From positions 24,619-88,618 of the forward strand of contig JAFSYK010000044.1 of NCBI GenBank assembly GCA_017449975.1: a DNA stretch of 64,000 nt. The letters are read 5' to 3'. Under the pieces are notes generated by a model that was not told where the DNA came from, did no database searches, and was given only the letters and a program-made list of their open reading frames with translations. Each line of letters starts with the position of its first letter. Position 1 is the first letter of the stretch. The DNA comes from Bacteroidales bacterium. GTDB lineage: Bacteria; Bacteroidota; Bacteroidia; Bacteroidales; P3. Shown here piece after piece: positions 1 through 64,000 of this stretch. Made by a program: the position numbers and the translations under genes.

Positions 1-1664
1 TTGATGGCAATAATCTCATTAAGAGCCGACACTAGGAAGTGGCCACTACCTACGGCTGGGTCGCAAATACGGAGGCTGTTGATGATATTGTTTGCCTCGA
101 GGCGTTCTTCACGATTTCCTTCGTCAATTAGATCCTTCAACTCCTCGAAATCCTTGCAATGCCACTTCTTTTTTTTATTGAATTTATCTACAACGGCATT
201 TCTCAACGTCTCACGGCACATATACTCTGTGATGTAACCAGGAGTGAAGAAAGAGCCATCCTTGTATCCGTTGATTTTCTCAAAGATAAGACCCAGCACC
301 GAAGCATTGATCAGGGTTCTGCTTTCCGTCCGAATGGTATCGTCGTCGCTTGAGTCGCTGCTGAAATCGTAGGCATCGAGGAATCGCAACAAATAGTCAA
401 GCGATGAAAGGTTTCCGGTAATGCGCTTCCCATTGCCGTCTTTCAGCACAGTACGTGAGTACACCTGCATATCACCCAACCGGATACCACTCACGGGGAA
501 GAAATCCTGTTCCACTTGGGAGAGCTCGAAGAGGGAACTGTTGAGATACGGCACTTCAGGGAACATGTTGTGCATCTCCTCGCTTCGTTCCTCCACAGGT
601 TTTGCCAACACCTGCATAAAGAGGTCGTGAAGCACATCATAGTCGCTGATATGGGCCATATCAAGGAACCTCACTTCGTTTTCACGATTAAAACTCTTAA
701 GTTGAGATTCCAGTAGTTTTAGGAAAAGTATGCGGTTTATCCAAGTCAGGGTTAAACCCAGCGCAGCCTCAAAGCGTTGTTCCTCGGTCGTGACTTTGGG
801 ATAGTCTTCAAGTTTTGAATATGCCTGTTCCACCAAAGAAAAAGGTTGTCGACCGTTTTTCAGCCGCTTAATCTTGCGAACCTTGTTGTCTGTCACCTCC
901 TCGACACCCATTATGTAAAGCAGTTCGGCATAGAAAGCTCGGTTGAGTGTGTTGTGGTCGGAAGTGAAAGGTAGTCTCAGAAGATGTGTGGGCGAGAAGA
1001 ATTTAAAGATTGACAAGAATGTGCGGTTTCTGATTACCTCATTGTTGGCGAGACGTTTCTTTAGTGAACGGAGGTCGACATAGACAAACTGAAGCCTATG
1101 TTCCACCCGTTCCACTTCGGGACGGATAATCTGCTCGTAGATATACTCCGTTTTATCGTCGCCCGTATCGGCTGTTATCACTTTTTCGACAAAACGACGG
1201 TTTCGCACAAAGAGTTGGTAGAAGAGCTTTTTTTCGAATACAAAATATTCCCAGCAGTTGGTGATTATCAGGTGCTTGATTTCCGTGTTATGGTTGCATT
1301 CCTCTTCGCGGATATAGTAAAGGATAAGTTCGTAGAGCGACTTACGCTTAAGATCTTCCTTTGTGACCATTTCGGCACTCCCGGGTCTTTTGAATTCAAA
1401 AAGTACCATCGGGCGATTGTCTTTAAAGATGGCAAGGTCGGTACGCTGGTAGGTATTAACCATATAAGTGCGTTCGCGATAAAGACTCCTGCTGAAAAAT
1501 TCATCAACAAGATTTTTGTTGAACTCCTCCGATTCTTCAGGTTGGATACGCGACAGCAGTTCTTGCAAAGCGGTATGGAACGCCTGCACATCAGCTTCGT
1601 TTGAAGGTTGACGCAGAAACACTTTTGGTAATGCTTGGGTGGCGTTTAGAATATTATAGGGCAT
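1..1664 (-). CDS. Eco57I-like single-chain restriction-methylation protein, partial
   Basis: The frame is open on the minus strand from ATG 1664 to the window edge, 554 complete codons without a stop, so the C-terminal part lies outside. The N-terminal region has D76 followed by E90-F-K92, a PD-(D/E)xK nuclease pattern. Near residue 470 is an F-T-P-G-Y-I stretch, as in N6-adenine methyltransferases, and residues 535-543 read DPAVGSGHF, the AdoMet-binding motif I. In Eco57I-type (type IIG) enzymes one polypeptide both methylates and cuts DNA; that function is inferred here. The catalytic NPPY-type motif and the target-recognition part would lie beyond base 1. A TATCTTTGC box sits 28 bases before the start. 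A BREX or other phage-defence methylase is possible, but the N-terminal nuclease argues for type IIG. Confidence 0.8.
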   Translation of the reverse strand, partial: MPYNILNATQALPKVFLRQPSNEADVQAFHTALQELLSRIQPEESEEFNKNLVDEFFSRSLYRERTYMVNTYQRTDLAIFKDNRPMVLFEFKRPGSAEMVTKEDLKRKSLYELILYYIREEECNHNTEIKHLIITNCWEYFVFEKKLFYQLFVRNRRFVEKVITADTGDDKTEYIYEQIIRPEVERVEHRLQFVYVDLRSLKKRLANNEVIRNRTFLSIFKFFSPTHLLRLPFTSDHNTLNRAFYAELLYIMGVEEVTDNKVRKIKRLKNGRQPFSLVEQAYSKLEDYPKVTTEEQRFEAALGLTLTWINRILFLKLLESQLKSFNRENEVRFLDMAHISDYDVLHDLFMQVLAKPVEERSEEMHNMFPEVPYLNSSLFELSQVEQDFFPVSGIRLGDMQVYSRTVLKDGNGKRITGNLSSLDYLLRFLDAYDFSSDSSDDDTIRTESRTLINASVLGLIFEKINGYKDGSFFTPGYITEYMCRETLRNAVVDKFNKKKKWHCKDFEELKDLIDEGNREERLEANNIINSLRICDPAVGSGHFLVSALNEIIAI

Positions 1665-1692
1665 CTTCCGTTTTTATGTACGATTTCAAACT

Positions 1693-1701
1693 GCAAAGAT
1701 A
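1693..1701 (-). promoter_or_regulatory. -7 box for the restriction-methylation gene
   Basis: The minus strand reads TATCTTTGC, matching the Bacteroidetes TAnnTTTG -7 element. It lies 28 bases upstream of the ATG at 1664. No TTTG at the right distance is seen, so only the -7 half is supported. Confidence 0.45.
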
Positions 1702-1772
1702 CGTAATCTTTTCTACAAGGATCAGAGAATCAAAGGAGAATCAAAGGGATGGGGACTTTGAAATAAAATATC

Positions 1773-1800
1773 GTGATAGGTGACCTGTGACAAGTGACAT
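1773..1800 (+). repeat. Heptad array, 4 units of GTGAnnn
   Basis: Four consecutive 7-bp units begin with GTGA, the last three positions varying. The array lies in the divergent spacer between the restriction-methylation gene and the M16 peptidase gene. A similar GTGAnnn array occurs at 18199-18226. Confidence 0.75.
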
Positions 1801-1879
1801 GGGGATTTTTTAGGGTTTTAGGGATGAAGGGGTAATAGAGTAAAAACTAAAAGTGTGGTTAGCAGTCGTACTTTTTTTG

Positions 1880-1887
1880 TACCTTTG
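1880..1887 (+). promoter_or_regulatory. -7 box for the M16 peptidase gene
   Basis: TACCTTTG matches the Bacteroidetes -7 consensus and lies 38 bases before the ATG at 1926. The -33 position is poorly conserved (GTGG/TGGT rather than TTTG). Confidence 0.5.
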
Positions 1888-1925
1888 TACTTTCATTTGG
1901 AACCAAATCTTAAATCAATAATCCT

Positions 1926-4859
1926 ATGAGAAAAACACGTTATTTCTTCTGCTTTGTGCTTCTGGTAGTGACGGCACTGTCGGTGTCGGCACAGAAGCAG
2001 TACAAGTACAAGACCTATCCCAACGACCCGCTGGGCGTGCGCGAGTATACGCTCGACAACGGTCTGAAGGTCTTTATGAGCGTCTATAAGGACGAACCCA
2101 AGATCCAGACCTACATCGCCGTGCGCGCCGGCTCCCGCAACGACCCGCACGAGACCACCGGTCTGGCCCACTACCTGGAACACATGATGTTCAAAGGCTC
2201 CGAGCGACTGGGCACCACCGACTGGGCCAAGGAGAAGGTGCTGATCCAGAAGATAGAGGACCTCTTCGAGGCCTACCGCATGTTCGACGACTCGCTGACG
2301 CGCGCCGCCATCTACCACAAGATCGACAGCCTCAGCTACGAGGCGTCGAAGATCGCCATCGCCAACGAGTACGACAAGGCGATGACGGCCATCGGCAGCA
2401 CCGGAACCAACGCCTTCACCTCCAACGACTATACGATGTATGTGGAGAATATCCCCAACAACCAGCTGGAGACCTGGTGCGAGATTGAGGCCGACCGCTT
2501 CCAGCACCTGGTGCTGCGCCTGTTCCACACCGAGCTGGAGACCATCTACGAGGAGAAGAACATGAGCCTCACCAAGGACGGCCGTCGCGTCAACGAGACG
2601 ATGTTCGCCGCCCTTTTCCCCCATCACCCCTACGGCAACCAGACCACGCTGGGCAGCCAGGAGCACCTGAAGAACCCCTCAATGCGCAATATCCGCAACT
2701 TCGTGGCACAGTACTATGTGCCCAACAATATTTGCATCAGCCTGGCCGGCGATTTTGACCCCGACGAGGCTATCCGCATCATCGACAAGTACTGGGGCCA
2801 GATGCAGCCGCGCGAGGTGCCCGAACTGCAGTTTGAGCGCGAGCAGCCCATCACCAGCGTCATCACCCGCACCGTGTCGGGTCTCGAGGCCGAGAACACC
2901 GTCCGCGCCTACCGTCTCGACCACGGCAACGGCAGCCACGACGCCATGCTCGCCGACCTGCTCGAGAGCGTGCTCAACAACGGCAAGTGCGGTCTCATCG
3001 ACCTCAACGTGAACCAGCGTCAGCGCTGCATGGGCGCCTATGCCGGCACCTATACGCTGAACGACTACGGTGCCTTCATGTTTGGCGGCCAGCCGCTGCA
3101 GGGACAGACCTTGGCCGACGTGCAGGCACTCTTCGACGAACAGATTGCGCTGGTCAAGCAGGGCCAGTTCGACGACTGGCTGCTCGAGGCCGCCATCAAC
3201 AATATGAAGCTGGCCATCATGAAGCGCGCCGAGAGTAACAACAGCCGCGCCAGCCAGATGGCCTACGCCTATGTCCAGCATCAGGACTGGGGCGATGTGT
3301 GCAACGAAATCAACGAGCTCGGCCGCATCACCAAGAAGGAACTCGTCGACTTTGCCAACCGGCTGTTCAAGGACAACAACTACGTCATCGTCAACAAGCT
3401 GCAGGGTGAGCCCGAGCCCATCCTCAAGGTCTCCAAGCCGCCCATCACCCCCATCGAGGTGGGTCGCGACAACGAGAGTGCCTACCTGGCCAACATCAAG
3501 GCTCGTCAGGTGAAGCCCATCGAGCCGGTATTCGTCGACTTCAGCAAGGACCTCACCATCCGCAAGTGCAACGACGCGGCGAAGACCGAGATGCTCTATG
3601 TGCAGAACAAGGAGAACAAGACCTTCAACCTCGTCTACCGCTTCGACTTCGGCTACCGCGCCGGCGAGCTGGGCAAGACCTACGACCTGGCGGCCGACGT
3701 GCTCGACTTCCTGGGCACCACTAAGCACACCGCCGACGAGCTGCAGCAGGAGTTCTACAAACTGGCCTGCAACTACGGCGTCTCGGTGGGCACCGAGAAT
3801 ATCACCGTCAGCATCAGCGGCCTCAGCGAGAACATGGCCAAGGCGATGGCGCTGGTGGAGGAGATTATGAGCGACGTGCAGCCCAACGAGGAGGCGCTGC
3901 AGATGCTGGTGGCGCGCATCCTCAAGTCGCGTCAGGACGCCAAACACAACCAGCAGCGCTGCTTCTCGGCGCTGGGCAACTACGGCATCTACGGCGCCGA
4001 CTCGCCCACGCTCGACCAGCTCAGCGAGGAGCAGCTGAAGGGCTACACCTGCCGTCAGCTCTGCGACGCCCTGCACAACCTCTTCAACTACCAGCACCGC
4101 GTGCTCTACTACGGTCCCGAGACCGACGACGCGATGGCTAAGACCATTGCTGCCAATCACGCCACCCCCAAGAAATACCAGAAGGCTCCCGCCAACAAGA
4201 AGATCACCCCCAAGGCCGTCAGCGAGAACACCGTCTATTTCTGCGACTACAACGCCAACCAGACCTATATGCGCGAGCATTTTCGCGGCGAGAAGTACAA
4301 CACCAAGAACGAGGCGGCGATGGATATCTACAACAGCTACTTCGGCGGCTCGATGAACGCCATCGTCTTCCAGGAGATGCGTGAGAAACGCAGCCTGGCC
4401 TACTCGGCGCAGAGCTACTATATCACCCCTGGCGACAAGGACGGTTATTTCATGAACGCCGCCATCATCGCCACGCAGAACGACAAGCTCATCGACGCGC
4501 TCACCGCCTTCAACGAGCTCTTCGACGAGATGCCCACCGCCGATGCCAACTTCCAGATGGCCAAGGAGGCCGAAATCAGCGGCATCCGCACCGCCCGCAC
4601 GCGCAAGATGGGCATCATCAACAGCTACCTCTACTACGAGCGCATGGGTCTCGACCCCAAGAAGAACCACTCCAAGATGCTCTTCGAGGCCTATCCCAAT
4701 GTAACGATGCAGGATGTGGTCAACTTCAACCACAAGTACATCCGTGGCCAGAAGAAACACTACATGGTGCTGGGCAAAGAGAGCGAGATGGACTTCGACG
4801 CCCTGGCCAAGTTCGGCAAGGTGAAGAAGCTGTCGCTCACTGATATCTTCGGATATTGA
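1926..4859 (+). CDS. M16 (insulinase/pitrilysin) family zinc peptidase
   Basis: A 977-residue protein with an N-terminal signal peptide ending near ALSVSAQ (about residue 23). The inverted zinc motif HxxEH is H82-Y-L-E85-H86, and the distal acidic ligand is expected in the TELETIYEEKN stretch (residues 202-212). An insert of about 40 residues (roughly 105-150) lies between the two parts. The length fits a double-length enzyme with an active N-terminal half and an inactive C-terminal half (around 560-977), like other Bacteroidetes M16 peptidases of 900-1000 residues. Its substrate is unknown and it probably acts in the periplasm. It appears monocistronic, with its own -7 box and a strong terminator at 4888. 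Confidence 0.9.
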   Translation: MRKTRYFFCFVLLVVTALSVSAQKQYKYKTYPNDPLGVREYTLDNGLKVFMSVYKDEPKIQTYIAVRAGSRNDPHETTGLAHYLEHMMFKGSERLGTTDWAKEKVLIQKIEDLFEAYRMFDDSLTRAAIYHKIDSLSYEASKIAIANEYDKAMTAIGSTGTNAFTSNDYTMYVENIPNNQLETWCEIEADRFQHLVLRLFHTELETIYEEKNMSLTKDGRRVNETMFAALFPHHPYGNQTTLGSQEHLKNPSMRNIRNFVAQYYVPNNICISLAGDFDPDEAIRIIDKYWGQMQPREVPELQFEREQPITSVITRTVSGLEAENTVRAYRLDHGNGSHDAMLADLLESVLNNGKCGLIDLNVNQRQRCMGAYAGTYTLNDYGAFMFGGQPLQGQTLADVQALFDEQIALVKQGQFDDWLLEAAINNMKLAIMKRAESNNSRASQMAYAYVQHQDWGDVCNEINELGRITKKELVDFANRLFKDNNYVIVNKLQGEPEPILKVSKPPITPIEVGRDNESAYLANIKARQVKPIEPVFVDFSKDLTIRKCNDAAKTEMLYVQNKENKTFNLVYRFDFGYRAGELGKTYDLAADVLDFLGTTKHTADELQQEFYKLACNYGVSVGTENITVSISGLSENMAKAMALVEEIMSDVQPNEEALQMLVARILKSRQDAKHNQQRCFSALGNYGIYGADSPTLDQLSEEQLKGYTCRQLCDALHNLFNYQHRVLYYGPETDDAMAKTIAANHATPKKYQKAPANKKITPKAVSENTVYFCDYNANQTYMREHFRGEKYNTKNEAAMDIYNSYFGGSMNAIVFQEMREKRSLAYSAQSYYITPGDKDGYFMNAAIIATQNDKLIDALTAFNELFDEMPTADANFQMAKEAEISGIRTARTRKMGIINSYLYYERMGLDPKKNHSKMLFEAYPNVTMQDVVNFNHKYIRGQKKHYMVLGKESEMDFDALAKFGKVKKLSLTDIFGY

Positions 4860-4887
4860 TAGACTAGCATCACCAATTAGCTCTTTT

Positions 4888-4926
4888 ATGACCTCGGCAT
4901 ACGTCGTATGCCGAGGTCATGATTTT
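4888..4926 (+). terminator. Intrinsic terminator after the M16 gene
   Basis: A perfect 15-bp inverted repeat (4888-4902 and 4906-4920) with a 3-base loop is followed by GATTTTT. It lies 28 bases after the peptidase stop codon. Confidence 0.85.
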
Positions 4927-5012
4927 TACACCCGCTGTAAACTTTTGCCTGAATAATTTGTTATTATAAATATGAGGGTGTCTTCGGTGAATTTAGATAA
5001 TCCTCACACTAT

Positions 5013-5043
5013 TTTGATTTTATCACAATTATTTATACCTTTG
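5013..5043 (+). promoter_or_regulatory. Consensus Bacteroidetes promoter before the T9SS paralogues
   Basis: TTTG at 5013-5016 and TACCTTTG at 5036-5043 are separated by 19 bases, the standard spacing. It should drive the broken gene at 5127-5894 and possibly the paralogue behind it, with a leader of about 80 bases. Confidence 0.75.
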
Positions 5044-5126
5044 CATCGAAGTCCTGCTGTTTCCCACTTCCCCCGACTTTTTCTTTTCTCGCCATAACCT
5101 AAAAACCATATAAATACGAAAACCAG

Positions 5127-5894
5127 TTGTATAAAAAAGCTGGCGCTATTGCTAGCGTTATTCGTTCCTCTCGTGCTTCAGGCACAGCAACCTCCACAGC
5201 CATGCCACATCGTCATCACTGGCGATTTCGAATCGCAGTGTCTTCTGCCAACAGACAAGGACTCTTTCTATGTCGAGAACGGCGATATGCTCATTGCCTG
5301 TCAAGGTATGCGGGTCACCTACACTGCCTCCGTCAACACCGGTGGAATAACCGTCACCAACTGGAAGTGGAATGTAGTGGGTGCCGCCACATGGAACGAC
5401 AACTACAACGGCACCGCCTTTATCGCGAAGTATGTCGACACGTCGCTGATGCGTCCCTACGTCTACAGCGACCCGCGGCAGCCCCAGTATATCGAGTGGG
5501 AGCAAGACCTGACGCTGCCGCTAACGGACATGCTGGTCACGCTGACGGTGACGGCCACGCAAGGCGGCAGCACCTACGGCTACTACCCCGCCGCGCCGGT
5601 CACCAAGCTGGTGACCATCCACAACGTCGGCATCGACGATATTCAAAATTCAAAATTCGAAATTTGAGTATCTACCCCAACCCCACGGCGGGCGAGGTGC
5701 AGGTTATGGGCGCGGCTGGTGAGGTTTCCGAGGTGCTGGTGCTGGATATGAAGGGAAGGCAGGTGGCTAAATTCGAGCACACCGACCGGTTTGATATTTC
5801 AGGTCTCCCCTCGGGTGCCTACATTGTCCGTCTCAGGACTCGCTCCGGCGAGGATGCGAATGACATAACCTATCTGAAATTGGTAAAGGAATAA
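5127..5894 (+). pseudogene. Frameshifted T9SS cargo gene, paralogue of the next gene
   Basis: The coherent protein is split over two frames. A signal-peptide-like start (KKLALLLALFVPLVLQAQ, from about 5134) and about 170 secreted residues run in one frame and stop at 5667. The sorting domain (LSIYPNPTAGEV... to 5894) continues in the frame that also holds the TTG at 5127. No ATG fits the first frame: a start-like ATA AAA AAG at 5131, or TTG 5127 plus one extra A in a six-A run, are the candidates. The second shift lies in a heptad array with three units against four in the intact paralogue. Compared with that paralogue, about 35 residues of an Ig-like stretch are also missing after LTDMLVTLT. 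It could be an inactive gene or one off-state of a variable gene. Confidence 0.8.
5640..5667 (+). repeat. Three-unit ATTCnnn heptad array at the frameshift
   Basis: Three 7-bp units of type ATTCnAA precede ATTTGAG. The intact paralogue has four such units at the same place (7910-7937). One unit fewer removes 7 bases, which shifts the frame by one. Confidence 0.85.
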
Positions 5895-5917
5895 CCATAA
5901 TCAAATAATCAAGCCTT

Positions 5918-8155
5918 ATGCGTAAAATATTAGTTTCCTGTTCGATTATAGCAGCATTGCTCGCAATCCCTGTTCATGCCCAGCATTTCAAGTGGGCGGA
6001 TGGTTTTACAGGGCCCCAGTATCGGCTCAATAATATTGTTGGATCTGTAACAGACTCAGAAGGAAATCTTTATTTCTTAGGAAGTTTTTCAGGACATGCC
6101 GATATCAACGGCATTGAGTTTGCCTCGCCACAACTCAACACCGCCCAAATTTGCACTGTTCTTGGGAAACTGTCACCATCGGGAGAACTTCTCTGGCATA
6201 AAACATTGGCTAGTTCGATGTTACCTGCCTCTCCAGTTGCTGACTTAGTCAAATCTAGTGATTCAACGTTGATGATTGCAGTAGGATTCCGGCTTCCCTA
6301 TTATGAAAATTTGACAAACACAGGACACAACTATGTTTATTATTTCGATACGCTACTGACATCGGATGACGGTTATCTGATGCCGACCGACAGCATCTAT
6401 ATGGGATCGGTTACAGCCTTCGTTACATTTAACCTAGATGGTAACATATTGGAACAGAAATTTTTACAAATAGCCTACGAAGATACGCTGGGCAACATAA
6501 TCCGCTACCCAGCTTTTGTGAATGAATCCTATGAGAGGATATATAACGATGTCTTCTATTTTAGCCAATTCACTATTGACAACGAGGGGAATATTATTAT
6601 GGTACGCTATGCGGACGATCATGTTCACATATCATGCGATACTTGTACAAATAATGCCCATACGATGTCTGTGGCAAATGGAGAGATTGGTGCGTTGAAG
6701 ATACTCGTCGACGGTTTCCCGCGACATACGTGGTATCCACCATATAGAACAAGTCAACACAATGTCCAGTTGTTGAAGTTTTCTCCAGGGTTCGACAGTC
6801 TATTAGCTGCCACCTATTTTCTGAACGATTCCAATAATGCATATGCGGAAGCGTTTGTGGCCACCACCGAATATATCAATTCCATAGAGACTGACAACGA
6901 AGGGAATATCTATTTCGATATGATGCACGTCGGTTTTCCGTCCATTCCGATATATAATTCCGACACCATGTATTTCGGGGGATCTGCCATGTCCTGCTGT
7001 GTGAAATACAATCCCCAGCTGAAGCCTGTAAAGAAATATACCATAGAATCAGGAGACTATTATTCACGCTACTCTCATATCACGCCGGAGGGAGAATTAT
7101 ATATGTTTTGTACAAGCTTTTGGATCGATATAAGCAGAACGCTCCCTCCTTATTTTATGGTATACCGTGGCGATACGCTGGATGTCGACCACGAGTCTTT
7201 CTGGATTCGGATTGACACGGCCGACGGCCGGATGCTGGCCTACGGCAAGGTGCCGTCGACAGTAGAATCGTTGATGAATGGCTTGCATCCGCAGTATACG
7301 GTTGCAAACAACAGGGTTTTTGCTCAGGTGAGATACTGGGGAAGCATCGAGGCTCCTGACACCTGCATCCAGTTGGATGAAATAGAACAACGTAGCATAG
7401 GTCTTATGCAGTGGGATACAGATGGACATATACTCAGTCTGAAGGACTTCGGTGCGCATACTATGAATGATGGTGGCAGTCAGATTCATCTTGTCGACAG
7501 TATTGTCTATCTGACGGGGCTGGTCTTTGGCGGCGCCACATTCGGGTCCTGGCAGGTGGAGGCATCAGACGCAGGTGTTGCCTATATAGCAATCTATGTC
7601 GACACGTCGCTGATGCACCCCTACGTCTACAGCGACCCGCGGCAGCCCCAGTATATCGAGTGGGAGCAGGACCTGACGTTGCCGCTGACGGACACGCTGG
7701 TCATGCTGACGGCCACGGCGACGAGTGGACTTCCCGTAGGCTACAGCTGCGACGACAGCACGGTGGCACTTGTCGTTGACGGCGTGCTGCAGCCGCTGCG
7801 CGTGGGCACGGCCACGGTGACGGCCACACAGGGCGGCAGCACCTACGGCTACTACCCCGCTGCCCCCGTCACCAAGCTGGTGACCATCCACAACGTCGGC
7901 ATCGACGACATTCAAAATTCAGCATTCAATATTCAAAATTTGAGTATCTACCCCAACCCCACCCGCGGGGATGTGTACATCCACACGGAAGGTGAGACCG
8001 TCAAGAAAGTCAACCTCTACAGCTCCGACGGCAGACAGCTGCCCATCCAGCCGCAAGGTACCACCGTTCCCCTGTCGCCATACCCGGCCGGAGTCTACTA
8101 CCTCCAGCTGACCACCCAAACCGGAACCTGTCAGTTTAAGGTAACGAAGTACTAA
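5918..8155 (+). CDS. Secreted protein with C-terminal T9SS sorting domain
   Basis: A 745-residue protein with a signal peptide (cleavage near VHAQ, about residue 22). Residues 25-540 resemble the repeat-rich beta-propeller-like proteins of Bacteroidetes (recurring D-x-E-G-N-I-Y/I phrases) with no recognisable catalytic motif. Residues about 560-660 carry an Ig-like segment whose DNA is nearly identical to the preceding broken gene. The last 80 residues (LSIYPNPT... SPYPAGVYYLQL... FKVTKY) are a type A T9SS sorting domain, so the protein should be exported across the outer membrane. The linker before it (IQNSAFNIQN) is written by a heptad array. The gene starts 23 bases after the broken paralogue and ends 9 bases from the convergent GH16-like gene. 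Confidence 0.8.
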   Translation: MRKILVSCSIIAALLAIPVHAQHFKWADGFTGPQYRLNNIVGSVTDSEGNLYFLGSFSGHADINGIEFASPQLNTAQICTVLGKLSPSGELLWHKTLASSMLPASPVADLVKSSDSTLMIAVGFRLPYYENLTNTGHNYVYYFDTLLTSDDGYLMPTDSIYMGSVTAFVTFNLDGNILEQKFLQIAYEDTLGNIIRYPAFVNESYERIYNDVFYFSQFTIDNEGNIIMVRYADDHVHISCDTCTNNAHTMSVANGEIGALKILVDGFPRHTWYPPYRTSQHNVQLLKFSPGFDSLLAATYFLNDSNNAYAEAFVATTEYINSIETDNEGNIYFDMMHVGFPSIPIYNSDTMYFGGSAMSCCVKYNPQLKPVKKYTIESGDYYSRYSHITPEGELYMFCTSFWIDISRTLPPYFMVYRGDTLDVDHESFWIRIDTADGRMLAYGKVPSTVESLMNGLHPQYTVANNRVFAQVRYWGSIEAPDTCIQLDEIEQRSIGLMQWDTDGHILSLKDFGAHTMNDGGSQIHLVDSIVYLTGLVFGGATFGSWQVEASDAGVAYIAIYVDTSLMHPYVYSDPRQPQYIEWEQDLTLPLTDTLVMLTATATSGLPVGYSCDDSTVALVVDGVLQPLRVGTATVTATQGGSTYGYYPAAPVTKLVTIHNVGIDDIQNSAFNIQNLSIYPNPTRGDVYIHTEGETVKKVNLYSSDGRQLPIQPQGTTVPLSPYPAGVYYLQLTTQTGTCQFKVTKY
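7910..7940 (+). repeat. Four-unit ATTCnnn heptad array encoding the sorting-domain linker
   Basis: Four units of 7 bp, each starting ATTC, translate as the linker between the Ig-like part and the T9SS sorting domain. A change by one unit would move the domain out of frame, as seen at 5640-5667. Confidence 0.85.
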
Positions 8156-8164
8156 TGTGTGGCT

Positions 8165-10177
8165 TTATTCTATCACAATCTCATAGACGCGGCCTTCGAT
8201 GTCGGTGGCGTTGAAGGGGATGAGACCTTGCATGTAGACGATGGGGGGCCACCATTCGGAGTAGTGGTACTCCTGCGTGACGATGCAGAGCATCTGGTTG
8301 CTGGGGATGGCGGTGTAGGTGTCGTTCATATAGCCCACCACCCGCATGTGCTGCGGGTCGGGGCCCACGCGCCAGATAATCTCTTTGGGTTTCCACTCGA
8401 TCTCGAAGTAATAGTAGTCCTCGTCAAAGATGCTGTTGGGGATGGGCGTCTTGGTGGTCAGCGCCTTGTAGGTGTCGGTCCAGCGCATGGCCTCGTAGGA
8501 CTGCCCCTGGTAGGGGATGTGCGTGAGGCCGGCGGCGAAGCGGCTGGGCTCCTGGCAGGCCAGGTCCCAGTTGGTGCAGCAGTACATGACATCGCTGTTG
8601 GCGCGGCCATCCTCCACCTTGTCGGGCTGGGTATAGTAGTCTTTGGGCCAGTAGCGCGAGGCTTTGACAATCTCTATGTCTATCTCCGAATAGTTGTCGT
8701 GCACATGCCTGTCGGGGTTCTCGCTGTCGTCGTTCTTGCTGATATAGCCGCCGTGGTAGCTGGGTCTGCGCCGGTTCCACTGGCTGCCGTCCTGATAGAT
8801 GAGCCAGAAAGCATAGGTCAGGCCATTCCAGACATTCTCCTTGTTGAGCATGGGCGGGAACTTGATTTTGCCGCGGTACTTGCCATAGGAAAAGCCTACA
8901 CGGGTCTTCACGCCAGTGGACTCCTTCTTTAATTTTGAATTTTGGATTTTGAATTTTGAAGGGTCTTTTTTTTCAGAATTCGAATTTCGAATTTCAAAAT
9001 TAGCATTGCCGGGGTTGATGATGGAGATATAGCTGCCGTCGGCGGAGGGGTAGACGGTGCTGCCCGGGCAGTCGGTGATGTGGGGATGGTCGTAGACGAG
9101 CTGGGTGCTGTCGTAGCGGGTGGCCGCCGCGTCGTAGTCGGCCTGCGTGTATTCGTCGATGTCCATCACCAGTGGTATGTTGCGCAGCGTGCGTTCCTGG
9201 CTGATGGCGGGGAAGAACTGTTGGTACAACGCATGACGGTACAGCGTGGTGTCGCTGCCCACACGGCCCGGTATCTCGTTCTTGTGCCGGTAGGCAACGC
9301 GTATCTGTGTCTCGTCGACGTAGACGCCCTGCTGCGGTGTCAGCACGGCACGGGTACGGAGCATCTTGCTGCCGTGCAGCAGATGGATGTGCCGGTTTTT
9401 GTTTTGGGCGAACCAGCTGTAGGGGTTCACGTAGTGGCTGTCGGCATCGGTGCGGTTGATATGCTGCACATAGTCGGGTATACGCTGCAGTCCCTCCTCG
9501 TCGCACACCACCAGCAGGAACGAATAGAGACCCGTGCGGGGGTTGCGTTTCCAGCGGTGGTTGACGTCGCCGCCCTGGTGACGTCGCTCGTTAAGCACCC
9601 AGCGGGTGTCGAGGAAGAGTTGCTCCTCCAGGCTGCGGTTGTTCTCGGGAGCCGCCACATCGCGCACATAGCGGAACCAGTGGGTGTCGTTCCTTATCTC
9701 GCGCTCGATGTCGTGCAGCGTCTCAAGGCTACAGTCAAAGTCGGTGAGATCGGCACCGTAGTATTGCCGCTCGTCGCGCGGGTTGCCCACGATGCGGAAG
9801 CTGTCGGCCACATGTCCGTCTGCCGGCACCTGGCGGAAGCCCACTGTCACATCCTCCCACGACCCGTAGAAGTTTTCGTAGTTCAGCGAGTCTGCGTCGT
9901 CGAACCTGTAGCTCTCGTTCTGGTAGTAAATCTTGTAGTAGAGCGGCTGGTCGGCGGTGGTGTCGAACACAAAGTGGAAATACTCGCCTTGGGCGGGCAG
10001 CACGACACCCTCCAATACCGCGTTTTCCATGTCCATGTCCATGCACACCGTGTCGCCCGCATACCCCACCATGGGGTCGAAAGTCCGCTCCCGCGGGGAA
10101 CAAGCGGAGAAAGCTAAAAAGTAAAAAGATAAAACTAAAAGGGGAAGCCCTGTTTTGGTTATCGTTGTTGTTTTCAT
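8165..10177 (-). CDS. Lipoprotein with C-terminal GH16-like domain
   Basis: A 670-residue protein whose N-terminus has a hydrophobic core and lipobox (LAFSAC, Cys near 26), so it is probably anchored as a lipoprotein. Residues about 30-400 are unrecognised. Residues about 430-670 look like a concanavalin-type GH16 domain: YGKYRGKIKFPP, a W-rich NGLTYAFW strand, E498-I-D500-I-E502 matching the lichenase-type EIDIE catalytic signature, then YYYFEIEWKPKEIIWRVG. A beta-glucan or related polysaccharide substrate is plausible but inferred. Two repeat-derived segments stand out: the hydrophobic core itself, and an Asn/Lys/Ser-rich block (about residues 392-416) from the array at 8931-9003. It is the last gene of the minus-strand polysaccharide cluster and starts 1 base after its neighbour's stop. 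Confidence 0.7.
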   Translation of the reverse strand: MKTTTITKTGLPLLVLSFYFLAFSACSPRERTFDPMVGYAGDTVCMDMDMENAVLEGVVLPAQGEYFHFVFDTTADQPLYYKIYYQNESYRFDDADSLNYENFYGSWEDVTVGFRQVPADGHVADSFRIVGNPRDERQYYGADLTDFDCSLETLHDIEREIRNDTHWFRYVRDVAAPENNRSLEEQLFLDTRWVLNERRHQGGDVNHRWKRNPRTGLYSFLLVVCDEEGLQRIPDYVQHINRTDADSHYVNPYSWFAQNKNRHIHLLHGSKMLRTRAVLTPQQGVYVDETQIRVAYRHKNEIPGRVGSDTTLYRHALYQQFFPAISQERTLRNIPLVMDIDEYTQADYDAAATRYDSTQLVYDHPHITDCPGSTVYPSADGSYISIINPGNANFEIRNSNSEKKDPSKFKIQNSKLKKESTGVKTRVGFSYGKYRGKIKFPPMLNKENVWNGLTYAFWLIYQDGSQWNRRRPSYHGGYISKNDDSENPDRHVHDNYSEIDIEIVKASRYWPKDYYTQPDKVEDGRANSDVMYCCTNWDLACQEPSRFAAGLTHIPYQGQSYEAMRWTDTYKALTTKTPIPNSIFDEDYYYFEIEWKPKEIIWRVGPDPQHMRVVGYMNDTYTAIPSNQMLCIVTQEYHYSEWWPPIVYMQGLIPFNATDIEGRVYEIVIE
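8931..9003 (-). repeat. Two heptad arrays inside the GH16-like gene
   Basis: On the plus strand four units of type AATTTTG (8931-8958), then a T-run, then four units of type AATTTCG (8976-9003). They encode the Asn/Lys/Phe-rich insert before the GH16-like domain without breaking the frame. Confidence 0.8.
10107..10141 (-). repeat. Five-unit heptad array encoding a signal-peptide core
   Basis: Read on the minus strand, five 7-bp units of type TTTTTAG/TTTTTAC translate as LLVLSFYFLAFS, the hydrophobic core of the lipoprotein signal. The same word fills spacers elsewhere (10177-10200, 34512-34550, 55644-55720). Confidence 0.85.
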
Positions 10178-10200
10178 TTTAGTTTTTAGTTTTTACTTTC
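10177..10200 (-). repeat. Heptad array spanning a stop/start junction
   Basis: Units of type TTTTTAG/TTTTTAC (plus strand) cover the last codons and stop of the AlgJ/AlgX-like gene and reach the ATG of the GH16-like gene. Confidence 0.75.
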
Positions 10201-11519
10201 TCAAAAAATTCCTCTGGGCGGGTGTGGATGAGGTATTCGGCGTCGTTGTAGATGGCCTGGTCGAGGTCGATGCCTTCGTTGGCGGCTTTCTCGCGCAGAT
10301 AGCCCAGCCAGTGCTCGTCGGCGCGGATGTTGTCGCTGATGCTGTCGCGCACCGCCGCGATCTCCTCGTCGCTGTAGTTCAGCGCCAGCAGCGCGTTGAC
10401 GATAAAGCCGTTGCCGAGGTCGTAGAGCTGACCGCTGCAGTAGATAAGCATGATGTAGTCGGCATCGTCGAGGGTCTGCCGCAGGTCGACTTGCGACACG
10501 TTGTCGTGCTCTGCGTCGAAGTAGATGGTGCTGTTGTAGAACCAGTAGTGGGCGTAGCGGAACAGCGAGTCGAGGGGGTAGTTGTAGCTGATGGTCCAGA
10601 AGAAGGAGTCGCCCACGGTAATCATCCCGGGCTTCTGTTGCGTTGCCTCTGCCGGCGCCAGCGTCACGTCGACATACTGGCATCTCTTCTGCCGCGGTAT
10701 GAAGGTGGTGTTGAGCAGCCGTCCCAGGTCGTCGTCGGGTTGCCGTGTCTTGTCGACGTAGGGTGTGCCGAGTTGCACGGGACGGATGGCGGCGCCGCCC
10801 AGTCCTTGCATATAGCGCAGGATGGAGTCGAAGGCATAGGTGGCGGCGATATTGCTCCAGTGGGTGCCCAGCGGCATCATGATGTCGTAGTCGACGCACT
10901 CCTTGAGTTGCAGAAACCAGCCGAGGATGTCGACATAGTTCACCCCGTAGCGGTCGAACAGCCGCGGATATTCGGGATAGGCGCGGGGCCCGAGCGGTCG
11001 TGTCAGGGTGTCGCGGGCGGGCAGGTGCTCGGGATAGAGGAAGTCTTTGCCCGGCGGTATGACGACGAACAGCGTGGTGCCGCGTTCCGCCAGCTGTCGC
11101 TGCAGCAGGGCGAGGCGCCGCGCCTCCAGGTCGAAACCGGCCAGCAGCTCCTCGGGCTTCTCCGTATACTTGTACATGCGGCTCTCGTAGTGGTCCTCCA
11201 CAAAATAGCGTTCGTAGAGATAGCCGTCGCGCCCGATGATGAGTCCCTTGTTCGTCGTCCGGTGGAAGCCGCTGAAGACATACTGGTTGTAGAGCCGTAT
11301 CGCCGCCTCGTTGAAGCCGAAATGTCCACGGAGGTATTTCTCCATCTGCGGCTGCCAGCTGCCGTCGTGGAAGCCGCGTGCCGTAAGGCGCGGAGCCTCC
11401 TCCATCACCCAGATGCCACGTAGTCCGCGCATGGGGATAAAATGCCACACACCCTGCGCCATGGCGAGAAAGAGCACGGTGAGAGAGATGAGGCAAAGTG
11501 TGCGGTGGATGCGGTGCAT
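10179..11519 (-). CDS. AlgJ/AlgX-like O-acetyltransferase (SGNH/DHHW-type)
   Basis: A 446-residue protein with a single N-terminal membrane anchor (LCLISLTVLFLAMAQGVW) and a long periplasmic part. It shows the family landmarks: G218-T-H220-W221 in place of the usual D-x-H-W, and G-D304-S305-F-F with the expected nucleophile Ser305. The Asp normally paired with the His is Gly here, a variant to note. Such proteins pass acetyl groups, delivered across the membrane by an MBOAT partner, to polysaccharides. The MBOAT gene lies 4 bases upstream, supporting a functional pair. Its last residues (KVKTKN) are encoded by spacer-type heptads that run through the stop codon to the next gene. Confidence 0.8.
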   Translation of the reverse strand: MHRIHRTLCLISLTVLFLAMAQGVWHFIPMRGLRGIWVMEEAPRLTARGFHDGSWQPQMEKYLRGHFGFNEAAIRLYNQYVFSGFHRTTNKGLIIGRDGYLYERYFVEDHYESRMYKYTEKPEELLAGFDLEARRLALLQRQLAERGTTLFVVIPPGKDFLYPEHLPARDTLTRPLGPRAYPEYPRLFDRYGVNYVDILGWFLQLKECVDYDIMMPLGTHWSNIAATYAFDSILRYMQGLGGAAIRPVQLGTPYVDKTRQPDDDLGRLLNTTFIPRQKRCQYVDVTLAPAEATQQKPGMITVGDSFFWTISYNYPLDSLFRYAHYWFYNSTIYFDAEHDNVSQVDLRQTLDDADYIMLIYCSGQLYDLGNGFIVNALLALNYSDEEIAAVRDSISDNIRADEHWLGYLREKAANEGIDLDQAIYNDAEYLIHTRPEEFFEKVKTKN

Positions 11520-11523
11520 GGTG

Positions 11524-13044
11524 TCAGAATCTGAAATAGATGAAGGGGCTGAAATCGGTGGCGGCGAGGGCGCCCACGCAGAGGAAGAACAGCAGTCCTG
11601 CCGCGACCCACACGGCGATGTGCTGGCGCGGACTGTAGTCGGTATAGTAGACCCATTGCTGCAGCTTGCGACCCCAGGGGACGAGTGTCACGAAGGCGAA
11701 GCAGAGCGCGGCGATGAGGGTGACAATAAATTGAGAATTGAGAATTGAGAATTGAGAATGGGTCTGTGTTGGGGTGAAATCGAACGCGAAGAGGCGGGTG
11801 AGGAAGGTCCAGCAGTCGCCCAGGTTCTCGATGCGGAACAGCGCCCAGCCCACCATGACCACGAGGAAGGTGAGAAGAACCTTTATTAAATTGAGAAGTG
11901 AGAAGTGAGAATTGAGAATTGAGAACTGTGGTTGGCGGCCCTGTGGAGCCAATTGAAAATTGAAATTTTTATTCTTTTGGGGTTGGGGCGGTTGGTTCCA
12001 GCCGGTGAGGCGTTCCAGCACCAGAAAGAAGCCGTGGTAGGCGCCCCACAGCACGAAGTTCCAGCCGGCGCCGTGCCACAGGCCGCTGAGCAGGAAAACC
12101 ACCCAGAGGTTGAGGTAGGTGCGCCAGACCCCTTTGCGGTTGCCGCCGAGGGGGATGTAGAGGTAGTTGCGCATAAAGGTGCCGAGGGTGATGTGCCAGC
12201 GGCGCCAGAACTCGGTGACGGAGGTAGAGATGTAGGGGTTGTCGAAGTTCTCGGGGAAGCGGAACCCCATGATGCGACCCAGACCGATGGCCATGTCGCT
12301 GTAGCCCGAGAAGTCGAAGTAGAGCTGCATGGTGTAGGCGGCTATCGTCACCCATGCCGTGCCGCTGTCCAGCGTCGCCAGGTCGCCGCCCAGCACCACG
12401 TCCACGGTGCGGCCGATGACGTCGGCGACGAGCACCTTCTTCGACAGACCGATGACGAAGCGGTAGAAGCCCTGCAGGCACTCGTCCCAGCGCAGCCGTC
12501 GCCGGGCGGAGATCTGGTCGGCAATCTCGTTGTAGCGCACTATGGGTCCCGCTATCAGCTGCGGGAACATGATGATGTAGACCACATAGTCCGTCAGCCT
12601 CTCCATGGGTCGGTTGACTCCGCGGTAGGTGTCGATGACATAGGTCACCGACTGGAAGGTGAAGAAACTGATGCCGATGGGCAGCAGCACATGGGTCCAG
12701 CTCATCGTGCCCAGGCCGAGTGCCGTCAGCATGGCGTTGACGTTGTCAACAAAGAAATTGGCGTATTTGAAGTAGGCCAGCAGTCCCAGACTCACCGTCA
12801 GCGCCGCCGCGCACCACAGCCGTTTGGCGGTGACGGTGCGGGCTTTTTCCATTGCCCGCACGAGGTAGAAATTGGCGACGGTCGAGGCCAGCAGCGTCAG
12901 CACGAAGTCCGGCGCACCCCAGGCGTAGAACACAATCGAGGCGACCAGCAGCACGACATTGCGCCACCGTTCCCGCACAAGGAAGTAGACCAGCAGGAAC
13001 ACTGGCAGGAAATACAACAGGAATATGTGACTGCTGAAAACCAC
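11524..13044 (-). CDS. MBOAT family O-acyltransferase (AlgI-like)
   Basis: A 506-residue multi-span membrane protein. It has the family core FDFSGYSDMAIGLGRIMGFRFPENFDNPY, EFWRRWHITLGTFMRNYLYIPLGG, and the catalytic His324 in SGLWHGAGWNF. AlgI-like proteins move acetyl groups from the cytoplasm to a periplasmic transferase; the adjacent AlgJ/AlgX-like gene fits. The start is GTG at 13044 (VFSSHIFLLYFLPVF). Two repeat-derived inserts interrupt the normal sequence: residues about 358-386 (ending in a heptad-encoded FSILNS-type block) and about 428-440 (a second FSILNSQF block). Both keep the frame and fall in loop regions between membrane spans. Confidence 0.9.
   Translation of the reverse strand: MVFSSHIFLLYFLPVFLLVYFLVRERWRNVVLLVASIVFYAWGAPDFVLTLLASTVANFYLVRAMEKARTVTAKRLWCAAALTVSLGLLAYFKYANFFVDNVNAMLTALGLGTMSWTHVLLPIGISFFTFQSVTYVIDTYRGVNRPMERLTDYVVYIIMFPQLIAGPIVRYNEIADQISARRRLRWDECLQGFYRFVIGLSKKVLVADVIGRTVDVVLGGDLATLDSGTAWVTIAAYTMQLYFDFSGYSDMAIGLGRIMGFRFPENFDNPYISTSVTEFWRRWHITLGTFMRNYLYIPLGGNRKGVWRTYLNLWVVFLLSGLWHGAGWNFVLWGAYHGFFLVLERLTGWNQPPQPQKNKNFNFQLAPQGRQPQFSILNSHFSLLNLIKVLLTFLVVMVGWALFRIENLGDCWTFLTRLFAFDFTPTQTHSQFSILNSQFIVTLIAALCFAFVTLVPWGRKLQQWVYYTDYSPRQHIAVWVAAGLLFFLCVGALAATDFSPFIYFRF
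11730..11759 (-). repeat. ATTGAGA heptad array inside the MBOAT gene
   Basis: Four perfect units of ATTGAGA on the plus strand. Read on the minus strand three units give one turn of the peptide FSILNSQ, visible in the protein. Confidence 0.9.
11890..11966 (-). repeat. Heptad array plus GC hairpin-type segment inside the MBOAT gene
   Basis: Five units of A(T/G)TGAGA (11890-11924) are followed by a segment containing GGCGGCCCTGTGGAGCC, which recurs with one or two changes at 18232-18252 beside other heptads. The whole block is translated in frame. Confidence 0.75.
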
Positions 13045-13046
13045 TT

Positions 13047-13078
13047 TTTAGTTTTTAGCTTTTACTTTTTAATTTAAT
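13047..13078 (-). repeat. Heptad array at the junction of the membrane protein and MBOAT genes
   Basis: TTTTTAG/TTTTTAC-type units cover the final seven codons and stop of the membrane protein and end just before the GTG start of the MBOAT gene. Confidence 0.7.
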
Positions 13079-14287
13079 ACTCTCCCAGTCCACCAGGCTG
13101 GCGGCGGCGAAGAGCAGCCCCAGGATGGTGACGGCGAGGATGCGGTAGGTGAACCAGAAATGAAGCCCCGAATGGTTGGCCAGAGCCATGAACCAGACGA
13201 GGGGTGCCAGTGCTACGACAAAGCAGGTCAGCGCCTGTCGCCAGCCTTTGCGGTTGAAGTGACGCACTGCCAGTACGACCAACACGACCAGCGCCACTGT
13301 GGCGTAGAACCACGGCACCTGCTCCAGGTTGCGTGTCATGGCCTCCCAGCGGTCGAACTGTTCGACAGAGGCACGCAACGCCACCTGTCCGGTGGCGTCG
13401 GCAAAGACATCGAACGAGGTGGTCACGGTGGCCAGCAGCCATTTGGCAGCCCAGGTGGCGCCATAGCCGACGACCCAGATGAGGGAGTGTAAAATTGAGG
13501 ATTTGTGCGTCTCACATATACCATCATCCACCTTTTCTCTTGAAACCAGCCACACCAGCAGGGGGATGCCCCAGGTGAGCAGGGGACAGGTGAGCAGGTC
13601 GAAGTAAGCGGTCAGCGAGCCCATCACCAAGAAGAACGGCAGCAGCTGTCGCGGTTCCCGCACACGGTACAGCACCCACAGTGTTCCTGCCAGGGCCAGC
13701 AGCAGGGTGGTGAAAAACTGGATGGAGTGCTGCATGATGAAGAGGTTGACGGAGGCCAGGGCGAGCGCGTAAACCACCGCTGCCCAGGTGCCAATGCGGC
13801 GTGCCATGAGGACGAGTGCCCATGCCAGCAGCAGCGACGACAGCAGGTAGAAAAAGGTGCGCAGCGCCAAGTAGTCGTTGATGTAGAGCAGCGCGCGCAT
13901 GAGGAATGTGCTGCCGTGCCAATAGCGGGGGTAGCATAGCTCTTGTAGCGGCTGGTCGCCGTCGACCATAAGCCGCAGGTTTGCGCACTCTTCTCCGCCG
14001 CTAACCTGTCGCGGCACCAGCATCGTGCGCTGCCACAGGTTCTGCTCCGTCCGTCCGTTGGTCAGCGCCTGGTTGACAATCAGTGCGTCGGTGAAGTTGT
14101 CCATGTAGTAGGTGGACTTGTAGAGGAAGGCAAACCAGAAATCGGACTGGAGGTCGTGTTGGTCGACGGTTTCTTTCACATGCTCCTCCACTGGCGCCTG
14201 GGGCAGCAGGGAGGTGGCCAGCCCGAAAAGCAGATAGCAGGCGATTAAAACTAAAAAGTAAAAACTAAAAACTAAAAATCTTTTCAT
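13055..14287 (-). CDS. Multi-span membrane protein of unknown function in polysaccharide cluster
   Basis: A 410-residue protein if started at ATG 14287 (MKRFLVFSFYFLV...); an ATG seven codons upstream is also open. After the first membrane span comes an extracytoplasmic stretch of about 110 residues (VKETVDQHDLQSDFWF ... LQELCYPRYWHG), followed by roughly nine spans. The topology resembles membrane glycosyltransferases of the GT-C or polymerase type, but no diagnostic motif is seen, so no function is claimed. It lies between the GT2 gene (46 bases upstream) and the acyltransferase genes. Its first hydrophobic segment and its last residues (IKLKSKS) are both encoded by heptad arrays. Confidence 0.65.
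   Translation of the reverse strand: MKRFLVFSFYFLVLIACYLLFGLATSLLPQAPVEEHVKETVDQHDLQSDFWFAFLYKSTYYMDNFTDALIVNQALTNGRTEQNLWQRTMLVPRQVSGGEECANLRLMVDGDQPLQELCYPRYWHGSTFLMRALLYINDYLALRTFFYLLSSLLLAWALVLMARRIGTWAAVVYALALASVNLFIMQHSIQFFTTLLLALAGTLWVLYRVREPRQLLPFFLVMGSLTAYFDLLTCPLLTWGIPLLVWLVSREKVDDGICETHKSSILHSLIWVVGYGATWAAKWLLATVTTSFDVFADATGQVALRASVEQFDRWEAMTRNLEQVPWFYATVALVVLVVLAVRHFNRKGWRQALTCFVVALAPLVWFMALANHSGLHFWFTYRILAVTILGLLFAAASLVDWESIKLKSKS
14244..14278 (-). repeat. Five-unit heptad array encoding the first membrane segment
   Basis: On the plus strand five 7-bp units of type CTAAAAA/GTAAAAA. In the minus-strand gene they encode LVFSFYFLVLI, the hydrophobic core of the first span. Confidence 0.85.
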
Positions 14288-14299
14288 GGCCGGAAACAC

Positions 14300-14327
14300 A
14301 TTAAACATTAAACGTTAAACATTAAAC
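14300..14327. repeat. Heptad array, 4 units of (A/G)TTAAAC
   Basis: Four 7-bp units directly upstream of the membrane protein gene. The same word family recurs at 15485-15512. Confidence 0.8.
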
Positions 14328-14333
14328 GTATGC

Positions 14334-15269
14334 TCAGTTTCCCTCCGCGTAGCGGAGAAGGGCGAGTTCATAGCTCTTCCTATCTTTGGTGACGATGACG
14401 TCGAGACAGAGTCCCACCGCCACCGCCAGCAGGGCGGCCAGCAGCAGGAACATGGCGACGATGAGGGTCGGGAAGCGCGGCACCAGTCCCGTCTGGAAAT
14501 ACTCCACCAGCACGGGCAGTAGCATGCCGACGCCCAGCACGGCCAGCAACACGGCCAGCCAGCCGAAGAAACGCATGGGACGGTATTCTTTGAAAAGGGT
14601 GACGATGGTCATCAGCACCTTCCAGCCATCCTTGAAGGTGTTGAGTTTGGAGACACTGCCGGCGGGCCGGTCACGGTAGTCCACAGGCACCTCTTTCAGC
14701 CGGAAACGCTTGTCGAGGGCGTGGATGGTCATCTCCGTCTCTATCTCAAACTGGCCGCTCATGACGGGGAACAGCTTGACGAAGCGACGGCTGAAAGCGC
14801 GGTAGCCGGTCATGATGTCTTTCACCTCGGTGTGCCACAGTCGGCAGATGAGGCTGCGCACCAGCCGGTTGCCGCTGTTGTGGAACGGACGTTTGTTCTG
14901 TTGGAAGTAGGTCGACGACAGCCGGTCGCCGATGACCATGTCCACCTGCTCGTCGCGCACCGCCTCCACCATGGCCGTTGCGTGGTGGGCAGGGTAGGTG
15001 TCGTCGCCGTCCACCATGAGGTAGCAGTCGGCCTCCACCTCGCGGAACATGCGACGGATGACGTGCCCCTTGCCTTGCTCGTGCTCGTGGCGCACAACGG
15101 CGCCGGCCTTGGCGGCCAGCAGGGCGGTGCGGTCGGTGGAGTTGTTGTCGTAGACATAGATGTCGGCGTCGGGCAGCACCTCACGGAAATCGCGCACCAC
15201 CTTGCCGATGGTCTTCTCTTCGTTGAAGCAGGGTATCAGCACAGCAGTGCGATAGATTTTCGTCTCCAT
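14334..15269 (-). CDS. GT2 family glycosyltransferase with two C-terminal membrane spans
   Basis: A 311-residue protein. The N-terminal GT-A domain has the nucleotide-binding start (TAVLIPCFNEEKTIGKVV), the metal-binding DGDDTYPA motif near residue 87, and MTGYRAFSRRFVK. This is the pattern of polyprenyl-phosphate sugar transferases (DPM1/GtrB/ArnC group). Two hydrophobic spans fill residues about 228-290. It probably makes a lipid-linked sugar for the polysaccharide acted on by the downstream genes; that link is inferred. It is the first gene of the cluster; the upstream spacer is wholly made of repeat arrays and no clear promoter is seen. Confidence 0.85.
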   Translation of the reverse strand: METKIYRTAVLIPCFNEEKTIGKVVRDFREVLPDADIYVYDNNSTDRTALLAAKAGAVVRHEHEQGKGHVIRRMFREVEADCYLMVDGDDTYPAHHATAMVEAVRDEQVDMVIGDRLSSTYFQQNKRPFHNSGNRLVRSLICRLWHTEVKDIMTGYRAFSRRFVKLFPVMSGQFEIETEMTIHALDKRFRLKEVPVDYRDRPAGSVSKLNTFKDGWKVLMTIVTLFKEYRPMRFFGWLAVLLAVLGVGMLLPVLVEYFQTGLVPRFPTLIVAMFLLLAALLAVAVGLCLDVIVTKDRKSYELALLRYAEGN

Positions 15270-15288
15270 TAAACCTGATACTATTTTG

Positions 15289-15333
15289 GTAGTTAATGTA
15301 GTTAAGGTAGTTAAAGTAGTTAAGGTGGTTAAA
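15289..15333. repeat. Nonad array, 5 units of GTAGTTAAn
   Basis: Five 9-bp units, the first of four arrays in the spacer between the GT2 gene and the GreA-like gene. Confidence 0.85.
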
Positions 15334-15361
15334 GTTAGTTAAAGGACAAATGACTAATAAC

Positions 15362-15440
15362 TTCTTAGTTCTTAACTCTTACTTCTTACTTCCCCTAACT
15401 GCTAACCGCTTTTTAGATTTTAGTTTTTACTTTTTAGTTT
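15362..15440. repeat. Heptad arrays of TTCTTAn and TTTTTAn type
   Basis: About five units of type TTCTTAG (from 15362) grade into degenerate units and then into TTTTTAG/TTTTTAC units near 15409-15440, all with a 7-bp step. Confidence 0.7.
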
Positions 15441-15445
15441 AAAAC

Positions 15446-15512
15446 CTACCCCTTTAACCTTTTGAACCCCTTAACCCCTTTAAACGTTAAACCTTAAACG
15501 TTAAACGATAAA
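15446..15512. repeat. Nonad array (CCCTTTAAC type) followed by heptad array (GTTAAAC type)
   Basis: About four degenerate 9-bp units of CCCTTTAAC type are followed by four 7-bp units of GTTAAAC type, so the period changes inside one spacer. Confidence 0.7.
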
Positions 15513-15514
15513 CA

Positions 15515-15991
15515 TCAGTATATCTCTTGTATCGTTTGGCTGATGCCGTTGAAGACGATGGTGTCGCCTATCTTGTGACCTTTCAGCGCCAGGTAGATGG
15601 GGGTCTGGGCGCTGATGGCAAAGTAGGTCTCCTGCGGCTGGCTCAGCGGCGCCTGGTGCGGCACCAGGAATTTGCCGGCGCCGATGCTGAGGAAAAACCG
15701 TTGCTTATCGGTCTCGACGATGGCGCCGTGGTCGGCGCTGTCGTGGGGTGCCTGCTGCAGCAGTTCGCGCAGCACACGGATGCTGGCGTTGGCGTTGGCG
15801 AGCTGTTTGGCGTACATGTCGCGCGACCGCATCAATTTGGTGCGGTAGCTGTCGTAGCGGTCCACGTTGGCGCCGTAGTCGTTGCTCTGCTGCTGCGCCG
15901 AGTCCATCTCCTGCTTGGCAATAGACGCAATCTGCTCCTGCTGGCTAAGGCAGGAGCAGATCACTTGTTGGCGTTTTTCGTCTCTATTCAT
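15515..15991 (-). CDS. GreA/GreB-like small protein
   Basis: A 158-residue protein. Residues 1-80 are charged and helical (probable coiled coil), and the C-terminal half ends FAISAQTPIYLALKGHKIGDTIVFNGISQTIQEIY, which follows the GreA/GreB C-terminal pattern (SP-x-x-ALxGKxxGDxV ... IxxI). It is shorter and more divergent than the true GreA at 55003-55476. Related Bacteroidetes proteins are often mislabelled as 3-oxoacyl-ACP synthase. A role at RNA polymerase is inferred only from the fold-like pattern. It lies 50 bases downstream of the aminotransferase gene on the same strand, across a nonad array. Confidence 0.6.
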   Translation of the reverse strand: MNRDEKRQQVICSCLSQQEQIASIAKQEMDSAQQQSNDYGANVDRYDSYRTKLMRSRDMYAKQLANANASIRVLRELLQQAPHDSADHGAIVETDKQRFFLSIGAGKFLVPHQAPLSQPQETYFAISAQTPIYLALKGHKIGDTIVFNGISQTIQEIY

Positions 15992-15993
15992 AA

Positions 15994-16038
15994 TCTAGGT
16001 TTTCTAGATTATCTAGATTGTCCAGATATCCTGGATTT
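15994..16038. repeat. Nonad array, 5 units of TCTAGATTn type
   Basis: Five 9-bp units, with increasing divergence, fill the whole spacer between the aminotransferase stop and the GreA-like start. Confidence 0.8.
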
Positions 16039-16041
16039 GGA

Positions 16042-17259
16042 TTATCGGGTTCTACCGGGATAAACCTTCAAGGCCTCTTCGAGGCACTTGATGGCGGCTT
16101 TCAGGTCGTCGATGCAGATGCAGTAGGTGATACGGGCCTGATGACGTCCGCGCTCGGGGTCGACATAGAAGCCGGTGGCGGGAGCCAGCATGACGGTGGC
16201 ACCGTTGTGGCTGAAGTCTGTCAGCAGCCACTGGCAGAACTTGTCGCTGTCGTCCACGGGCAGGTCGATGACGGTGTAGAAGGCACCCTTGGGCATGGGG
16301 CAGAAGCAGCCGGGAATCTTGTTGATGCCCTCGACCACCACGTTGCGGCGTGCCACATATTCAGCCTGCACCTTGTCGAAATACTCCTGCGGCGTGTTGA
16401 CGGCGGCCTCGGCGAAGATCTGGCCGAAGCTGGGGGGCGACAGACGGGCCTGTGCCAGACGCATGGCGATGGCGTAGACCTCGCTGTTGCGGGTCACGAG
16501 GCATCCCACACGGGCACCGCAAGCGCTGTAGCGTTTCGACACCGAGTCAAACAGGATGGTGTTGCGCTCCAGACCCTCGAGTTGCATGACGCTGAAGTGC
16601 TTGGCACCGTCGTAGCAGAACTCGCGGTACACCTCGTCGGCAAAGAGGTAGAGGTCGTATTTCTTCACCAGACCGGCCACCTTCAGCAGCTCCTCATGGG
16701 TGTAGAGGTAACCCGTGGGGTTGTTGGGGTTGCAGATCATGATGGCCTTGGTGTGCGGCGTGATGGCCTTCTCGAAATCCTCGATGGGCGGCAGGGCGAA
16801 GCCCGTCTTGATGTCGCTGGGGATGGTGACAATCTTGGCGTCGCACAGCTTGGCGAAAGTGTTGTAGTTGGTGTAGTAGGGTTCGGGGATGATGATTTCG
16901 TCGCCGGGGTTGAGGCAGACGGTGAAAGCCATCTGCAGCGCTTCGCTGCCGCCGGTGGTGACGAGCACCTGGTTGGGCGTCACGTCGATGCCGTGCTTGT
17001 GGTAGTAGTTGCACAGGGCGCGACGATAGCTCATGATACCGGCCGAGTGGCTGTATTCCAGCACACCGTTGCTCTCCGGAAGTTCGCGGGCGGTCTCGGC
17101 GAGGGCGGCCAGTGCGCCTTTGGGCGTTTCGATATCGGGTTGTCCAATGTTGAGGTGGTATACATGTACGCCGCGTTCTTTGGCGGCATCGGCGAAGGGC
17201 ACCAGTTTGCGGATGGCCGACTGGGGCAGCTCCATACCTTTATTGGAAATCTTGGGCAT
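16042..17259 (-). CDS. Class I/II PLP-dependent aminotransferase (aspartate aminotransferase-like)
   Basis: A 405-residue protein with the fold-type I signatures: NIGQPDIETP near the N-terminus, TTGGSEALQ phosphate-binding loop, NPNNPTG around residue 180, DEVYREF, and the PLP lysine K242 in SVSKRYSACGARVG. It should transfer amino groups between amino acids and 2-oxoacids in the cytoplasm; the exact substrate cannot be told from sequence. It starts at ATG 17259, about 50 bases after the DUF1573 stop, so both may be co-transcribed. Confidence 0.9.
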   Translation of the reverse strand: MPKISNKGMELPQSAIRKLVPFADAAKERGVHVYHLNIGQPDIETPKGALAALAETARELPESNGVLEYSHSAGIMSYRRALCNYYHKHGIDVTPNQVLVTTGGSEALQMAFTVCLNPGDEIIIPEPYYTNYNTFAKLCDAKIVTIPSDIKTGFALPPIEDFEKAITPHTKAIMICNPNNPTGYLYTHEELLKVAGLVKKYDLYLFADEVYREFCYDGAKHFSVMQLEGLERNTILFDSVSKRYSACGARVGCLVTRNSEVYAIAMRLAQARLSPPSFGQIFAEAAVNTPQEYFDKVQAEYVARRNVVVEGINKIPGCFCPMPKGAFYTVIDLPVDDSDKFCQWLLTDFSHNGATVMLAPATGFYVDPERGRHQARITYCICIDDLKAAIKCLEEALKVYPGRTR

Positions 17260-17309
17260 AATATTGTACTTGTTAGTATTGTTTCAGTAAAAGGGTTCGG
17301 CGCGGTCGT

Positions 17310-17720
17310 TTATTCGGGTTTCTTGACGTTGCCTTTGATTTTCAGCTGTACACGGGGGTTGTTGACAGCGTTCGAGGTCACCGTGATGGATTTGGTGAAG
17401 CCGCCCACGTTGTTGGTGTTGTACTTCACATCGATGGTGCCTTGCTGGCCCGGCATCACGGGTTTCTGCGTCCAAGAAGGTGTGGTGCAGCCGCAGCTGG
17501 CGCGCACATTCGAGAGGATAAGCGGCTCGTTGCCGGTGTTGGTGAAGGTGAACTCGCACTTGCCGTCGGCGCCCTTCTCGATGGTGCCGTAGTCATGAAC
17601 GAGCGACACAAATTGGATTTTGGGACCGTTGTTGGTGTCCTGTACTGTGGTAACATCCTGTGCATGGACAAAGGCCGATGCAAACAGAGCAAAGATGCTC
17701 AAAATGAATAACTTTTTCAT
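17310..17720 (-). CDS. DUF1573 family secreted protein
   Basis: Started at ATG 17720 the protein has 136 residues and a clear signal peptide (MKKLFILSIFALFASAFVHAQ); the frame extends upstream but only the ATG gives this signal. The mature part is an Ig-like beta sandwich of DUF1573 type: FVSLVHDYGTIEKGADGKCEFTFTNTGNEPL, the conserved SCGCTTP motif, then TIDVKYNTNNVGG and ITVTSNA. Members are widespread single-domain periplasmic or surface proteins of Bacteroidetes without assigned function. A TACCTTTGC box lies 44 bases upstream of the start. Confidence 0.85.
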   Translation of the reverse strand: MKKLFILSIFALFASAFVHAQDVTTVQDTNNGPKIQFVSLVHDYGTIEKGADGKCEFTFTNTGNEPLILSNVRASCGCTTPSWTQKPVMPGQQGTIDVKYNTNNVGGFTKSITVTSNAVNNPRVQLKIKGNVKKPE

Positions 17721-17764
17721 GGTGAAAAGATTGATATTGTTTTGCGTTTTTAGGTTCTGAACTT

Positions 17765-17773
17765 GCAAAGGTA
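17765..17773 (-). promoter_or_regulatory. -7 box for the DUF1573 gene
   Basis: The minus strand reads TACCTTTGC, matching TAnnTTTG, 44 bases before the ATG at 17720. No convincing TTTG -33 element is seen. Confidence 0.5.
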
Positions 17774-17878
17774 CTAAATAATTTTTGTTTGATGCCAATA
17801 CGTTGAGGTGTTGTTACGTTTTTTTGTGTTGGCAACGGTGGATTTATTGCAGTCGTTAAATTTATTTCTCTTCTTGCA

Positions 17879-17908
17879 GTTGCAATTTGGAAAAAAGATG
17901 TAACTTTG
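17879..17908 (+). promoter_or_regulatory. Probable promoter of the 2-oxoacid:ferredoxin oxidoreductase operon
   Basis: TAACTTTG at 17901-17908 fits the -7 consensus, and GTTG at 17879-17882 lies 18 bases before it as a near-consensus -33 element. The first gene starts at 17976. Confidence 0.55.
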
Positions 17909-17975
17909 CAGTCTCACTGTTTTGGGTGAGCATCGAAATGCCGATTTTATTATTAATCACATAAAACTCAAATCT

Positions 17976-18194
17976 ATGGCTTTTAAAGGACAAATCGTAA
18001 TCGATACCGAGCGCTGCAAAGGCTGCGGAGTCTGTGTACCCGTCTGCCCGATGAAGTGCATCGCGTTGTCGAAAAATGTAAACGGCAAAGGTTACAACTA
18101 CACCGAGACCGTGAACGACAGTTGCATTGGCTGCGCCAGCTGCGCAATGGTGTGCCCCGACGGCGTAATCTCTGTTTACAAGAAAAAAATCTAA
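17976..18194 (+). CDS. 2-oxoacid:ferredoxin oxidoreductase, ferredoxin (delta) subunit
   Basis: A 72-residue protein started at ATG 17976. It has two 4Fe-4S cluster motifs, CKGCGVCVPVCPMKC and CIGCASCAMVCP, in the usual CxxCxxCxxxC arrangement. It should carry electrons from the TPP subunit to an external ferredoxin. It is the first of four genes whose order (ferredoxin, alpha, beta, gamma) is the one common in Bacteroidales. Confidence 0.92.
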   Translation: MAFKGQIVIDTERCKGCGVCVPVCPMKCIALSKNVNGKGYNYTETVNDSCIGCASCAMVCPDGVISVYKKKI

Positions 18195-18198
18195 ATTA

Positions 18199-18295
18199 GT
18201 GACAAGTGAATAGTGAATCGTGAAGTGAAAGTCGGCGCCCCTGTGGAGCCCAATGAGAAAGTCTCGTCACTAATCACCAATCACTAATCACACAA
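18199..18295. repeat. Two oppositely oriented heptad arrays around a GC-rich core
   Basis: Four GTGAnnn units (18199-18226), a GC-rich core with GGCGCCCCTGTGGAGCCC (18233-18250), then four CACnnnn units of CACTAAT type (18268-18295). The right array read on the minus strand becomes GTG-words like the left one. It fills the spacer between the delta and alpha subunit genes. Confidence 0.8.
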
Positions 18296-18307
18296 AAAGA
18301 ACAAAGT

Positions 18308-19390
18308 ATGGCAAGAGAACTTCAACTGATGAAGGGCAACGAAGCTATTGCCCGCGCAATGATTGCCAGCGGTACGGACGGCTACTTCGGCTATCCTATC
18401 ACTCCGCAGTCGGAAGTAATGGAAACCTTAATGGCCGAGAAACCGTGGGAGACCACTGGTATGACTGTTCTGCAGGCCGAGAGCGAGGTCGCCTCGATCA
18501 ACATGGTTTACGGCGGTGCCGCCACCGGCAAGAAAGTCGCCACCTCGAGCTCCAGCCCCGGAATTTCGCTGATGCAGGAAGGCCTCACCTATCTGGCAGG
18601 TGCCGAAATCCCCTGCCTCATCGTCAACGTGATGCGCGGCGGCCCCGGTCTGGGTACCATCCAGCCTTCGCAGAGCGACTATTTCCAGAGCACCAAGGGC
18701 GGTGGTCACGGTGACTACCAGCTCTACACCCTGGCTCCCGCCAGCGTGCAGGAGATGTACGACTTCGTGTTCGACGCCTGGGACATCGCTTTCAAGTATC
18801 GCAACCCGGTTCTCATCCTCTCCGACGGTGCCATCGGACAGTGCATGGAAAAACTGTACACCCGTGACAATATGCCTCGCTGGACCGAGGAAGAGCGTCG
18901 CAAGAACGCTCCCTGGGGCACCTGGGGCAAACCCGCCAACCGCAACCACAACATCATCACCTCGCTCGAACTCGACTCCGCTCGTCAGGAGGTCTTCAAC
19001 CTGAAGCTCCAGAAGAAATACGACGAGATGAAAGAGAAAGAGGTTCGCTACGAGATGCTGAACTGCGAAGACGCCGAGTACATCATCGTGGCCTACGGTT
19101 CCAGCAGCCGTATCGCTATGAAGGCTATGCAGATGGCCCGCGAAAAGGGCATCAAGGTCGGCCTCTTCCGCCTCATCACCCTCTTCCCCTTCCCGACCAA
19201 ACAGCTGGCCGAGGTGGCTGCTCACGTAAAGGGTATCCTCTGCGTCGAGATGAGCGCCGGTCAGATGATCGAGGATGTGAAGCTTGCCACCAAGTGCGGT
19301 GTCAAGACTGAGCATTTCGGTCGTTTCGGTGGCATCATCCCCACCCCCGGCGAGGTCCTGGAGGCTCTGGAAAACAAAATCATTAAGTAA
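18308..19390 (+). CDS. vorB: 2-oxoacid:ferredoxin oxidoreductase, alpha subunit (VorB-like)
   Basis: A 360-residue protein with the family motifs: LMKGNEAIARAMIASGTDGYFGYPITPQSEVME, QAESEVASINMVYGGAATGKKVATSSSSPGISLMQEGL, and NVMRGGPGLGTIQPSQSDYFQSTKGGGHGDY. Length and motifs match the 3-methyl-2-oxobutanoate/2-oxoglutarate type alpha subunit, which with the beta subunit oxidises a 2-oxoacid to an acyl-CoA, reducing ferredoxin. Whether the substrate is branched-chain 2-oxoacids or 2-oxoglutarate is not decided by the sequence I can read. Confidence 0.9.
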   Translation: MARELQLMKGNEAIARAMIASGTDGYFGYPITPQSEVMETLMAEKPWETTGMTVLQAESEVASINMVYGGAATGKKVATSSSSPGISLMQEGLTYLAGAEIPCLIVNVMRGGPGLGTIQPSQSDYFQSTKGGGHGDYQLYTLAPASVQEMYDFVFDAWDIAFKYRNPVLILSDGAIGQCMEKLYTRDNMPRWTEEERRKNAPWGTWGKPANRNHNIITSLELDSARQEVFNLKLQKKYDEMKEKEVRYEMLNCEDAEYIIVAYGSSSRIAMKAMQMAREKGIKVGLFRLITLFPFPTKQLAEVAAHVKGILCVEMSAGQMIEDVKLATKCGVKTEHFGRFGGIIPTPGEVLEALENKIIK

Positions 19391-19434
19391 CATCCGACAG
19401 GTCTGACTAGTCCGACTAGTCTGACACGTCTGAC
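19390..19434. repeat. Nonad array, 5 units of TAGTCTGAC type
   Basis: Five 9-bp units ending in CCGAC or CTGAC fill most of the spacer between the alpha and beta subunit genes. Confidence 0.85.
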
Positions 19435-19450
19435 AAAACACAGAAAAACA

Positions 19451-20299
19451 ATGAATCAAGATATTGAAGCTCGCAAACAAGAGTTGCTGAAAGAGGGTTA
19501 CGAGGAGGTTTACACCCGTACCAAGGTGCTCACCGACGCCGTCATGCACTACTGCCCCGGTTGCGGTCACGGCACCACCCACCGTCTTGTCGCCGAAGTG
19601 ATCGACGAGATCGGCATTCAGGACCAAGTCGTCGGCGTCTCGCCCGTGGGATGCTCCGTGTTGGCCTATAACTATTTCGACGTTGACTTCCAGGAGGCCG
19701 CCCACGGTCGTGCACCCGCAGTGGCTACCGCTGTCAAGCGTCTCAACCCCGACACCTTTGTGTTCACCTATCAGGGCGACGGCGACCTCGCCGCTATCGG
19801 TACCGCCGAGACCATCCATGCCGCCAACCGTGGCGAGAACATCACCATGATCTTCGTCAACAACGGTATCTACGGTATGACCGGTGGCCAGATGGCCCCC
19901 ACCACGCTGGTCGGTATGAAGAGCGCCACCACGCCTTACGGCCGTCGCGTGGACCTCAACGGCTTCCCCCTCCGCATGACGGAGCTCCTCGCCACCCTGC
20001 CCGGCACCTACTACGTGACCCGTCAGAGCGTGCAGAACCCCGCCGCCGTGCGCAAGGCCAAAGCTGCTATCCGCAAGGCTTTCGAGAACCAGAAACTGAA
20101 AAAAGGTCTCAGCTTCGTCGAGATCCTCTCCAACTGCAACAGCGGCTGGAAGATGACCCCCGTGCAGGCCAACAAGTGGATGGAAGACAACATGATGCCC
20201 AACTATCCTATCGGCGACATCAAGGTCGACGGTAAGATTGCCGAAGGTATCGACGTCAACCGCCTGGTGCTGGATCACCCGTTAACTGTTCAGCAATAA
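19451..20299 (+). CDS. 2-oxoacid:ferredoxin oxidoreductase, beta (TPP-binding) subunit
   Basis: A 282-residue protein. It has the CPGCGHGTTHRLV cysteine motif near residue 36 and the TPP/Mg-binding motif GDGDLAAIGTAETIHAANRGENITMIFVNNGIYGMTGGQ (GDG ... NN). This is the catalytic thiamine subunit of the complex. It starts 60 bases after the alpha subunit gene and ends 70 bases before the gamma subunit gene; both gaps are filled with nonad arrays. Confidence 0.92.
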   Translation: MNQDIEARKQELLKEGYEEVYTRTKVLTDAVMHYCPGCGHGTTHRLVAEVIDEIGIQDQVVGVSPVGCSVLAYNYFDVDFQEAAHGRAPAVATAVKRLNPDTFVFTYQGDGDLAAIGTAETIHAANRGENITMIFVNNGIYGMTGGQMAPTTLVGMKSATTPYGRRVDLNGFPLRMTELLATLPGTYYVTRQSVQNPAAVRKAKAAIRKAFENQKLKKGLSFVEILSNCNSGWKMTPVQANKWMEDNMMPNYPIGDIKVDGKIAEGIDVNRLVLDHPLTVQQ

Positions 20300-20301
20300 C
20301 T

Positions 20302-20346
20302 TATAAGTCCTATAAGGCCTATAAGTCCTATAGGTCCTATAAGTAT
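20302..20346. repeat. Nonad array, 5 units of TATAAGTCC type
   Basis: Five 9-bp units lie between the beta and gamma subunit genes. Confidence 0.85.
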
Positions 20347-20369
20347 CAAACAATCAAATAAAGAAAACA

Positions 20370-20921
20370 ATGACTGAAGAAATCATCATCGCCGGATTCG
20401 GAGGACAGGGTGTCCTCTCCATGGGCAAAATCCTTGCCTACTCCGGAGTCATGCAAGATAAAGAAGTCAGCTGGATGCCCAGCTACGGCCCCGAGATGCG
20501 CGGTGGCACCGCCAATGTGTCGGTCATCATCAGCGACGAGCGCATCAGCTCGCCCATCATCAACCAGTTCGACACGGCCATTATCCTCAACCAGCAGTCG
20601 CTCGACAAGTTCGAGGCCAGCGTGAAGCCCGGCGGTCTGCTCATCTTTGACCCCAACGGCATCACCCACGAGCCCACCCGCAAGGATATCAACATCTACA
20701 AGATCGCCGCTACGGCCAAGGCCCAGGAGCTCGGCATCAGCAAGGTGTTCAACATGGTTGTCCTCGGCGGTTTCCTGAAGCTGAAACCCATCGTCGACAA
20801 GCAGTATATCCACGAAGGTCTCGAGCACTCGCTGCCCCAGCGCCACTGGAACCTCATTCCCCAGAACGAGGAAGCCATCGAGATTGGCAAGGGTCTCATC
20901 GAGGCCGTCCAGGTTCTCTAA
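20370..20921 (+). CDS. 2-oxoacid:ferredoxin oxidoreductase, gamma subunit
   Basis: A 183-residue protein beginning TEEIIIAGFGGQGVLSMGKILAYSG, the glycine-rich start of the gamma family, followed by SWMPSYGPEMRGGTANVSVIISDERISSPI, also diagnostic. It completes the four-subunit enzyme. The operon is closed by the terminator at 20945. Confidence 0.92.
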   Translation: MTEEIIIAGFGGQGVLSMGKILAYSGVMQDKEVSWMPSYGPEMRGGTANVSVIISDERISSPIINQFDTAIILNQQSLDKFEASVKPGGLLIFDPNGITHEPTRKDINIYKIAATAKAQELGISKVFNMVVLGGFLKLKPIVDKQYIHEGLEHSLPQRHWNLIPQNEEAIEIGKGLIEAVQVL

Positions 20922-20944
20922 TGCATTCGTCGAATGAATAGCAG

Positions 20945-20983
20945 ACAGGGTGGTGCGTTGCTCTGACGCACTACCCTGTTTTT
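20945..20983 (+). terminator. Intrinsic terminator of the oxidoreductase operon
   Basis: Arms of 13 bases (20945-20957 and 20967-20979, one G-T pair) with a 9-base loop are followed by TTTTT. It ends only 6 bases before the ATG of the next gene. Confidence 0.85.
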
Positions 20984-20989
20984 ACTTTT

Positions 20990-21427
20990 ATGTCGCCGTC
21001 TCGTCACCGTCTGTCTGTCCTGTTGCCGCGCCTGTCGTTTGTGCTGGCGTGCGCCATCATCCTGCTGCATGTCGTCGTGCCCCATCACCACCACGACTGT
21101 GCGGAGGGCGTCGGACTGGTGTTCGAGAACGAGCTGGCATGTCATTGCCACGATGTGGGCGACGAGCCGGACGGCGATTCGGGTCGGTCGCACCACCCGC
21201 TGGATGGCTGCGGTCTGCAACATCTGTTGTCGCAACTGACGCTGGCGTCAGACGAGAAATGGGGCCACGCCTTGCTGGTCGCCTCGTTCTGTCTGCCCGC
21301 CGTCTTCGATGTCGTGGAGGATGGAGCGACCTATTGTGTGCGCATCCGTCCGTGCGGACCGCGTGTGACGCTGCCACCGGGCAGCCACGGGGCGCAGCCG
21401 CCGTTGCGCGCCCCTCCCGCTTGTTGA
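20990..21427 (+). CDS. DUF6769-like small His/Cys-containing exported protein
   Basis: A 145-residue protein with an N-terminal hydrophobic segment (LSVLLPRLSFVLACAIILLHVVV) followed by PHHHHD, CHCHD and SHHPLDGC, likely metal ligands. It resembles the DUF6769 family that precedes RND metal-efflux genes in Bacteroidetes; that name is from memory. Its start lies 6 bases after the preceding terminator, so it lacks room for its own promoter unless expressed by read-through or from inside the terminator region. It probably senses or buffers the metal exported by the downstream pump. Confidence 0.55.
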   Translation: MSPSRHRLSVLLPRLSFVLACAIILLHVVVPHHHHDCAEGVGLVFENELACHCHDVGDEPDGDSGRSHHPLDGCGLQHLLSQLTLASDEKWGHALLVASFCLPAVFDVVEDGATYCVRIRPCGPRVTLPPGSHGAQPPLRAPPAC

Positions 21428-21522
21428 ATAGCATGAATCGGAATGCCGATGGCCACCCCTCCCACTCAAGGCGGCGGTGTGGCGTTGGCGTTGTTCAGTC
21501 TGTTATTTAACAAGTGTTCATT

Positions 21523-23031
21523 ATGTCTCAACGATTTTTTTCTTTCCTATTGGCGGGCGCCATGGTGTGCGCGCTTGCCGCTTGTCGCCATCATCACGAC
21601 GAGCATGGGCATCACCACGATGCCGAGCATTATACCGCCTACACGGCCCACTACGAGCTGTATGCCGAGGCGGAACCCTTTATCGTCGGTCAGGAGGCGT
21701 CGCTGCTGCTGCATCTGACGCGGCTGACCGATTTCAAGCCGGTGGGCGACGCCAATATCGCGGTGCTGGTCGACGGTAAGGCCGTCGACGCTCACGCCCA
21801 CGCCGAGGAGACGCAGGGTCTCTACCACATTGCGCTGACGCCCCAGAAATCGGGCCACAGCCATCTGTCGCTGGTGGTCGGCCATCCCTACGCCACCGAC
21901 ACGGCGACGTTCCACCTCGATGTCTTCGCCTCGCATGAGGAGATGCACCACCACGAAGGACACCATCATCACCACAGCGAAGAGGAGCCCGCAGCCGACG
22001 GCATCACCTTCACCAAGGAGCAGAGCTGGCAGGTCGATTTTGCCACCGCTGTGGTGCGTCAGCAGCCCTTCGATGCCGTTATCCGTACCACGGCACAGAT
22101 ATTGCCCTCACAGGGCGACGAACGCGTCGTGACGGCCAAATCGTCGGGCATCGTCGTGCTCTCCCAGCCCAACTGGGTTGAAGGGTCGGCGGTGCGCGCC
22201 GGACAGCCGCTCTGCACCATAGAGAGCGCCGATATGGCCGACAACAACATGGTGGTGCGCCTGCAGCAGGCCGCCGCGGCCTACGAGGAGGCCAGTGCCA
22301 CCTACGAGCGGCAGCAGAAGCTGGCCGAGGACCGCATCGTGTCGCAGACCGAGCTCGACCGCAGCCGTTCCCGCTACGAGGAGGCGAAGGCGCTCTACGA
22401 GAGTCTGCGCCGCAACAGCACCGGCCGCGGCACCCAGGCGGTGTCGCCGATGGGCGGCTTCATCCGTGAAATCAACGTCCGCAACGGCTCCTACGTCGAG
22501 GCGGGGCAGCCGCTGATGGTCATCTCGCAGAACCGCGACCTGATGGTGCGCGCCGAGGTGCCGCCGCGCTACTACCCCCAGCTGCATCACATCACGTCGG
22601 CCCATTTCGCCCTGGGCGACAGCGTCTACACGCTCGACGACCTGCAGGGTACGCTGGTGGGCTACGGCCACTCCACCGAGGCGGCGTCGACGCTGATACC
22701 GGTGACCTTCCGTGTGCGCAACAGCGCGGGATGGGTGCCGGGCACCTTCCTCACCGCCTACATCCTCACCGCCTCCGACAGCGAGGTACTGTCGGTGCCC
22801 AACAGCGGCATCGTCGAGGAGATGGGCAACCACTTCGTCTTTGTGCAGCAGACCCCCGAGCGGTTCGAGAAGCGGCTCGTTACGCTGGGCGCCACCGACG
22901 GCCTCCGCACGGTGGTGGCGTCGGGTCTCCGCCCGGGAGAGCGCGTGGTGACCCGTGGCGCCGCCCTCGTCAAGATGGCGCAGGCCACGGCGACACTCGA
23001 CCCCCACGCCGGACATGTGCACAGTCATTAA
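21523..23031 (+). CDS. Periplasmic adaptor of a heavy-metal RND efflux system (CusB/CzcB-like lipoprotein)
   Basis: A 502-residue protein started at ATG 21523; a GTG nine bases upstream is also open. The signal ends in a lipobox (ALAAC), followed at once by RHHHDEHGHHHD. A second cluster (HHHEGHHHHHSEEE, about residues 145-160) and a terminal HAGHVHSH add more metal-binding capacity. The rest has the adaptor layout: a barrel-sandwich half (GIVVLSQPNWVEGSAVRAGQPLCTIES), a helical hairpin (AAAAYEEASATYERQQKLAEDRIVSQTELDRSR), and a C-terminal beta barrel. It should link the inner-membrane pump to the outer-membrane channel. Confidence 0.88.
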   Translation: MSQRFFSFLLAGAMVCALAACRHHHDEHGHHHDAEHYTAYTAHYELYAEAEPFIVGQEASLLLHLTRLTDFKPVGDANIAVLVDGKAVDAHAHAEETQGLYHIALTPQKSGHSHLSLVVGHPYATDTATFHLDVFASHEEMHHHEGHHHHHSEEEPAADGITFTKEQSWQVDFATAVVRQQPFDAVIRTTAQILPSQGDERVVTAKSSGIVVLSQPNWVEGSAVRAGQPLCTIESADMADNNMVVRLQQAAAAYEEASATYERQQKLAEDRIVSQTELDRSRSRYEEAKALYESLRRNSTGRGTQAVSPMGGFIREINVRNGSYVEAGQPLMVISQNRDLMVRAEVPPRYYPQLHHITSAHFALGDSVYTLDDLQGTLVGYGHSTEAASTLIPVTFRVRNSAGWVPGTFLTAYILTASDSEVLSVPNSGIVEEMGNHFVFVQQTPERFEKRLVTLGATDGLRTVVASGLRPGERVVTRGAALVKMAQATATLDPHAGHVHSH

Positions 23032-23044
23032 AAACCGCCGCCCT

Positions 23045-24226
23045 ATGAAGAAATATCTTGTCACGCTGTCGCTGGCGGTGCTCGTCAGCGCGTCAGCCGC
23101 CGCACAACATCATTATCAGCAGGTGCTCGACACGCTGCAGCGTCGCAGCACCGCTTACCTGGCCATACAGAAGGAGAAGTCGGCACGACAGTCCGAGACA
23201 ACGGCCACGCCGCTGCTGGCCGACCCCAGCGTCTCCTTCGACTACCTCTGGGCGTCGCGTACCGGCGAGGGCAACCGCTGGAGCGCCAGCCTCTCACAGG
23301 AGCTGCCGCTGCCGGGACGCTACAGCTCGATGCGCCGCATCCGCAGCCTGGCGGGCGACACCATCGAAGCGGGCTGGCTGCTGCAGCGGCAACGGTGGAT
23401 GCTGGAGATACAGCACCTCTGTGCCGAAATCGTCTACGCCAATATGCAGCTGGCACACTACGACCACTGTGTCGGCATCGCCCGCCAGGTGGCCGACGCC
23501 ATGTCGCGCCGCATGGAGCTGGGCGACTGTGGCATCATCGAATACAACCGCGCACAGCTGGAGCTGGTGGCGTTGCAGAACAGACAGCAGATGCTGCAGA
23601 CACAGCGCGACAGCCGTCTGCAGCAGCTGCGCACCTATAACGACAACGTCGCCGTGACGGTCGCCGACACGCTGTTTCCGGCGGTCGTGCTGCCTGCCGA
23701 CTTCTCGGCGTGGTACGACGAGGTGAGCCGTCAGGCTCCCGAACGTCGCATGGCGGCGATGCACACCGATCTGCACCACGAACAGTACCGCCTTACCTGC
23801 AAGGAGTCGCTGCCGGCCCTGACGGCTGGCGTCGTGGCCGAATACGAGGCCGACTGCCTCTTCCGCGGCGTGGCACTGGGTGTCAATATACCGCTGTGGA
23901 ACCGCCGCCGTCAGGTGAGCGGTGCCCGTCTGGCATGGCAGGCGTCGCAGCACGACGAGCAGCGCGTGCAAATGGAACTCTACGGCCGTCTGAGCCGGCT
24001 CTACGCACAGGTACAGACCCTGTCCGACGAGGTGCAGCGGCTCGCCGCGCAATGCGAGCGGTACGACAGCGAGGCGTTGCTGCTCAAATCGTTCCTGGCG
24101 GGCGAGATACCGCTGGAGTCCTATCTGCGACAGGTGGAGTTCTTCCACGACACCGAGATGGCCGTCATCGACGCCCGCTACGCCCTAGAATGCGCCTGGT
24201 TGGAGCTGATGTCTGTCACACTATAG
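23045..24226 (+). CDS. Outer-membrane efflux channel (TolC/CusC-like)
   Basis: A 393-residue protein started at ATG 23045 with the signal peptide MKKYLVTLSLAVLVSASAAAQ; the longer open frame upstream overlaps the adaptor gene and has no signal. Long helical stretches with recurring Q/R/L patterns (QHLCAEIVYANMQL, LGDCGIIEYNRAQLELVALQNRQQML) and SASLSQELPLPGRYSSM fit the TolC outer-membrane factor family. It lies 13 bases after the adaptor stop, consistent with one operon. Confidence 0.85.
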   Translation: MKKYLVTLSLAVLVSASAAAQHHYQQVLDTLQRRSTAYLAIQKEKSARQSETTATPLLADPSVSFDYLWASRTGEGNRWSASLSQELPLPGRYSSMRRIRSLAGDTIEAGWLLQRQRWMLEIQHLCAEIVYANMQLAHYDHCVGIARQVADAMSRRMELGDCGIIEYNRAQLELVALQNRQQMLQTQRDSRLQQLRTYNDNVAVTVADTLFPAVVLPADFSAWYDEVSRQAPERRMAAMHTDLHHEQYRLTCKESLPALTAGVVAEYEADCLFRGVALGVNIPLWNRRRQVSGARLAWQASQHDEQRVQMELYGRLSRLYAQVQTLSDEVQRLAAQCERYDSEALLLKSFLAGEIPLESYLRQVEFFHDTEMAVIDARYALECAWLELMSVTL

Positions 24227-24246
24227 GTAATTTTGGAGTTATAATG

Positions 24247-24270
24247 GAAGTTAAAGTTGAAGTTAAAGTG
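24247..24270. repeat. Short GAAGTTAAAGTn direct repeat
   Basis: Two 12-bp copies (readable as four 6-bp half units) in the 144-base spacer between the channel and pump genes. The 21-codon frame through it is not considered a gene. Confidence 0.55.
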
Positions 24271-24370
24271 GACGATACAACACTAATATCATGCGCGAAG
24301 CGGTCATAACTTCCTGCCAGCAACGCTGGTATAGCTCCCGATATCACTCCCTTCAAAAAATACAGAAATC

Positions 24371-27300
24371 ATGTTGAACAAAATCATAAAATTCAGTCTC
24401 GACCACAAGCTCTTCATCCTCCTGGCAGCACTGCTGTTGATGGTGGCGGGCGTCTGGAGCGCGCGTCACACCGATGTCGATGTCTTCCCCGACCTGACGG
24501 CGCCCACGGTGGTCGTGATGACCGACGCCCACAACATGGCGCCCGAGGAGGTCGAGCGCCGCGTCACCTTCCCCATCGAGTCGGCCGTCAACGGCGCCAC
24601 CCATGTGCGCCGTGTGCGCTCGGTGTCGCAACAGGGCTGCAGCTTTGTCTTCGTCGAATTCGACTGGGGCATGGACCCCTACCTGGCACGCCAGATCGTG
24701 GGCGAGAAGATGAACACGCTGTCCGAGACGCTGCCGCCCGATGTGTCGCCCGTGCTGGCGCCACAGAGCAGCGTGATGGGCGAGATTATGTTTGTCTCCC
24801 TGCAGGTCGACACCACAGCGGCCGTCGACAACCCCACGTCGCAGCAGGCGCTCTACACGCTGGCCGACTGGGTGGTCAAACCCGCCGTGCTGGCCACCGG
24901 CGGCGTGTCGCAGGTGACGGTGATAGGCGGCGAGAGCCGCCAATATCAGGTGCTGGCCGACCCCGTCAGGATGCACGCCTACGGCGTGACGATGCACGAC
25001 CTCGAGGAGGTCTGCGGCGCGTTGGGCACCAATGCGTCGGCCGGCATGGTGCGCGACTACGGCAACGAGTATGCGCTGCGCGGCGTCACCCGCACCGCCG
25101 ACCCCGAGGCGCTGGGACGCTCGCTGGTATGCTTCCGCGACGGCCATCCCGTCTGCCTGTCCGATGTGGCGGAGGTGGTGGTGGGCCATGCGGTGCGCAT
25201 GGGCACCGCCTCGGTCAACGCACGGCCCGCCGTGCTGCTCTCCATCTCCAAGCAGCCCAACGTCAACACGCTGCGCGTCACCGAGGAGATCGACGCACAG
25301 CTGGAGTCGGTGCGCCACTCCTTCCCGGCCGATGTGCAGATGAACACCCACGTGTTCCGCCAGGCCGATTTCATCGCCTCGTCGGTGGGCAACGTGGGAC
25401 GCGCGCTGCTCGAAGGAGCCCTCTTCGTCGTCGTGGTGCTGCTGCTCTTCCTGGGCAGCTTCCGCACCACACTCATCTCGATGGTGGCCATACCGCTGTC
25501 GCTGCTCGGCACCCTGCTCTGCCTCTACCTGCTGGGCATGGAAATCAACACGATGACGCTGGGCGGCATGTGCATCGCCATCGGATCGCTGGTCGACGAC
25601 GCCATCATCGATGTGGAGAATGTCTTCAAAGGGCTGCGCCGCAACCACCTGCTGCCACCCGACCAGCGACAGTCGGCCTACGCCGTCGTCTTCCGCGGCT
25701 CCACCGAGATACGCGGCTCCATCATCCACGCCACACTGATCATCATGCTCAGCTTCGTGCCGCTCTTCTTCCTTACAGGACTGGAGGGACGCATGCTCAA
25801 ACCGTTGGGCGTGGCCTATCTGATATCGCTCTTCATGTCGCTGCTGGTGGCCATGACGGTCACGCCGCTGCTTTGCAAGCTCTTTCTGTCGGGCGACCGC
25901 TACCTCGACCGCCGCTCCCAGCCCATGGGACTGGTGCAGTGGCTCGAGCGGCACTACCGCACGGCGCTGACCTGGGTGCTGGGCCACAAACGGCCCGTAC
26001 TCTACAGCACGCTGGCGCTGCTCTTCTTGGCACTGGGACTGCTCGCCACGATGGGTCGGGGCTTCCTGCCCGAGTTCAACGAGGGGTCGCTGACCATCGC
26101 CATGGTGGCGCAGCCCGGCGTGTCGCTCGACGAGAGCGACCATCTGGGACGGCTGGCTGAAGAGCAGCTGCTGGCGATACCAGAGGTGACGGCGACATCG
26201 CGCCGCACCGGCCGCGGCGACCTCGACGAGCATTCGCAGTCGACCAACGGCGCGGAGATCGATGTCAACTTCCAGCTCGACGGCCGCAGCAAAGAGGCGT
26301 TCCTCGCCGAGGTGCGCCAACGGCTGGCCATGGTGCCAGGCATCACGGTGTCGATAGGACAGCCGCTGGGTCACCGCATCGAGCACATGGTCAGCGGCAC
26401 CCAAGCCGCCATCGCCATCAAGCTGTTCGGCGACGACCTGTCGCGGCTCTACCTCATCGGCAACCAAATCAAGCACGCCACGGCCGACATCGACGGTCTG
26501 GTCGATGTGGTGGTTGAACAGCAGACCGAGGTGCCGCAGATACAGGTGCGTGCCGACCGCGAGAAGCTGGCGCGCTACGGCCTCACCATCGCCGATTTCA
26601 ACGAGGTGCTGTCGCTGGCCTTCCAGGGCGAGCCGCTGTGCAAGATATACGAAGGACAGTATGCCTTCGACCTGGTGCTGCGCCACCGTACCGTGGGCGA
26701 GTGCCCCACCATCGACGAGGTGCGTGACCTGCTGGTCAACACACCGCAGGGCAGCCTGGTGCCGCTCTCCGAGTTGGCCGAGGTGGTGTCGGCCGGTGGT
26801 CCCAACGCCATCTCGCGCGAGAACGTGCAGCGCAAGCTGGTGGTATCGGCCAACGTCAGCGGACGCGACGCGGTGAGCGTGGTCGACGATATCCGTCGTG
26901 TGGTCGACGCACAGGTGACGCTTCCCGAGGGCTACCGCATCGAATACGGTGGCCAGTTCGCCACCGCCAAGACGGCGTCGCGCACACTGCTGCTCACCTT
27001 CGTCGTCGTGCTGCTGCTCATCTATCTGCTGCTCTACACCGAGTTCAACCGCTGGTCGCTGGCGCTGATGGTGCTGCTCAACCTGCCGCTGGCACTCATC
27101 GGCGGCGTGGTGGCCATCAAGCTGGGCGGCAACCTGCTCAGCATACCCGCCATCATCGGATTCATCACCCTCTTCGGCATCGCCACACGCAATGGCATCA
27201 TTCTGATATCGAAATATCAGCGACTGCGTGACGAGACGCCGTCGTCCGCCGTGCGAGAGGTGGTGCTGCAGGGTTCCGTCGACCGTCTCAACCCCATCAT

Positions 27301-27481
27301 CATGACGGCGCTCACCACGGCGCTGTCGCTGATACCGATGGTGCTGGCTGCCGACAAGGCCGGCAACGAGATACAGGCCCCGATGGCTGTCGTCGTGCTG
27401 GGCGGCCTCATCACCTCCACCCTCCTCAACATCTTCGTCGTCCCCGCCGTCTACGAATGGTACGCCCAAAAGAATGTGTGA
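24371..27481 (+). CDS. RND heavy-metal efflux pump (CusA/CzcA-like)
   Basis: A 1036-residue protein with the RND layout: a first span (HKLFILLAALLLMVAGVW), a large periplasmic loop beginning HTDVDVFPDLTAPTV, a central group of spans, a second periplasmic loop, and a final group ending GNEIQAPMAVVVLGGLITSTLLN. The fourth span carries GSLVD409-D410-AIIDVE416-N, acidic residues in the place used for proton coupling in metal-exporting RND pumps. With the His-rich adaptor, export of a soft or divalent metal is likely; which metal cannot be told. Confidence 0.92.
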   Translation: MLNKIIKFSLDHKLFILLAALLLMVAGVWSARHTDVDVFPDLTAPTVVVMTDAHNMAPEEVERRVTFPIESAVNGATHVRRVRSVSQQGCSFVFVEFDWGMDPYLARQIVGEKMNTLSETLPPDVSPVLAPQSSVMGEIMFVSLQVDTTAAVDNPTSQQALYTLADWVVKPAVLATGGVSQVTVIGGESRQYQVLADPVRMHAYGVTMHDLEEVCGALGTNASAGMVRDYGNEYALRGVTRTADPEALGRSLVCFRDGHPVCLSDVAEVVVGHAVRMGTASVNARPAVLLSISKQPNVNTLRVTEEIDAQLESVRHSFPADVQMNTHVFRQADFIASSVGNVGRALLEGALFVVVVLLLFLGSFRTTLISMVAIPLSLLGTLLCLYLLGMEINTMTLGGMCIAIGSLVDDAIIDVENVFKGLRRNHLLPPDQRQSAYAVVFRGSTEIRGSIIHATLIIMLSFVPLFFLTGLEGRMLKPLGVAYLISLFMSLLVAMTVTPLLCKLFLSGDRYLDRRSQPMGLVQWLERHYRTALTWVLGHKRPVLYSTLALLFLALGLLATMGRGFLPEFNEGSLTIAMVAQPGVSLDESDHLGRLAEEQLLAIPEVTATSRRTGRGDLDEHSQSTNGAEIDVNFQLDGRSKEAFLAEVRQRLAMVPGITVSIGQPLGHRIEHMVSGTQAAIAIKLFGDDLSRLYLIGNQIKHATADIDGLVDVVVEQQTEVPQIQVRADREKLARYGLTIADFNEVLSLAFQGEPLCKIYEGQYAFDLVLRHRTVGECPTIDEVRDLLVNTPQGSLVPLSELAEVVSAGGPNAISRENVQRKLVVSANVSGRDAVSVVDDIRRVVDAQVTLPEGYRIEYGGQFATAKTASRTLLLTFVVVLLLIYLLLYTEFNRWSLALMVLLNLPLALIGGVVAIKLGGNLLSIPAIIGFITLFGIATRNGIILISKYQRLRDETPSSAVREVVLQGSVDRLNPIIMTALTTALSLIPMVLAADKAGNEIQAPMAVVVLGGLITSTLLNIFVVPAVYEWYAQKNV

Positions 27482-27484
27482 ATG

Positions 27485-27547
27485 TCCGATTAGACTAATT
27501 GGACCAATTAGACTAATTAGACCAATTAGACCAATTAGACCAATAAT
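27485..27547. repeat. Nonad array, 7 units of ACCAATTAG type
   Basis: Seven 9-bp units fill the spacer between the pump and Nudix genes. Related words (TAGACCAAT, ATTAGTCCA) appear at 56267, 57715 and 59541. Confidence 0.9.
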
Positions 27548-27583
27548 TTCTATTCTCTTCTAACCCTTAAACCCTTCCACCCC

Positions 27584-28057
27584 ATGAAACAAACCACCCT
27601 CTGTTATCTGCAAAGCAACGACTGTTACCTGATGTTGCACCGTGTCAAGAAAGCCAACGACGCCAGCCACGACAAATGGATTGGGGTAGGGGGGAAGTGC
27701 GAAGCCGACGAGAGTCCCGACGAGTGCATGCTGCGCGAGGTGTGGGAGGAGACCGGCCTGACGGTGCAGCAGTGGCGCTACCGTGGCATCGTCACCTTCA
27801 TCTCCGACGTCTGGCCCTGCGAGTACATGCACCTCTTCACCGCCACGCAGTGGGAGGGCACCCTGACAGCCTGCGACGAGGGTGTTCTGCAGTGGGTGCC
27901 CATCGCGCAGCTGGAAGAGCTCAACCTCTGGGAGGGCGACAAAATTTTCCTGCGCCTGCTCCGCGATCCCGCCCAGCCCTTCTTCTCCCTCAAGCTGGTC
28001 TACCAAGGCGACGACCTCGTCTCCGCCAAGCTCGACGGAAAGAAACTTGCGCTCTGA
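27584..28057 (+). CDS. Nudix hydrolase (8-oxo-dGTP diphosphatase-like)
   Basis: A 157-residue protein. The Nudix box GGKCEADESPDECMLREVWEETGL matches GX5EX7REUXEEXGU. The N-terminus TTLCYLQSNDCYLMLHRVKK and a C-terminal WEGDKIFLRLL segment match the small MutT-like members. Cleaning of oxidised nucleotides is the likely role. Its stop lies just before the promoter of the initiator tRNA gene. Confidence 0.88.
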   Translation: MKQTTLCYLQSNDCYLMLHRVKKANDASHDKWIGVGGKCEADESPDECMLREVWEETGLTVQQWRYRGIVTFISDVWPCEYMHLFTATQWEGTLTACDEGVLQWVPIAQLEELNLWEGDKIFLRLLRDPAQPFFSLKLVYQGDDLVSAKLDGKKLAL

Positions 28058-28089
28058 TTTGGTGGGTTAAAAAAAAATATGTACCTTTG
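28058..28089 (+). promoter_or_regulatory. Consensus promoter of the initiator tRNA gene
   Basis: TTTG at 28058-28061 and TACCTTTG at 28082-28089, spaced by 20 bases, match the Bacteroidetes promoter. The tRNA begins 31 bases further on. Confidence 0.85.
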
Positions 28090-28119
28090 CACCCGATTTC
28101 CGTAACGGAAAAGTTACAG

Positions 28120-28193
<74 letters not shown>

Positions 28194-28194
<1 letters not shown>

Positions 28195-28315
28195 AAATCA
28201 AAAGTGAGCAGGACGCAGTCCTGCTTTTTTTATGTGGTCAACTCGGCTAAAGCTTGCTTTCAGCCGGGTTGACTGCATAAAAAGGGTCCTGTACAGCATA
28301 CTCACTTTTGATTTT
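28194..28315. repeat. Nested inverted-repeat region between the tRNA and the transposase
   Basis: A perfect 15-bp inverted repeat (28194-28208 and 28301-28315) encloses the tRNA terminator and a second long hairpin (28237-28253 with 28256-28273, one mismatch and one bulge). The outer arms overlap the tRNA CCA end by one base. The arrangement resembles a small palindromic mobile unit. Confidence 0.6.
28207..28231 (+). terminator. Intrinsic terminator of the tRNA gene
   Basis: AGCAGGAC (28207-28214) pairs with GTCCTGCT (28218-28225) across a 3-base loop, followed by TTTTTTA. It lies 13 bases after the tRNA. Confidence 0.85.
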
Positions 28316-28332
28316 GAGCAAAGTCCCCTCCA

Positions 28333-28361
28333 CTGGATCGCGAGCGAAGCGAGCAATCCAG
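28333..28361. repeat. REP-like palindrome next to the transposase gene
   Basis: CTGGAT and ATCCAG flank a GCGAGCGAAGCGAGC core. The core recurs at 36840-36856 and, in variant form, at the other composite palindromes of the window. It lies 26 bases from the transposase stop codon. Confidence 0.6.
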
Positions 28362-28386
28362 CTTCCGCTATTTCCCAAAAGTTTCC

Positions 28387-29544
28387 TCAAATCCCGCCAT
28401 TCCCATCGGATAGCGCGCAGATTTCGGTGGCGAGGGTGTTGAGATTGTGGAAGCGGCTGTAGTCGCTGTCGGAGGGCACCCCGGCCACCTCACCCATCGC
28501 ATCGAGGCTCCAGGGGGCGAGGATGAGCAGGCTGCCGTTGGCACAGGCGTCGAAGCGCTGTCGCTCGGGCTTCCATAGGGGGCCGATAGGCTCTTTCTGG
28601 AGGTGTATCAGCGGGTAGCCTTTCTCAAGGCATTCGTTCTTTATAAACAGCTCGCCACGCGAGATACCGGGGGTCACGATCACCGTTTGTCCGCCGAGGA
28701 TGGCCGACAGCCACCGCGCGTGCTGTTGGGCGTAGTCGTCGGTGGTCTCGTAGGGCTGGCCGGTGACAGGGTGCCGGCGGTGGCACTGTACCTGTATCTT
28801 GTTGGCCCAGCGCAATAGAAACAGGTTGCCGAAGGTGCCGTAGTAGTGGCTGCCTATCTGCATCCTCAAGCTGCGCTGCATGGCGTCGGGCATGCTCCGT
28901 CGCAGGATGGCGCGGCGTGGATTGTCGTGTACATAATTGATCATCGCCCGCTTGTGGCGTTCGTCGAGACAGACGGTGTCGTCGTAGTTGTCGTCAAACA
29001 GGGGGCTCCGCTGTCGCCCTGCCAGGGCGTAGTATTCTTGTCGTTGCTTCTTGGACAGCACTGCCAGCAGGGCTCCTTCGGTGAGGTATGTCGAGGCCTT
29101 CTCCCGCAGCCATTCGGGTGTGTCGGGGCTGTCGCTGTCGATAGTCAGGGGCCGTTCGCTGGCCTTGGGCAGCCCTTGCATCTCGTGCCACCGCCGTGTG
29201 CATGTGGCTTTGAAGGCTTGCATGATGTCGCCAAGGCTCCATTCCATGGGCTCCAGCACCTCTATCACGCCGTGGAAGTGGTCGGGCATGCAGACGCAAG
29301 CGTGCACCATAATGCGGTTGCCGTGGCTGGCCTGAAAGGCTGGCGTCTGTTCCCACATCTGTGCCACCACCGCTCCCAGCGGAGAGAGCACCACCCCCTC
29401 GCGGCCTACCCCCTCGCGGCCAATCTTGGCCGTGAGGGACCCCAGCAACGGCCGCCGATCCTTCACCACCAGTGTGATGAGGTAGATGCCGCGACCGTGG
29501 TAATCGTGCCCAGGGTTGCGTGGACGATAGGAACCGGCCGGCAT
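28387..29544 (-). CDS. RAYT-like Y1/HUH transposase with extra C-terminal domain
   Basis: A 385-residue protein. The N-terminal part has the REP-associated transposase landmarks: a YRPRNPGHDYHGRGIYLIT start, the HUH motif H89-F-H91 in MPDHFHG, and the catalytic Tyr204 in INYVHDNPRRA. Known enzymes of this type nick single-stranded palindromes (REP elements). Bacterial RAYTs are usually 150-250 residues; here about 130 more follow (residues 255-385) with alternating hydrophobic strands (GGQTVIVTPGISRGE ... GYPLIHL ... CANGSLLILAPW). This recalls a Rossmann-like nucleotide-binding fold but is unassigned. Similar long versions seem to exist in other Bacteroidales from memory. It is flanked by palindromes at its 3' side. 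Confidence 0.75.
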   Translation of the reverse strand: MPAGSYRPRNPGHDYHGRGIYLITLVVKDRRPLLGSLTAKIGREGVGREGVVLSPLGAVVAQMWEQTPAFQASHGNRIMVHACVCMPDHFHGVIEVLEPMEWSLGDIMQAFKATCTRRWHEMQGLPKASERPLTIDSDSPDTPEWLREKASTYLTEGALLAVLSKKQRQEYYALAGRQRSPLFDDNYDDTVCLDERHKRAMINYVHDNPRRAILRRSMPDAMQRSLRMQIGSHYYGTFGNLFLLRWANKIQVQCHRRHPVTGQPYETTDDYAQQHARWLSAILGGQTVIVTPGISRGELFIKNECLEKGYPLIHLQKEPIGPLWKPERQRFDACANGSLLILAPWSLDAMGEVAGVPSDSDYSRFHNLNTLATEICALSDGNGGI

Positions 29545-29590
29545 CGTTGTGCTTGTGTGTGTTTGTATTTAGGCCTTCCGCGAGTGCCGT

Positions 29591-31657
29591 CTATAGCTGT
29601 TTCAGCGCTTTCTCCAGGAACTGCGCCATGCCGTCGGCTTTGCTGTTGGCGCTCTTGGCGGGGTCGTAGATATAGACTTCGGGCAACACCTGGTTGCCGT
29701 CGGCGTCGATGACGGCATAGCAGGGCTGTGCGTTCTGGTTGAACTGTTCTATCTGGTAGCGCAGGTTGCGGCGCCCCAGCGTCTTGATGGTGCGGCTGCC
29801 GTCGACAATCCACTCCTCTTCGGGCAGCTCAATGTCGTTCATGTCGGCATACAGCGCGCAGATGACAAACTCCTCGTTGAGCAGCTTCTTCACCCTTGGG
29901 TCGGTCCACGCCACCTGCTCCATCTCGCGGCAGTTGGCGCAGTTGCGTCCGGTGAAATCGATGAACACCGGCTTGCCCACCTCGCGGGCGTAGGCCTTGG
30001 CCTCCTCAATGTCGTAGAAGCCTTCGAAGCCTGTGGGCAGATGCAGCTTGTCGGCGTATTTACGGTCGGCGGGCAGCTTGCCTACGGTCACTGTGCCGCC
30101 GTTGCCGCCGCCGTGCTCCACCACCAGTTTCTCGATATTGAAATCCTGCGTGTCCATCGGTGGCAGGAAACCGGCGATGCCGTTGAGCGGGGCGCCCCAC
30201 ATGCCGGGAATCATATAGACCACGAATGAGAAGGTGGCGATGACCAGCGTCAGCCGCAACACGCCGATATGTTCCACCGGCTCGTCGTTCTTGAACCGTA
30301 TCTTGCCCAGCAGGTACATACCCATGAGGCCGAAGATCACGATCCACAGCGCCAGGTATACCTCGCGGTCGAGCAGATGCCAGCTCCAGTAGAGGTCAGC
30401 CATCTGCAGGAATTTGAGGCCGAAAGCCAGCTCGAGGAAGGCGAAGACGATCTTCACGGCGTTCATCCAACCGCCCGACTTCATATTTTTGATCATCGAC
30501 GGGAAGATGGCCAGCAGCGTGAACGGCAGCGCGAAGCCGATGCCGAAGCCCAGCATGGTGAGCAGCGACACCCACCGGTTGGCCGTGCTGGTGGCGAAGC
30601 CCACCAGTGCGCCGCCGATGATGGGACCAGTGCAGCTGAAAGAGATGAGCACTGTCGTCAGCGCGATAAAGAACGGTGCCATCAGGCCACCCTTGTCGGC
30701 CTGCTCGTCGCTCTTGTTCACCCATTTTTCGGGCAGCTTGATCTCAAACAGACCGAAGAACGATAGGGCGAAGACGATGAAGATGGCAAAGAAAATGAGG
30801 TTCGTCACACCGTGTGTGCCCACCAAGTTCAGCACCTCGGGGCCGAAGAACAGCGACAGTATGGCGCCCAGCACGGTGAAGATAAACACGATAGAGAAGC
30901 CGAAGAACCACGCCTGGCGACGGCTCTTGCGCTTGCTTCCGTTGCCGTGCATGAAGAAGTTGACGGTCATCGGTATCATGGGGAACACGCACGGCGTGAA
31001 CATCGTCACGATGCCGAACAGCAGCGCGCCGAAGAAAATCGCCCAAAGGCCGCCGGAAGCACTCTCTGAGGCGGCAGGCTTGTCATCAGGGCTCTCTGAA
31101 TATTCTGAGTACTCAGAGGATTCTGAGGATTCAGAGGATTCAGAGGATTCAGATGACTCCGATACCTCGGATGCCACTTCCGCCACCACCGTCGCCACTT
31201 CCGCCGCCTCTTTCACCTTTATCTCAAACGGCACATCGTCGGGGGCGATGCAGCTGGTCTCGTTGCACAGCTGATAGTAGAGGCTACCTTTCACGCTAAA
31301 ACTCTTGCCTGTGGTGCGGCGTATCTTCTGGCGGAACTTCACGGTGCCGTCAAACGACCGTACCACCACGCCAAACATCTCGTCCATCGCCTCGTGGGGC
31401 TTGGGCTCGCGCACTGCGCCGACGCGGCTGTAGTCCTTGCTCTCGTCGAACGTCACCTGCAGCGGGATGGGGCCACCTGTGCTGGAGTGCTGCGAGTAGA
31501 TATGCCAGCCGTCGTCGAGTTTGACGGTCAGCGTCAGCTCCACCTCGTCGCCCGACAGGTTCTGTGCATTGAAGCTCCAGTGGGCGGGGTTCAGCACCTG
31601 TGCCGTCGCCGACAGCATACAGATGCAAGCCATTAAGAAAGGTATCAGTTTTCTCAT
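29591..31657 (-). CDS. DsbD-family thiol:disulfide interchange protein
   Basis: A 688-residue protein started at ATG 31657 with a signal peptide (MRKLIPFLMACICMLSATAQ). In order: an N-terminal periplasmic domain (DUF255/DsbD-alpha-like, with CNETSC), an acidic Ser/Glu linker (about residues 164-200), an eight-span membrane domain with the paired redox cysteines in FTPCVFPMIP and SCTGPIIGG, and a C-terminal thioredoxin domain with GRNCANCREME (CxxC). It should move electrons from cytoplasmic thioredoxin to periplasmic partners. The linker is encoded by a nonad array, so its length could vary without a frameshift. Confidence 0.9.
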   Translation of the reverse strand: MRKLIPFLMACICMLSATAQVLNPAHWSFNAQNLSGDEVELTLTVKLDDGWHIYSQHSSTGGPIPLQVTFDESKDYSRVGAVREPKPHEAMDEMFGVVVRSFDGTVKFRQKIRRTTGKSFSVKGSLYYQLCNETSCIAPDDVPFEIKVKEAAEVATVVAEVASEVSESSESSESSESSESSEYSEYSESPDDKPAASESASGGLWAIFFGALLFGIVTMFTPCVFPMIPMTVNFFMHGNGSKRKSRRQAWFFGFSIVFIFTVLGAILSLFFGPEVLNLVGTHGVTNLIFFAIFIVFALSFFGLFEIKLPEKWVNKSDEQADKGGLMAPFFIALTTVLISFSCTGPIIGGALVGFATSTANRWVSLLTMLGFGIGFALPFTLLAIFPSMIKNMKSGGWMNAVKIVFAFLELAFGLKFLQMADLYWSWHLLDREVYLALWIVIFGLMGMYLLGKIRFKNDEPVEHIGVLRLTLVIATFSFVVYMIPGMWGAPLNGIAGFLPPMDTQDFNIEKLVVEHGGGNGGTVTVGKLPADRKYADKLHLPTGFEGFYDIEEAKAYAREVGKPVFIDFTGRNCANCREMEQVAWTDPRVKKLLNEEFVICALYADMNDIELPEEEWIVDGSRTIKTLGRRNLRYQIEQFNQNAQPCYAVIDADGNQVLPEVYIYDPAKSANSKADGMAQFLEKALKQL
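31096..31176 (-). repeat. Nine-unit nonad array encoding the DsbD linker
   Basis: Nine 9-bp units of TCAGAGGAT type (plus strand) translate as the tripeptide-based SES/SSE/EYS series on the minus strand. The 9-bp step keeps the reading frame. Confidence 0.9.
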
Positions 31658-31687
31658 AAGTCTTTTGTTTATTTGTCTAATCACCAA

Positions 31688-33013
31688 CTACTTCAAATTA
31701 TATTTCAAAGTCTTGTGAGCCTTGGCGGTCTCTATCTCCAGCGTATAGCGTCCCTTGGGCAGCTTGTTGATGCCGATGCGTTTGCCGCTGGTGTAATGCT
31801 CGATGGTGCGCACCGTCGTCCCCTCTTTGTCGACAAAGGTGATGGTGGCCTCTTCGCCGCCGCTGTATTTCAGCACGATATATCCCAGGTCGAGGTAGGG
31901 CACCACCTTCACATCCAGCGTCGCGCTGGCGCTTTTCGTCGTCCCTGCCTTGCCTGTGCTGGCGCCTGTCGTCGCATCGCTGCTGGCGGCCTCGGCCGTC
32001 TCCTCCTTGGGTGGCTCGATGGGTTTCGGCTCGGGGAACTTAAACTCGCTCAGGGCAAACAGGCCGTAGAAATCGCTGCCGAACCACACGGTGCCCATGG
32101 CGTCGGCCGCCACGCACTGCATATTGGCCTCTGCCGGGAAGGGGCTGTTGGTGGCGTTGAAGGCATACCATTTCCCCTTGCGGTCGTACACGGCGCCGCC
32201 CTTGTTGGTGGCGATCCACAGCCATCCCTGTGCGTCCAGTGCCAGTGCGTTGATCTGGTTGGAGGGCAGGGGAGTGTTGTCGGTATTGAAAATCTGCCAT
32301 TTCTCGCCGTCGAAGCGGCAGAGACCCTTGTCGGTGCCCACCCATTTGATATTGTCGCCGTCCACGGCGATGGCAGGCACGATATTCGACGGCAGCCGCG
32401 AGTTCTTGTTGGTGAACAGCGTCCACGTGCGTCCGTTGTAGAGGCAGAGGCCGGCGTTGGTGCCGATCCATTTGCGGTTGGCGCGGTCAATGGCGGTGCA
32501 GAGCACAAAATCGCTCAGCAGCTCCGAGTCGTCGGGCGTATACTTGTCCCAGTTGCGGCCGTCGTAGCGCACCAGACCGTTCAGTGTCACGCTGATCCAC
32601 TTCACGTCGTTGATGTCGATGGCGATGCTGTGTATCAGCCGCATATTGTATTTCTTCAGTTCGTCGGGGTACTCCTTCCACTCCTTGCCGTCATACGAGA
32701 TGGGGCCGTAGTCGTCGGTGCCGATCCACAGCACGCCGTCGCGGTCCACGGCGAAGCAGTTCACATACTGTCCTTCCAGCTTGCTGTTGCTGGCCGACAG
32801 GTCCGTCCAGGTGCGTCCCTTGAAGTGGAACAGCCCTTCGGGGGTGCCCACCCACAGGTTATGGCGTGCGTCGGCTGCCAAAGCCAGAATGGTATTGCCC
32901 GCCAGCTTGCTGTTGGTGTTGTTATAGGCTGTCCAGGTCTCCTGCGCCCACAGGCTGCAGGTACTTATCATCAAGGTCAATATGGCAATGAGTCGTTTCA
33001 CAAATTCCCGCAT
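31688..33013 (-). CDS. Secreted beta-propeller protein with two-component-regulator-type repeats
   Basis: A 441-residue protein with a signal peptide (LIAILTLMISTCSLWAQ). Residues 25-330 hold about seven repeats of the Reg_prop type, each with a phrase like NxLxALAxDxxGxxWxGTxxGLxxxDGxxW (for example DGVLWIGTDDYG, NRKWIGTNAGL, NIKWVGTDKGL). A low-complexity Ala/Ser/Thr-rich stretch (about 345-375) leads to a C-terminal Ig-like piece. No histidine kinase or transmembrane part follows, so this is a stand-alone propeller. Ligand and role are unknown. It lies 30 bases upstream of dsbD on the same strand. Confidence 0.75.
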   Translation of the reverse strand: MREFVKRLIAILTLMISTCSLWAQETWTAYNNTNSKLAGNTILALAADARHNLWVGTPEGLFHFKGRTWTDLSASNSKLEGQYVNCFAVDRDGVLWIGTDDYGPISYDGKEWKEYPDELKKYNMRLIHSIAIDINDVKWISVTLNGLVRYDGRNWDKYTPDDSELLSDFVLCTAIDRANRKWIGTNAGLCLYNGRTWTLFTNKNSRLPSNIVPAIAVDGDNIKWVGTDKGLCRFDGEKWQIFNTDNTPLPSNQINALALDAQGWLWIATNKGGAVYDRKGKWYAFNATNSPFPAEANMQCVAADAMGTVWFGSDFYGLFALSEFKFPEPKPIEPPKEETAEAASSDATTGASTGKAGTTKSASATLDVKVVPYLDLGYIVLKYSGGEEATITFVDKEGTTVRTIEHYTSGKRIGINKLPKGRYTLEIETAKAHKTLKYNLK

Positions 33014-33014
33014 T

Positions 33015-33102
33015 CAAACAATCAAACAATCAAACAATCAAGCAATCAAACAATCAAGCAATCAAGCAATCAAACAATCAAGCAATCAAGCAATCAAGCA
33101 AT
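33015..33102. repeat. Octad array, 11 units of CAA(A/G)CAAT
   Basis: Eleven 8-bp units differ only at one position (A or G). They occupy nearly the whole spacer between the propeller gene and its upstream neighbour. It is the longest array in the window. Confidence 0.95.
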
Positions 33103-33104
33103 TC

Positions 33105-34373
33105 TCAAGTCTTATGCTTCTCCTTCTTCGCGGCCGGAAACAGTATATTGTTAAGTATCAGTCGGTAGCCGGGTGAGTTAGGGTAGAGGTTCAGGTCGGT
33201 CGGAGGGTCGCCCACATAGTGTCGGTAGTCTTCGGGGTCGTGGCCGCCGAGGAACGTCCAGGTCCCCTTGCCGTATTCGCCGTGCAGGTAGCGCACCTCG
33301 CCCAGCGCCTTGTTCTCGGCCAGGATGACCGCGCCCGACTTCACCGTCTCGCGACGGAACGCTGTCGTCTGACCCATGAAGCCGTGTATCACGCGTGTGT
33401 GGTTCTGTGTCAGCATCGTCGGCACCCAGTCCCATTTGGCGGAGAACTCGAACAGGGTGAAAAAATCGTTCTTCTCGTTTACCTGTCGGCTGCGGCTGCG
33501 GTCGTCCACGTCGATGGTCGAGATTTCATACTCCGACGGGTTGGTGCTGATGCGGAAATCCTTGAAAGCAAAGCACTTGTTGTAGTCCAGCTGGTTCTGT
33601 GCGTCTGGCTGCATCGGGTCGCCGTCGAACATCACATCGCAGATGTCCACATTCTCGGCCGCCAGTGCCACGTCGTAGCTGTCTGGTGCCGAGCACATGG
33701 CGAACAGGAATCCGCCGCCCGCCACAAAGTCGCGTATCTTGTGCGTCACCGCCAGTTTCAGCTGGCTCACCTTGGCGAATCCCAGCTTCTGTGCCGTAGC
33801 CTCTTGTCCGCGCACATCCTCGATATACCACGGCTGGTTGCGGTAGTTGCCCCAGAACTTGCCGTACTGTCCTGTGAAATCCTCGTGGTGCAGGTGCAGC
33901 CAGTCGTACATCGGCAGCACGCCGCCGATCACCTCCTCGTCGTATACCACGTCGTAGGGTATCTCTGCGTAGGTCAGCACCAGCGTCACGGCGTCGTCCC
34001 ACGGCAGCTTGTTCTTGGGCGAATAGACGGCTATTTTAGGGGCTTTGTGAAGCTTCACGGCATCCATATTCACCCCGGGGTCGGCAATCTGCGACAGTAT
34101 CTCGCTGCTCTGTCCGTCGGCGATCACCTCGCTGCGCACACCGCGCAGCTTGCACTCGCGTTCCAGTGCGTCGGCGTACTTCATCATAAAGCTGCCGCCG
34201 CGGTAGTTCAGCAGCCACGTCACCTCCACCTCGCGTTCCAGCGCCCAGTAGGCGATGCCGTAGGCCTTCAAGTGGTTCGTCTGGGTCTCGTCCATCGGCA
34301 GCAGCAGATACGCCGCGCGCGTGGGCAGCAGCACCGTCAGAACCATCATCGATACCAACAACAAATGTTTCAT
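33105..34373 (-). CDS. Conserved secreted protein of the family often labelled asparagine synthetase B
   Basis: Started at ATG 34373 the protein has 422 residues and a signal peptide (MKHLLLVSMMVLTVLLPTRA). It begins YLLLPMDETQTNHLKAYGIAYWALEREVEVTWLLNYRGGSF, a Bacteroidetes family that databases call asparagine synthetase B, although no synthetase motif and no cytoplasmic location is seen. The middle has a GxGGFLFAMCSAPDS turn recalling the glutaminase/ThuA-like fold, and the C-terminus GKGTWTFLGGHDPEDYRHYVGDPPTDLNLYPNSPGYRLILNNILFPA is well conserved. The true function is unknown. Confidence 0.6.
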   Translation of the reverse strand: MKHLLLVSMMVLTVLLPTRAAYLLLPMDETQTNHLKAYGIAYWALEREVEVTWLLNYRGGSFMMKYADALERECKLRGVRSEVIADGQSSEILSQIADPGVNMDAVKLHKAPKIAVYSPKNKLPWDDAVTLVLTYAEIPYDVVYDEEVIGGVLPMYDWLHLHHEDFTGQYGKFWGNYRNQPWYIEDVRGQEATAQKLGFAKVSQLKLAVTHKIRDFVAGGGFLFAMCSAPDSYDVALAAENVDICDVMFDGDPMQPDAQNQLDYNKCFAFKDFRISTNPSEYEISTIDVDDRSRSRQVNEKNDFFTLFEFSAKWDWVPTMLTQNHTRVIHGFMGQTTAFRRETVKSGAVILAENKALGEVRYLHGEYGKGTWTFLGGHDPEDYRHYVGDPPTDLNLYPNSPGYRLILNNILFPAAKKEKHKT

Positions 34374-34423
34374 AATTCTTAATAACGCACAAATCCCCAT
34401 AATATTGTTTTATTTATTTTTGC

Positions 34424-34562
34424 AACTCTCAATTCTCAATTTCCTAATTCTCCTGCTCGGCCTTTCGGCCTCACGAAATCTCTCGTATCTTGTAGATTTC
34501 CCGCTTCGCGGATTTTTTAGTTTTTAGTTTTTACTTTTTAGTTTTCTCAACTCTCAATTCTC
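34424..34562. repeat. Composite spacer: heptads, REP-like palindrome, nonads, heptads
   Basis: From left to right: TTCTCAA-type heptads (from 34424); the composite palindrome (34450-34520: a CTGCTCGGCCTTTCGGCC hairpin, about three 9-bp units, then CCGCTTCGCGG); TTTTTAG/TTTTTAC heptads (about 34512-34550); and further CTCTCAA-type units. It occupies the divergent spacer before the M23 peptidase gene; no promoter consensus is seen in it. Confidence 0.75.
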
Positions 34563-34565
34563 CCC

Positions 34566-36356
34566 ATGTCCCGCGTCCTCCTCTGCAGTTTTCTGCTGCT
34601 TCCGTTCCTCTTCTGTTCGGACCCCGTCACCACGGCGGCCCCCGAACCGCCGGCGCCCGTCGTCCCGCGAGTCTTTCCCACCGACCTCTTCTCGCCGCCG
34701 CTGAACCGTCCCATGGCCTTCTCCGGCCTCTATGGCGAGATACGCCTCCACCATTTCCACACCGGTGTCGACCTCCGTGTGGGTGGTGTCGTCGGCGACC
34801 CGGTCCACGCCATGGCCGACGGCTACGTCTACCGTATCAACGTCTTGGAGGGCGGTGGCGGCAAGATTCTTGCCGTGGCGCATCCCGAAGGCTACATCAC
34901 CTATTACATGCACCTCAACGGCTATGCTGGCGACATCCAGCGCCTGGTCGACCGCATGCAGCGCAGCCGCCAGTCCTATGCCGTCGACACCACCCTGCCG
35001 GCTGGTGCCATGCCGGTGCGGCGGGGCGACGTCATCGCCTATGTGGGCAACACCGGCGGCAGCGGCGGCCCGCACCTGCACTTCGAGATACGTGACGCCA
35101 CCGGCAGCTGGTACTTCAACCCGCTGCTCTTCGGCTTCGCCTACGACGACGCCATCGCCCCCACCATCCGCGGCATCCGCCTCTATCCCGCCGACGCCTC
35201 GGCCACGGTGGCGGGCAGCCGTGTCCCGCAGCCGCTGGCTGGCGACGCCGTCACCGTCGCGGGTCCCTTCTACCTGGGTGTCTATGCCACCGACGCCTCG
35301 GAGGGCTCCACCCTGCGCAACGGTGTCCGTCGCATCGAGGTCAGCGTCGACGGTCAGGACTTCTTCGCCTATCAGGTCGACTCCCTGCCCAGTGGCTGTG
35401 GCTACCTCGTCAATCCCGTCGTCGACTACGACCACTACTGTGCCCACCGTGAGGGCTACGTCCTCACCCGTCGGCTGAAAGGCATGCGCGACAACCCCAT
35501 CACATGGGCATCGCCGGCCGACGGCATCCTCCGCTTCGCACCGGGCACCACCCACCGTGTCACCGTTACCGTCTCCGACTGCAAATCGAACCGTGCCTCG
35601 CGCTCCTTCACCGTGCATGCCGTGGCGCCCACGGCGGCGCCCGCCGTGGCGATCGACGACAGCTATCAGCACCTGCCGGCGCCCTACGACCGTCCTTTCC
35701 GCCTGCGGCGCGACGCCTTCGAGGTCGACATGGCGGCCGAGACGCTCTTCGACGATGACACGCTGCGCTACGCCGTCACGCCGTCCGACAAGCACCTGTC
35801 GCCCGTCTACCAGCTGCGCACCACCTGCTATGCCCTGCCGCCGCGCAAAACCTACCGTGTCGCCATCCGTCGCGACCAGTGCCACGGCATCGTGCCGGGC
35901 AAGATGATGATGGCCCTGGTCAACGAGAAAGAGGTGCTCATCGCCAACCCCGTCACCGACAGCGCCGGCTGGTTTGTCGCCAAGGTTTACGGCTTCGGCC
36001 AGTTCTATATGACCAGCGACACCAAGGCGCCGACGCTCAAGCCCGTCAACTTCAAAGAGGGTGGCACCGTCTACAGTAAACAGCTCAAAGTGAAAGTGGG
36101 CGACAACCTGTCGGGCATCACGCAATACAAATGCTATGTCAACGGCAGCTGGGTGCTGGCGGCCTACGACCGCAAAATCGCCTCCATCCTTATCGACGCC
36201 GATGCCCTGACGGTGGGGGAGAACTCGCTGCGTGTCTGTCTCACCGACGCCTGCGACAACACCACCGACGTCACCTACCGCATCCACTACAGCACCGCCA
36301 AGCCCAAGGCGGCCAAGAAAGGCAAGGGTAAAAGCAAAAAAAGAGCTCGCCGATAA
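34566..36356 (+). CDS. M23/LytM family peptidase
   Basis: A 596-residue protein with a hydrophobic N-terminus (VLLCSFLLLPFLF). The zinc-binding landmarks of M23 are present: HFHTGVDLRVG (HxxxD), and GGPHLHFEIRD near residue 175. A long C-terminal region (about 200-580) is probably beta-rich, Ig-like. The tail is strongly basic (KPKAAKKGKGKSKKRARR). It should cut peptide cross-links in peptidoglycan or act as a divisome-type scaffold; the catalytic residues seen favour an active enzyme. The stop codon lies in the loop of its own terminator. Confidence 0.9.
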   Translation: MSRVLLCSFLLLPFLFCSDPVTTAAPEPPAPVVPRVFPTDLFSPPLNRPMAFSGLYGEIRLHHFHTGVDLRVGGVVGDPVHAMADGYVYRINVLEGGGGKILAVAHPEGYITYYMHLNGYAGDIQRLVDRMQRSRQSYAVDTTLPAGAMPVRRGDVIAYVGNTGGSGGPHLHFEIRDATGSWYFNPLLFGFAYDDAIAPTIRGIRLYPADASATVAGSRVPQPLAGDAVTVAGPFYLGVYATDASEGSTLRNGVRRIEVSVDGQDFFAYQVDSLPSGCGYLVNPVVDYDHYCAHREGYVLTRRLKGMRDNPITWASPADGILRFAPGTTHRVTVTVSDCKSNRASRSFTVHAVAPTAAPAVAIDDSYQHLPAPYDRPFRLRRDAFEVDMAAETLFDDDTLRYAVTPSDKHLSPVYQLRTTCYALPPRKTYRVAIRRDQCHGIVPGKMMMALVNEKEVLIANPVTDSAGWFVAKVYGFGQFYMTSDTKAPTLKPVNFKEGGTVYSKQLKVKVGDNLSGITQYKCYVNGSWVLAAYDRKIASILIDADALTVGENSLRVCLTDACDNTTDVTYRIHYSTAKPKAAKKGKGKSKKRARR

Positions 36357-36372
36357 GCGAGCTCTTTTTTTA
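36336..36372. terminator. Bidirectional terminator between the M23 gene and the 44-residue gene
   Basis: GAGCTCGC (36343-36350) and GCGAGCTC (36357-36364) form a hairpin preceded by an A-run and followed by a T-run, so it can work on both strands. The plus-strand TAA of the M23 gene lies in the 6-base loop. Confidence 0.9.
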
Positions 36373-36389
36373 AGGGAATGAGAAATCCG

Positions 36390-36524
36390 TTATTCAGCGT
36401 TGATGACGGCTTTGTGAACGGCATTCCAACCGGCGGCGTTGATGCCCCAGTTGTTGGTGGAGTTCTTGTTCACATTGATTCTCACTTTTCTTCTCTTGAC
36501 TTTTTTGTTAGCGTTGATACCCAT
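36390..36524 (-). CDS. 44-residue basic protein, unrecognised
   Basis: ATG at 36524, TAA at 36390-36392. The first half is highly basic (NKKVKRRKVRINVNK), the second half less so (NSTNNWGINAAGWNAVHKAVINAE). I-N-A or I-N-V occurs four times, suggesting short internal repeats. It has a consensus promoter (36599-36630) and shares a bidirectional terminator with the M23 gene, so it is a complete expression unit. I do not recognise the family. A small nucleic-acid-binding or ribosome-associated protein, or a peptide precursor, are options, but nothing decides between them. Confidence 0.65.
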   Translation of the reverse strand: MGINANKKVKRRKVRINVNKNSTNNWGINAAGWNAVHKAVINAE

Positions 36525-36598
36525 AGTTGTATGTTTTTATCGTTTAACTTCTTGATAGTGAATCAATCGAATGATTTTTCCACAAGCGATTGAGTATG

Positions 36599-36630
36599 CA
36601 AAAATAAATCAAATAATTGATATGAACAAA
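36599..36630 (-). promoter_or_regulatory. Consensus promoter of the 44-residue gene
   Basis: On the minus strand TTTG (36630-36627) and TATTTTTG (36606-36599) are spaced by 20 bases. The transcript would start near 36592, giving a leader of about 68 bases. Confidence 0.75.
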
Positions 36631-36672
36631 TTTTAAAACCAATTTTCTTATAATTTTGAGCGCAGCGACCCA
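36630..36672. repeat. Dispersed repeat with GCGCAGCGACCC end
   Basis: A segment of about 43 bases (ACCAATTTTC ... TATAATTTTGAGCGCAGCGACCC) recurs with few changes at 61632-61674. Confidence 0.8.
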
Positions 36673-36681
36673 TGAGAAAAG

Positions 36682-36960
36682 AAAATCCGCGAAGCGGGAA
36701 ATCTACAAGATACGAGAGATTTCGTGAGCGCGAAGGCCGAGCAGGAGAACAAGAAAATTGAGAATTGAGAGTAGAGAATTGAGAATTAAGCTGCCGCCAA
36801 CCTGCGATAGCAAGAAAATCTACAAGATCTAAAAGATCTCGCGAGCGAAGCGAGCAGAAGCCCAATCCGCGAAGCGGGAATAATTTATAAGATCCACGAG
36901 ATTTCGTGAGCGCGAAGCGCGAGCAGGAGAATAAAACCTGCGCTAGCAAGAAAATCTGTT
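36682..36960. repeat. Cluster of two full and one partial composite palindromes with heptads
   Basis: Full copies at 36682-36748 and 36863-36929 run CCGCGAAGCGG, about three 9-bp units, then CGTGAGCGCGAAG...GAGCAGGAG. A partial copy lies at 36815-36860 (GCGAGCGAAGCGAGC core). ATTGAGA-type heptads lie between them at about 36756-36790. It fills the spacer upstream of the DUF4301 gene's end; no gene is seen in 36631-36971. Confidence 0.8.
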
Positions 36961-36971
36961 TAAACAGACCG

Positions 36972-38528
36972 CTAAGCCTCCTCGCGGTGCTCTTTGCGCA
37001 GCAGGTCGTTGACCGTCTTGACGGGGTTGAAGGTCTCCAGTGGCACCTCCACGAAGAGGGTGATCCAGTGCGCCATGGCGCCGTTCCAGAGGCCGGGTAG
37101 CTCCTGCGATTTCACAACCTGTGCTCCTTTGCTCTTCTTGCTGATGAAGCCGGTCTGCGGGTCGACAAACTGCCGCAGGTCGAAATAGCGTCCGCGATAG
37201 TCCTTCGTGCCGCACACCAAATCCACGGGGTTGAAGTGGCTGGCGCCTTGCAGGATGGCCTCTTGCGACGGCTCTTTGCGGTTGATTTGCGCCGTCTCCA
37301 CAATCTGCAGGCTGCGGCGTCCGTTGCTGTCGGCCACAAAGAAGGGGCCGCCGCCGGGTTCGCCCTGGTTCTTCACCATGCCGCAGATGCGGATGGGGCG
37401 GTTCATGGCGTCAAACAGGATGCTGCATTGCTCCTTGACGGGCCGCTCTTCGAGGTCGTCGGGTAGGGCGATGAGCAGACGCTCGCTGGCAAAGCGGGCC
37501 ATCTTCTTCAGCTCTGCCGCCGTCGCCTTGCCTGTGCGCAGCTGGCGCAGGTAGGGGAAATATTGCCGTTGCAGGTCGAGCAGCAGACCCGCCAGCGCCT
37601 TCTTGTAGACGAGGGTGGGCTCCTTCATCCAGTCGGGCACCACGTTGTCGATGTTCTTGATGAAGATGACATCGGCGCGGCACCCGTTCAGGTTCTCTAT
37701 CAGGGCACCGTGGCCGCCGGGGCGCAGCATCAGGCGTCCTTGCTCGTCGCGCACGGGGTTGTTGTATTCGTCCACGGCGATGGTGTCGGTGCTGTGTTTC
37801 TGCTCCGACATCGACACCGACAGGCGGATGCCCAGCGCCGACTCATACTGGTGGCGTACCTGTGCCAGCTTGCGGCGGAACAGGGCGCGGTGTTCGGGCG
37901 AGATGGTGAAATGCAGCCGCACCGTGCCGTCGTTGCCGCGGGCGTAGGCGGCGCCTTCCACGATATGCTCCTCCAGCGGCGTGCGCTGACGGTTGCCGTA
38001 TTTGTGGAATTTCAGCAACGCTTTGGGCAGGGAGCCGTAGCCCAGATACTGCTCTTTGAGCAGCATATTGATGACCGAGGCGTACTCGCGGCGCTCCAGA
38101 TAGTCCTGGAGGTGCATCGACGTACTTTCTATCTCGGCTTTCAGGTCGTCGTAGAACGCAAAGGTGGACAGGTTCTGGATGAACTGCTCCACCGAGGGGT
38201 ACTCTTTCTCAAAGTTCTTTGCAACGCCGGTATACTGCGCTGTAAAGGCGTAGAGATCCTTGAACATACGGCTGGCGGCACCCGATGCGGGGACGAATTT
38301 CAGCAGCCGTTTCTCCTTCGAAAGTCGCTGATAGCATGATAGATATTTGTCTATCTCTGCCTTGCTCATGCGCAGGATGCCTCCGTTCTCCACGGTGGCG
38401 GCGGCGACCAGCGAGCAGGGGGGAAAGCCCTGACGGAAATGGGTCAGTTGTCGCTCGATTTGTTCGGGCGTGATGCCATACGACGCCAGCTGTCGCAGGT
38501 CGTCGGGCGAAAACTTCTGGGATGCCAT
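36972..38528 (-). CDS. DUF4301 family protein
   Basis: A 518-residue cytoplasmic protein (no signal peptide). It matches the Bacteroidetes DUF4301 family by length and by FVPASGAASRMFKDLYAF, LRPGGHGALIENLNGCRADVIFIKNIDNVVPDW, and GEPGGGPFFVADSNG. The P-x-x-GAASRM and GGHGALIENLN stretches resemble nucleotidyl-transferase or UDP-sugar pyrophosphorylase loops, so sugar-nucleotide handling is a reasonable but unproven idea. It ends at 36972 next to the palindrome cluster and starts 12 bases after the lipoprotein stop. Confidence 0.8.
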   Translation of the reverse strand: MASQKFSPDDLRQLASYGITPEQIERQLTHFRQGFPPCSLVAAATVENGGILRMSKAEIDKYLSCYQRLSKEKRLLKFVPASGAASRMFKDLYAFTAQYTGVAKNFEKEYPSVEQFIQNLSTFAFYDDLKAEIESTSMHLQDYLERREYASVINMLLKEQYLGYGSLPKALLKFHKYGNRQRTPLEEHIVEGAAYARGNDGTVRLHFTISPEHRALFRRKLAQVRHQYESALGIRLSVSMSEQKHSTDTIAVDEYNNPVRDEQGRLMLRPGGHGALIENLNGCRADVIFIKNIDNVVPDWMKEPTLVYKKALAGLLLDLQRQYFPYLRQLRTGKATAAELKKMARFASERLLIALPDDLEERPVKEQCSILFDAMNRPIRICGMVKNQGEPGGGPFFVADSNGRRSLQIVETAQINRKEPSQEAILQGASHFNPVDLVCGTKDYRGRYFDLRQFVDPQTGFISKKSKGAQVVKSQELPGLWNGAMAHWITLFVEVPLETFNPVKTVNDLLRKEHREEA

Positions 38529-38540
38529 GATGTGCTGCGG

Positions 38541-39008
38541 TTACTCGGCGGGTTCGGGTTCCACGTCCACCACATTGACGACGATGCTGTCCAGCAGGAT
38601 GTCGCCGTTGATGTAGACAGTGGATTCCACCGTCTCACCCTCTTTCAGGCGGATGGACGATGAGCCGTCGCTGTGGAAATGCTTGTACGTATAGGTAATC
38701 GTCGAGGGGTCGGAAATGGAATCGACCGTGGTCTCGATGATAAACATACGGGCGTTGATGTCAAAGACGGCCGGAGCGGCGAATTTGGTGCTGAACACAC
38801 CCTCGTCGTCGGTGTAGCCGAAATCGCCCACCGTGCTGCCCGATGCGCTGATGGACACAGCGGCATGCGGCACCACGCGGCCGGTTGCCTGTTCGACGAC
38901 GGTGACATCCAGATAACTATACGTGTCTTTGTCGCACGATTGAAATGTGATGGCGCCTAAGGCGCTGAAAAATAGAATGCCGACGGCAATCAGACCTTTT
39001 TTCTTCAT
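38541..39008 (-). CDS. Small lipoprotein with Ig-like (carboxypeptidase-regulatory) fold
   Basis: A 155-residue protein: MKKKGLIAVGILFFSALGAITFQSC gives a lipoprotein signal with Cys near residue 25. The mature part (LDVTVVEQATGRVVPHAAVSISASGSTVGDFGYTDDEGVFSTKFAAPAVFDINA) has the pattern of CarboxypepD_reg-like domains. It is probably exposed at the outer membrane, with unknown role. It precedes the DUF4301 gene by 12 bases, likely one transcript. Confidence 0.7.
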   Translation of the reverse strand: MKKKGLIAVGILFFSALGAITFQSCDKDTYSYLDVTVVEQATGRVVPHAAVSISASGSTVGDFGYTDDEGVFSTKFAAPAVFDINARMFIIETTVDSISDPSTITYTYKHFHSDGSSSIRLKEGETVESTVYINGDILLDSIVVNVVDVEPEPAE

Positions 39009-39048
39009 ATTTTTCTCGCTATGTAAATATTTTCAACTAATTTTGCAT

Positions 39049-39057
39049 GCAAAAATA
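39049..39057 (-). promoter_or_regulatory. -7 box for the lipoprotein-DUF4301 pair
   Basis: The minus strand reads TATTTTTGC, 40 bases before the ATG at 39008. No TTTG at the right spacing was found. Confidence 0.45.
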
Positions 39058-39166
39058 ACAAATTTCGGTCTATTCTAATAAAAAAATAATATTGCACTTC
39101 TAAATTTGTTGCAAATTTTTCTTTTGGTTAGACCTATATATCATAGATACAAACTGTTGCATAGTT

Positions 39167-40210
39167 ATGTTGAAGGATCAAATCAAGGAGCATCTGAACG
39201 ACATCCACAACACCCACGTGGAGAATTTTAAGGATCGTATGGCGGAAATCGAGATGTTCCGCGTCCGTTATCTGGGTAAAAAGGGTTTGTTGAACGACCT
39301 GTTCGACCAGTTCAAGTCGCTGCCCAACGAGGAGAAGCGCGAGGTGGGTCAGTTGCTCAACCAGCTGAAAGAGGCCGCCCGTGAGAAAATCGAGGAGTTC
39401 CGCAGTGCGATGGAGCTCGCCGAGGAGTCGCGCGACACGCTGGATTGCTCCATGCCCGTCGACTTCAGCCCCGTCGGAAGCCGTCATGTGCTGTCGGTGG
39501 TGATGAATGAGATAACGGATATTTTTTCCCGCATCGGCTTCACCGTGGCCGAGTCGGTCGAGATCGAGGACGACTGGCACCTCTTCTCCGCCCTCAACTT
39601 TCCCCCCGACCATCCGGCCCGCGACATGCAGGATACCTTCTTCGTCGAGAAAGAGGAGGGCAAGACCGATGTGGCGCTGCGCACCCACACCTCTTCGGTT
39701 CAGGTGCGCGTGATGGAGAACAACAAGCCTCCCATCCGCATCATCGCCCCCGGCCGTGTGTTCCGCAACGAGGCCATCTCAGCGCGTGCCCACTGCATCT
39801 TCCACCAGGTCGAAGCGCTGTATGTCGACAAGAAGGTCACCTTCGCCGACCTCAAGCAGACGCTGCTCTATTTCGCCAAGGAGATGTTCGGCGAGCAGAC
39901 CCAGATTCGTCTGCGTCCTTCCTACTTCCCCTTCACCGAGCCGTCGGCCGAGATGGACATCTCGTGCAATATCTGCGGCGGCAAGGGCTGCAACATCTGC
40001 AAGGGCACCGGCTGGCTCGAGATTTTGGGCTGCGGCATGGTCGACCCCAATGTGCTGGCCTCTTGCGGCATCGACCCGAACCAATATTCGGGCTTCGCCC
40101 TCGGCATGGGTGTGGAACGTATGGCCATGTTGAAATACCAGATTCGTGACCTGCGTCTCTATTTCGAAAACGACCTCCGTTTCCTGCGTCAGTTCGACGC
40201 CATTGTCTAA
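39167..40210 (+). CDS. pheS: Phenylalanine-tRNA ligase alpha subunit
   Basis: A 347-residue protein with an N-terminal coiled coil (about residues 1-85) and the class II catalytic domain: SRHVLSVVMNEITDIFSRIGF, PARDMQDTFF, motif 2 PGRVFRNEAISARAHCIFHQVEALYVD, the CNICGGKGCNICKGTGWLEILGCGMVDPNVL segment, and motif 3 GFALGMGVERMAMLKYQIRDLRLYFENDLRFL. It charges tRNA-Phe together with the beta subunit, whose gene is not in the window. Confidence 0.97.
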   Translation: MLKDQIKEHLNDIHNTHVENFKDRMAEIEMFRVRYLGKKGLLNDLFDQFKSLPNEEKREVGQLLNQLKEAAREKIEEFRSAMELAEESRDTLDCSMPVDFSPVGSRHVLSVVMNEITDIFSRIGFTVAESVEIEDDWHLFSALNFPPDHPARDMQDTFFVEKEEGKTDVALRTHTSSVQVRVMENNKPPIRIIAPGRVFRNEAISARAHCIFHQVEALYVDKKVTFADLKQTLLYFAKEMFGEQTQIRLRPSYFPFTEPSAEMDISCNICGGKGCNICKGTGWLEILGCGMVDPNVLASCGIDPNQYSGFALGMGVERMAMLKYQIRDLRLYFENDLRFLRQFDAIV

Positions 40211-40230
40211 CTGCCTTAGCTTCTCATACC

Positions 40231-40590
40231 ATGTCTGTTATACGTATCAATGGCATGTCGTTTTATGCCCATCACGGCTGCTTCGACACCGAGCAAACCA
40301 TCGGCACCCGCTTCTTGGTCGATGTGGCCATGCAGGTCGACACCAAGCAGGCGGAACTATCAGACGACCTGAACGATACGGTCAATTATGCCGATGTCTA
40401 TCAGGTGGTGAAACAGGAGATGGAAAAACCGTCGCACCTGCTCGAACATCTGGCGCGCCGCATCGCCTCCGCCATTATCGTGGCGTTTGTTTCGATACAA
40501 GGTGTTGAGGTTAAGGTCTCTAAGCTCAATCCACCCCTCGGTGGAAAGATGGAATCCGTCAGCGTGGAAATCAATCAGGGGATTTGTTAA
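40231..40590 (+). CDS. folB: Dihydroneopterin aldolase
   Basis: A 119-residue protein matching FolB: INGMSFYAHHGCFDTEQTIGTRFLVDV with the conserved YAHHGCF, NDTVNYADVYQVVKQEM (catalytic Tyr of the NYADVY motif), and VSKLNPPLGGKMESVSVEI near the end. It makes 6-hydroxymethyl-dihydropterin in folate synthesis. It starts 20 bases after pheS, likely co-transcribed. Confidence 0.93.
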   Translation: MSVIRINGMSFYAHHGCFDTEQTIGTRFLVDVAMQVDTKQAELSDDLNDTVNYADVYQVVKQEMEKPSHLLEHLARRIASAIIVAFVSIQGVEVKVSKLNPPLGGKMESVSVEINQGIC

Positions 40591-40639
40591 AAAATCCGCC
40601 TACCTATCTCATTCCATGATTTTTGAGAAGGTTTTTCCC

Positions 40640-41353
40640 TCAGAGCATTCCCTCGTCACAGAAACTGTAGTAATCGCGGGTCTCCAAACCCCCGTTGCCC
40701 ACAATCAGGTGGTCGACCAATTCGATGTCGAGCACCTTTCCCGCCTCGGCGATTTTTTTGGTCAGCACAATGTCCTCGCGACTGGGTTTTAGGTTGCCCG
40801 ACGGATGGTTGTGCGCCACCGCCACCGCAATGGCGTTGCGGTCGAGTGCCCCTTTGTAAATCAGTCGGATATCCACGGCGGTCTGCGTGATGCCGCCGGC
40901 CGAGATGCGCTGCATTCCCACCACGCGGTGGGCGGTGTTCAGATAGACCACCCAAAACTCCTCCGTCGGCTGCCCGCTCAGTTTTTCAGCGATTACGTTG
41001 TAGAGGTCGGTGCTGTTTTTTATTCGGTCGTTGTGCGGCCGTTGGTTCTCGCCGGCCAGCCGTCGACCCAGCTCCAGCGCGGCGGCGATGCTGGTGGCCT
41101 TGGCCAACCCCACGCCTTTGGTTTTCATCAGCTCGGGAACGGTGCGCAACGACATATTGGTCAGGCTGTTGCCGTGGTTGTTCATCAGCTCCTGGGCCAA
41201 CGTCATCACATTCTTTTCGGCCGACCCGCTGCGCAGCAGGATGGCCAGCAGTTCCGCGTTGCTCAGCGTCTTTTTTCCGTGCTGCAACATCTTCTCCCGC
41301 GGCTTGTCGTCGTCGGGACAGTCGTTCATCCTTAAATGGGGCGTTTCCTGCAT
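40640..41353 (-). CDS. radC: RadC family (JAMM domain) protein
   Basis: Started at ATG 41353 it has 237 residues; the frame continues upstream but runs through the promoter region. A UPF0758 N-terminus (DCPDDDKPREKMLQHGKKTLSNAELLAILLRSGSAEKNVMTLAQELM), a helix-hairpin-helix stretch (MKTKGVGLAKATSIAAALELGRR), and a JAMM metal motif with AVAVAHNHPSGNLKPSREDI are all present. The old repair role is disputed, and the biochemical function is unsettled. It is divergent from secDF. Confidence 0.93.
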   Translation of the reverse strand: MQETPHLRMNDCPDDDKPREKMLQHGKKTLSNAELLAILLRSGSAEKNVMTLAQELMNNHGNSLTNMSLRTVPELMKTKGVGLAKATSIAAALELGRRLAGENQRPHNDRIKNSTDLYNVIAEKLSGQPTEEFWVVYLNTAHRVVGMQRISAGGITQTAVDIRLIYKGALDRNAIAVAVAHNHPSGNLKPSREDIVLTKKIAEAGKVLDIELVDHLIVGNGGLETRDYYSFCDEGML

Positions 41354-41375
41354 CTTTTTTCTATGAATATTTGAT

Positions 41376-41384
41376 GCAAAAATA
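41376..41384 (-). promoter_or_regulatory. -7 box for radC
   Basis: TATTTTTGC on the minus strand lies 22 bases upstream of ATG 41353, within the divergent region shared with the secDF promoter. Confidence 0.45.
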
Positions 41385-41402
41385 CCTTTTTTTGGCGCAT
41401 CT

Positions 41403-41433
41403 TTTGTCAGGTCAATAAAAATTATTATCTTTG
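41403..41433 (+). promoter_or_regulatory. Consensus promoter of secDF
   Basis: TTTG at 41403-41406 and TATCTTTG at 41426-41433, spacing 19 bases. The gene starts at 41480. Confidence 0.85.
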
Positions 41434-41479
41434 CATGTTCAAAGTATAATATAACTTTAAAAAACATAAACTATAAGCG

Positions 41480-44400
41480 ATGCAGAATAAAGGACTTATT
41501 CGATTTCTGGCGTGGGCTTTTGTGCTGGTGTGTCTCTATCAGCTATCCTTTACGCTTGTTACCCGCAGGGTTGAACGCAATGCCAAAGCGGAGGCTGCCC
41601 GTTATGTAGCTTCCGATGCTGTTAAGAATGACGCACTTAAGCGTGCTGGCAACGACGAGTTGATGTCGCAGATGATTCTCGACTCACTGCAGGTTGCCCA
41701 TGAAGCCCAGTACCTTGATTCTATGGCTACAGAGAAGGTTTATCTGGGCCAAACTTACCGCTACTGCCAGGCCCGTGAGATTAACCTGGGCCTCGACCTC
41801 AAAGGTGGTATGAACGTGATGCTGGAGGTTTCTACGGTTGACGTGGTTCGCGCATTGGCCAACAATACCACCGATAGCAACTTTAACCGTGCCATTGATA
41901 TGGCGCTCGCCAATCAGAAACGCACCACGAACAAAGATTTCGTCTCCCTGTTCTACGAGGCCATCACCTCGATTGACCCGAACGTGCGTTTGGCCAGTTA
42001 TTTCAACTCGCAACTTCGCGACCAGATTAAACTCGATGCCGACAACGACGAGGTGATCAGCGTGGTGCGTTCCGAGGCGGCCAGCGCCTACGACCGTACC
42101 TACGAAATCCTCCGTCAGCGTATCGACAAGTTTGGTGTGGCCCAGCCCACCATCCAGCAGCTCCGCGCTTCCGAGCGCATCCTCGTCGAGCTGCCCGGTG
42201 TTAAAGATCCCGAGCGCGTGCGCAAACTTTTACAAGGTACTGCCCAGTTGGAGTTCTGGGGCACCTACGAGTGCGCCGACGCCATCCGTCGTCTCGAGGC
42301 GGTCGACAATCTGGCTGCTTCTGCCAATGAGAGCAGCGCTGCCGCCGAGGTGATGACCGACAGTGCCGAGGTGGCTACCACCGACAGCACCTCGCTGCTC
42401 GACCAGCTGGCTGGCGACGCCACCACCGAGAGTGCCGCCGACGAGGCGATGCAGGATGCCGCCAAGCAGCACCCCCTCTTCGCTTTGATGGAGCTCAACG
42501 TTGACCGTACCACCGGTCAGATTGGCCGTGGTCCCGTCGTCGGTTATGCTCCGCAGAAAAATCGCGCCGCCATCGACCGCATGATCAACGTCGCCCTCGA
42601 CAAGAAAGTCATCAACGGTCGTGAGATCAAATTCCTCTGGTCGGCCAAGCCGGTCAAGGGTACCGTCGACATCTATCAGCTCTTTGCTATTAAAATTGAA
42701 ACGCGCGACGCGAGCCCGCTGCTCGACGGCGGTGTCATCACCGACGCACGTCAGGACTTCAGCACCGTGGGTGGCAACGAGATTTCCATGACCATGAACA
42801 CCGAGGGTGCCCGCGAGTGGAAACGCATCACGGGTGAGAATGTGGGCAACTGCATCGCCATCGTGCTCGACAATCTGGTCTACTCTGCTCCTGTTGTCAA
42901 CGGCGAAATCGCCGGTGGCCGTTCTTCCATCACTGGTGACTTCACCCTCGAGGAGGCCAAGGACTTGGCCAACATCCTCAAGTCGGGTAAGCTGCCCGCT
43001 CCCGCCGTCATCGTGCAGGAGGCTGTGGTGGGTCCCTCGCTGGGTCAGGAGTCCATCCACAAAGGTATCATCTCCTTCATCCTCGCTTTCATCGTGGTGC
43101 TCCTCTACATGGTTGTCTTCTACAACCGTGCCGGTTGGGTCTCGGTGATTGCCCTGCTCGTCAACATCTTCTTGCTGATGGGTATCGTCGCGTCGATTGG
43201 TTCGGTGCTCACCATGCCGGGTATCGCCGGTATTGTGTTGACCATGGCCATGGCTGTCGACGGCAACGTTATTATATATGAACGTATAAAAGAAGAGTTG
43301 CGCAACGGCTCCAGTCTCTCCAATGCTGTCGAGGCTGGTTTCAAGAACGCCCTCTCCGCTATCATCGATGGTCAGGTGACCACCTTCCTGCTGGGTCTCG
43401 TGCTGATTATGTTCGGTTCGGGTCCTGTCCAGGGCTTCGCCGTCACCCTCTGCATCGGTATCGTCACTTCGCTCTTCACCAGCATCTTCATCACCCGCTT
43501 GGTGATCGACCGCATGTTGACCAAGAAGCGTCAGCTCAACTTCTCCTTCGCCTTCTCCGAGAACTTCCTGCGTAATGTCCATATCGACTTCCTCAGCAAG
43601 CGCAAAATGTTCTACACCATCGCCGCCGTCGCCATCGTCATCTGCATCGGCAGCTTGGCCATGCGCGGCATGAGCTTCGGTATCGACTTCACGGGTGGTC
43701 GCACCTATGTCGTCCGCTTTGACCAGCCGGTCAACGCCGTCGAGGTGCGTGGCAACCTGGCCAAACAGTTCGAGGATGCTCCCGAGGTCAAGACCTACGG
43801 TCCCAGCAACCAGTTGAAGATTACCACCAAGTACAAAGTCATGGAAGATGGCGATGAGGTGAAGAACGAAATCATGGGTCGCCTCTATGCGGGCACCAAG
43901 GATTACTTCGCCGACGACATCACGCTCGACGAGTTCCGTTCCACCGAAACCAACCCGCTGGGTGTCATCCAGGCCGAGCAGGTCGGTGCCACCATCGCCA
44001 ACGATCTGAAGCGTTCTTCTATCTTGGCTGTGTTGGGTGGTCTGTTGGTCATCTTCGTCTACATCGGACTCCGCTTCCGCAGCTGGCGTTTCGGTGTGGG
44101 TAGTGTCGCCGCTCTGGCCCACGATACCATCCTGGTCATCGGTGTCTTCTCCCTGCTCTGGGGTCTGCTGCCCTTCAACCTCGAGGTCGACCAGTCCTTC
44201 ATCGCCGCCGTGCTGACGGTTATCGGTTACTCCATCAACTCCACGGTGGTTATCTTCGACCGTGTGCGTGAGAACCGCAAACTCTTCCCCAAGCGCAGCC
44301 TGAAGAATCAGATGAACGACGCCATCAACGCCACGTTGGCCCGTACCTTCAACACCAACGGCACCACCTTTGCCACCCTGCTCATGATGTTCATCTTCGG

Positions 44401-44542
44401 CGGTGAGGTGATTCGTGGATTCATCTTCGCCCTGTTGGTGGGTGTCATCTGCGGTGTCTTCTCGTCGGTCTGTCTGGCCTGCGGTCTGGTCTACGACGTC
44501 TCCCGCAAAGCCGACAAACAACTCACCACTACCACTAAATAA
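41480..44542 (+). CDS. secDF: Fused protein translocase subunit SecDF
   Basis: A 1020-residue fusion with SecD first (LGLDLKGGMNVMLEVS near residue 97, the P1 periplasmic head, GGRSSITGDFTLEEAKDLANILKSGKLPAP, then six spans with AMAVDGNVIIYERIKEELR) and SecF second (MRGMSFGIDFTGGRTYVVRF, VGATIANDLKRSS, and TVIGYSINSTVVIFDRVRENRK). A low-complexity acidic/Ser insert (about residues 270-320) lies in the SecD head, which is common in Bacteroidetes. It uses the proton gradient to help release exported proteins. Confidence 0.95.
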   Translation: MQNKGLIRFLAWAFVLVCLYQLSFTLVTRRVERNAKAEAARYVASDAVKNDALKRAGNDELMSQMILDSLQVAHEAQYLDSMATEKVYLGQTYRYCQAREINLGLDLKGGMNVMLEVSTVDVVRALANNTTDSNFNRAIDMALANQKRTTNKDFVSLFYEAITSIDPNVRLASYFNSQLRDQIKLDADNDEVISVVRSEAASAYDRTYEILRQRIDKFGVAQPTIQQLRASERILVELPGVKDPERVRKLLQGTAQLEFWGTYECADAIRRLEAVDNLAASANESSAAAEVMTDSAEVATTDSTSLLDQLAGDATTESAADEAMQDAAKQHPLFALMELNVDRTTGQIGRGPVVGYAPQKNRAAIDRMINVALDKKVINGREIKFLWSAKPVKGTVDIYQLFAIKIETRDASPLLDGGVITDARQDFSTVGGNEISMTMNTEGAREWKRITGENVGNCIAIVLDNLVYSAPVVNGEIAGGRSSITGDFTLEEAKDLANILKSGKLPAPAVIVQEAVVGPSLGQESIHKGIISFILAFIVVLLYMVVFYNRAGWVSVIALLVNIFLLMGIVASIGSVLTMPGIAGIVLTMAMAVDGNVIIYERIKEELRNGSSLSNAVEAGFKNALSAIIDGQVTTFLLGLVLIMFGSGPVQGFAVTLCIGIVTSLFTSIFITRLVIDRMLTKKRQLNFSFAFSENFLRNVHIDFLSKRKMFYTIAAVAIVICIGSLAMRGMSFGIDFTGGRTYVVRFDQPVNAVEVRGNLAKQFEDAPEVKTYGPSNQLKITTKYKVMEDGDEVKNEIMGRLYAGTKDYFADDITLDEFRSTETNPLGVIQAEQVGATIANDLKRSSILAVLGGLLVIFVYIGLRFRSWRFGVGSVAALAHDTILVIGVFSLLWGLLPFNLEVDQSFIAAVLTVIGYSINSTVVIFDRVRENRKLFPKRSLKNQMNDAINATLARTFNTNGTTFATLLMMFIFGGEVIRGFIFALLVGVICGVFSSVCLACGLVYDVSRKADKQLTTTTK

Positions 44543-44568
44543 AGGTATATATAATAATATATATAATG

Positions 44569-44686
44569 TGAACTTGCTGAACCGTTCAATCCAACAACCC
44601 AACAGTTAAACAGTTCAACAATTCAACTGAACTTGCTGAATCGTTCAATCCAACAACCCAACAGTTAAACAGTTCAACAATTCAAC
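44569..44686. repeat. 59-bp tandem duplication built of octads
   Basis: Two copies of a 59-base unit (44569-44627 and 44628-44686) differ at one base. Within each unit several 8-bp words of CAGTTCAA type follow one another. Confidence 0.9.
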
Positions 44687-44699
44687 AATCCAACCAGGC

Positions 44700-45050
44700 A
44701 TGCTGCTCACCCTCACCGCCATATTTCTCCTGATCTCCCTCGTCGGCCGCAAGATTAGCAAAGCCTTCGCCGACGTGGCATCACTGCCCACGGCGCCTGC
44801 GCAAGCACCGGCGCCGCAGGCTGCGGAGGAACTGTCGGACGAGGCGCCCTACTTCTCCTACGAGCAGGAGATGGTCGACACGGCTTTCCAGGCGACGGCT
44901 GCACCGTCCGCCAAGCCCGCGCCCGCTCCCGCTCCTGTTGTGGCGGCACCTGCACCTGCCAACCCCAATACGGTGGACTTCGACCTGCGTCAGGCCGTCA
45001 TCTACCAAACCATTCTCCACAATCCTTACTGGACTGAATCAAGACAATAA
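44700..45050 (+). CDS. Small membrane-anchored conserved hypothetical protein
   Basis: A 116-residue protein: one N-terminal hydrophobic helix (LLTLTAIFLLISLVG), a Pro/Ala-rich linker (TAPAQAPAPQ, PSAKPAPAPAPVVAAPAPA), and a C-terminal motif FDLRQAVIYQTILHNPYW. The C-terminal motif recurs, as I remember it, at the ends of many small Bacteroidetes proteins of unknown role. It precedes the TonB receptor gene by 19 bases, so co-expression is likely. No function is proposed. Confidence 0.65.
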   Translation: MLLTLTAIFLLISLVGRKISKAFADVASLPTAPAQAPAPQAAEELSDEAPYFSYEQEMVDTAFQATAAPSAKPAPAPAPVVAAPAPANPNTVDFDLRQAVIYQTILHNPYWTESRQ

Positions 45051-45069
45051 TAATTAATACGTACTCAGT

Positions 45070-48000
45070 ATGTTTAGAAAAGTACTAATGACGATCGGGC
45101 TGATGCTTATGGCGAGCACTTCGCTGTGGGCACAGGGTACCATGAAAGGTACCATCACCGATGCCAAGACGAAGGAACCATTGCCGTTTGTCAACGTCAT
45201 TGCCAAGCAAGACGGACAGCAAATTCGCGGTGGGCAGAGTGACTTCGACGGTATCTTCACCATCAAACCGTTGCCTGTTGGCAAGTATGATATCGAAGTG
45301 TCGTCGGTCGGTTACAAAAAGTATGTCCGCAATGGTGTCCAGGTGACGGCCTCGGGTTTTACTATTGTTGACGTTGCACTGGAGCCAACGGCCACCAACC
45401 TCGAAGAGGTGGTTATCGTTGACAACAAGGTGCCTATCATCGAGATCGGCTCCCCCGAATCCGGTAAACGTCTGTCTACGGAGGACATCGCCCGTATGCC
45501 GGGTACCTCTGTGGAGAGCATCGTGGCCGCCGTCGGTGGTGTGGGTTACTCCGATGGTGGTACCGGCACCGCCCGTGGTGAGGACCAGATGGTCACCAAG
45601 CAGGGTGGTGTGGTCAAGCGCACCGGTATCAATGTCCCCAAGGAGGCTATCGCCGAAATCCAGGTCATCCTGGGTGGTACGCCGGCTTCCATCGGTGAGG
45701 CTATCGGTGGTACGCAGATTATCACCCTCAAACCACCTTCAAGCCAGTTCAAGGGATTGGTGAAGTACGATGGTTATCTCGACTATCGTCTCGTCAATTC
45801 GTTGACCTTGTACTTGACGGGTCCTGTCCTCAAGAAGAAGGTCGCGATCGAAGGCGGCGGTACAACTGAACGTACACTCATCGGTTTCCGTCTGACGAGC
45901 CAGGGTTCCTATGTCAACTTTGGCCTCTATCGTCCGCGTGGCTACCGCTACCAGATGGTCAACGACGACAAGGTACGTTACCTCGAAGAGAATCCGTTGA
46001 CCTACGACCCCTTGACGGGTCTTGTCAACTATACGGCCGACCGCGGCATGCGCGCCTCCGACTTCGTTGAGTTCAAACGTCTCACGAAGAAGGATTTCGG
46101 TGGCGACGCCGACCGCACCCCCAACCTGCAGCGCTATTCCATCGCTGTGGAGGGTGCCCTCGACTTCCGCTTCTCGGACTATGCCACGTTGACCGTCACC
46201 GGTGAGTTCGCCTTCAGCCGCAGTCCCAGCGCCAGCATCTCCCCGCTCAACATGAGCCGTCAGGGTACCGGCGTCAGCGACTACACCAACTGGGGTATCA
46301 CCGTCGACTTCACCCAGCGCTTCCGCGATGCGGAGCCCGCAGCCGACGCCACCCTGCCCGAGAGCAAATCGGCAGCCGCCATTTCCAACGTGATGTACAA
46401 CATCACCGCCATGTTCAGCCGTAGTTCGGGTAGTGCCTACAACGCCAACTTTGGCTCCAGCATGGACGACATCTTCAAGTATGGCTACCTGGGTCGTTTC
46501 GAGACGGTGAAGCACCGCAGCTACGCTGCTCCCACCACTTTCGACTACAACGGTATCTCCATCCAGGCGCAGGAGCAGGACAGCTGGCGCGACGAGATCA
46601 CCTCGTTCTCGCCCGTGACCAACAGCAACAGCGTCCTGGCCCGCTATACCTCCCAGCTGTACGAGATCGAGGACATTGCTCCCTATCTCATCAACCGCGA
46701 AAACCTCCTTAGTTATAAAGGTCTCATGAACGGCGACAGTCCTTCGACTGACCTCGGTCTGTTCACCAACGTGGGTGTGCAGTCGACCTCGTTCTATTTC
46801 TATCAGACCGACTACATCTATTTGCAGGCCAAGGCTTCGGCCCTTATCAAGGGTCACGATGTGGAGTTGGGCTTCCAGTATGACCGTTCTTCCGAGTCCT
46901 ACTATTCGTTGGGTGCCTACGGTCTGTGGACGCTGATGCGTCAGGAGGCCAACAAGCACATCCAGCAGTTGGACAAGAGCAACCCCATCATCCGTCAGGA
47001 AGGTTCTTCTTACTATGTCGACTACAACCGTCTCTACAATGCCGACCAGCAGGAGAACTTCGACATCGCCTTCCGTCAGTACCTGGGTCTGAACGTCAAT
47101 AGCACCGACTGGATCGACATCGACCGCTACAGCCCTGAAGACTATGTCAGCGCCGGCGGTATCAATATGTTCTCTTCCGATGAGCTCTTCAACCAGGGCA
47201 ACTCGTTGGTCAGCTACTACGGCTACGACCACACTGGTAAGAAATACAACGGCCGCAACTGGGATCTCGACGACTTCTTCAACCCCTCCTCGAAGGGTCA
47301 CGGTGACTTCCGCTATCTGCCGGCCTTCTCGCCGGTCTACTTGGCTGGTTACATTCAGGACCAGTTCTACTTCCAGGATCTGATCTTCAACGTTGGTGTC
47401 CGTGTCGACTACTTCGACGGTAACCAGTATGTGTTGAAAGACCCCTATCTGTTGTATGAGTCCTACACCGTGGGTGACATCCGCAACAACGGTAGCCTCA
47501 TCAACGGCGGTACCGCCTCGTTGTACAACGGTGCCGGCGACGACTGGGTGGTCTATGTCGACGACGCCACCTCTTCGTCCCCCAGCATCCGCGGTTACCG
47601 TAACGGTAGCGTCTGGTACGATGCCGACGGTGTCGAGGTCTCCTCGCCCGACAAGGTTACGGGTGCCTCCGGCAAACCGACTCCCTATCGTACCCCCCGC
47701 GGTCAGCAGGCTTTCAACAACAACACTGTGGCCAAAGAGGCCTTCGAGGACTACAAACCGCAGGTGGTTGTCATGCCTCGTATCGCCTTCTCGTTCCCCG
47801 TGGGCGACAACTCCCAGTTCAAGGCCAGCTACGACATTATCGCCCGTCGTCCCTCCAGCGGATGGCAGGCCAACTACCTCGGCTACCTCTACATGACGCA
47901 GATCTCCAGCATCAGCAACCCCAACCTGAAACCGGAGCGCGTCACCAACTACGAGGTGGGCTTCCAGCAGGCTCTCAACAAGAACTCTGCCGTCAGCATC

Positions 48001-48831
48001 TCGGCTTACTATAAGGAAACGCGCGACCTCATCCAGATCGTGCAGTATGCCGGTGCCGACCCCAACAACAACTACTACTCCTATGGTAACTTGGACTTCA
48101 AGACCATCAAGGGTTTCACTTTCGAGTATACGCTCCGTCAGACCAAGAACGTCAGCATCAGCGCCAACTACACGCTGCAGTATGCCGAGGGTACCGGTCT
48201 CTCCTCGACCACGATGACCGAGCTCATCAAGGAGGGTTACACCACCCTGAAGATGCTCAACCCCATCTCCGACGACCGTCGTCACGAGTTCAAGATCAAC
48301 CTCGACTTCCGTTATGACCGCGGATCCAAGTACAACGGACCTACCATCACCCGCGTGGTGACCGACAAGGCTACGGGCGAGAAGCGTAAGAAAGAGATCA
48401 AGCTGTTGGAGGACTTCGGTGTCAACATCATGGCCGTCGCCCAGTCGGGCCGTCCCTACACCAAGGCCTATAGCAACATGCAGTCCACCATCGTCGGTAG
48501 CTACCGCGGTGCCCGTCTGCCTTGGGGCTTCTACTGCGACGTCGTCTTCGACAAGTCGTGGCCCATCCAGGTCGGCAAGCGCAGCACCATGCTCCGCGCC
48601 GCCCTCACCGTCCGCAACATCTTCGATATCCGCAACGTGGTGGGTGTCTTCTCCGTCACTGGCAACGCCGAGGACAACGGTTACCTCACCGACCCCGAGA
48701 CGCAGACCATCATCCAAAGTACGGTTGACCCGGTCGCCTTCCGCGAGATCTATCCTATCTATATGACGAATAGCTACTTCAACTATTCCAACCCGCGTAC
48801 CATTATGCTTACGCTGTCGTACAATTTCTAA
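45070..48831 (+). CDS. TonB-dependent outer-membrane receptor with carboxypeptidase-like N-terminal domain
   Basis: A 1253-residue protein with a signal peptide (MLMASTSLWAQ). Residues about 24-110 form a CarboxypepD_reg domain (GTITDAKTKEPLPFVNVIAKQDGQQIRGGQSDFDGIFTI). The plug follows (DIARMPGTSVESIVAAVGGVGYSDGGTG ... EAIAEIQVILGGTPASIGEAIGGTQIITLK), then a long beta barrel ending in aromatic Phe (NPRTIMLTLSYNF). No SusC-type signature or SusD partner is seen. Instead a giant T9SS protein and a PorV-like protein follow, pointing to a role in the type IX export or surface-assembly branch rather than glycan import (inference). Confidence 0.85.
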   Translation: MFRKVLMTIGLMLMASTSLWAQGTMKGTITDAKTKEPLPFVNVIAKQDGQQIRGGQSDFDGIFTIKPLPVGKYDIEVSSVGYKKYVRNGVQVTASGFTIVDVALEPTATNLEEVVIVDNKVPIIEIGSPESGKRLSTEDIARMPGTSVESIVAAVGGVGYSDGGTGTARGEDQMVTKQGGVVKRTGINVPKEAIAEIQVILGGTPASIGEAIGGTQIITLKPPSSQFKGLVKYDGYLDYRLVNSLTLYLTGPVLKKKVAIEGGGTTERTLIGFRLTSQGSYVNFGLYRPRGYRYQMVNDDKVRYLEENPLTYDPLTGLVNYTADRGMRASDFVEFKRLTKKDFGGDADRTPNLQRYSIAVEGALDFRFSDYATLTVTGEFAFSRSPSASISPLNMSRQGTGVSDYTNWGITVDFTQRFRDAEPAADATLPESKSAAAISNVMYNITAMFSRSSGSAYNANFGSSMDDIFKYGYLGRFETVKHRSYAAPTTFDYNGISIQAQEQDSWRDEITSFSPVTNSNSVLARYTSQLYEIEDIAPYLINRENLLSYKGLMNGDSPSTDLGLFTNVGVQSTSFYFYQTDYIYLQAKASALIKGHDVELGFQYDRSSESYYSLGAYGLWTLMRQEANKHIQQLDKSNPIIRQEGSSYYVDYNRLYNADQQENFDIAFRQYLGLNVNSTDWIDIDRYSPEDYVSAGGINMFSSDELFNQGNSLVSYYGYDHTGKKYNGRNWDLDDFFNPSSKGHGDFRYLPAFSPVYLAGYIQDQFYFQDLIFNVGVRVDYFDGNQYVLKDPYLLYESYTVGDIRNNGSLINGGTASLYNGAGDDWVVYVDDATSSSPSIRGYRNGSVWYDADGVEVSSPDKVTGASGKPTPYRTPRGQQAFNNNTVAKEAFEDYKPQVVVMPRIAFSFPVGDNSQFKASYDIIARRPSSGWQANYLGYLYMTQISSISNPNLKPERVTNYEVGFQQALNKNSAVSISAYYKETRDLIQIVQYAGADPNNNYYSYGNLDFKTIKGFTFEYTLRQTKNVSISANYTLQYAEGTGLSSTTMTELIKEGYTTLKMLNPISDDRRHEFKINLDFRYDRGSKYNGPTITRVVTDKATGEKRKKEIKLLEDFGVNIMAVAQSGRPYTKAYSNMQSTIVGSYRGARLPWGFYCDVVFDKSWPIQVGKRSTMLRAALTVRNIFDIRNVVGVFSVTGNAEDNGYLTDPETQTIIQSTVDPVAFREIYPIYMTNSYFNYSNPRTIMLTLSYNF

Positions 48832-48861
48832 TGCAGTTTTAACGTGATAATATCTAATACA

Positions 48862-51800
48862 ATGAAGAATATTTTCAGCAGACTATTATTATTGGCGCTT
48901 CTGGTCTCGTCGACTTCGGGTGTTGCTGTCGCCCGCGAGTGCACGACCTGCAAGAAGAATCACGCCAAGCAAGCTGCCCTGCAGACCAAGGCAGCCGTTT
49001 GCAAGCGTGCACAGAGTACGGCGGAGTTGAATGTCAACAACGTGCGAGCACGTATCAACGCCTACGGTAACATGTGGTTCGACGGTAGTGTGGCGCGCTA
49101 TTACATCCCCAACAACAGCAACACGTCGCCCCTCTATTGCGCCGCTCTGTGGATCGGTGGTACCGACGTCAACGACCAGCTCCGTATCGCTGCTTTGCGT
49201 TTCGGTTCTGACGGCGACGACTACTGGCCCGGCCCACTGGAACTCAACACCGCCTATGTCGACTTGGCCATGTGCAACAAGTACGACAAGCACTTCACCA
49301 TCACCCAGAACGAAGTCAGCGACTTCCGCAGCATGTTCAACTACGAAGGAGCCATTCCTACGCAGGCCGACAACTACGATGAGTCGCGCGTGGCCCAGGT
49401 TATCAAAGAGTGGCCCGCCCACGACGACGAGAACCAGTTTGTCTCCTCCTATCTGGCACCGTTCTTCGATGCCGATGGCGACGGTGTCTACGACTGGCGC
49501 AAGGGTGACTATCCCTACTACGATTTCAAAAACGAGCTCTGCCCCCGTACTTGGAAGGCCGAGCACCCCGGCAGCTCCCTGCAGATGGCCGAGACCATGG
49601 AGACCACGGCGGGCATCGTCCACGGCGGTATCCTCTCCGACCAGGTGTTGAAGGGCGACCAGACCATCTGGTGGGTCTTTAACGATATGGGTAACGTCCA
49701 TACCGAATCCCAGGGTTCGCCCATCGGTCTCGAAATCCGTGCCCAGGCTTTCGCCTTCTCCACAAACGACGAGATCAACAACATGACCTTCTACTCCTAC
49801 GAAATCATCAACCGTTCCACCTATACCCTGAAGGACACCTATTTCAGCCAGTGGGTCGACCCCGACCTCGGTTACGCTGGTGACGACTACGTCGGATGCG
49901 ACGTCCGTCGTGGTCTGGGTTACTGCTACAACGGTGACGAGTCCGACGGTCCCGGATCGGGTTCCTACTCGGGCATCCCGCCGGCAGTCGGTATCGACTT
50001 CTTCCAGGGTCCCTACATGGATCCCGATGGCTTGGACAACCCCAAGATCGACATCGACAAGATGCGTCTCTACTATGCCGCCGCCCTCGATGACTACAAA
50101 CTCCTCGACTCCGCCGGCAACTATGTTGGCAACGACGCCATGGGCCGCACCGTCTACGACACCTTCGCCCTGACCCAGGATGCCGACCGCTTCCTCAACG
50201 CTTGGTACTTCAAGAAAGACGACGCCGTCGGTAACTGCGCCATCAACGGTGTCAACTTCGGCAACGGCATCGTCGACGACGAGCGTTTCGGTATGCGCCG
50301 CTTCGTGTATTACAACAACGCCAGTTCCGGTGAGAACGGCGAGCCCACCAAGGCTACCGACTACTACAACTACCTGCGTGGTAAATGGCGTAACGGCCAG
50401 CGCATGTGGTTCGGTGGCGACGGTCTCAACGAGTCCCAGGGTGCCATCCGCGACCTCGAGTGCGACTTCATGTTCCCCGGCAACTCCGACCCCTGGAACT
50501 GGGGTACCAATGGTATCGACCCCAAGAGTCAGGGCTACACCAATGAATATTGGAGCGAGCAGAACGATGGCAACCAGCCTTCCGACCGCCGATTCATGCA
50601 GTCCGCGGGTCCCTTCACCCTGCGCCCCGGTGCTGTCAACTACATCACCGTCGGTATCCCCTACGCCAAGTCGCCCTCCGGCAACGCTTGGTCGTCGGTT
50701 GAGATGCTGCGCGAAATCGACGACGTCTGCCAGGCCCTCTTCGACAACTGCTTCAAGGTTCTCGACGGCCCTGACGCCCCGACGCTCGTCGTCCAGGAGA
50801 TGAAGAACGAGGTCATCCTCTACATCACCTACGACAACCCCGGCTCCAACAACTACGGCGAGTCCTATGCTGAGATGGATCCCTCCATCCCGAAACAGTA
50901 CACCGTGCTGGAAGGTATCTCGGGCTATCCCGGTGACACCACCTACATCCACGGCGACACCTCGTTCAGCACCCAGACCCAGGTCAACAAGACCTACTAC
51001 TACGACTCCATCGACCGCCAGTATCGCTTCGAGGGTTACCAGATTTATCAGCTGAAAGACGCCAGCGTCTCCATCGCCGACATCAAGGACGAGACCAAGG
51101 CTCAGCTGGTCTATCAGTGCGACATCGAGAACTACTACGACGAGGAGCACACCCTCCCCATCGCCCAGCTGGTCAACTACACCCAGAACTCGGCCACGGG
51201 TCTCCTCTCGGGTGAAATCATGGTCAACGGTAGCAACCAGGGCATCCGCCACGTGGTCCGCGTCACCAACGACAAATTCGCCACCGGTACCAACACCGCG
51301 CTGGTCAACAACAAAGAGTACTACTTCATCTGTGTGGCCTACGCCCACAACCGTTTCAAAGAATATTCCCAGACCGACGCTTCCAAGCTCGATGGTCAGA
51401 AGACCACCTATCTTGCTGGTCGTAAGAACGAGTGGGGTGGTACCATCTCGCCCGTCAAGGCCATCCCCCACGATCCCGTCTCTGAGAACGGTGGCACGCG
51501 CATCAACGCCGAGTTCGGCATCAGCCCTGTCATCACCCGTCTCGAAGGCTACGGCTCGGGTGCCAACCAGCTGCAGATGCTCGCCTCCTCCATCGAGGAG
51601 CTGATGGGTGCCGAAGGCCAGCCCGCCATGGCTCCCGGTGAGCTCGTGGGCAACGCCATGCAGCATCCCGCTGTCATCGCCCATCCCAAGTACGCCGAGA
51701 ACTACGGTCCTTTGAGCGTCCGCGTCATCGACCCGCTGAGCCTCAAACAGGGTCAGTTCGTCATCAACTTCACCGGTGCCGACAGTGCCAGCCGCTGGTT

Positions 51801-53796
51801 CATCACCAACGCCGACACCACCAAGCCCGTCTACGGCAACGTCTATCGTGTCTACTCCGACTTCGTCATCGGCCGCTTCAACGAGCAGCTCTTCCTCGAC
51901 CTCGGTATCGCCGTCTCCATCCAGAATCCGCCGGCCATGGCCACCCCGCTGAACTGCACCTCCAATAATACCAAATATTATTATGGTGGCTTCGTCAACG
52001 AGAGCGGCGTGGTGCTCAACTCCTCCATGGCGTTCGCCAACCCCTACACCCAGTGGCTCTCCGGCGTGCCCGACTACGATGGCAGCATGGCCACCAACTG
52101 GATCCGTTCGGGTGCCCAGTACTCCAAAGGTTATGTCACCACCTTCACCAGCACCAACGCTCCGGTCAGCCTGAGCGAGACCTACCTGGATGCCGACTAC
52201 TACCGCGAGTACTACCCCAAGATGGGTACCGCCACTTCCAACTCCGACTACAAAGACCACGCCATCGACCGCACCAACGTCTATGAATCCGTCGTCAACG
52301 GCTTCTGGGGTCCCTACGGTCTGGTCTCCACCAACGAGTTCCACCCGGGCTTCAACCTCTCCTACTACATGGCCGAGGCCGACCTCATCGACTCGCTGCG
52401 CCAGAAAGGCTTGCTGAAGACCACCAGCACCTACAACCTCATCAAACGTTCGCTGCTCAACAACCAGCTCAACACGGCGCTCCAGCTCAACGACCTCTCC
52501 GACCTGCCCAGCGTGCGCATCGTCCTCACGGCCGATACCTCCAAGTGGACCCGCTGCCCGGTCCTCGAGATGTGCGAAGACCGCACCCAGTCCGAGGGCA
52601 ACGCCCGCAAGTTCCACAAACGTATCCACAAGTCGGTCGACAAGCTGGGTCGCACGGTCGATGACCTCGGCATCGCTGCCAACGTCAACGATCCCAACAA
52701 CCCCGCCTACATCGACGAGATGGGTATGGGTTGGTTCCCCGGCTACGCCATTTCGCTGACCACGGGTGAGCGTCTGAACATCATGTTCGGCGAAGACTCC
52801 CGCTACGTCCAATACAATGGCCGCGACATGCTCTGGAACCCCGTCCAGTCCTACATGGAGGGCTCTTCCAACTACATCATGGGCGGTCGCCACTTCATCT
52901 ATGTCATGAAGGCCACCTCGCAGAAGTTCTTCAACATGAGCAACTTCTCCTCCACGCCGACCTTCCAGAACTACACCACGCCTTCCTACGACGCCGGTCG
53001 CTGGGCCAACAAGATGCTCGGCTCGCTCGACCGTCTGATGAACACCGTCCAGACCGGTGTCCAGTTCGTCACCCTCTATCGTGGTGTGACGGGTGGCTTC
53101 GATGGTCTGCCGCAGGTCTACCCGGTCCGCGACTCCATCTCGCTGCTCTTCTCGTCGGTGGCATGGGTCAACATCCCGTTGGTCAGCAGCCAGTTCGCAT
53201 TCAAATACCCGGGTCGCGACGCCGCCCTCAACGCTGGCTCCGCCTCCAACGGTATTCCTTGCGACGTCACGGTCGAAATCCAGATGAATGTTCCCTACGG
53301 CCGCTACATGGGTCCCAACGCCACCTCCGCCGCGACGGTGACGGGCGAACCGGCCGTCAACAACGACTATCCGCGCTACATGTTCGAGATCAGCCCCGAC
53401 CTGGCCGTCCAGACCGGTGTGGGCACCAACTCCTCCATGGCGGGTAGCGACGACTACAAGGAGCAGATCCTCCGCGAAATCGGTGTCTCTCCCAACCCGT
53501 ACTACAGCTTCTCTGAGTACGAGACCGACAACCAGCTCGACACCAAGGTGCGTTTCAGCAATGTCCCCGCCAACACCGTCATCTCCATCTACACGGTGGA
53601 CGGTACGTTGGTGCGTCGCTTGGGTCCCACCTCGGGTGCCTACACCACTGTCGACTGGGATCTCCACAACCACAACGGCCTGCCCATCGCCGGCGGCATG
53701 TACCTCATCCACTTCGAGGTTCCCAACATCGGCGAGCGCGTCGTGAAATGGTTTGGTACCATGCGTCCTGTCGACCTCAACTCCTACCACTTCTAA
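48862..53796 (+). CDS. Giant secreted protein with C-terminal FlgD-like/T9SS-type domain
   Basis: A 1644-residue protein started at ATG 48862 (a GTG 18 bases upstream is also open). The signal peptide MKNIFSRLLLLALLVSSTSGVAVA is followed by CTTCKKNHAKQ. The body has no catalytic motif I recognise; it contains repeated segments rich in Asp/Asn/Gly/Tyr and a FFDADGDGVYDWRKGDYP stretch that looks like a calcium-binding dockerin/EF-like loop. The last 110 residues (SPNPYYSFSEYETD ... VISIYTVDGTLVRRL ... DWDLHNHNGLPIAGGMYLIHFEV) form an FlgD-Ig-like domain typical of T9SS cargo. It lies between the TonB receptor and PorV-like genes with short gaps (30 and 34 bases). Confidence 0.8.
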   Translation: MKNIFSRLLLLALLVSSTSGVAVARECTTCKKNHAKQAALQTKAAVCKRAQSTAELNVNNVRARINAYGNMWFDGSVARYYIPNNSNTSPLYCAALWIGGTDVNDQLRIAALRFGSDGDDYWPGPLELNTAYVDLAMCNKYDKHFTITQNEVSDFRSMFNYEGAIPTQADNYDESRVAQVIKEWPAHDDENQFVSSYLAPFFDADGDGVYDWRKGDYPYYDFKNELCPRTWKAEHPGSSLQMAETMETTAGIVHGGILSDQVLKGDQTIWWVFNDMGNVHTESQGSPIGLEIRAQAFAFSTNDEINNMTFYSYEIINRSTYTLKDTYFSQWVDPDLGYAGDDYVGCDVRRGLGYCYNGDESDGPGSGSYSGIPPAVGIDFFQGPYMDPDGLDNPKIDIDKMRLYYAAALDDYKLLDSAGNYVGNDAMGRTVYDTFALTQDADRFLNAWYFKKDDAVGNCAINGVNFGNGIVDDERFGMRRFVYYNNASSGENGEPTKATDYYNYLRGKWRNGQRMWFGGDGLNESQGAIRDLECDFMFPGNSDPWNWGTNGIDPKSQGYTNEYWSEQNDGNQPSDRRFMQSAGPFTLRPGAVNYITVGIPYAKSPSGNAWSSVEMLREIDDVCQALFDNCFKVLDGPDAPTLVVQEMKNEVILYITYDNPGSNNYGESYAEMDPSIPKQYTVLEGISGYPGDTTYIHGDTSFSTQTQVNKTYYYDSIDRQYRFEGYQIYQLKDASVSIADIKDETKAQLVYQCDIENYYDEEHTLPIAQLVNYTQNSATGLLSGEIMVNGSNQGIRHVVRVTNDKFATGTNTALVNNKEYYFICVAYAHNRFKEYSQTDASKLDGQKTTYLAGRKNEWGGTISPVKAIPHDPVSENGGTRINAEFGISPVITRLEGYGSGANQLQMLASSIEELMGAEGQPAMAPGELVGNAMQHPAVIAHPKYAENYGPLSVRVIDPLSLKQGQFVINFTGADSASRWFITNADTTKPVYGNVYRVYSDFVIGRFNEQLFLDLGIAVSIQNPPAMATPLNCTSNNTKYYYGGFVNESGVVLNSSMAFANPYTQWLSGVPDYDGSMATNWIRSGAQYSKGYVTTFTSTNAPVSLSETYLDADYYREYYPKMGTATSNSDYKDHAIDRTNVYESVVNGFWGPYGLVSTNEFHPGFNLSYYMAEADLIDSLRQKGLLKTTSTYNLIKRSLLNNQLNTALQLNDLSDLPSVRIVLTADTSKWTRCPVLEMCEDRTQSEGNARKFHKRIHKSVDKLGRTVDDLGIAANVNDPNNPAYIDEMGMGWFPGYAISLTTGERLNIMFGEDSRYVQYNGRDMLWNPVQSYMEGSSNYIMGGRHFIYVMKATSQKFFNMSNFSSTPTFQNYTTPSYDAGRWANKMLGSLDRLMNTVQTGVQFVTLYRGVTGGFDGLPQVYPVRDSISLLFSSVAWVNIPLVSSQFAFKYPGRDAALNAGSASNGIPCDVTVEIQMNVPYGRYMGPNATSAATVTGEPAVNNDYPRYMFEISPDLAVQTGVGTNSSMAGSDDYKEQILREIGVSPNPYYSFSEYETDNQLDTKVRFSNVPANTVISIYTVDGTLVRRLGPTSGAYTTVDWDLHNHNGLPIAGGMYLIHFEVPNIGERVVKWFGTMRPVDLNSYHF

Positions 53797-53830
53797 ACTA
53801 AGCATTGTAACGCTAAAATCTTGAATGAAC

Positions 53831-54913
53831 ATGAAAACATTTCTTAGAATATTTGCTGTAGTCGTCCTCTTCGCGACCGTGTCGGTGTCGGCTGTCCAGG
53901 CCGGTAACGACGACCGTAGAGGTACTGCTGGAGCCTCCGAGTTGCTCATTAACCCGTGGGCTCGTAGCGCAGGTTGGGGTACTTCAGGTATTGCCTGTGT
54001 ACGTGGTATCGACGCTTTCTATTCCAACATCGCCGGCTTGTCGTTCACCAATAAGATGGACCTTGCCTACTCCAACACCCAGCTGTATGGTGGCAAGAGC
54101 GGGCTCATGGGTGCGGCCTCCATCAACTCCTTCGGTTTGGCGGTCCGCGTCTTCGACGCTGGTGTCATGGGTGTGTCCGTCATGGCCATGAGCTTTGGCG
54201 ACATCCCCGTCACCACAGTCTACAGCCCCGATGCTGGCAAGAACGGTACCTTCTCGCCCTCTTACATGAACATCAACGTGGCCTATGCCCACTCGTTCAC
54301 CCGTAGCGTCCACGGCGGTGTCAACCTCAAAGTCGTCACCGAGAGCACCGACAACGTGTCGGCCTCTGGCTTCGCCATCGACGCCGGCATCCAGTACGTC
54401 ACCGGTGCCAACGACGAGTTGAAGTTCGGTATCAGCCTGAAGAACCTCGGTTTTGGCCTCAAATACAGCGGTGCCGGTCTTTCCTACACCCACGTCAACA
54501 CCGTCGACAACACCGTTACGGCCATGCACCCCTCCGTCGACATGGAGATGCCCACCTGTCTCAACATCGGTCTCTCCTACGACTTCCTCTTCGACAAATG
54601 GGATCAGATGCTCACCGTGGCAGGTGCCTTCACCTCCAACGCCTTCCTGAAAGACAACTTCGGCCTGGGTGTCGAGTACTCCTTGCTCAACATGTTCCAG
54701 CTGCGTTGCGGCTACGTCTTCCAGCAGAACATCTTCAGCGAGAGCGACCGCACCACTGCCAACACGGGTCTTTGCGCCGGCGGCTCTGTCAAGATCCCCA
54801 TCGGCAAGAAGGACAAAGAGGGCAACGGCACCTCGCTTTCCATCGACTACTCCTACCGCACGGCTTCCCCGCTGAAAGGTACCCATTCCATTGGCGCAAG
54901 TTTGAACTTCTAA
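53831..54913 (+). CDS. PorV/PorQ family outer-membrane protein
   Basis: A 360-residue protein started at ATG 53831 (an ATG two codons upstream is equally open). The signal peptide is MKTFLRIFAVVVLFATVSVSAVQA. The family start GTAGASELLINPWARSAGWGTSGIACVRGIDAFYSNIAGLSFTNKMDL and the terminal GTHSIGASLNF match the PorV/PorQ beta-barrel group. PorV shuttles T9SS cargo to the attachment complex; paralogues such as this one are often encoded with their own cargo. It is the last gene of the operon, closed by the terminator at 54942. Confidence 0.85.
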   Translation: MKTFLRIFAVVVLFATVSVSAVQAGNDDRRGTAGASELLINPWARSAGWGTSGIACVRGIDAFYSNIAGLSFTNKMDLAYSNTQLYGGKSGLMGAASINSFGLAVRVFDAGVMGVSVMAMSFGDIPVTTVYSPDAGKNGTFSPSYMNINVAYAHSFTRSVHGGVNLKVVTESTDNVSASGFAIDAGIQYVTGANDELKFGISLKNLGFGLKYSGAGLSYTHVNTVDNTVTAMHPSVDMEMPTCLNIGLSYDFLFDKWDQMLTVAGAFTSNAFLKDNFGLGVEYSLLNMFQLRCGYVFQQNIFSESDRTTANTGLCAGGSVKIPIGKKDKEGNGTSLSIDYSYRTASPLKGTHSIGASLNF

Positions 54914-54941
54914 ACGTAACGATTCCATAAACCACTAATTG

Positions 54942-54974
54942 GGAAAGGTTGTTCTGCAACCTTTCCTAATTTTT
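54942..54974 (+). terminator. Intrinsic terminator of the receptor/PorV operon
   Basis: GGAAAGGTTG (54942-54951) pairs with CAACCTTTCC (54957-54966), followed by TAATTTTT. Confidence 0.85.
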
Positions 54975-55002
54975 AAGTCTCACCCAAACTACATTTCTCA
55001 CC

Positions 55003-55476
55003 ATGTCTGAAATCAAATATTATAGTGAAGAGGGCCTTCAGAAACTGAAGGACGAATTGCACGAGTTGATCACCGTGGACCGGCCTGCGGCCATCGCCGC
55101 CATCGCCGAGGCGCGCGACAAAGGCGACCTCTCCGAGAACGCCGAGTACGACGCCGCCAAGGAGGCGCAGGGTCATCTCGAGGCGCGCATCTCCCGTCTG
55201 CAGCAGCTGGTCTCCAACGCCCGCCTGCTCGACGAATCCAAGATCGACACCTCCAAAATCCTCCTGCTCTCCAAGATCACCATCTGCAACACCAAGAACA
55301 AAGCCACGCAGGTCTACACCATCGTCCCCGAGAGTGAGGCCAACCTCAAAGAGGGCAAAATCTCCGTCACCTCGCCCTTCGCCAAAGCCTTCCTCGGCCA
55401 CCGTGCCGGCGAAACCGTCGAAGTCGTCGTCCCCGCCGGAAAAATGACCTTCAAAATCCAAAAAGTCGAACGGTAA
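55003..55476 (+). CDS. greA: Transcription elongation factor GreA
   Basis: A 157-residue protein with the GreA coiled-coil start (SEEGLQKLKDELHELITVDRPAAIAAIAEARDKGDLSENAEYDAAKEAQGHLEARI), whose tip acidic residues stimulate RNA cleavage by RNA polymerase, and the C-terminal domain (ISVTSPFAKAFLGHRAGETVEVVVPAGKMTFKIQKVER). The length is that of normal GreA. The last 34 bases are duplicated 90 bases downstream. Confidence 0.95.
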   Translation: MSEIKYYSEEGLQKLKDELHELITVDRPAAIAAIAEARDKGDLSENAEYDAAKEAQGHLEARISRLQQLVSNARLLDESKIDTSKILLLSKITICNTKNKATQVYTIVPESEANLKEGKISVTSPFAKAFLGHRAGETVEVVVPAGKMTFKIQKVER

Positions 55477-55567
55477 AAGCATCGTTATACCGTAATTTCG
55501 TTATACCGTAATTTCGTTATAACGTTATAACGCATGACCTTCAAAATCCAAAAAGTAGAACGGTAAA
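55444..55567. repeat. Duplicated greA 3' end around an octad array
   Basis: The 34 bases 55444-55477 (end of greA with its stop) recur at 55534-55567 with one change (C to A). Between them six 8-bp units of CGTTATAC/CGTAATTT/CGTTATAA type occupy 55483-55530. The second copy codes nothing. Confidence 0.9.
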
Positions 55568-55576
55568 TCTCGGATT

Positions 55577-55745
55577 CTCCTGCTCGCGCTTCGCGCTCGC
55601 GAAATCTATAAATCTTATAAATTATTTCGCTTCGCGGATTATTTAGTTTTTACTTTTTACTTTTTAGTTTTTAGTTTTTACTTTTTAGTTTTTTTACTTT
55701 TTAGTTTTTACTTTTTAGTTTTCTCAATTCTCAATTCTCAATTCC
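55577..55745. repeat. Composite palindrome followed by long heptad arrays
   Basis: A composite palindrome copy at 55577-55640 (inverse orientation to those at 36682 and 36863) is followed by about ten TTTTTAG/TTTTTAC heptads (55644-55720) and TTCTCAA heptads (55721-55745). It fills the spacer between greA and the HIT gene. Confidence 0.85.
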
Positions 55746-55751
55746 CAAACC

Positions 55752-56144
55752 ATGCCTTCCATCTTTTCCCGTATAGTGGCAGGTGAGATTCCCTGCTACA
55801 AAGTGGCCGAGACCGACGAATTCTTGGCCTTCCTCGATGTCAACCCTGTCGTCAAGGGTCATGTCCTCTGCATCCCCAAGCAGGAGGTCGACTACATCTT
55901 CGACCTCGACGACGACCTCTTCACCCGTCTGCACCTCTTCAGCAAGCGGGTCGCCAAAGGTCTCAAGCAGGTCTGTCCCTGCCGCAAGATAGGCGTCGCC
56001 GTCGTCGGCATCGACGTGCCGCACACGCACATCCACCTCATGCCGCTCAACAACCCCGGCGACCTCAACTTCGGTCACCACATCACCATGCAGCCCGACG
56101 AGATGGCCGACCTGGCCGCCCGCATCGCCGCCGCCATCCAATAA
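55752..56144 (+). CDS. HIT family protein
   Basis: A 130-residue protein: IFSRIVAGEIPCYKVAETDEFLAFLDVNPVVKGHVLCIPK and the catalytic histidine triad HTHIHLMP near residue 100. It is a nucleotide phosphoramidase or AMP-lysine hydrolase-type enzyme by family; the substrate is not defined. The stop codon overlaps the left A-run of its terminator. Confidence 0.92.
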   Translation: MPSIFSRIVAGEIPCYKVAETDEFLAFLDVNPVVKGHVLCIPKQEVDYIFDLDDDLFTRLHLFSKRVAKGLKQVCPCRKIGVAVVGIDVPHTHIHLMPLNNPGDLNFGHHITMQPDEMADLAARIAAAIQ

Positions 56145-56178
56145 AAAAAGGCGCCCCCCCCCCGGGCGCCTTTTTTTC
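56143..56178 (+). terminator. Intrinsic terminator of the HIT gene
   Basis: A-run plus GGCGCCC pairs with GGGCGCC plus T-run (arms 56143-56156 and 56164-56177). It is nearly identical to the terminator at 56434. Confidence 0.9.
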
Positions 56179-56205
56179 TATGCGGCGCCCCCCGCCCATT
56201 AAACC

Positions 56206-56430
56206 CATCCTGCCCATCCCGCCCCCAGCACCCCATCCAGCACCCGCCATCGGCGCCCCCGCCCATTAGCCCCATTGGCCCAATTAGACCAATTGGACCA
56301 ATTAGACCAATTAGACCAATTGGACCCATTAGCCCCATTAGCCCCATTAGTCCAACCCGCACCCCCAACCCCAACCGTAGGGGCGTACCCCCGTGTACGC
56401 CCGCACCCCCACCCATTAGCCCAATTAGTC
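56206..56430. repeat. C-rich spacer with a long nonad array and a GGGCGTAC hairpin
   Basis: Ten clear 9-bp units of TAGACCAAT/TGGACCCAT type occupy 56267-56356, preceded by degenerate CCCAT units. At 56369-56400 follows a segment with the hairpin GGGCGTAC/GTACGCCC that recurs at 59598-59630. No gene is seen between 56145 and 56498. Confidence 0.8.
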
Positions 56431-56433
56431 CAA

Positions 56434-56470
56434 TAAAAAAAAGGCGCCCCATCCGGGCGCCTTTTTTTTC
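56434..56470. terminator. Terminator serving purM, copy of the HIT terminator
   Basis: GGCGCCC (56443-56449) and GGGCGCC (56455-56461) with an A-run and a T-run on both sides. It follows the purM stop on the minus strand and could also work on the plus strand. Confidence 0.85.
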
Positions 56471-56498
56471 GGCGCCCTGCCAGGGCGCCGGACTGGCG

Positions 56499-57671
56499 TC
56501 ATCCATTATACTTAAACGTTCCGTGCTCGCTTTTGACGGTCACTTGGTGGCCTTGCATCGCTTCGCAGTGGCCGATAATCTGGGCGTCGATGCCGAAGCT
56601 GCGGCTGATGTCGATAATGCCCTGCGCCGTCGCTTCGTCAGTGTAGATCTCCATGCGGTGACCCATGTTGAACACCTTGTACATCTCCTGCCAGTCGGTG
56701 CCGCTCTCGGCCTGTATCATGCGGAACAGCGGTGGGGTGGGGAAGAGGTTGTCCTTCACCACGTGCAGGTTGTCCACAAAGTGCAGCACCTTCGTCTGAG
56801 CGCCGCCGCTGCAGTGTATCATGCCGTCTATCTTGGGTCGGTACTCGTCCAGCACGCGCCGTATCACGGGCGCGTAGGTGCGGGTGGGCGACAGCACCAT
56901 GTGGCCGGCGTCCACGCCCTGTACCTCCGTGGCGTCGGTCAGCCTGCGGCTGCCGCAGTACACCACCTCCTTGGGCAGACTGTTGTCATAGCTCATGGGG
57001 TAGTGCTCTGCGTAGTACTGGCCAAACACATCGTGTCGTGCCGACGTCAGGCCGTTGCTGCCCATGCCGCCGTTGTAGTGCTGCTCGTAGGTCGCCTGGC
57101 CGTAGCTGGCCAGACCCACAATCACGTCGCCCGCCTTGATGTGGGCGTTGTCCACCACGTCGGCGCGGCGCATGCGCGCCGTCACCGTCGAGTCCACGAT
57201 CACCGTGCGCACCAGGTCACCCACGTCGGCCGTCTCGCCGCCGGTGAGGTAGATGCCCACGCCCAGCTGGCGCATCTCCGCCAGGAACTCCTCCGTGCCG
57301 TTAATGATGGCGCTGATCACCTCGCCGGGCACCAGCTGCTTGTTGCGGCCGATGGTCGACGACAGCAGTATGTTGTCCACGGCACCCACGCACAGCAGGT
57401 CGTCGAGGTTCATCACCACCGCGTCGATAGCGATACCCTTCCACACGCTCAGGTCGCCCGTCTCCTTCCAGTAGAGCCAGGCCAGCGACGACTTCGTGCC
57501 GGCGCCGTCGGCGTGCATGATGTTGCAGTAGTCGCCGTCGCCGCCCAGTATGTCGGGGATAATCTTGCAGAAAGCCTTGGGGTACAGTCCCTTGTCGATG
57601 TTCTTGATGGCGTTGTGCACATCCTCTTTCGAGGCCGAAACGCCCCGCAGGTTATATTTCAAAGTATCCAA
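56499..57671 (-). CDS. purM: Phosphoribosylformylglycinamidine cyclo-ligase
   Basis: A 390-residue protein of the AIR synthase family: RGVSASKEDVHNAIKNIDKGLYPKAFCKIIPD, NIMHADGAGTKSSLAWLYWKETGDLSVWKGIAIDAVVMNLDDLLCVGA, and LTGGETADVGDLVRTVIVDSTVTARM, typical of the Bacteroidetes form. It closes the imidazole ring in purine synthesis. The only start that keeps the conserved N-terminus is TTG at 57671; no ATG is available upstream in the repeat-filled spacer. Confidence 0.93.
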   Translation of the reverse strand: MDTLKYNLRGVSASKEDVHNAIKNIDKGLYPKAFCKIIPDILGGDGDYCNIMHADGAGTKSSLAWLYWKETGDLSVWKGIAIDAVVMNLDDLLCVGAVDNILLSSTIGRNKQLVPGEVISAIINGTEEFLAEMRQLGVGIYLTGGETADVGDLVRTVIVDSTVTARMRRADVVDNAHIKAGDVIVGLASYGQATYEQHYNGGMGSNGLTSARHDVFGQYYAEHYPMSYDNSLPKEVVYCGSRRLTDATEVQGVDAGHMVLSPTRTYAPVIRRVLDEYRPKIDGMIHCSGGAQTKVLHFVDNLHVVKDNLFPTPPLFRMIQAESGTDWQEMYKVFNMGHRMEIYTDEATAQGIIDISRSFGIDAQIIGHCEAMQGHQVTVKSEHGTFKYNG

Positions 57672-57672
57672 T

Positions 57673-57813
57673 GGTTGAAAGGTTTAAAGGTTAGAGGGTT
57701 TGAGTGTTAAACCTATTAGTCCAATTAGTCCAATTGGTCCTATTAGTCCTATTGGTCCCATTGGTCCTATTAGTCCAATTGGTCCCATTAGTCCCATTAG
57801 TCCCATTAGTCCC
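57673..57813. repeat. Octad array followed by an 11-unit nonad array
   Basis: Five 8-bp units of GGTTGAAA type (57673-57712) are directly followed by eleven 9-bp units of ATTAGTCCA/ATTGGTCCC type (57715-57813). They fill the spacer between purM and glnA. The plus-strand frame through them (ISP/IGP tripeptides) is not taken as a gene. Confidence 0.9.
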
Positions 57814-57824
57814 ATTCCTCACTA

Positions 57825-59330
57825 TCACCCACAATGCAAAAAGCTCTCCACCAGTTCCAGTGTTTTCTCTTTGTCGTGGCCTATCTCGGCGCGCAGGCTG
57901 CCGTCGTTGAAGGCGCGCAGCTCGCTGATGATGCCGTCTATCAGGGCGGGGGCGAAGATGCCCATCTCCTCGTAGATGGCGCGGTCGCGTTGCAGCAGCT
58001 CGGCGCTGGCCACACAGCTGTCGGGCAGCACCTCCAGCCGTTTCAGCACCTCTTCGTGCTCAAAGATATTCACGCTTACATAGCGCTCCTTGGCATACTG
58101 CACCGCGTTCTCCATCTCAAAGCCGTAGCGTGCCGCCACCGTCATGCCGGCCAGCAGCAGGTAGATATTCGCCGACCCGTCGGGCGTGCGCAGCTCTATC
58201 GTCTGTTTGTGCGAGAAATCCACCGCATCGTTCTTCTCCAGCGGGTTGCAGTGTGCCATCATATTGCCGCTGCCTTTCGTCCAGCCCAGCGGCACGCGCA
58301 CCATCGCGCTCCGGTTGCGGTCGCCCCAGCAGATATTCGTCGGCGCCTCCTGGTGGGGCACCAGGCGGAAATACGACGTCGGGTTCGTGTTGCCGAAGGC
58401 CGTCAGCGACCCCGCCAGCTTCAGGATGCCCGCAATGGCCTTGTGCGCCACGTCGGTCAGGCCGTCGGCGCCGATATACATATTCTTGCCCTCCTTGCTG
58501 ATGCGGGTGTGGATATGCATGCCGCTGCCCGCCTTGCCCACCGTGATCTTGGGGGCAAACGTCACCGTGATGCCGTACTGGTAGCCCAGCGTGCGCATAA
58601 TCCATTTGGCAATCACCAGCTGGTCGGCGGCGTCCTCCAGGGTGGTGGGCAGAAACTCTATCTCGTTCTGCTCATACATCGTCTCGCCCACGGTGAAGTT
58701 GCCCACCTCGCTGTGGCCGTATTTGATTAGGCCGCCGCATTCGGCGATCAGCTTCATCGCCTCGGTGCGGAACTCCTCGAACTTGCAGAACGGCGACGAG
58801 GCGTGGTAGCCGCGCTGGTCCTGTGCCAGGTAGATGTTCTCCTTCGGGGCGATGACATAGTACTCCAGCTCGCCCATCACCTCGAACTCCATGCCGCCAG
58901 TCTGCTCGCGGAACGCCTTGCCGGCCTTGGCCAGCGTATATTCGGGTGCCATTTCGAAGGGGGTGCCGTCCTTCGTGTAGTAGTTACACAGGAACGACAG
59001 GGTGGGGATGTCGGCAAAGGGGTCGATGAACGCCGTGCGGAAACGCGGAATCACATACAGGTCGCTGCTGCCGGCCTCCAGGAAGGGGAACAGGCTGCTG
59101 CCGTCCACGCGCTCGCCCGAAGTCAGCACCTCGTCGGCGTGCTCCATGCTGTTGATGATGAAATTCAGCGTCTTCAGCTTGCCGTCGTGCGCCATATAGC
59201 GGAACTTCAGCATCTCAATGTCCATCTCTTCGATGACCTTGAGCATATCGGCCTTGGTAAACTCCCGCATCGGTTTCTGCAGGAACTGAACCAAACGGTT
59301 AGGGTTGTGTTGTAATTGTTGTGATGTCAT
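57825..59330 (-). CDS. glnA: Glutamine synthetase
   Basis: A 501-residue protein of the bacterial type I class by motif: the GS beta-grasp region with DGSSLFPFLEAGSSDLYVIPRFRTAFIDPF, the catalytic core EYYVIAPK ... NEIEFLP, GKAGSGMHIHTRISKEGKNMYIG, and NPTSYFRLVPHQEAPTNICWGDRNRSAMVRVP (ATP and glutamate loops). It makes glutamine from glutamate and ammonium. A -7 box lies about 175 bases upstream, with an A-rich heptad array in the leader. Confidence 0.93.
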   Translation of the reverse strand: MTSQQLQHNPNRLVQFLQKPMREFTKADMLKVIEEMDIEMLKFRYMAHDGKLKTLNFIINSMEHADEVLTSGERVDGSSLFPFLEAGSSDLYVIPRFRTAFIDPFADIPTLSFLCNYYTKDGTPFEMAPEYTLAKAGKAFREQTGGMEFEVMGELEYYVIAPKENIYLAQDQRGYHASSPFCKFEEFRTEAMKLIAECGGLIKYGHSEVGNFTVGETMYEQNEIEFLPTTLEDAADQLVIAKWIMRTLGYQYGITVTFAPKITVGKAGSGMHIHTRISKEGKNMYIGADGLTDVAHKAIAGILKLAGSLTAFGNTNPTSYFRLVPHQEAPTNICWGDRNRSAMVRVPLGWTKGSGNMMAHCNPLEKNDAVDFSHKQTIELRTPDGSANIYLLLAGMTVAARYGFEMENAVQYAKERYVSVNIFEHEEVLKRLEVLPDSCVASAELLQRDRAIYEEMGIFAPALIDGIISELRAFNDGSLRAEIGHDKEKTLELVESFLHCG

Positions 59331-59369
59331 GATAATGATAGATAGATAAAAAGAAAGTAAAACGAAAAA

Positions 59370-59430
59370 GCTGAGTGAAAAGTAAAAACGAAAAAGTAAA
59401 AACTAAATAGTGAAACGAAAAGCTAAATAA
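59370..59430. repeat. Heptad array of AAAAGTA/AAAACGA type
   Basis: About six 7-bp units, A-rich and degenerate toward the right, lie in the leader region of glnA. Confidence 0.6.
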
Positions 59431-59504
59431 CTAATAATGAAGATGAAAAGATAATAAAAAAGATAATAAATAAGAAGTATTGTTTTTTTATCTAAACTAT
59501 AAAT

Positions 59505-59513
59505 GCAAAGATA
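59505..59513 (-). promoter_or_regulatory. -7 box for glnA
   Basis: The minus strand reads TATCTTTGC. The distance to the ATG at 59330 is about 174 bases, a long leader. The -33 element is not consensus. Confidence 0.45.
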
Positions 59514-59540
59514 AAGATTTTTTTTCAAACAATCGGAGTT

Positions 59541-59735
59541 ATTGGACCAATTAGTCCAATTAGTCCAATTAGTCCAATTAGTACCCCCAACCCCCAACCT
59601 CAACCGTACGGGCGTACCCCCGTGTACGCCCCCAACCCCCCAACCGCACCCCCAACCCCGCAACCCCAACCTCCCAACCCCAACCCGCACCCAATCCCTC
59701 CCCCTCCCGCACTATCACACATTCTCCCTCCCGCA
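59541..59735. repeat. Nonad array followed by C-rich heptad-like tract with GGGCGTAC hairpin
   Basis: Five 9-bp units of ATTAGTCCA type (59541-59585) lead into C-rich words (CCCAACC-like, about 7 bp) and the GGGCGTAC/GTACGCCC hairpin at 59598-59630, also found at 56369-56400. The spacer 59331-59966 holds no gene. Confidence 0.75.
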
Positions 59736-59817
59736 TTAAAAAAATTTTCCTATCTTTATAGAATAACCCCGTGTATCCATTCACGGCTTATTGTATTGTT
59801 ATATATGTTCTTAAATG

Positions 59818-59900
59818 ACTTTTTAACAATAGGGGAGAGGCTGTATAAACCTTTCCGGTTGGGTTTTGTCTTGTCCAAACCCCCCTCCAGCGTTTATTAA
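59818..59900 (+). other. Possible structured leader upstream of the first Ig-like protein gene
   Basis: After a weak -7 box (TATCTTTA, 59751-59758) comes a G-rich then C-rich stretch (AGGGGAGAGG ... GGGTTTTG ... CAAACCCCCCTCC) able to fold into a nested hairpin about 75 bases before the start at 59967. It could be an attenuator or only a stable leader. Confidence 0.3.
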
Positions 59901-59966
59901 AAAAACAAAATAGCATATTAAAAACTTAAAAAAACTTATCAATTTTATAATTTAACTCTTAACATT

Positions 59967-61478
59967 ATGGTAAAACGATTACTGATGACTTTTATGGCTG
60001 TGCTGGCGATAGCGGCGGCCACGGGGTCCGCAAGGGCGCAGGCAAACATCTCTGGAAACTCTATTGACTTCTTTGAAAGTAGCGGAACCCTCAGCAGCGA
60101 TATGACCTGCACAGACTTTAATGTCTATGGTTATAGCATGCTGACCGTCAACCAGGGCGTCACGCTCACTTTGAACTGCGAAGATTTCAATCTTAAAACC
60201 AACAGTGCCATATACCTTCACGGCACGATGACAGGGTCTGTCGGCGGCGAACCAGACTGGAACAACAACAGCTACATCGACGTCTATCTCTCCGACGGCG
60301 CGAAGTACACGGTCTCCGGGCTGGAGTGCATGGATGGAGACGGCTACCTGCGCTATCACGGCTACGACGCCGCCACCGACGGCCACGGCACGGTAAGCGT
60401 GACCAACGGCTCGGCCGCCGTGACCGACGGCAGCATCGGCTACAGGACGACCACCTACACCTTCACCGCCACCCCCGCCAGCGGCTACCGCTTCGTGAAC
60501 TGGACCAAGGGCGCGGGCGGCGAGGAGCTCGGCACCGATGCCAGCATCGACGTCACCTGCCAGCAGAACGGGCGGTATCAGGTGTATGCCAACTTCGCAC
60601 AGGTTCCCGTGCCCATCACCGTCCGCATGGCCGCTGGCACCGAGGATGCTGCCAACTGGAGCATCGCTTCGGGCAACGTCTCTGTGCCGGGCACCCAGGT
60701 GCTGGAGAATGTGATGTCGGGCTCCGAGGTCACCGCCACCTACAACGGCACCACCCGCAAGGTGAAGAGCGTGAAGGCTGTGAAGTATGTGCCGCCGGTG
60801 CTCGTGGAGAGCATCGTGCTGGACAAGCAGACGGCCTTCCTCGGCGTGGACAGCACCATGACGCTGACGGCCTCGGTGCTGCCCGAGAACGCTGCGGACA
60901 AGAGCTACACCTGGAGCAGTGACGCCACCGCCGTGGCCTGGGTGAACGAGAACGGCGTGGTGACCGGCTACAACCCCGGCACCGCCAACATCATCGCCAC
61001 CGCCAACGACGGCAGCGGCGTGAAGGACACCTGCGTCGTCACCGTGCTGAGCCCCGTCATCCTCGACGGCGTGACGGTGCTCTATGCTTCCGACAACGAC
61101 ACCTGGTCCACCATCATTGGCTACAACCCGGGCGTGCTGTACCATGACGGCAATAATGTGAGGCTGACCTCCAACGGCGCCTTTCTCTATTTTGATGGTC
61201 ACCAGGTGCTTGTAGATGATTTTATTCACCCCGTCGTCTTAGAATATTATCAATGGCTGCGCAAAGCCGAAATCAGCGGCTCTGAATTCTATTATCACCA
61301 GGGCGAGACTTGGCAACAAGCCATCAGTGCCGACCGAATGTATAACGAACAATGGTCAATAAATGATGGTAAGGTGATATACATGGGGGACTGGATACTG
61401 GTTGATGATAATTGGGAGCCGGTAGCCCCGACGGCCACAATTGACCCGTCGACAGTCGACTACTATTTTGATTTTTAA
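59967..61478 (+). CDS. Secreted protein with bacterial Ig-like (Big2) domain
   Basis: A 503-residue protein with a signal peptide (LLMTFMAVLAIAAATGSARAQ). Residues 25-120 may form a beta-helix-like front (LTVNQGVTLTLNCEDFNLKTNSAIYLHG). A repeat of YTFTATPASGYRFVNWTKG type (about residues 165-190) follows, then a Big2 domain (VESIVLDKQTAFLGVDSTMTLTASVLPENAADKSYTWSSDATAVAWVNENGVVTGYNPGTANIIATA, about 270-350). The C-terminus (about 370-503) is unrecognised and shows no T9SS sorting domain. Surface exposure is likely; function is unknown. Confidence 0.7.
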   Translation: MVKRLLMTFMAVLAIAAATGSARAQANISGNSIDFFESSGTLSSDMTCTDFNVYGYSMLTVNQGVTLTLNCEDFNLKTNSAIYLHGTMTGSVGGEPDWNNNSYIDVYLSDGAKYTVSGLECMDGDGYLRYHGYDAATDGHGTVSVTNGSAAVTDGSIGYRTTTYTFTATPASGYRFVNWTKGAGGEELGTDASIDVTCQQNGRYQVYANFAQVPVPITVRMAAGTEDAANWSIASGNVSVPGTQVLENVMSGSEVTATYNGTTRKVKSVKAVKYVPPVLVESIVLDKQTAFLGVDSTMTLTASVLPENAADKSYTWSSDATAVAWVNENGVVTGYNPGTANIIATANDGSGVKDTCVVTVLSPVILDGVTVLYASDNDTWSTIIGYNPGVLYHDGNNVRLTSNGAFLYFDGHQVLVDDFIHPVVLEYYQWLRKAEISGSEFYYHQGETWQQAISADRMYNEQWSINDGKVIYMGDWILVDDNWEPVAPTATIDPSTVDYYFDF

Positions 61479-61767
61479 TTATGGATAACTAGTAACCCCT
61501 CGCGGCGAAAAGGAGTGCCCTGCGGGCAGAAATCACACAAATCGGAACAAATCAAACAAATATATTGGTCGCCCTTCGGGCTCAAAATTAAAAGAAAATT
61601 GAACAAGAAAATTAAAAGAAAATTTTGAATAATTTTGAAACCAATTTTTCTATAATTTTGAGCGCAGCGACCCAAAAAGAAAAAGGATTTGAAGGATTTG
61701 AAGGATTTCTCGCCAACGGCGACTCCCGAAAAGAACGAATTCAAAACAAATTAAAAACATAACGACA
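61479..61767. repeat. Repeat-filled spacer between the two Ig-like protein genes
   Basis: It contains nonads of AAATCnnnn type (61530-61565), a short GCCCTTCGGGC palindrome (near 61571), A-rich heptad-like tracts, the dispersed segment 61632-61674 (see 36630-36672), and three GGATTTGAA nonads (61685-61711). No gene is seen. Confidence 0.75.
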
Positions 61768-63009
61768 ATGAAACATTTTAGAAAAAGTTTTTTGACGCTC
61801 CTGGCGCTGACGCTCTTCGGCGGCGCGGGAGCCTGGGCGCAAGGCCCGACGGCAGCAGAGATTAACTCTGATTTATATTCTGGCTGGTCATCAATAGACG
61901 ACGAGTTGTTTAAGGCGAGCGAATTGCCTGGCTTCCAAGCTGTCACAGAGGATCAGGCAAAGAGTTGGGCTGGCGTACCGAGTACCGGTATAGTCGTACT
62001 ATATTATGAATTTGTAGCAGATGGACATGCTAAATACGTAAGATTTGTGAACGGAGTATATGAAGGATCATACGAAGAGAATGAATTTGAACGCTATTTT
62101 ATCTATGAGGATATCGCATATAATGGCGATAAAAGGTACTTCTACACCACCGGCGGCGGCGCCATCGAGCTGACGAAGGTGGGCGACAACCAGTGGTCGC
62201 TGGGGCAGACGCCGGACTATGACCTGGAGCTGCAGGTGGAGTACTACCAGAAGCATGCCCTGAAGAACATCCCCGCGGGCTGGACGGTGAAGGTGAACGG
62301 CACCGACAAGACCGCCGCCATCGACGGCGACTCGCTGATGATCAGCGAGACGGACAGCGTGACCCTCGTGCCCGACGGCAACCCCCGCCGCGTGAAGAGC
62401 GTGACGCTGACGGAGGTGCCGTCGGCTGTCCTCGTCGAGAGCGTCACGCTCAACAAGGCCGCGACCACCATCTTGGCCGGCTCGACCGAGACCCTCAGCG
62501 TGAGCAGCGTGACACCCGATGACGCTACCGACCAGAGCGTGACATGGAGCAGCGACAACACCGACGTTGCCACCGTGGGCGCCACGACGGGCGAGGTGAC
62601 CGCCGTGGGCGTAGGCACCGCCAACATCACCGCCACGGCCAACGACGGCAGCGGCGTGACGGCCACCTGCGCCGTGACGGTAAGCAAAGTCGTCACCATC
62701 AACCAGAGCGATTGGGGGAGTTGGGATATTAGTTTCACAAAAGACGGTGTCACCGTCTCAGCAAGCATGATTGACCCTCATGACGGCAACCTCATGGACG
62801 GCGGAACATTCTCTACCACCCTCGGCAACTTCACAAAGATTGTTGTGACGTCCACCAGTTGCCATGCTTCCGGCACGGGCTGGAGTGGTAGCCACTCATC
62901 AATGACCTGGGCGGGCACTCCTGCCTCCACAGTCTCTTTCAGCGGCGATTTTATGGGCAAGGGCATGACCCAAACCACCATCGTCTGCACCATCGTGCCG
63001 ACGAATTGA
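61768..63009 (+). CDS. Second secreted protein with Ig-like (Big2) domain
   Basis: A 413-residue protein with a signal peptide (KSFLTLLALTLFGGAGAWAQ). The front part (25-130) is unlike that of the preceding gene. The Big2 domain (VESVTLNKAATTILAGSTETLSVSSVTPDDATDQSVTWSSDNTDVATVGATTGEVTAVGVGTANITATANDGSGV, about 225-300) is closely related in sequence to its neighbour's. The last 100 residues (DWGSWDISFTKDGVTVSASMID ...) are unrecognised. No T9SS domain is visible. The two genes are tandem members of a surface-protein family with exchanged ends (inference). Confidence 0.7.
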   Translation: MKHFRKSFLTLLALTLFGGAGAWAQGPTAAEINSDLYSGWSSIDDELFKASELPGFQAVTEDQAKSWAGVPSTGIVVLYYEFVADGHAKYVRFVNGVYEGSYEENEFERYFIYEDIAYNGDKRYFYTTGGGAIELTKVGDNQWSLGQTPDYDLELQVEYYQKHALKNIPAGWTVKVNGTDKTAAIDGDSLMISETDSVTLVPDGNPRRVKSVTLTEVPSAVLVESVTLNKAATTILAGSTETLSVSSVTPDDATDQSVTWSSDNTDVATVGATTGEVTAVGVGTANITATANDGSGVTATCAVTVSKVVTINQSDWGSWDISFTKDGVTVSASMIDPHDGNLMDGGTFSTTLGNFTKIVVTSTSCHASGTGWSGSHSSMTWAGTPASTVSFSGDFMGKGMTQTTIVCTIVPTN

Positions 63010-63069
63010 GAATAGACCTTGGGGAATCAGGGCATTCTGATGCGTCAGAGAGGCCCCGCGGAAAAACAA

Positions 63070-63134
63070 CTCACGCGCGTCAATTTGAAAACTCACGCGC
63101 GTCAATTTGAAAACTCACGCGCGTCGATGCAAAA
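63070..63134. repeat. Three 22-bp repeats containing ACGCGCGT
   Basis: Two perfect and one partial copy of a 22-base unit with self-complementary ACGCGCGT, starting at 63070, 63092 and 63114. They end 42 bases before the HU-like gene and are unlike the 7-9 bp arrays in composition and length. Confidence 0.85.
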
Positions 63135-63175
63135 ATCGACCCTTTACGAAGAACAATAAATAAATACATATAAAT

Positions 63176-63637
63176 ATGGCAACAAAACTCAAAATCTCAA
63201 AGGTTTCGAACGTAAACCCGAAGACCAAGCAGAAGGGCTTCACCGCCCGCGTGCTGACCAACGGCAAGGCCGGCTACGAGGAAATCGTGGCCGAGGCCTG
63301 CCACAACACCACGCTCCACAAGGCCGAGGCCAAAATCGCCCTCGAGCTCTGCATGGAGAGCGCCGCGCGGATGCTCAAGCAGGGCTACATCGTCGACCTC
63401 GGGCCCCTGGGCAAGCTCTACCCGAGCTGCAGCAGCGGCTGGTACGCCACCGCCGAGGAGATGCGCCTCTCCGACGTCAAGCCCGGCCTCTACTTCCGTC
63501 CCGACGACGAGGTGGAGGGCGCCATCAAGGGTGCCAGCCTCGCCTGGGCCAAGGAAGAGGACGCCGACGACGACTCCGACGGCGGCGACACCCCGACCCC
63601 CACGCCCGACCCCACTCCCGGCCCGGACGAAGGATAG
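63176..63637 (+). CDS. HU-like DNA-binding protein with Pro/Thr-rich tail
   Basis: A 153-residue protein. Residues about 1-120 fit the HU-like family of Bacteroidetes DNA-binding proteins (LHKAEAKIALELCMESAARMLKQGYIVDLGPLGKLYPSCSSGW), though divergent from classic HU. The tail is acidic then Pro/Thr-rich (DDDSDGGDTPTPTPDPTPGPDEG). DNA binding or bending is inferred from the family. The upstream 22-bp repeats could be its own binding sites. It lies just after the second Ig-like protein gene on the same strand. Confidence 0.75.
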   Translation: MATKLKISKVSNVNPKTKQKGFTARVLTNGKAGYEEIVAEACHNTTLHKAEAKIALELCMESAARMLKQGYIVDLGPLGKLYPSCSSGWYATAEEMRLSDVKPGLYFRPDDEVEGAIKGASLAWAKEEDADDDSDGGDTPTPTPDPTPGPDEG

Positions 63638-63728
63638 AAGCTCAAAAGAATAAAAAGAGACAAAAAGAGTTCTTTGACATACTGGGACAAAAACGAAGAA
63701 AAGTATTTTCCGTTTGCAGAGAATGATG

Positions 63729-63736
63729 TATCTTTG
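63729..63736 (+). promoter_or_regulatory. -7 box for the last gene
   Basis: TATCTTTG followed by CAGC lies 23 bases before the ATG at 63760. A TTTG 12 bases upstream is too close; TTTT at 63706 is at the right spacing. Confidence 0.45.
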
Positions 63737-63759
63737 CAGCACAATAAAAAGATACAATC

Positions 63760-64000
63760 ATGTGTACTGTAAGCGTCAATATCAATGAGAACCAGCTCCG
63801 TAGCATCGACCCGATGCTCACCGACCACGGCGCCATTTCACGCTGGGTCCAGCGGCTGGTAGACAGCAACATGATGCGCCTGATGGCCGAGCGCACCTCG
63901 CCGATAGCCTACTCCACCGAGCAGGCCCGCAGCCTGGTGACCGACCGGCTCAACCGCCTCGAGAACGGCCAGGCCGAGACCGTCGGCCACGACGAGGTGA
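63760..64000 (+). CDS. Antitoxin-like small protein, partial at the window end
   Basis: Eighty codons are open from ATG 63760 to the window edge. The start CTVSVNINENQLRSIDPML followed by ISRWVQRLVDSNMMRLM resembles ribbon-helix-helix antitoxins or their DNA-binding relatives: a short strand, then two helices. A toxin gene would be expected just downstream if this is right. The name is tentative; no diagnostic motif is present. Confidence 0.45.
   Translation, partial: MCTVSVNINENQLRSIDPMLTDHGAISRWVQRLVDSNMMRLMAERTSPIAYSTEQARSLVTDRLNRLENGQAETVGHDEV

Follow-up and report, generated by a model that had tools for sequence, protein, structure and literature searches.

Recurring words in the short-period tandem arrays of a Bacteroidales genome

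In bacteria, arrays of short period are usually ascribed to slippage. Cyanobacterial STRR sequences form short heptanucleotide tandem arrays dispersed in the genome. Eukaryotes have foldback elements, the inverted arms of which consist of short tandem repeats. Heptamer direct repeats are known in Cyanobacteria, Beggiatoaceae and Bacteroidetes. These heptamers carry stop codons in all frames, their copies overlap stop codons or sit inside reading frames, Bacteroidetes have assemblages of several heptamers, and mobility is raised as a possibility (PMC4679880). Another study reports that heptamers are over-represented and that repeats of 6–9 nt have been little studied (PMC4692102). Both refer to a survey of 2007, in which long simple sequence repeats had units of 5–11 nt, heptamers being the commonest, and in which slippage was invoked together with a 7-nt contact of the polymerase (via PMC4679880 and PMC4692102).

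We analysed a stretch of 64,000 nucleotides, called the window below, from a draft Bacteroidales MAG of 2.31 Mb in 103 contigs. One protein of the window matches those of Bacteroidales MAGs at up to 98% identity, many of them of ruminant-gut origin by title; the near relatives of the host are largely ruminant-gut MAGs, and it is an uncultured bacterium of gut type. An initial annotation of the window had reported numerous arrays with units of 7–9 bp, holding that no ordinary class of sequence explains them. The latter statement must be withdrawn, as heptamer direct repeats have already been described in the accounts just cited (PMC4679880, PMC4692102). For the rest, the observation is partly confirmed and its interpretation partly supported.

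Arrays in the window, the genome and the genus

Arrays were located with a finder of our own (match +1, mismatch -2, periods 3–30, score at least 14, with a looser run at score 10). Gene calls come from a codon-score program of our own making, which leaves the partition between spacers and genes approximate. Array counts come from a sample of the genome (328 kb), the whole genome being used only when patterns and families were searched for. The window contains 28 arrays at score 14, 23 of which have a period of 7–9 bp, while 100 dinucleotide shuffles of its spacers yielded on average 0.03 arrays each. The arrays are therefore real. Tandem Repeats Finder (TRF) places a period of 7–9 in 34 of its 64 rows, which overlap. 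Intergenic arrays make up 23 of the 28, of which 18 have a period of 7–9; the five others lie in genes, four with period 7 and one, at 31095, with period 9, possibly an ordinary coding repeat. The arrays named beforehand at 11730, 14244, 14300, 15289, 19390, 20302, 27485, 33015, 34512, 55483, 55644, 56267 and 57715 are all present, our finder scoring that at 55483 with a period of 16 bp (2 x 8). By contrast, GTGAnnn (1773), the copy at 10107 and GGTTGAAA (57673) are weak, falling under the thresholds of both finders, and the array at 15994 is detected by TRF alone, our own finder missing it.

The nonamer arrays of the window include GTAGTTAAn at 15288–15344 (TRF and own finder), a TAGTCTGAC-type array between two oxidoreductase subunit genes at 19396–19436 (TRF and own finder), TATAAGTCC directly past the gene that follows this pair at 20302–20344, ATTAGACCA at 27489–27544 (TRF and own finder), ATTAG[ACT]CC with about 10 units at 56262–56355, ATTAGTCC[ACT] with 11 units at 57712–57816 and CCAATTAGT with four perfect units at 59547–59582. 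Octamers comprise CAA[AG]CAAT, with 11 units, at 33010–33102, CAATTCAA-type arrays within a 59-bp tandem duplication (98% match) at 44569–44694 (TRF), and CGTTATAC/CGTAATTT, with a higher unit of 16 bp, at 55482–55532. Besides these, TRF reports a perfect 22-bp tandem repeat of 2.6 copies, of ACTCACGCGCGTC type, at 63068–63125, and a C-rich imperfect repeat of CCCCAACC type at 59629–59702, close to a 9-bp array. The spacer of the convergent pair at 56145–56498 has strong predicted GGCGCC hairpins on both sides of its 9-bp array, and at 28120–28386 a tRNA gene is followed, within one spacer, by long predicted hairpins. A CRISPR does not fit, the units abutting head to tail with no unique spacers between repeats. 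A search of the window against Rfam gave a single tRNA at gathering score, and no spacer array matched a family.

The arrays were said to fill almost every spacer, which goes too far: 13 of the 38 window spacers of at least 40 bp are occupied at score 14, and 16 at score 10. Outside the window a 7–9 bp array is present in 34 of 161 spacers (score 14), or in 37 of 161 under an alternative overlap rule. Density is 35.9 arrays per 100 kb in the window against 21.2 in 264 kb of the sampled remaining genome, the total for the sampled genome being 79 arrays of 7–9 bp in 328 kb (24 per 100 kb), with 39 of 7 bp, 12 of 8 bp and 28 of 9 bp. Nor do they cluster in the same spacers, as nine spacers have at least two arrays for a null mean of 12. 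The period is sharply delimited. At score 10, the spacers of the window have 13, 5 and 10 arrays at periods 7, 8 and 9, with 0, 2, 0 and 1 at periods 5, 6, 10 and 11; in the spacers of the sampled remaining genome the counts are 33, 22 and 24, with 0, 1, 0 and 0.

This restriction to 7–9 bp, initially taken as fixed, holds for the genome and fails for the genus. In 24 congeners, sampled over 17–40 kb each, the density of 7–9 bp arrays varies between 0 and 44 per 100 kb. Several congeners have mainly 11-bp arrays, and in the pooled sample no other period has as many arrays as period 11, with 56 versus 38, 14 and 23 at periods 7, 8 and 9. The 11-bp arrays of congeners (L155–L158, L183–L186 and others) use one or two words per species and are often found in divergent spacers (13 of the 29 that were placed). 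Farther away, stretches from 12 relatives in the order show no period peak, and 28 of the 490 spacers of 59 more distant loci have a 7–9 bp array. With members so unequal in array density, the genus lends itself to a comparative search for the cause of the arrays.

Arrays also turn over, and a given spacer may hold a different array, or no array at all, in a related species. The spacer between the oxidoreductase genes, which harbours a 9-bp array here, is at most 19 bp long in 14 of 21 resolved loci of relatives (45 loci were tried and 24 not placed; some of those resolved are probably one genome from two sources). In the spacer at 33014, compared by eye, other words form arrays in L267, L276, L279 and L281, and none is obvious in the other resolved relatives (17 of 24 were compared, seven being left out as minus-strand loci that were not turned). 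The spacers at 57672, for which no relative was resolved, and 15270, which gave no usable result, are outside this comparison. A difference of one 9-bp unit separates L100 from L104 in one spacer. Genome G331, considered as a close sister for empty sites, proved too distant, its best DNA match being 72% over 124 bases, and neither a target-site duplication nor a clean empty site emerged from this comparison, a point against copying.

Shared words and the order of units

The word of these arrays had been considered free, and this view has to be abandoned: words recur at unlinked loci, each keeping its own period. AAAAACT groups 8 arrays, AATTCTC 7, AAAATTC 6, AATTAGACC 6 and AAAATCTAG 5, and there are other 9-bp variants that conform to TTRGWCCNA. 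Among arrays more than 1 kb apart, 100 pairs have a word in common; shuffling the letters of the words gives a mean of 9 such pairs and at most 25, and drawing words from spacer k-mers a mean of 1.2 and at most 7. In the window, heptamers of the TTAAAC family are seen at 14298–14327 (TTAAAC[AG]) and 15480–15513 (TTAAAC[GC]), and the AATTCTC family, besides the genic cases described below, at 55721–55748 (TTCTCAA, plus strand).

The TTTTTA[GC] family shows, in addition, a recurrent order of its variant units. Window members lie at 14247–14278 (minus strand, G,G,C,G), at 15410–15440 (plus strand, G,(g),C,G), at 34514–34545 (plus strand, G,G,C,G, adjoining a dispersed hairpin core) and at 55642–55722 (plus strand, a long array containing G,G,C,G). 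A search blind to order found 11 arrays of this type in the sampled genome. The order G,G,C,G occurs in seven, although the second unit is altered in two of these; three of the remaining four are three-unit strings that fit the same order, and the last, C,G,C,G, shares the spacer of another. In the whole genome the order-blind pattern has 27 matches, corresponding to 22 loci once overlapping matches are merged by hand. G,G,C,G is the exact order of 13 loci and is present in 15. When the unit letters were permuted 20,000 times, with the C,G,C,G tetrad of the long contig 11 locus excluded, identical four-unit orders averaged 4.8 and never exceeded 10, and 13 were observed. One order at 13 of 22 loci implies that ready-made arrays were copied. 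The nine loci that depart from this exact order count against copying. The backward control of the order-blind pattern has four matches in G002.

The ordered 28-mer, with at most one mismatch, has 29 matches in the genome itself, 25 in G331, 11 in G322 and 6 each in G006 and G324; within the genus, four more genomes have 1–3 and 71 of 80 have none, while its backward control has no match among the 80. The six copies of G324 all end in TTTATAG, a unit private to them. In a draw from the whole order, 4 of 295 genomes have matches, the three besides the present one with only G,G,G,G, and the control read backwards has one match each in five other genomes. Copies occur in both orientations. Beyond the array the copies have in common only some three T to the right and, weakly, A,C to the left, the flanks being otherwise unrelated, in an alignment of 36 rows from fewer loci in which most copies had been retrieved for their resemblance to G,G,C,G. 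What has spread in the TTTTTA[GC] family is thus a block of four units, about 32 bp long and already formed. When variant units keep one order at sites that are not linked, copying is marked directly, and this can be scored in any genome with such arrays. A fixed order was not seen in the TTAAAC, AATTCTC and 9-bp families, where orders are mixed, fitting local slippage equally; for this reason copying is established for TTTTTA[GC] only. Sharing of words suggests that the other families may have been copied as well.

Arrays inside genes bring another kind of evidence. Called genes contain 13 of the 39 heptamer arrays. In the 14 genic arrays of period 7–8 the codon score is negative within the array in every case, and it is positive on the left flank in 13 and on the right in 11; it is likewise negative in 15 of 16 genic arrays of congeners. 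One case is an MBOAT O-acyltransferase gene (11524–13044, minus strand; Pfam MBOAT 1.1e-28, and alignment), with two inserts in its open frame, which yield peptides like NSQFSIL. The first, TTCTCAC/AATTCTC at 11892–11925 (minus strand), lies beside a GGCTCCACAGGGCCGCC core at about 11935–11951; the second, AATTCTC (AATTGAG on the plus strand), is at 11729–11759 (minus strand). When six homologues from five congeners are aligned, five are devoid of such an array. The sixth (L201, from G021) has arrays at one matching site and at a second one, where the array replaces conserved codons rather than adding to them, which counts against the explanation favoured below.

How the arrays may have spread

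With somewhat better than even confidence, we consider that the arrays are small dispersed repeat families, in which a pre-formed array is copied to new sites before slippage, drift and selection act on it. The copy step would most plausibly take place in the course of replication or repair, by template switching or from a single-stranded piece. The copied array would then gain or lose whole units through slippage or unequal exchange and drift by point mutation, selection leaving copies mainly in spacers and at stop-free, in-frame positions of genes. Besides the shared words and the order of units, the turnover between relatives, the in-frame inserts and the one-unit difference between L100 and L104 speak for this view. 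A bolder proposal, to which we give appreciably less credit, is that ready-made arrays of about 30 bp are a minimal form of mobile DNA, lacking a transposase of its own and copied by the host into spacers and genes, each species amplifying its own words with a step of 7–9 bp (11 in relatives), from strongly to almost silently within a single genus. Arrays that move, if they do, would supply new sequence to spacers and in-frame peptide inserts to proteins. Two candidate enzymes, Y1_Tnp and RVT_1, were followed in 26 draft genomes of the genus, and neither tracks array density; this counts against the favoured explanation, as does the finding that arrays do not cluster in particular spacers.

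The main competitor, which we regard as possible but doubtful, has each array arise by independent slippage in its spacer, with a polymerase favouring steps of 7–9 bp and words of low structure, so that shared words come from composition combined with slippage bias; this is the proposal attributed to the 2007 survey (via PMC4679880 and PMC4692102). It is favoured by the sharp 7–9 period, by the one-unit change between relatives and by the mixed orders of several families. It also agrees with the fact that 35 of 39 heptamer words lack G or C on one strand (38% in the null), as do 33 of 37 in congeners, a feature that the 9-bp words do not share (5 of 28). Slippage could, furthermore, have a word bias of its own that raises word sharing, which counts against copying. 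What it explains poorly is the excess of same-word pairs over letter-shuffled words, and the one variant order of TTTTTA[GC]. The genus, moreover, mixes 7–9 with 11-bp arrays, so that no single step length fits. Slippage is insufficient alone because one variant-unit order occurs at many unlinked sites, and slippage with a free word is rejected as a complete account, given the words shared between loci and the fixed order of units. The consequence for the single process of copying or slippage suggested at the outset is that copying is indeed involved, and that slippage cannot by itself have spread the variant order.

That each word is a regulatory or terminator site, selected and kept in spacers, appears unlikely. 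It would suit the location of 49 of 59 intergenic arrays between codirectional genes, the background being 140 of 188 spacers. It would also suit the 10 of 19 codirectional 9-bp arrays that begin at most 15 bp from a stop codon, a raw count without a null, and the known repeats that are mostly directly upstream of start codons (PMC4679880). This pre-start placement of Beggiatoaceae type is not seen here: of 21 codirectional heptamer arrays, 5 have a start codon at a distance of 15 bp or less, and 8 a stop codon. Against selected sites stand the turnover of arrays in the same spacer between congeners, words that differ among species and arrays inside genes. Stop codons are also alike on either strand of the units: in codirectional arrays the sense units have one in 16 of 21 cases at 7 bp and 17 of 19 at 9 bp, and the antisense strand in 18 of 21 and 15 of 19. 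Antisense stops being as frequent as sense ones, there is no strand preference, and the idea of a stop-codon insulator was dropped.

Movement by a RAYT (Y1) transposase, as for REP/BIME-type elements, is improbable to a still higher degree. Some arrays do adjoin a dispersed hairpin core (CTGCTCG...CGCTTCGCGGAT, 55572–55646, plus strand), with eight blastn matches in 328 kb, query included, and others form inverted arms, as at 18195–18328, where a GTGAATAG-type left arm and a TCACTAA-type right arm enclose a GC-rich core (TRF array at 18267; sequence and fold). An inverted partner lies within 150 bp of 5 of the 79 arrays (0 and 0 in two controls), of 12 of 58 congener arrays (3 and 1) and of 10 of 36 arrays of 10–11 bp (0 and 0), and the genome has two matches to Y1_Tnp. 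The heptamers, though, are barely more self-complementary than their shuffles (3.51 versus 3.69 mismatches, P 0.027). For the 9-bp words of the genome the figures are 3.71 versus 4.07 (P 0.047), and palindromic 9-bp words were discarded as a candidate, the effect being weak here and not seen in congeners (P 0.36). Y1_Tnp is present in 19 of the 26 genus genomes, most in the array-poor G001 (7) and G024 (6), and was not found in array-rich G014 or G019, which are drafts; across the 26 draft genomes it is unrelated to array density, for which reason the transposase was rejected.

There remains the idea, which we find scarcely credible, that the arrays are captured products made by a reverse transcriptase, whether telomerase-like or belonging to a defence system. 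Repeats can be inserted at DNA breaks, and L201, where repeats have taken the place of coding sequence, might be likened to this. The RVT_1 gene of the genome, its only one, adjoins in a row genes with an HRDC domain and an FGE-sulfatase fold (L382 1301–3985, contig 29 of G000), a layout which we take to be that of a diversity-generating retroelement. In favour of capture, the unit length resembles that of the tandem-repeat cDNA made by DRT10, which is 9 nt in one system (PMC12632851). Against it, RVT_1 is found in 10 of the 26 genus genomes and was absent from array-rich G002 (98% complete; the Pfam model may miss divergent ones), and it was set aside on the strength of that dense genome and of the neighbours of the present copy.

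The arrays beside known repeat systems

STRR arrays differ in their words and host, and 9-bp families are present in the genome studied here. Foldback elements resemble those arrays that are inverted arms around a core, which are far smaller, concern a minority of arrays and have no known transposase. REP/BIME elements with RAYT are likewise dispersed and extragenic (PMC3733652), and hairpin cores lie beside some arrays here; the heptamers of this genome, by contrast, seem hardly palindromic, and Y1_Tnp is unrelated to their density. The G-rich, quadruplex-forming heptamers of Xanthomonas and Nostoc, GGGAATC and GGGGA(C/T)T, are similar in that they are mostly intergenic, variable in unit number and tolerant of unit variants (PMC4692102), whereas ours are AT-rich, with a mean GC of 0.22, and the two patterns tested are absent here. 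With the long repeats of the 2007 survey, known to us through later accounts, the dominance of heptamers is common ground, the difference being the fixed unit order that here shows whole-array copying.

The TAACTGA repeats are head-to-tail heptamers at many loci, mainly intergenic (PMC4679880), as the present arrays are. Their two-unit form, TAACTGATAACTGA, was not found in 328 kb of the genome or in the congener stretches. The open-access papers searched included none joining 9-bp, tandem repeats, intergenic regions and Bacteroidetes. In comparison with the heptamers already known, what is new here is the coexistence of several words, the families of 8 and 9 bp, and evidence, from the order of units, that arrays were copied.
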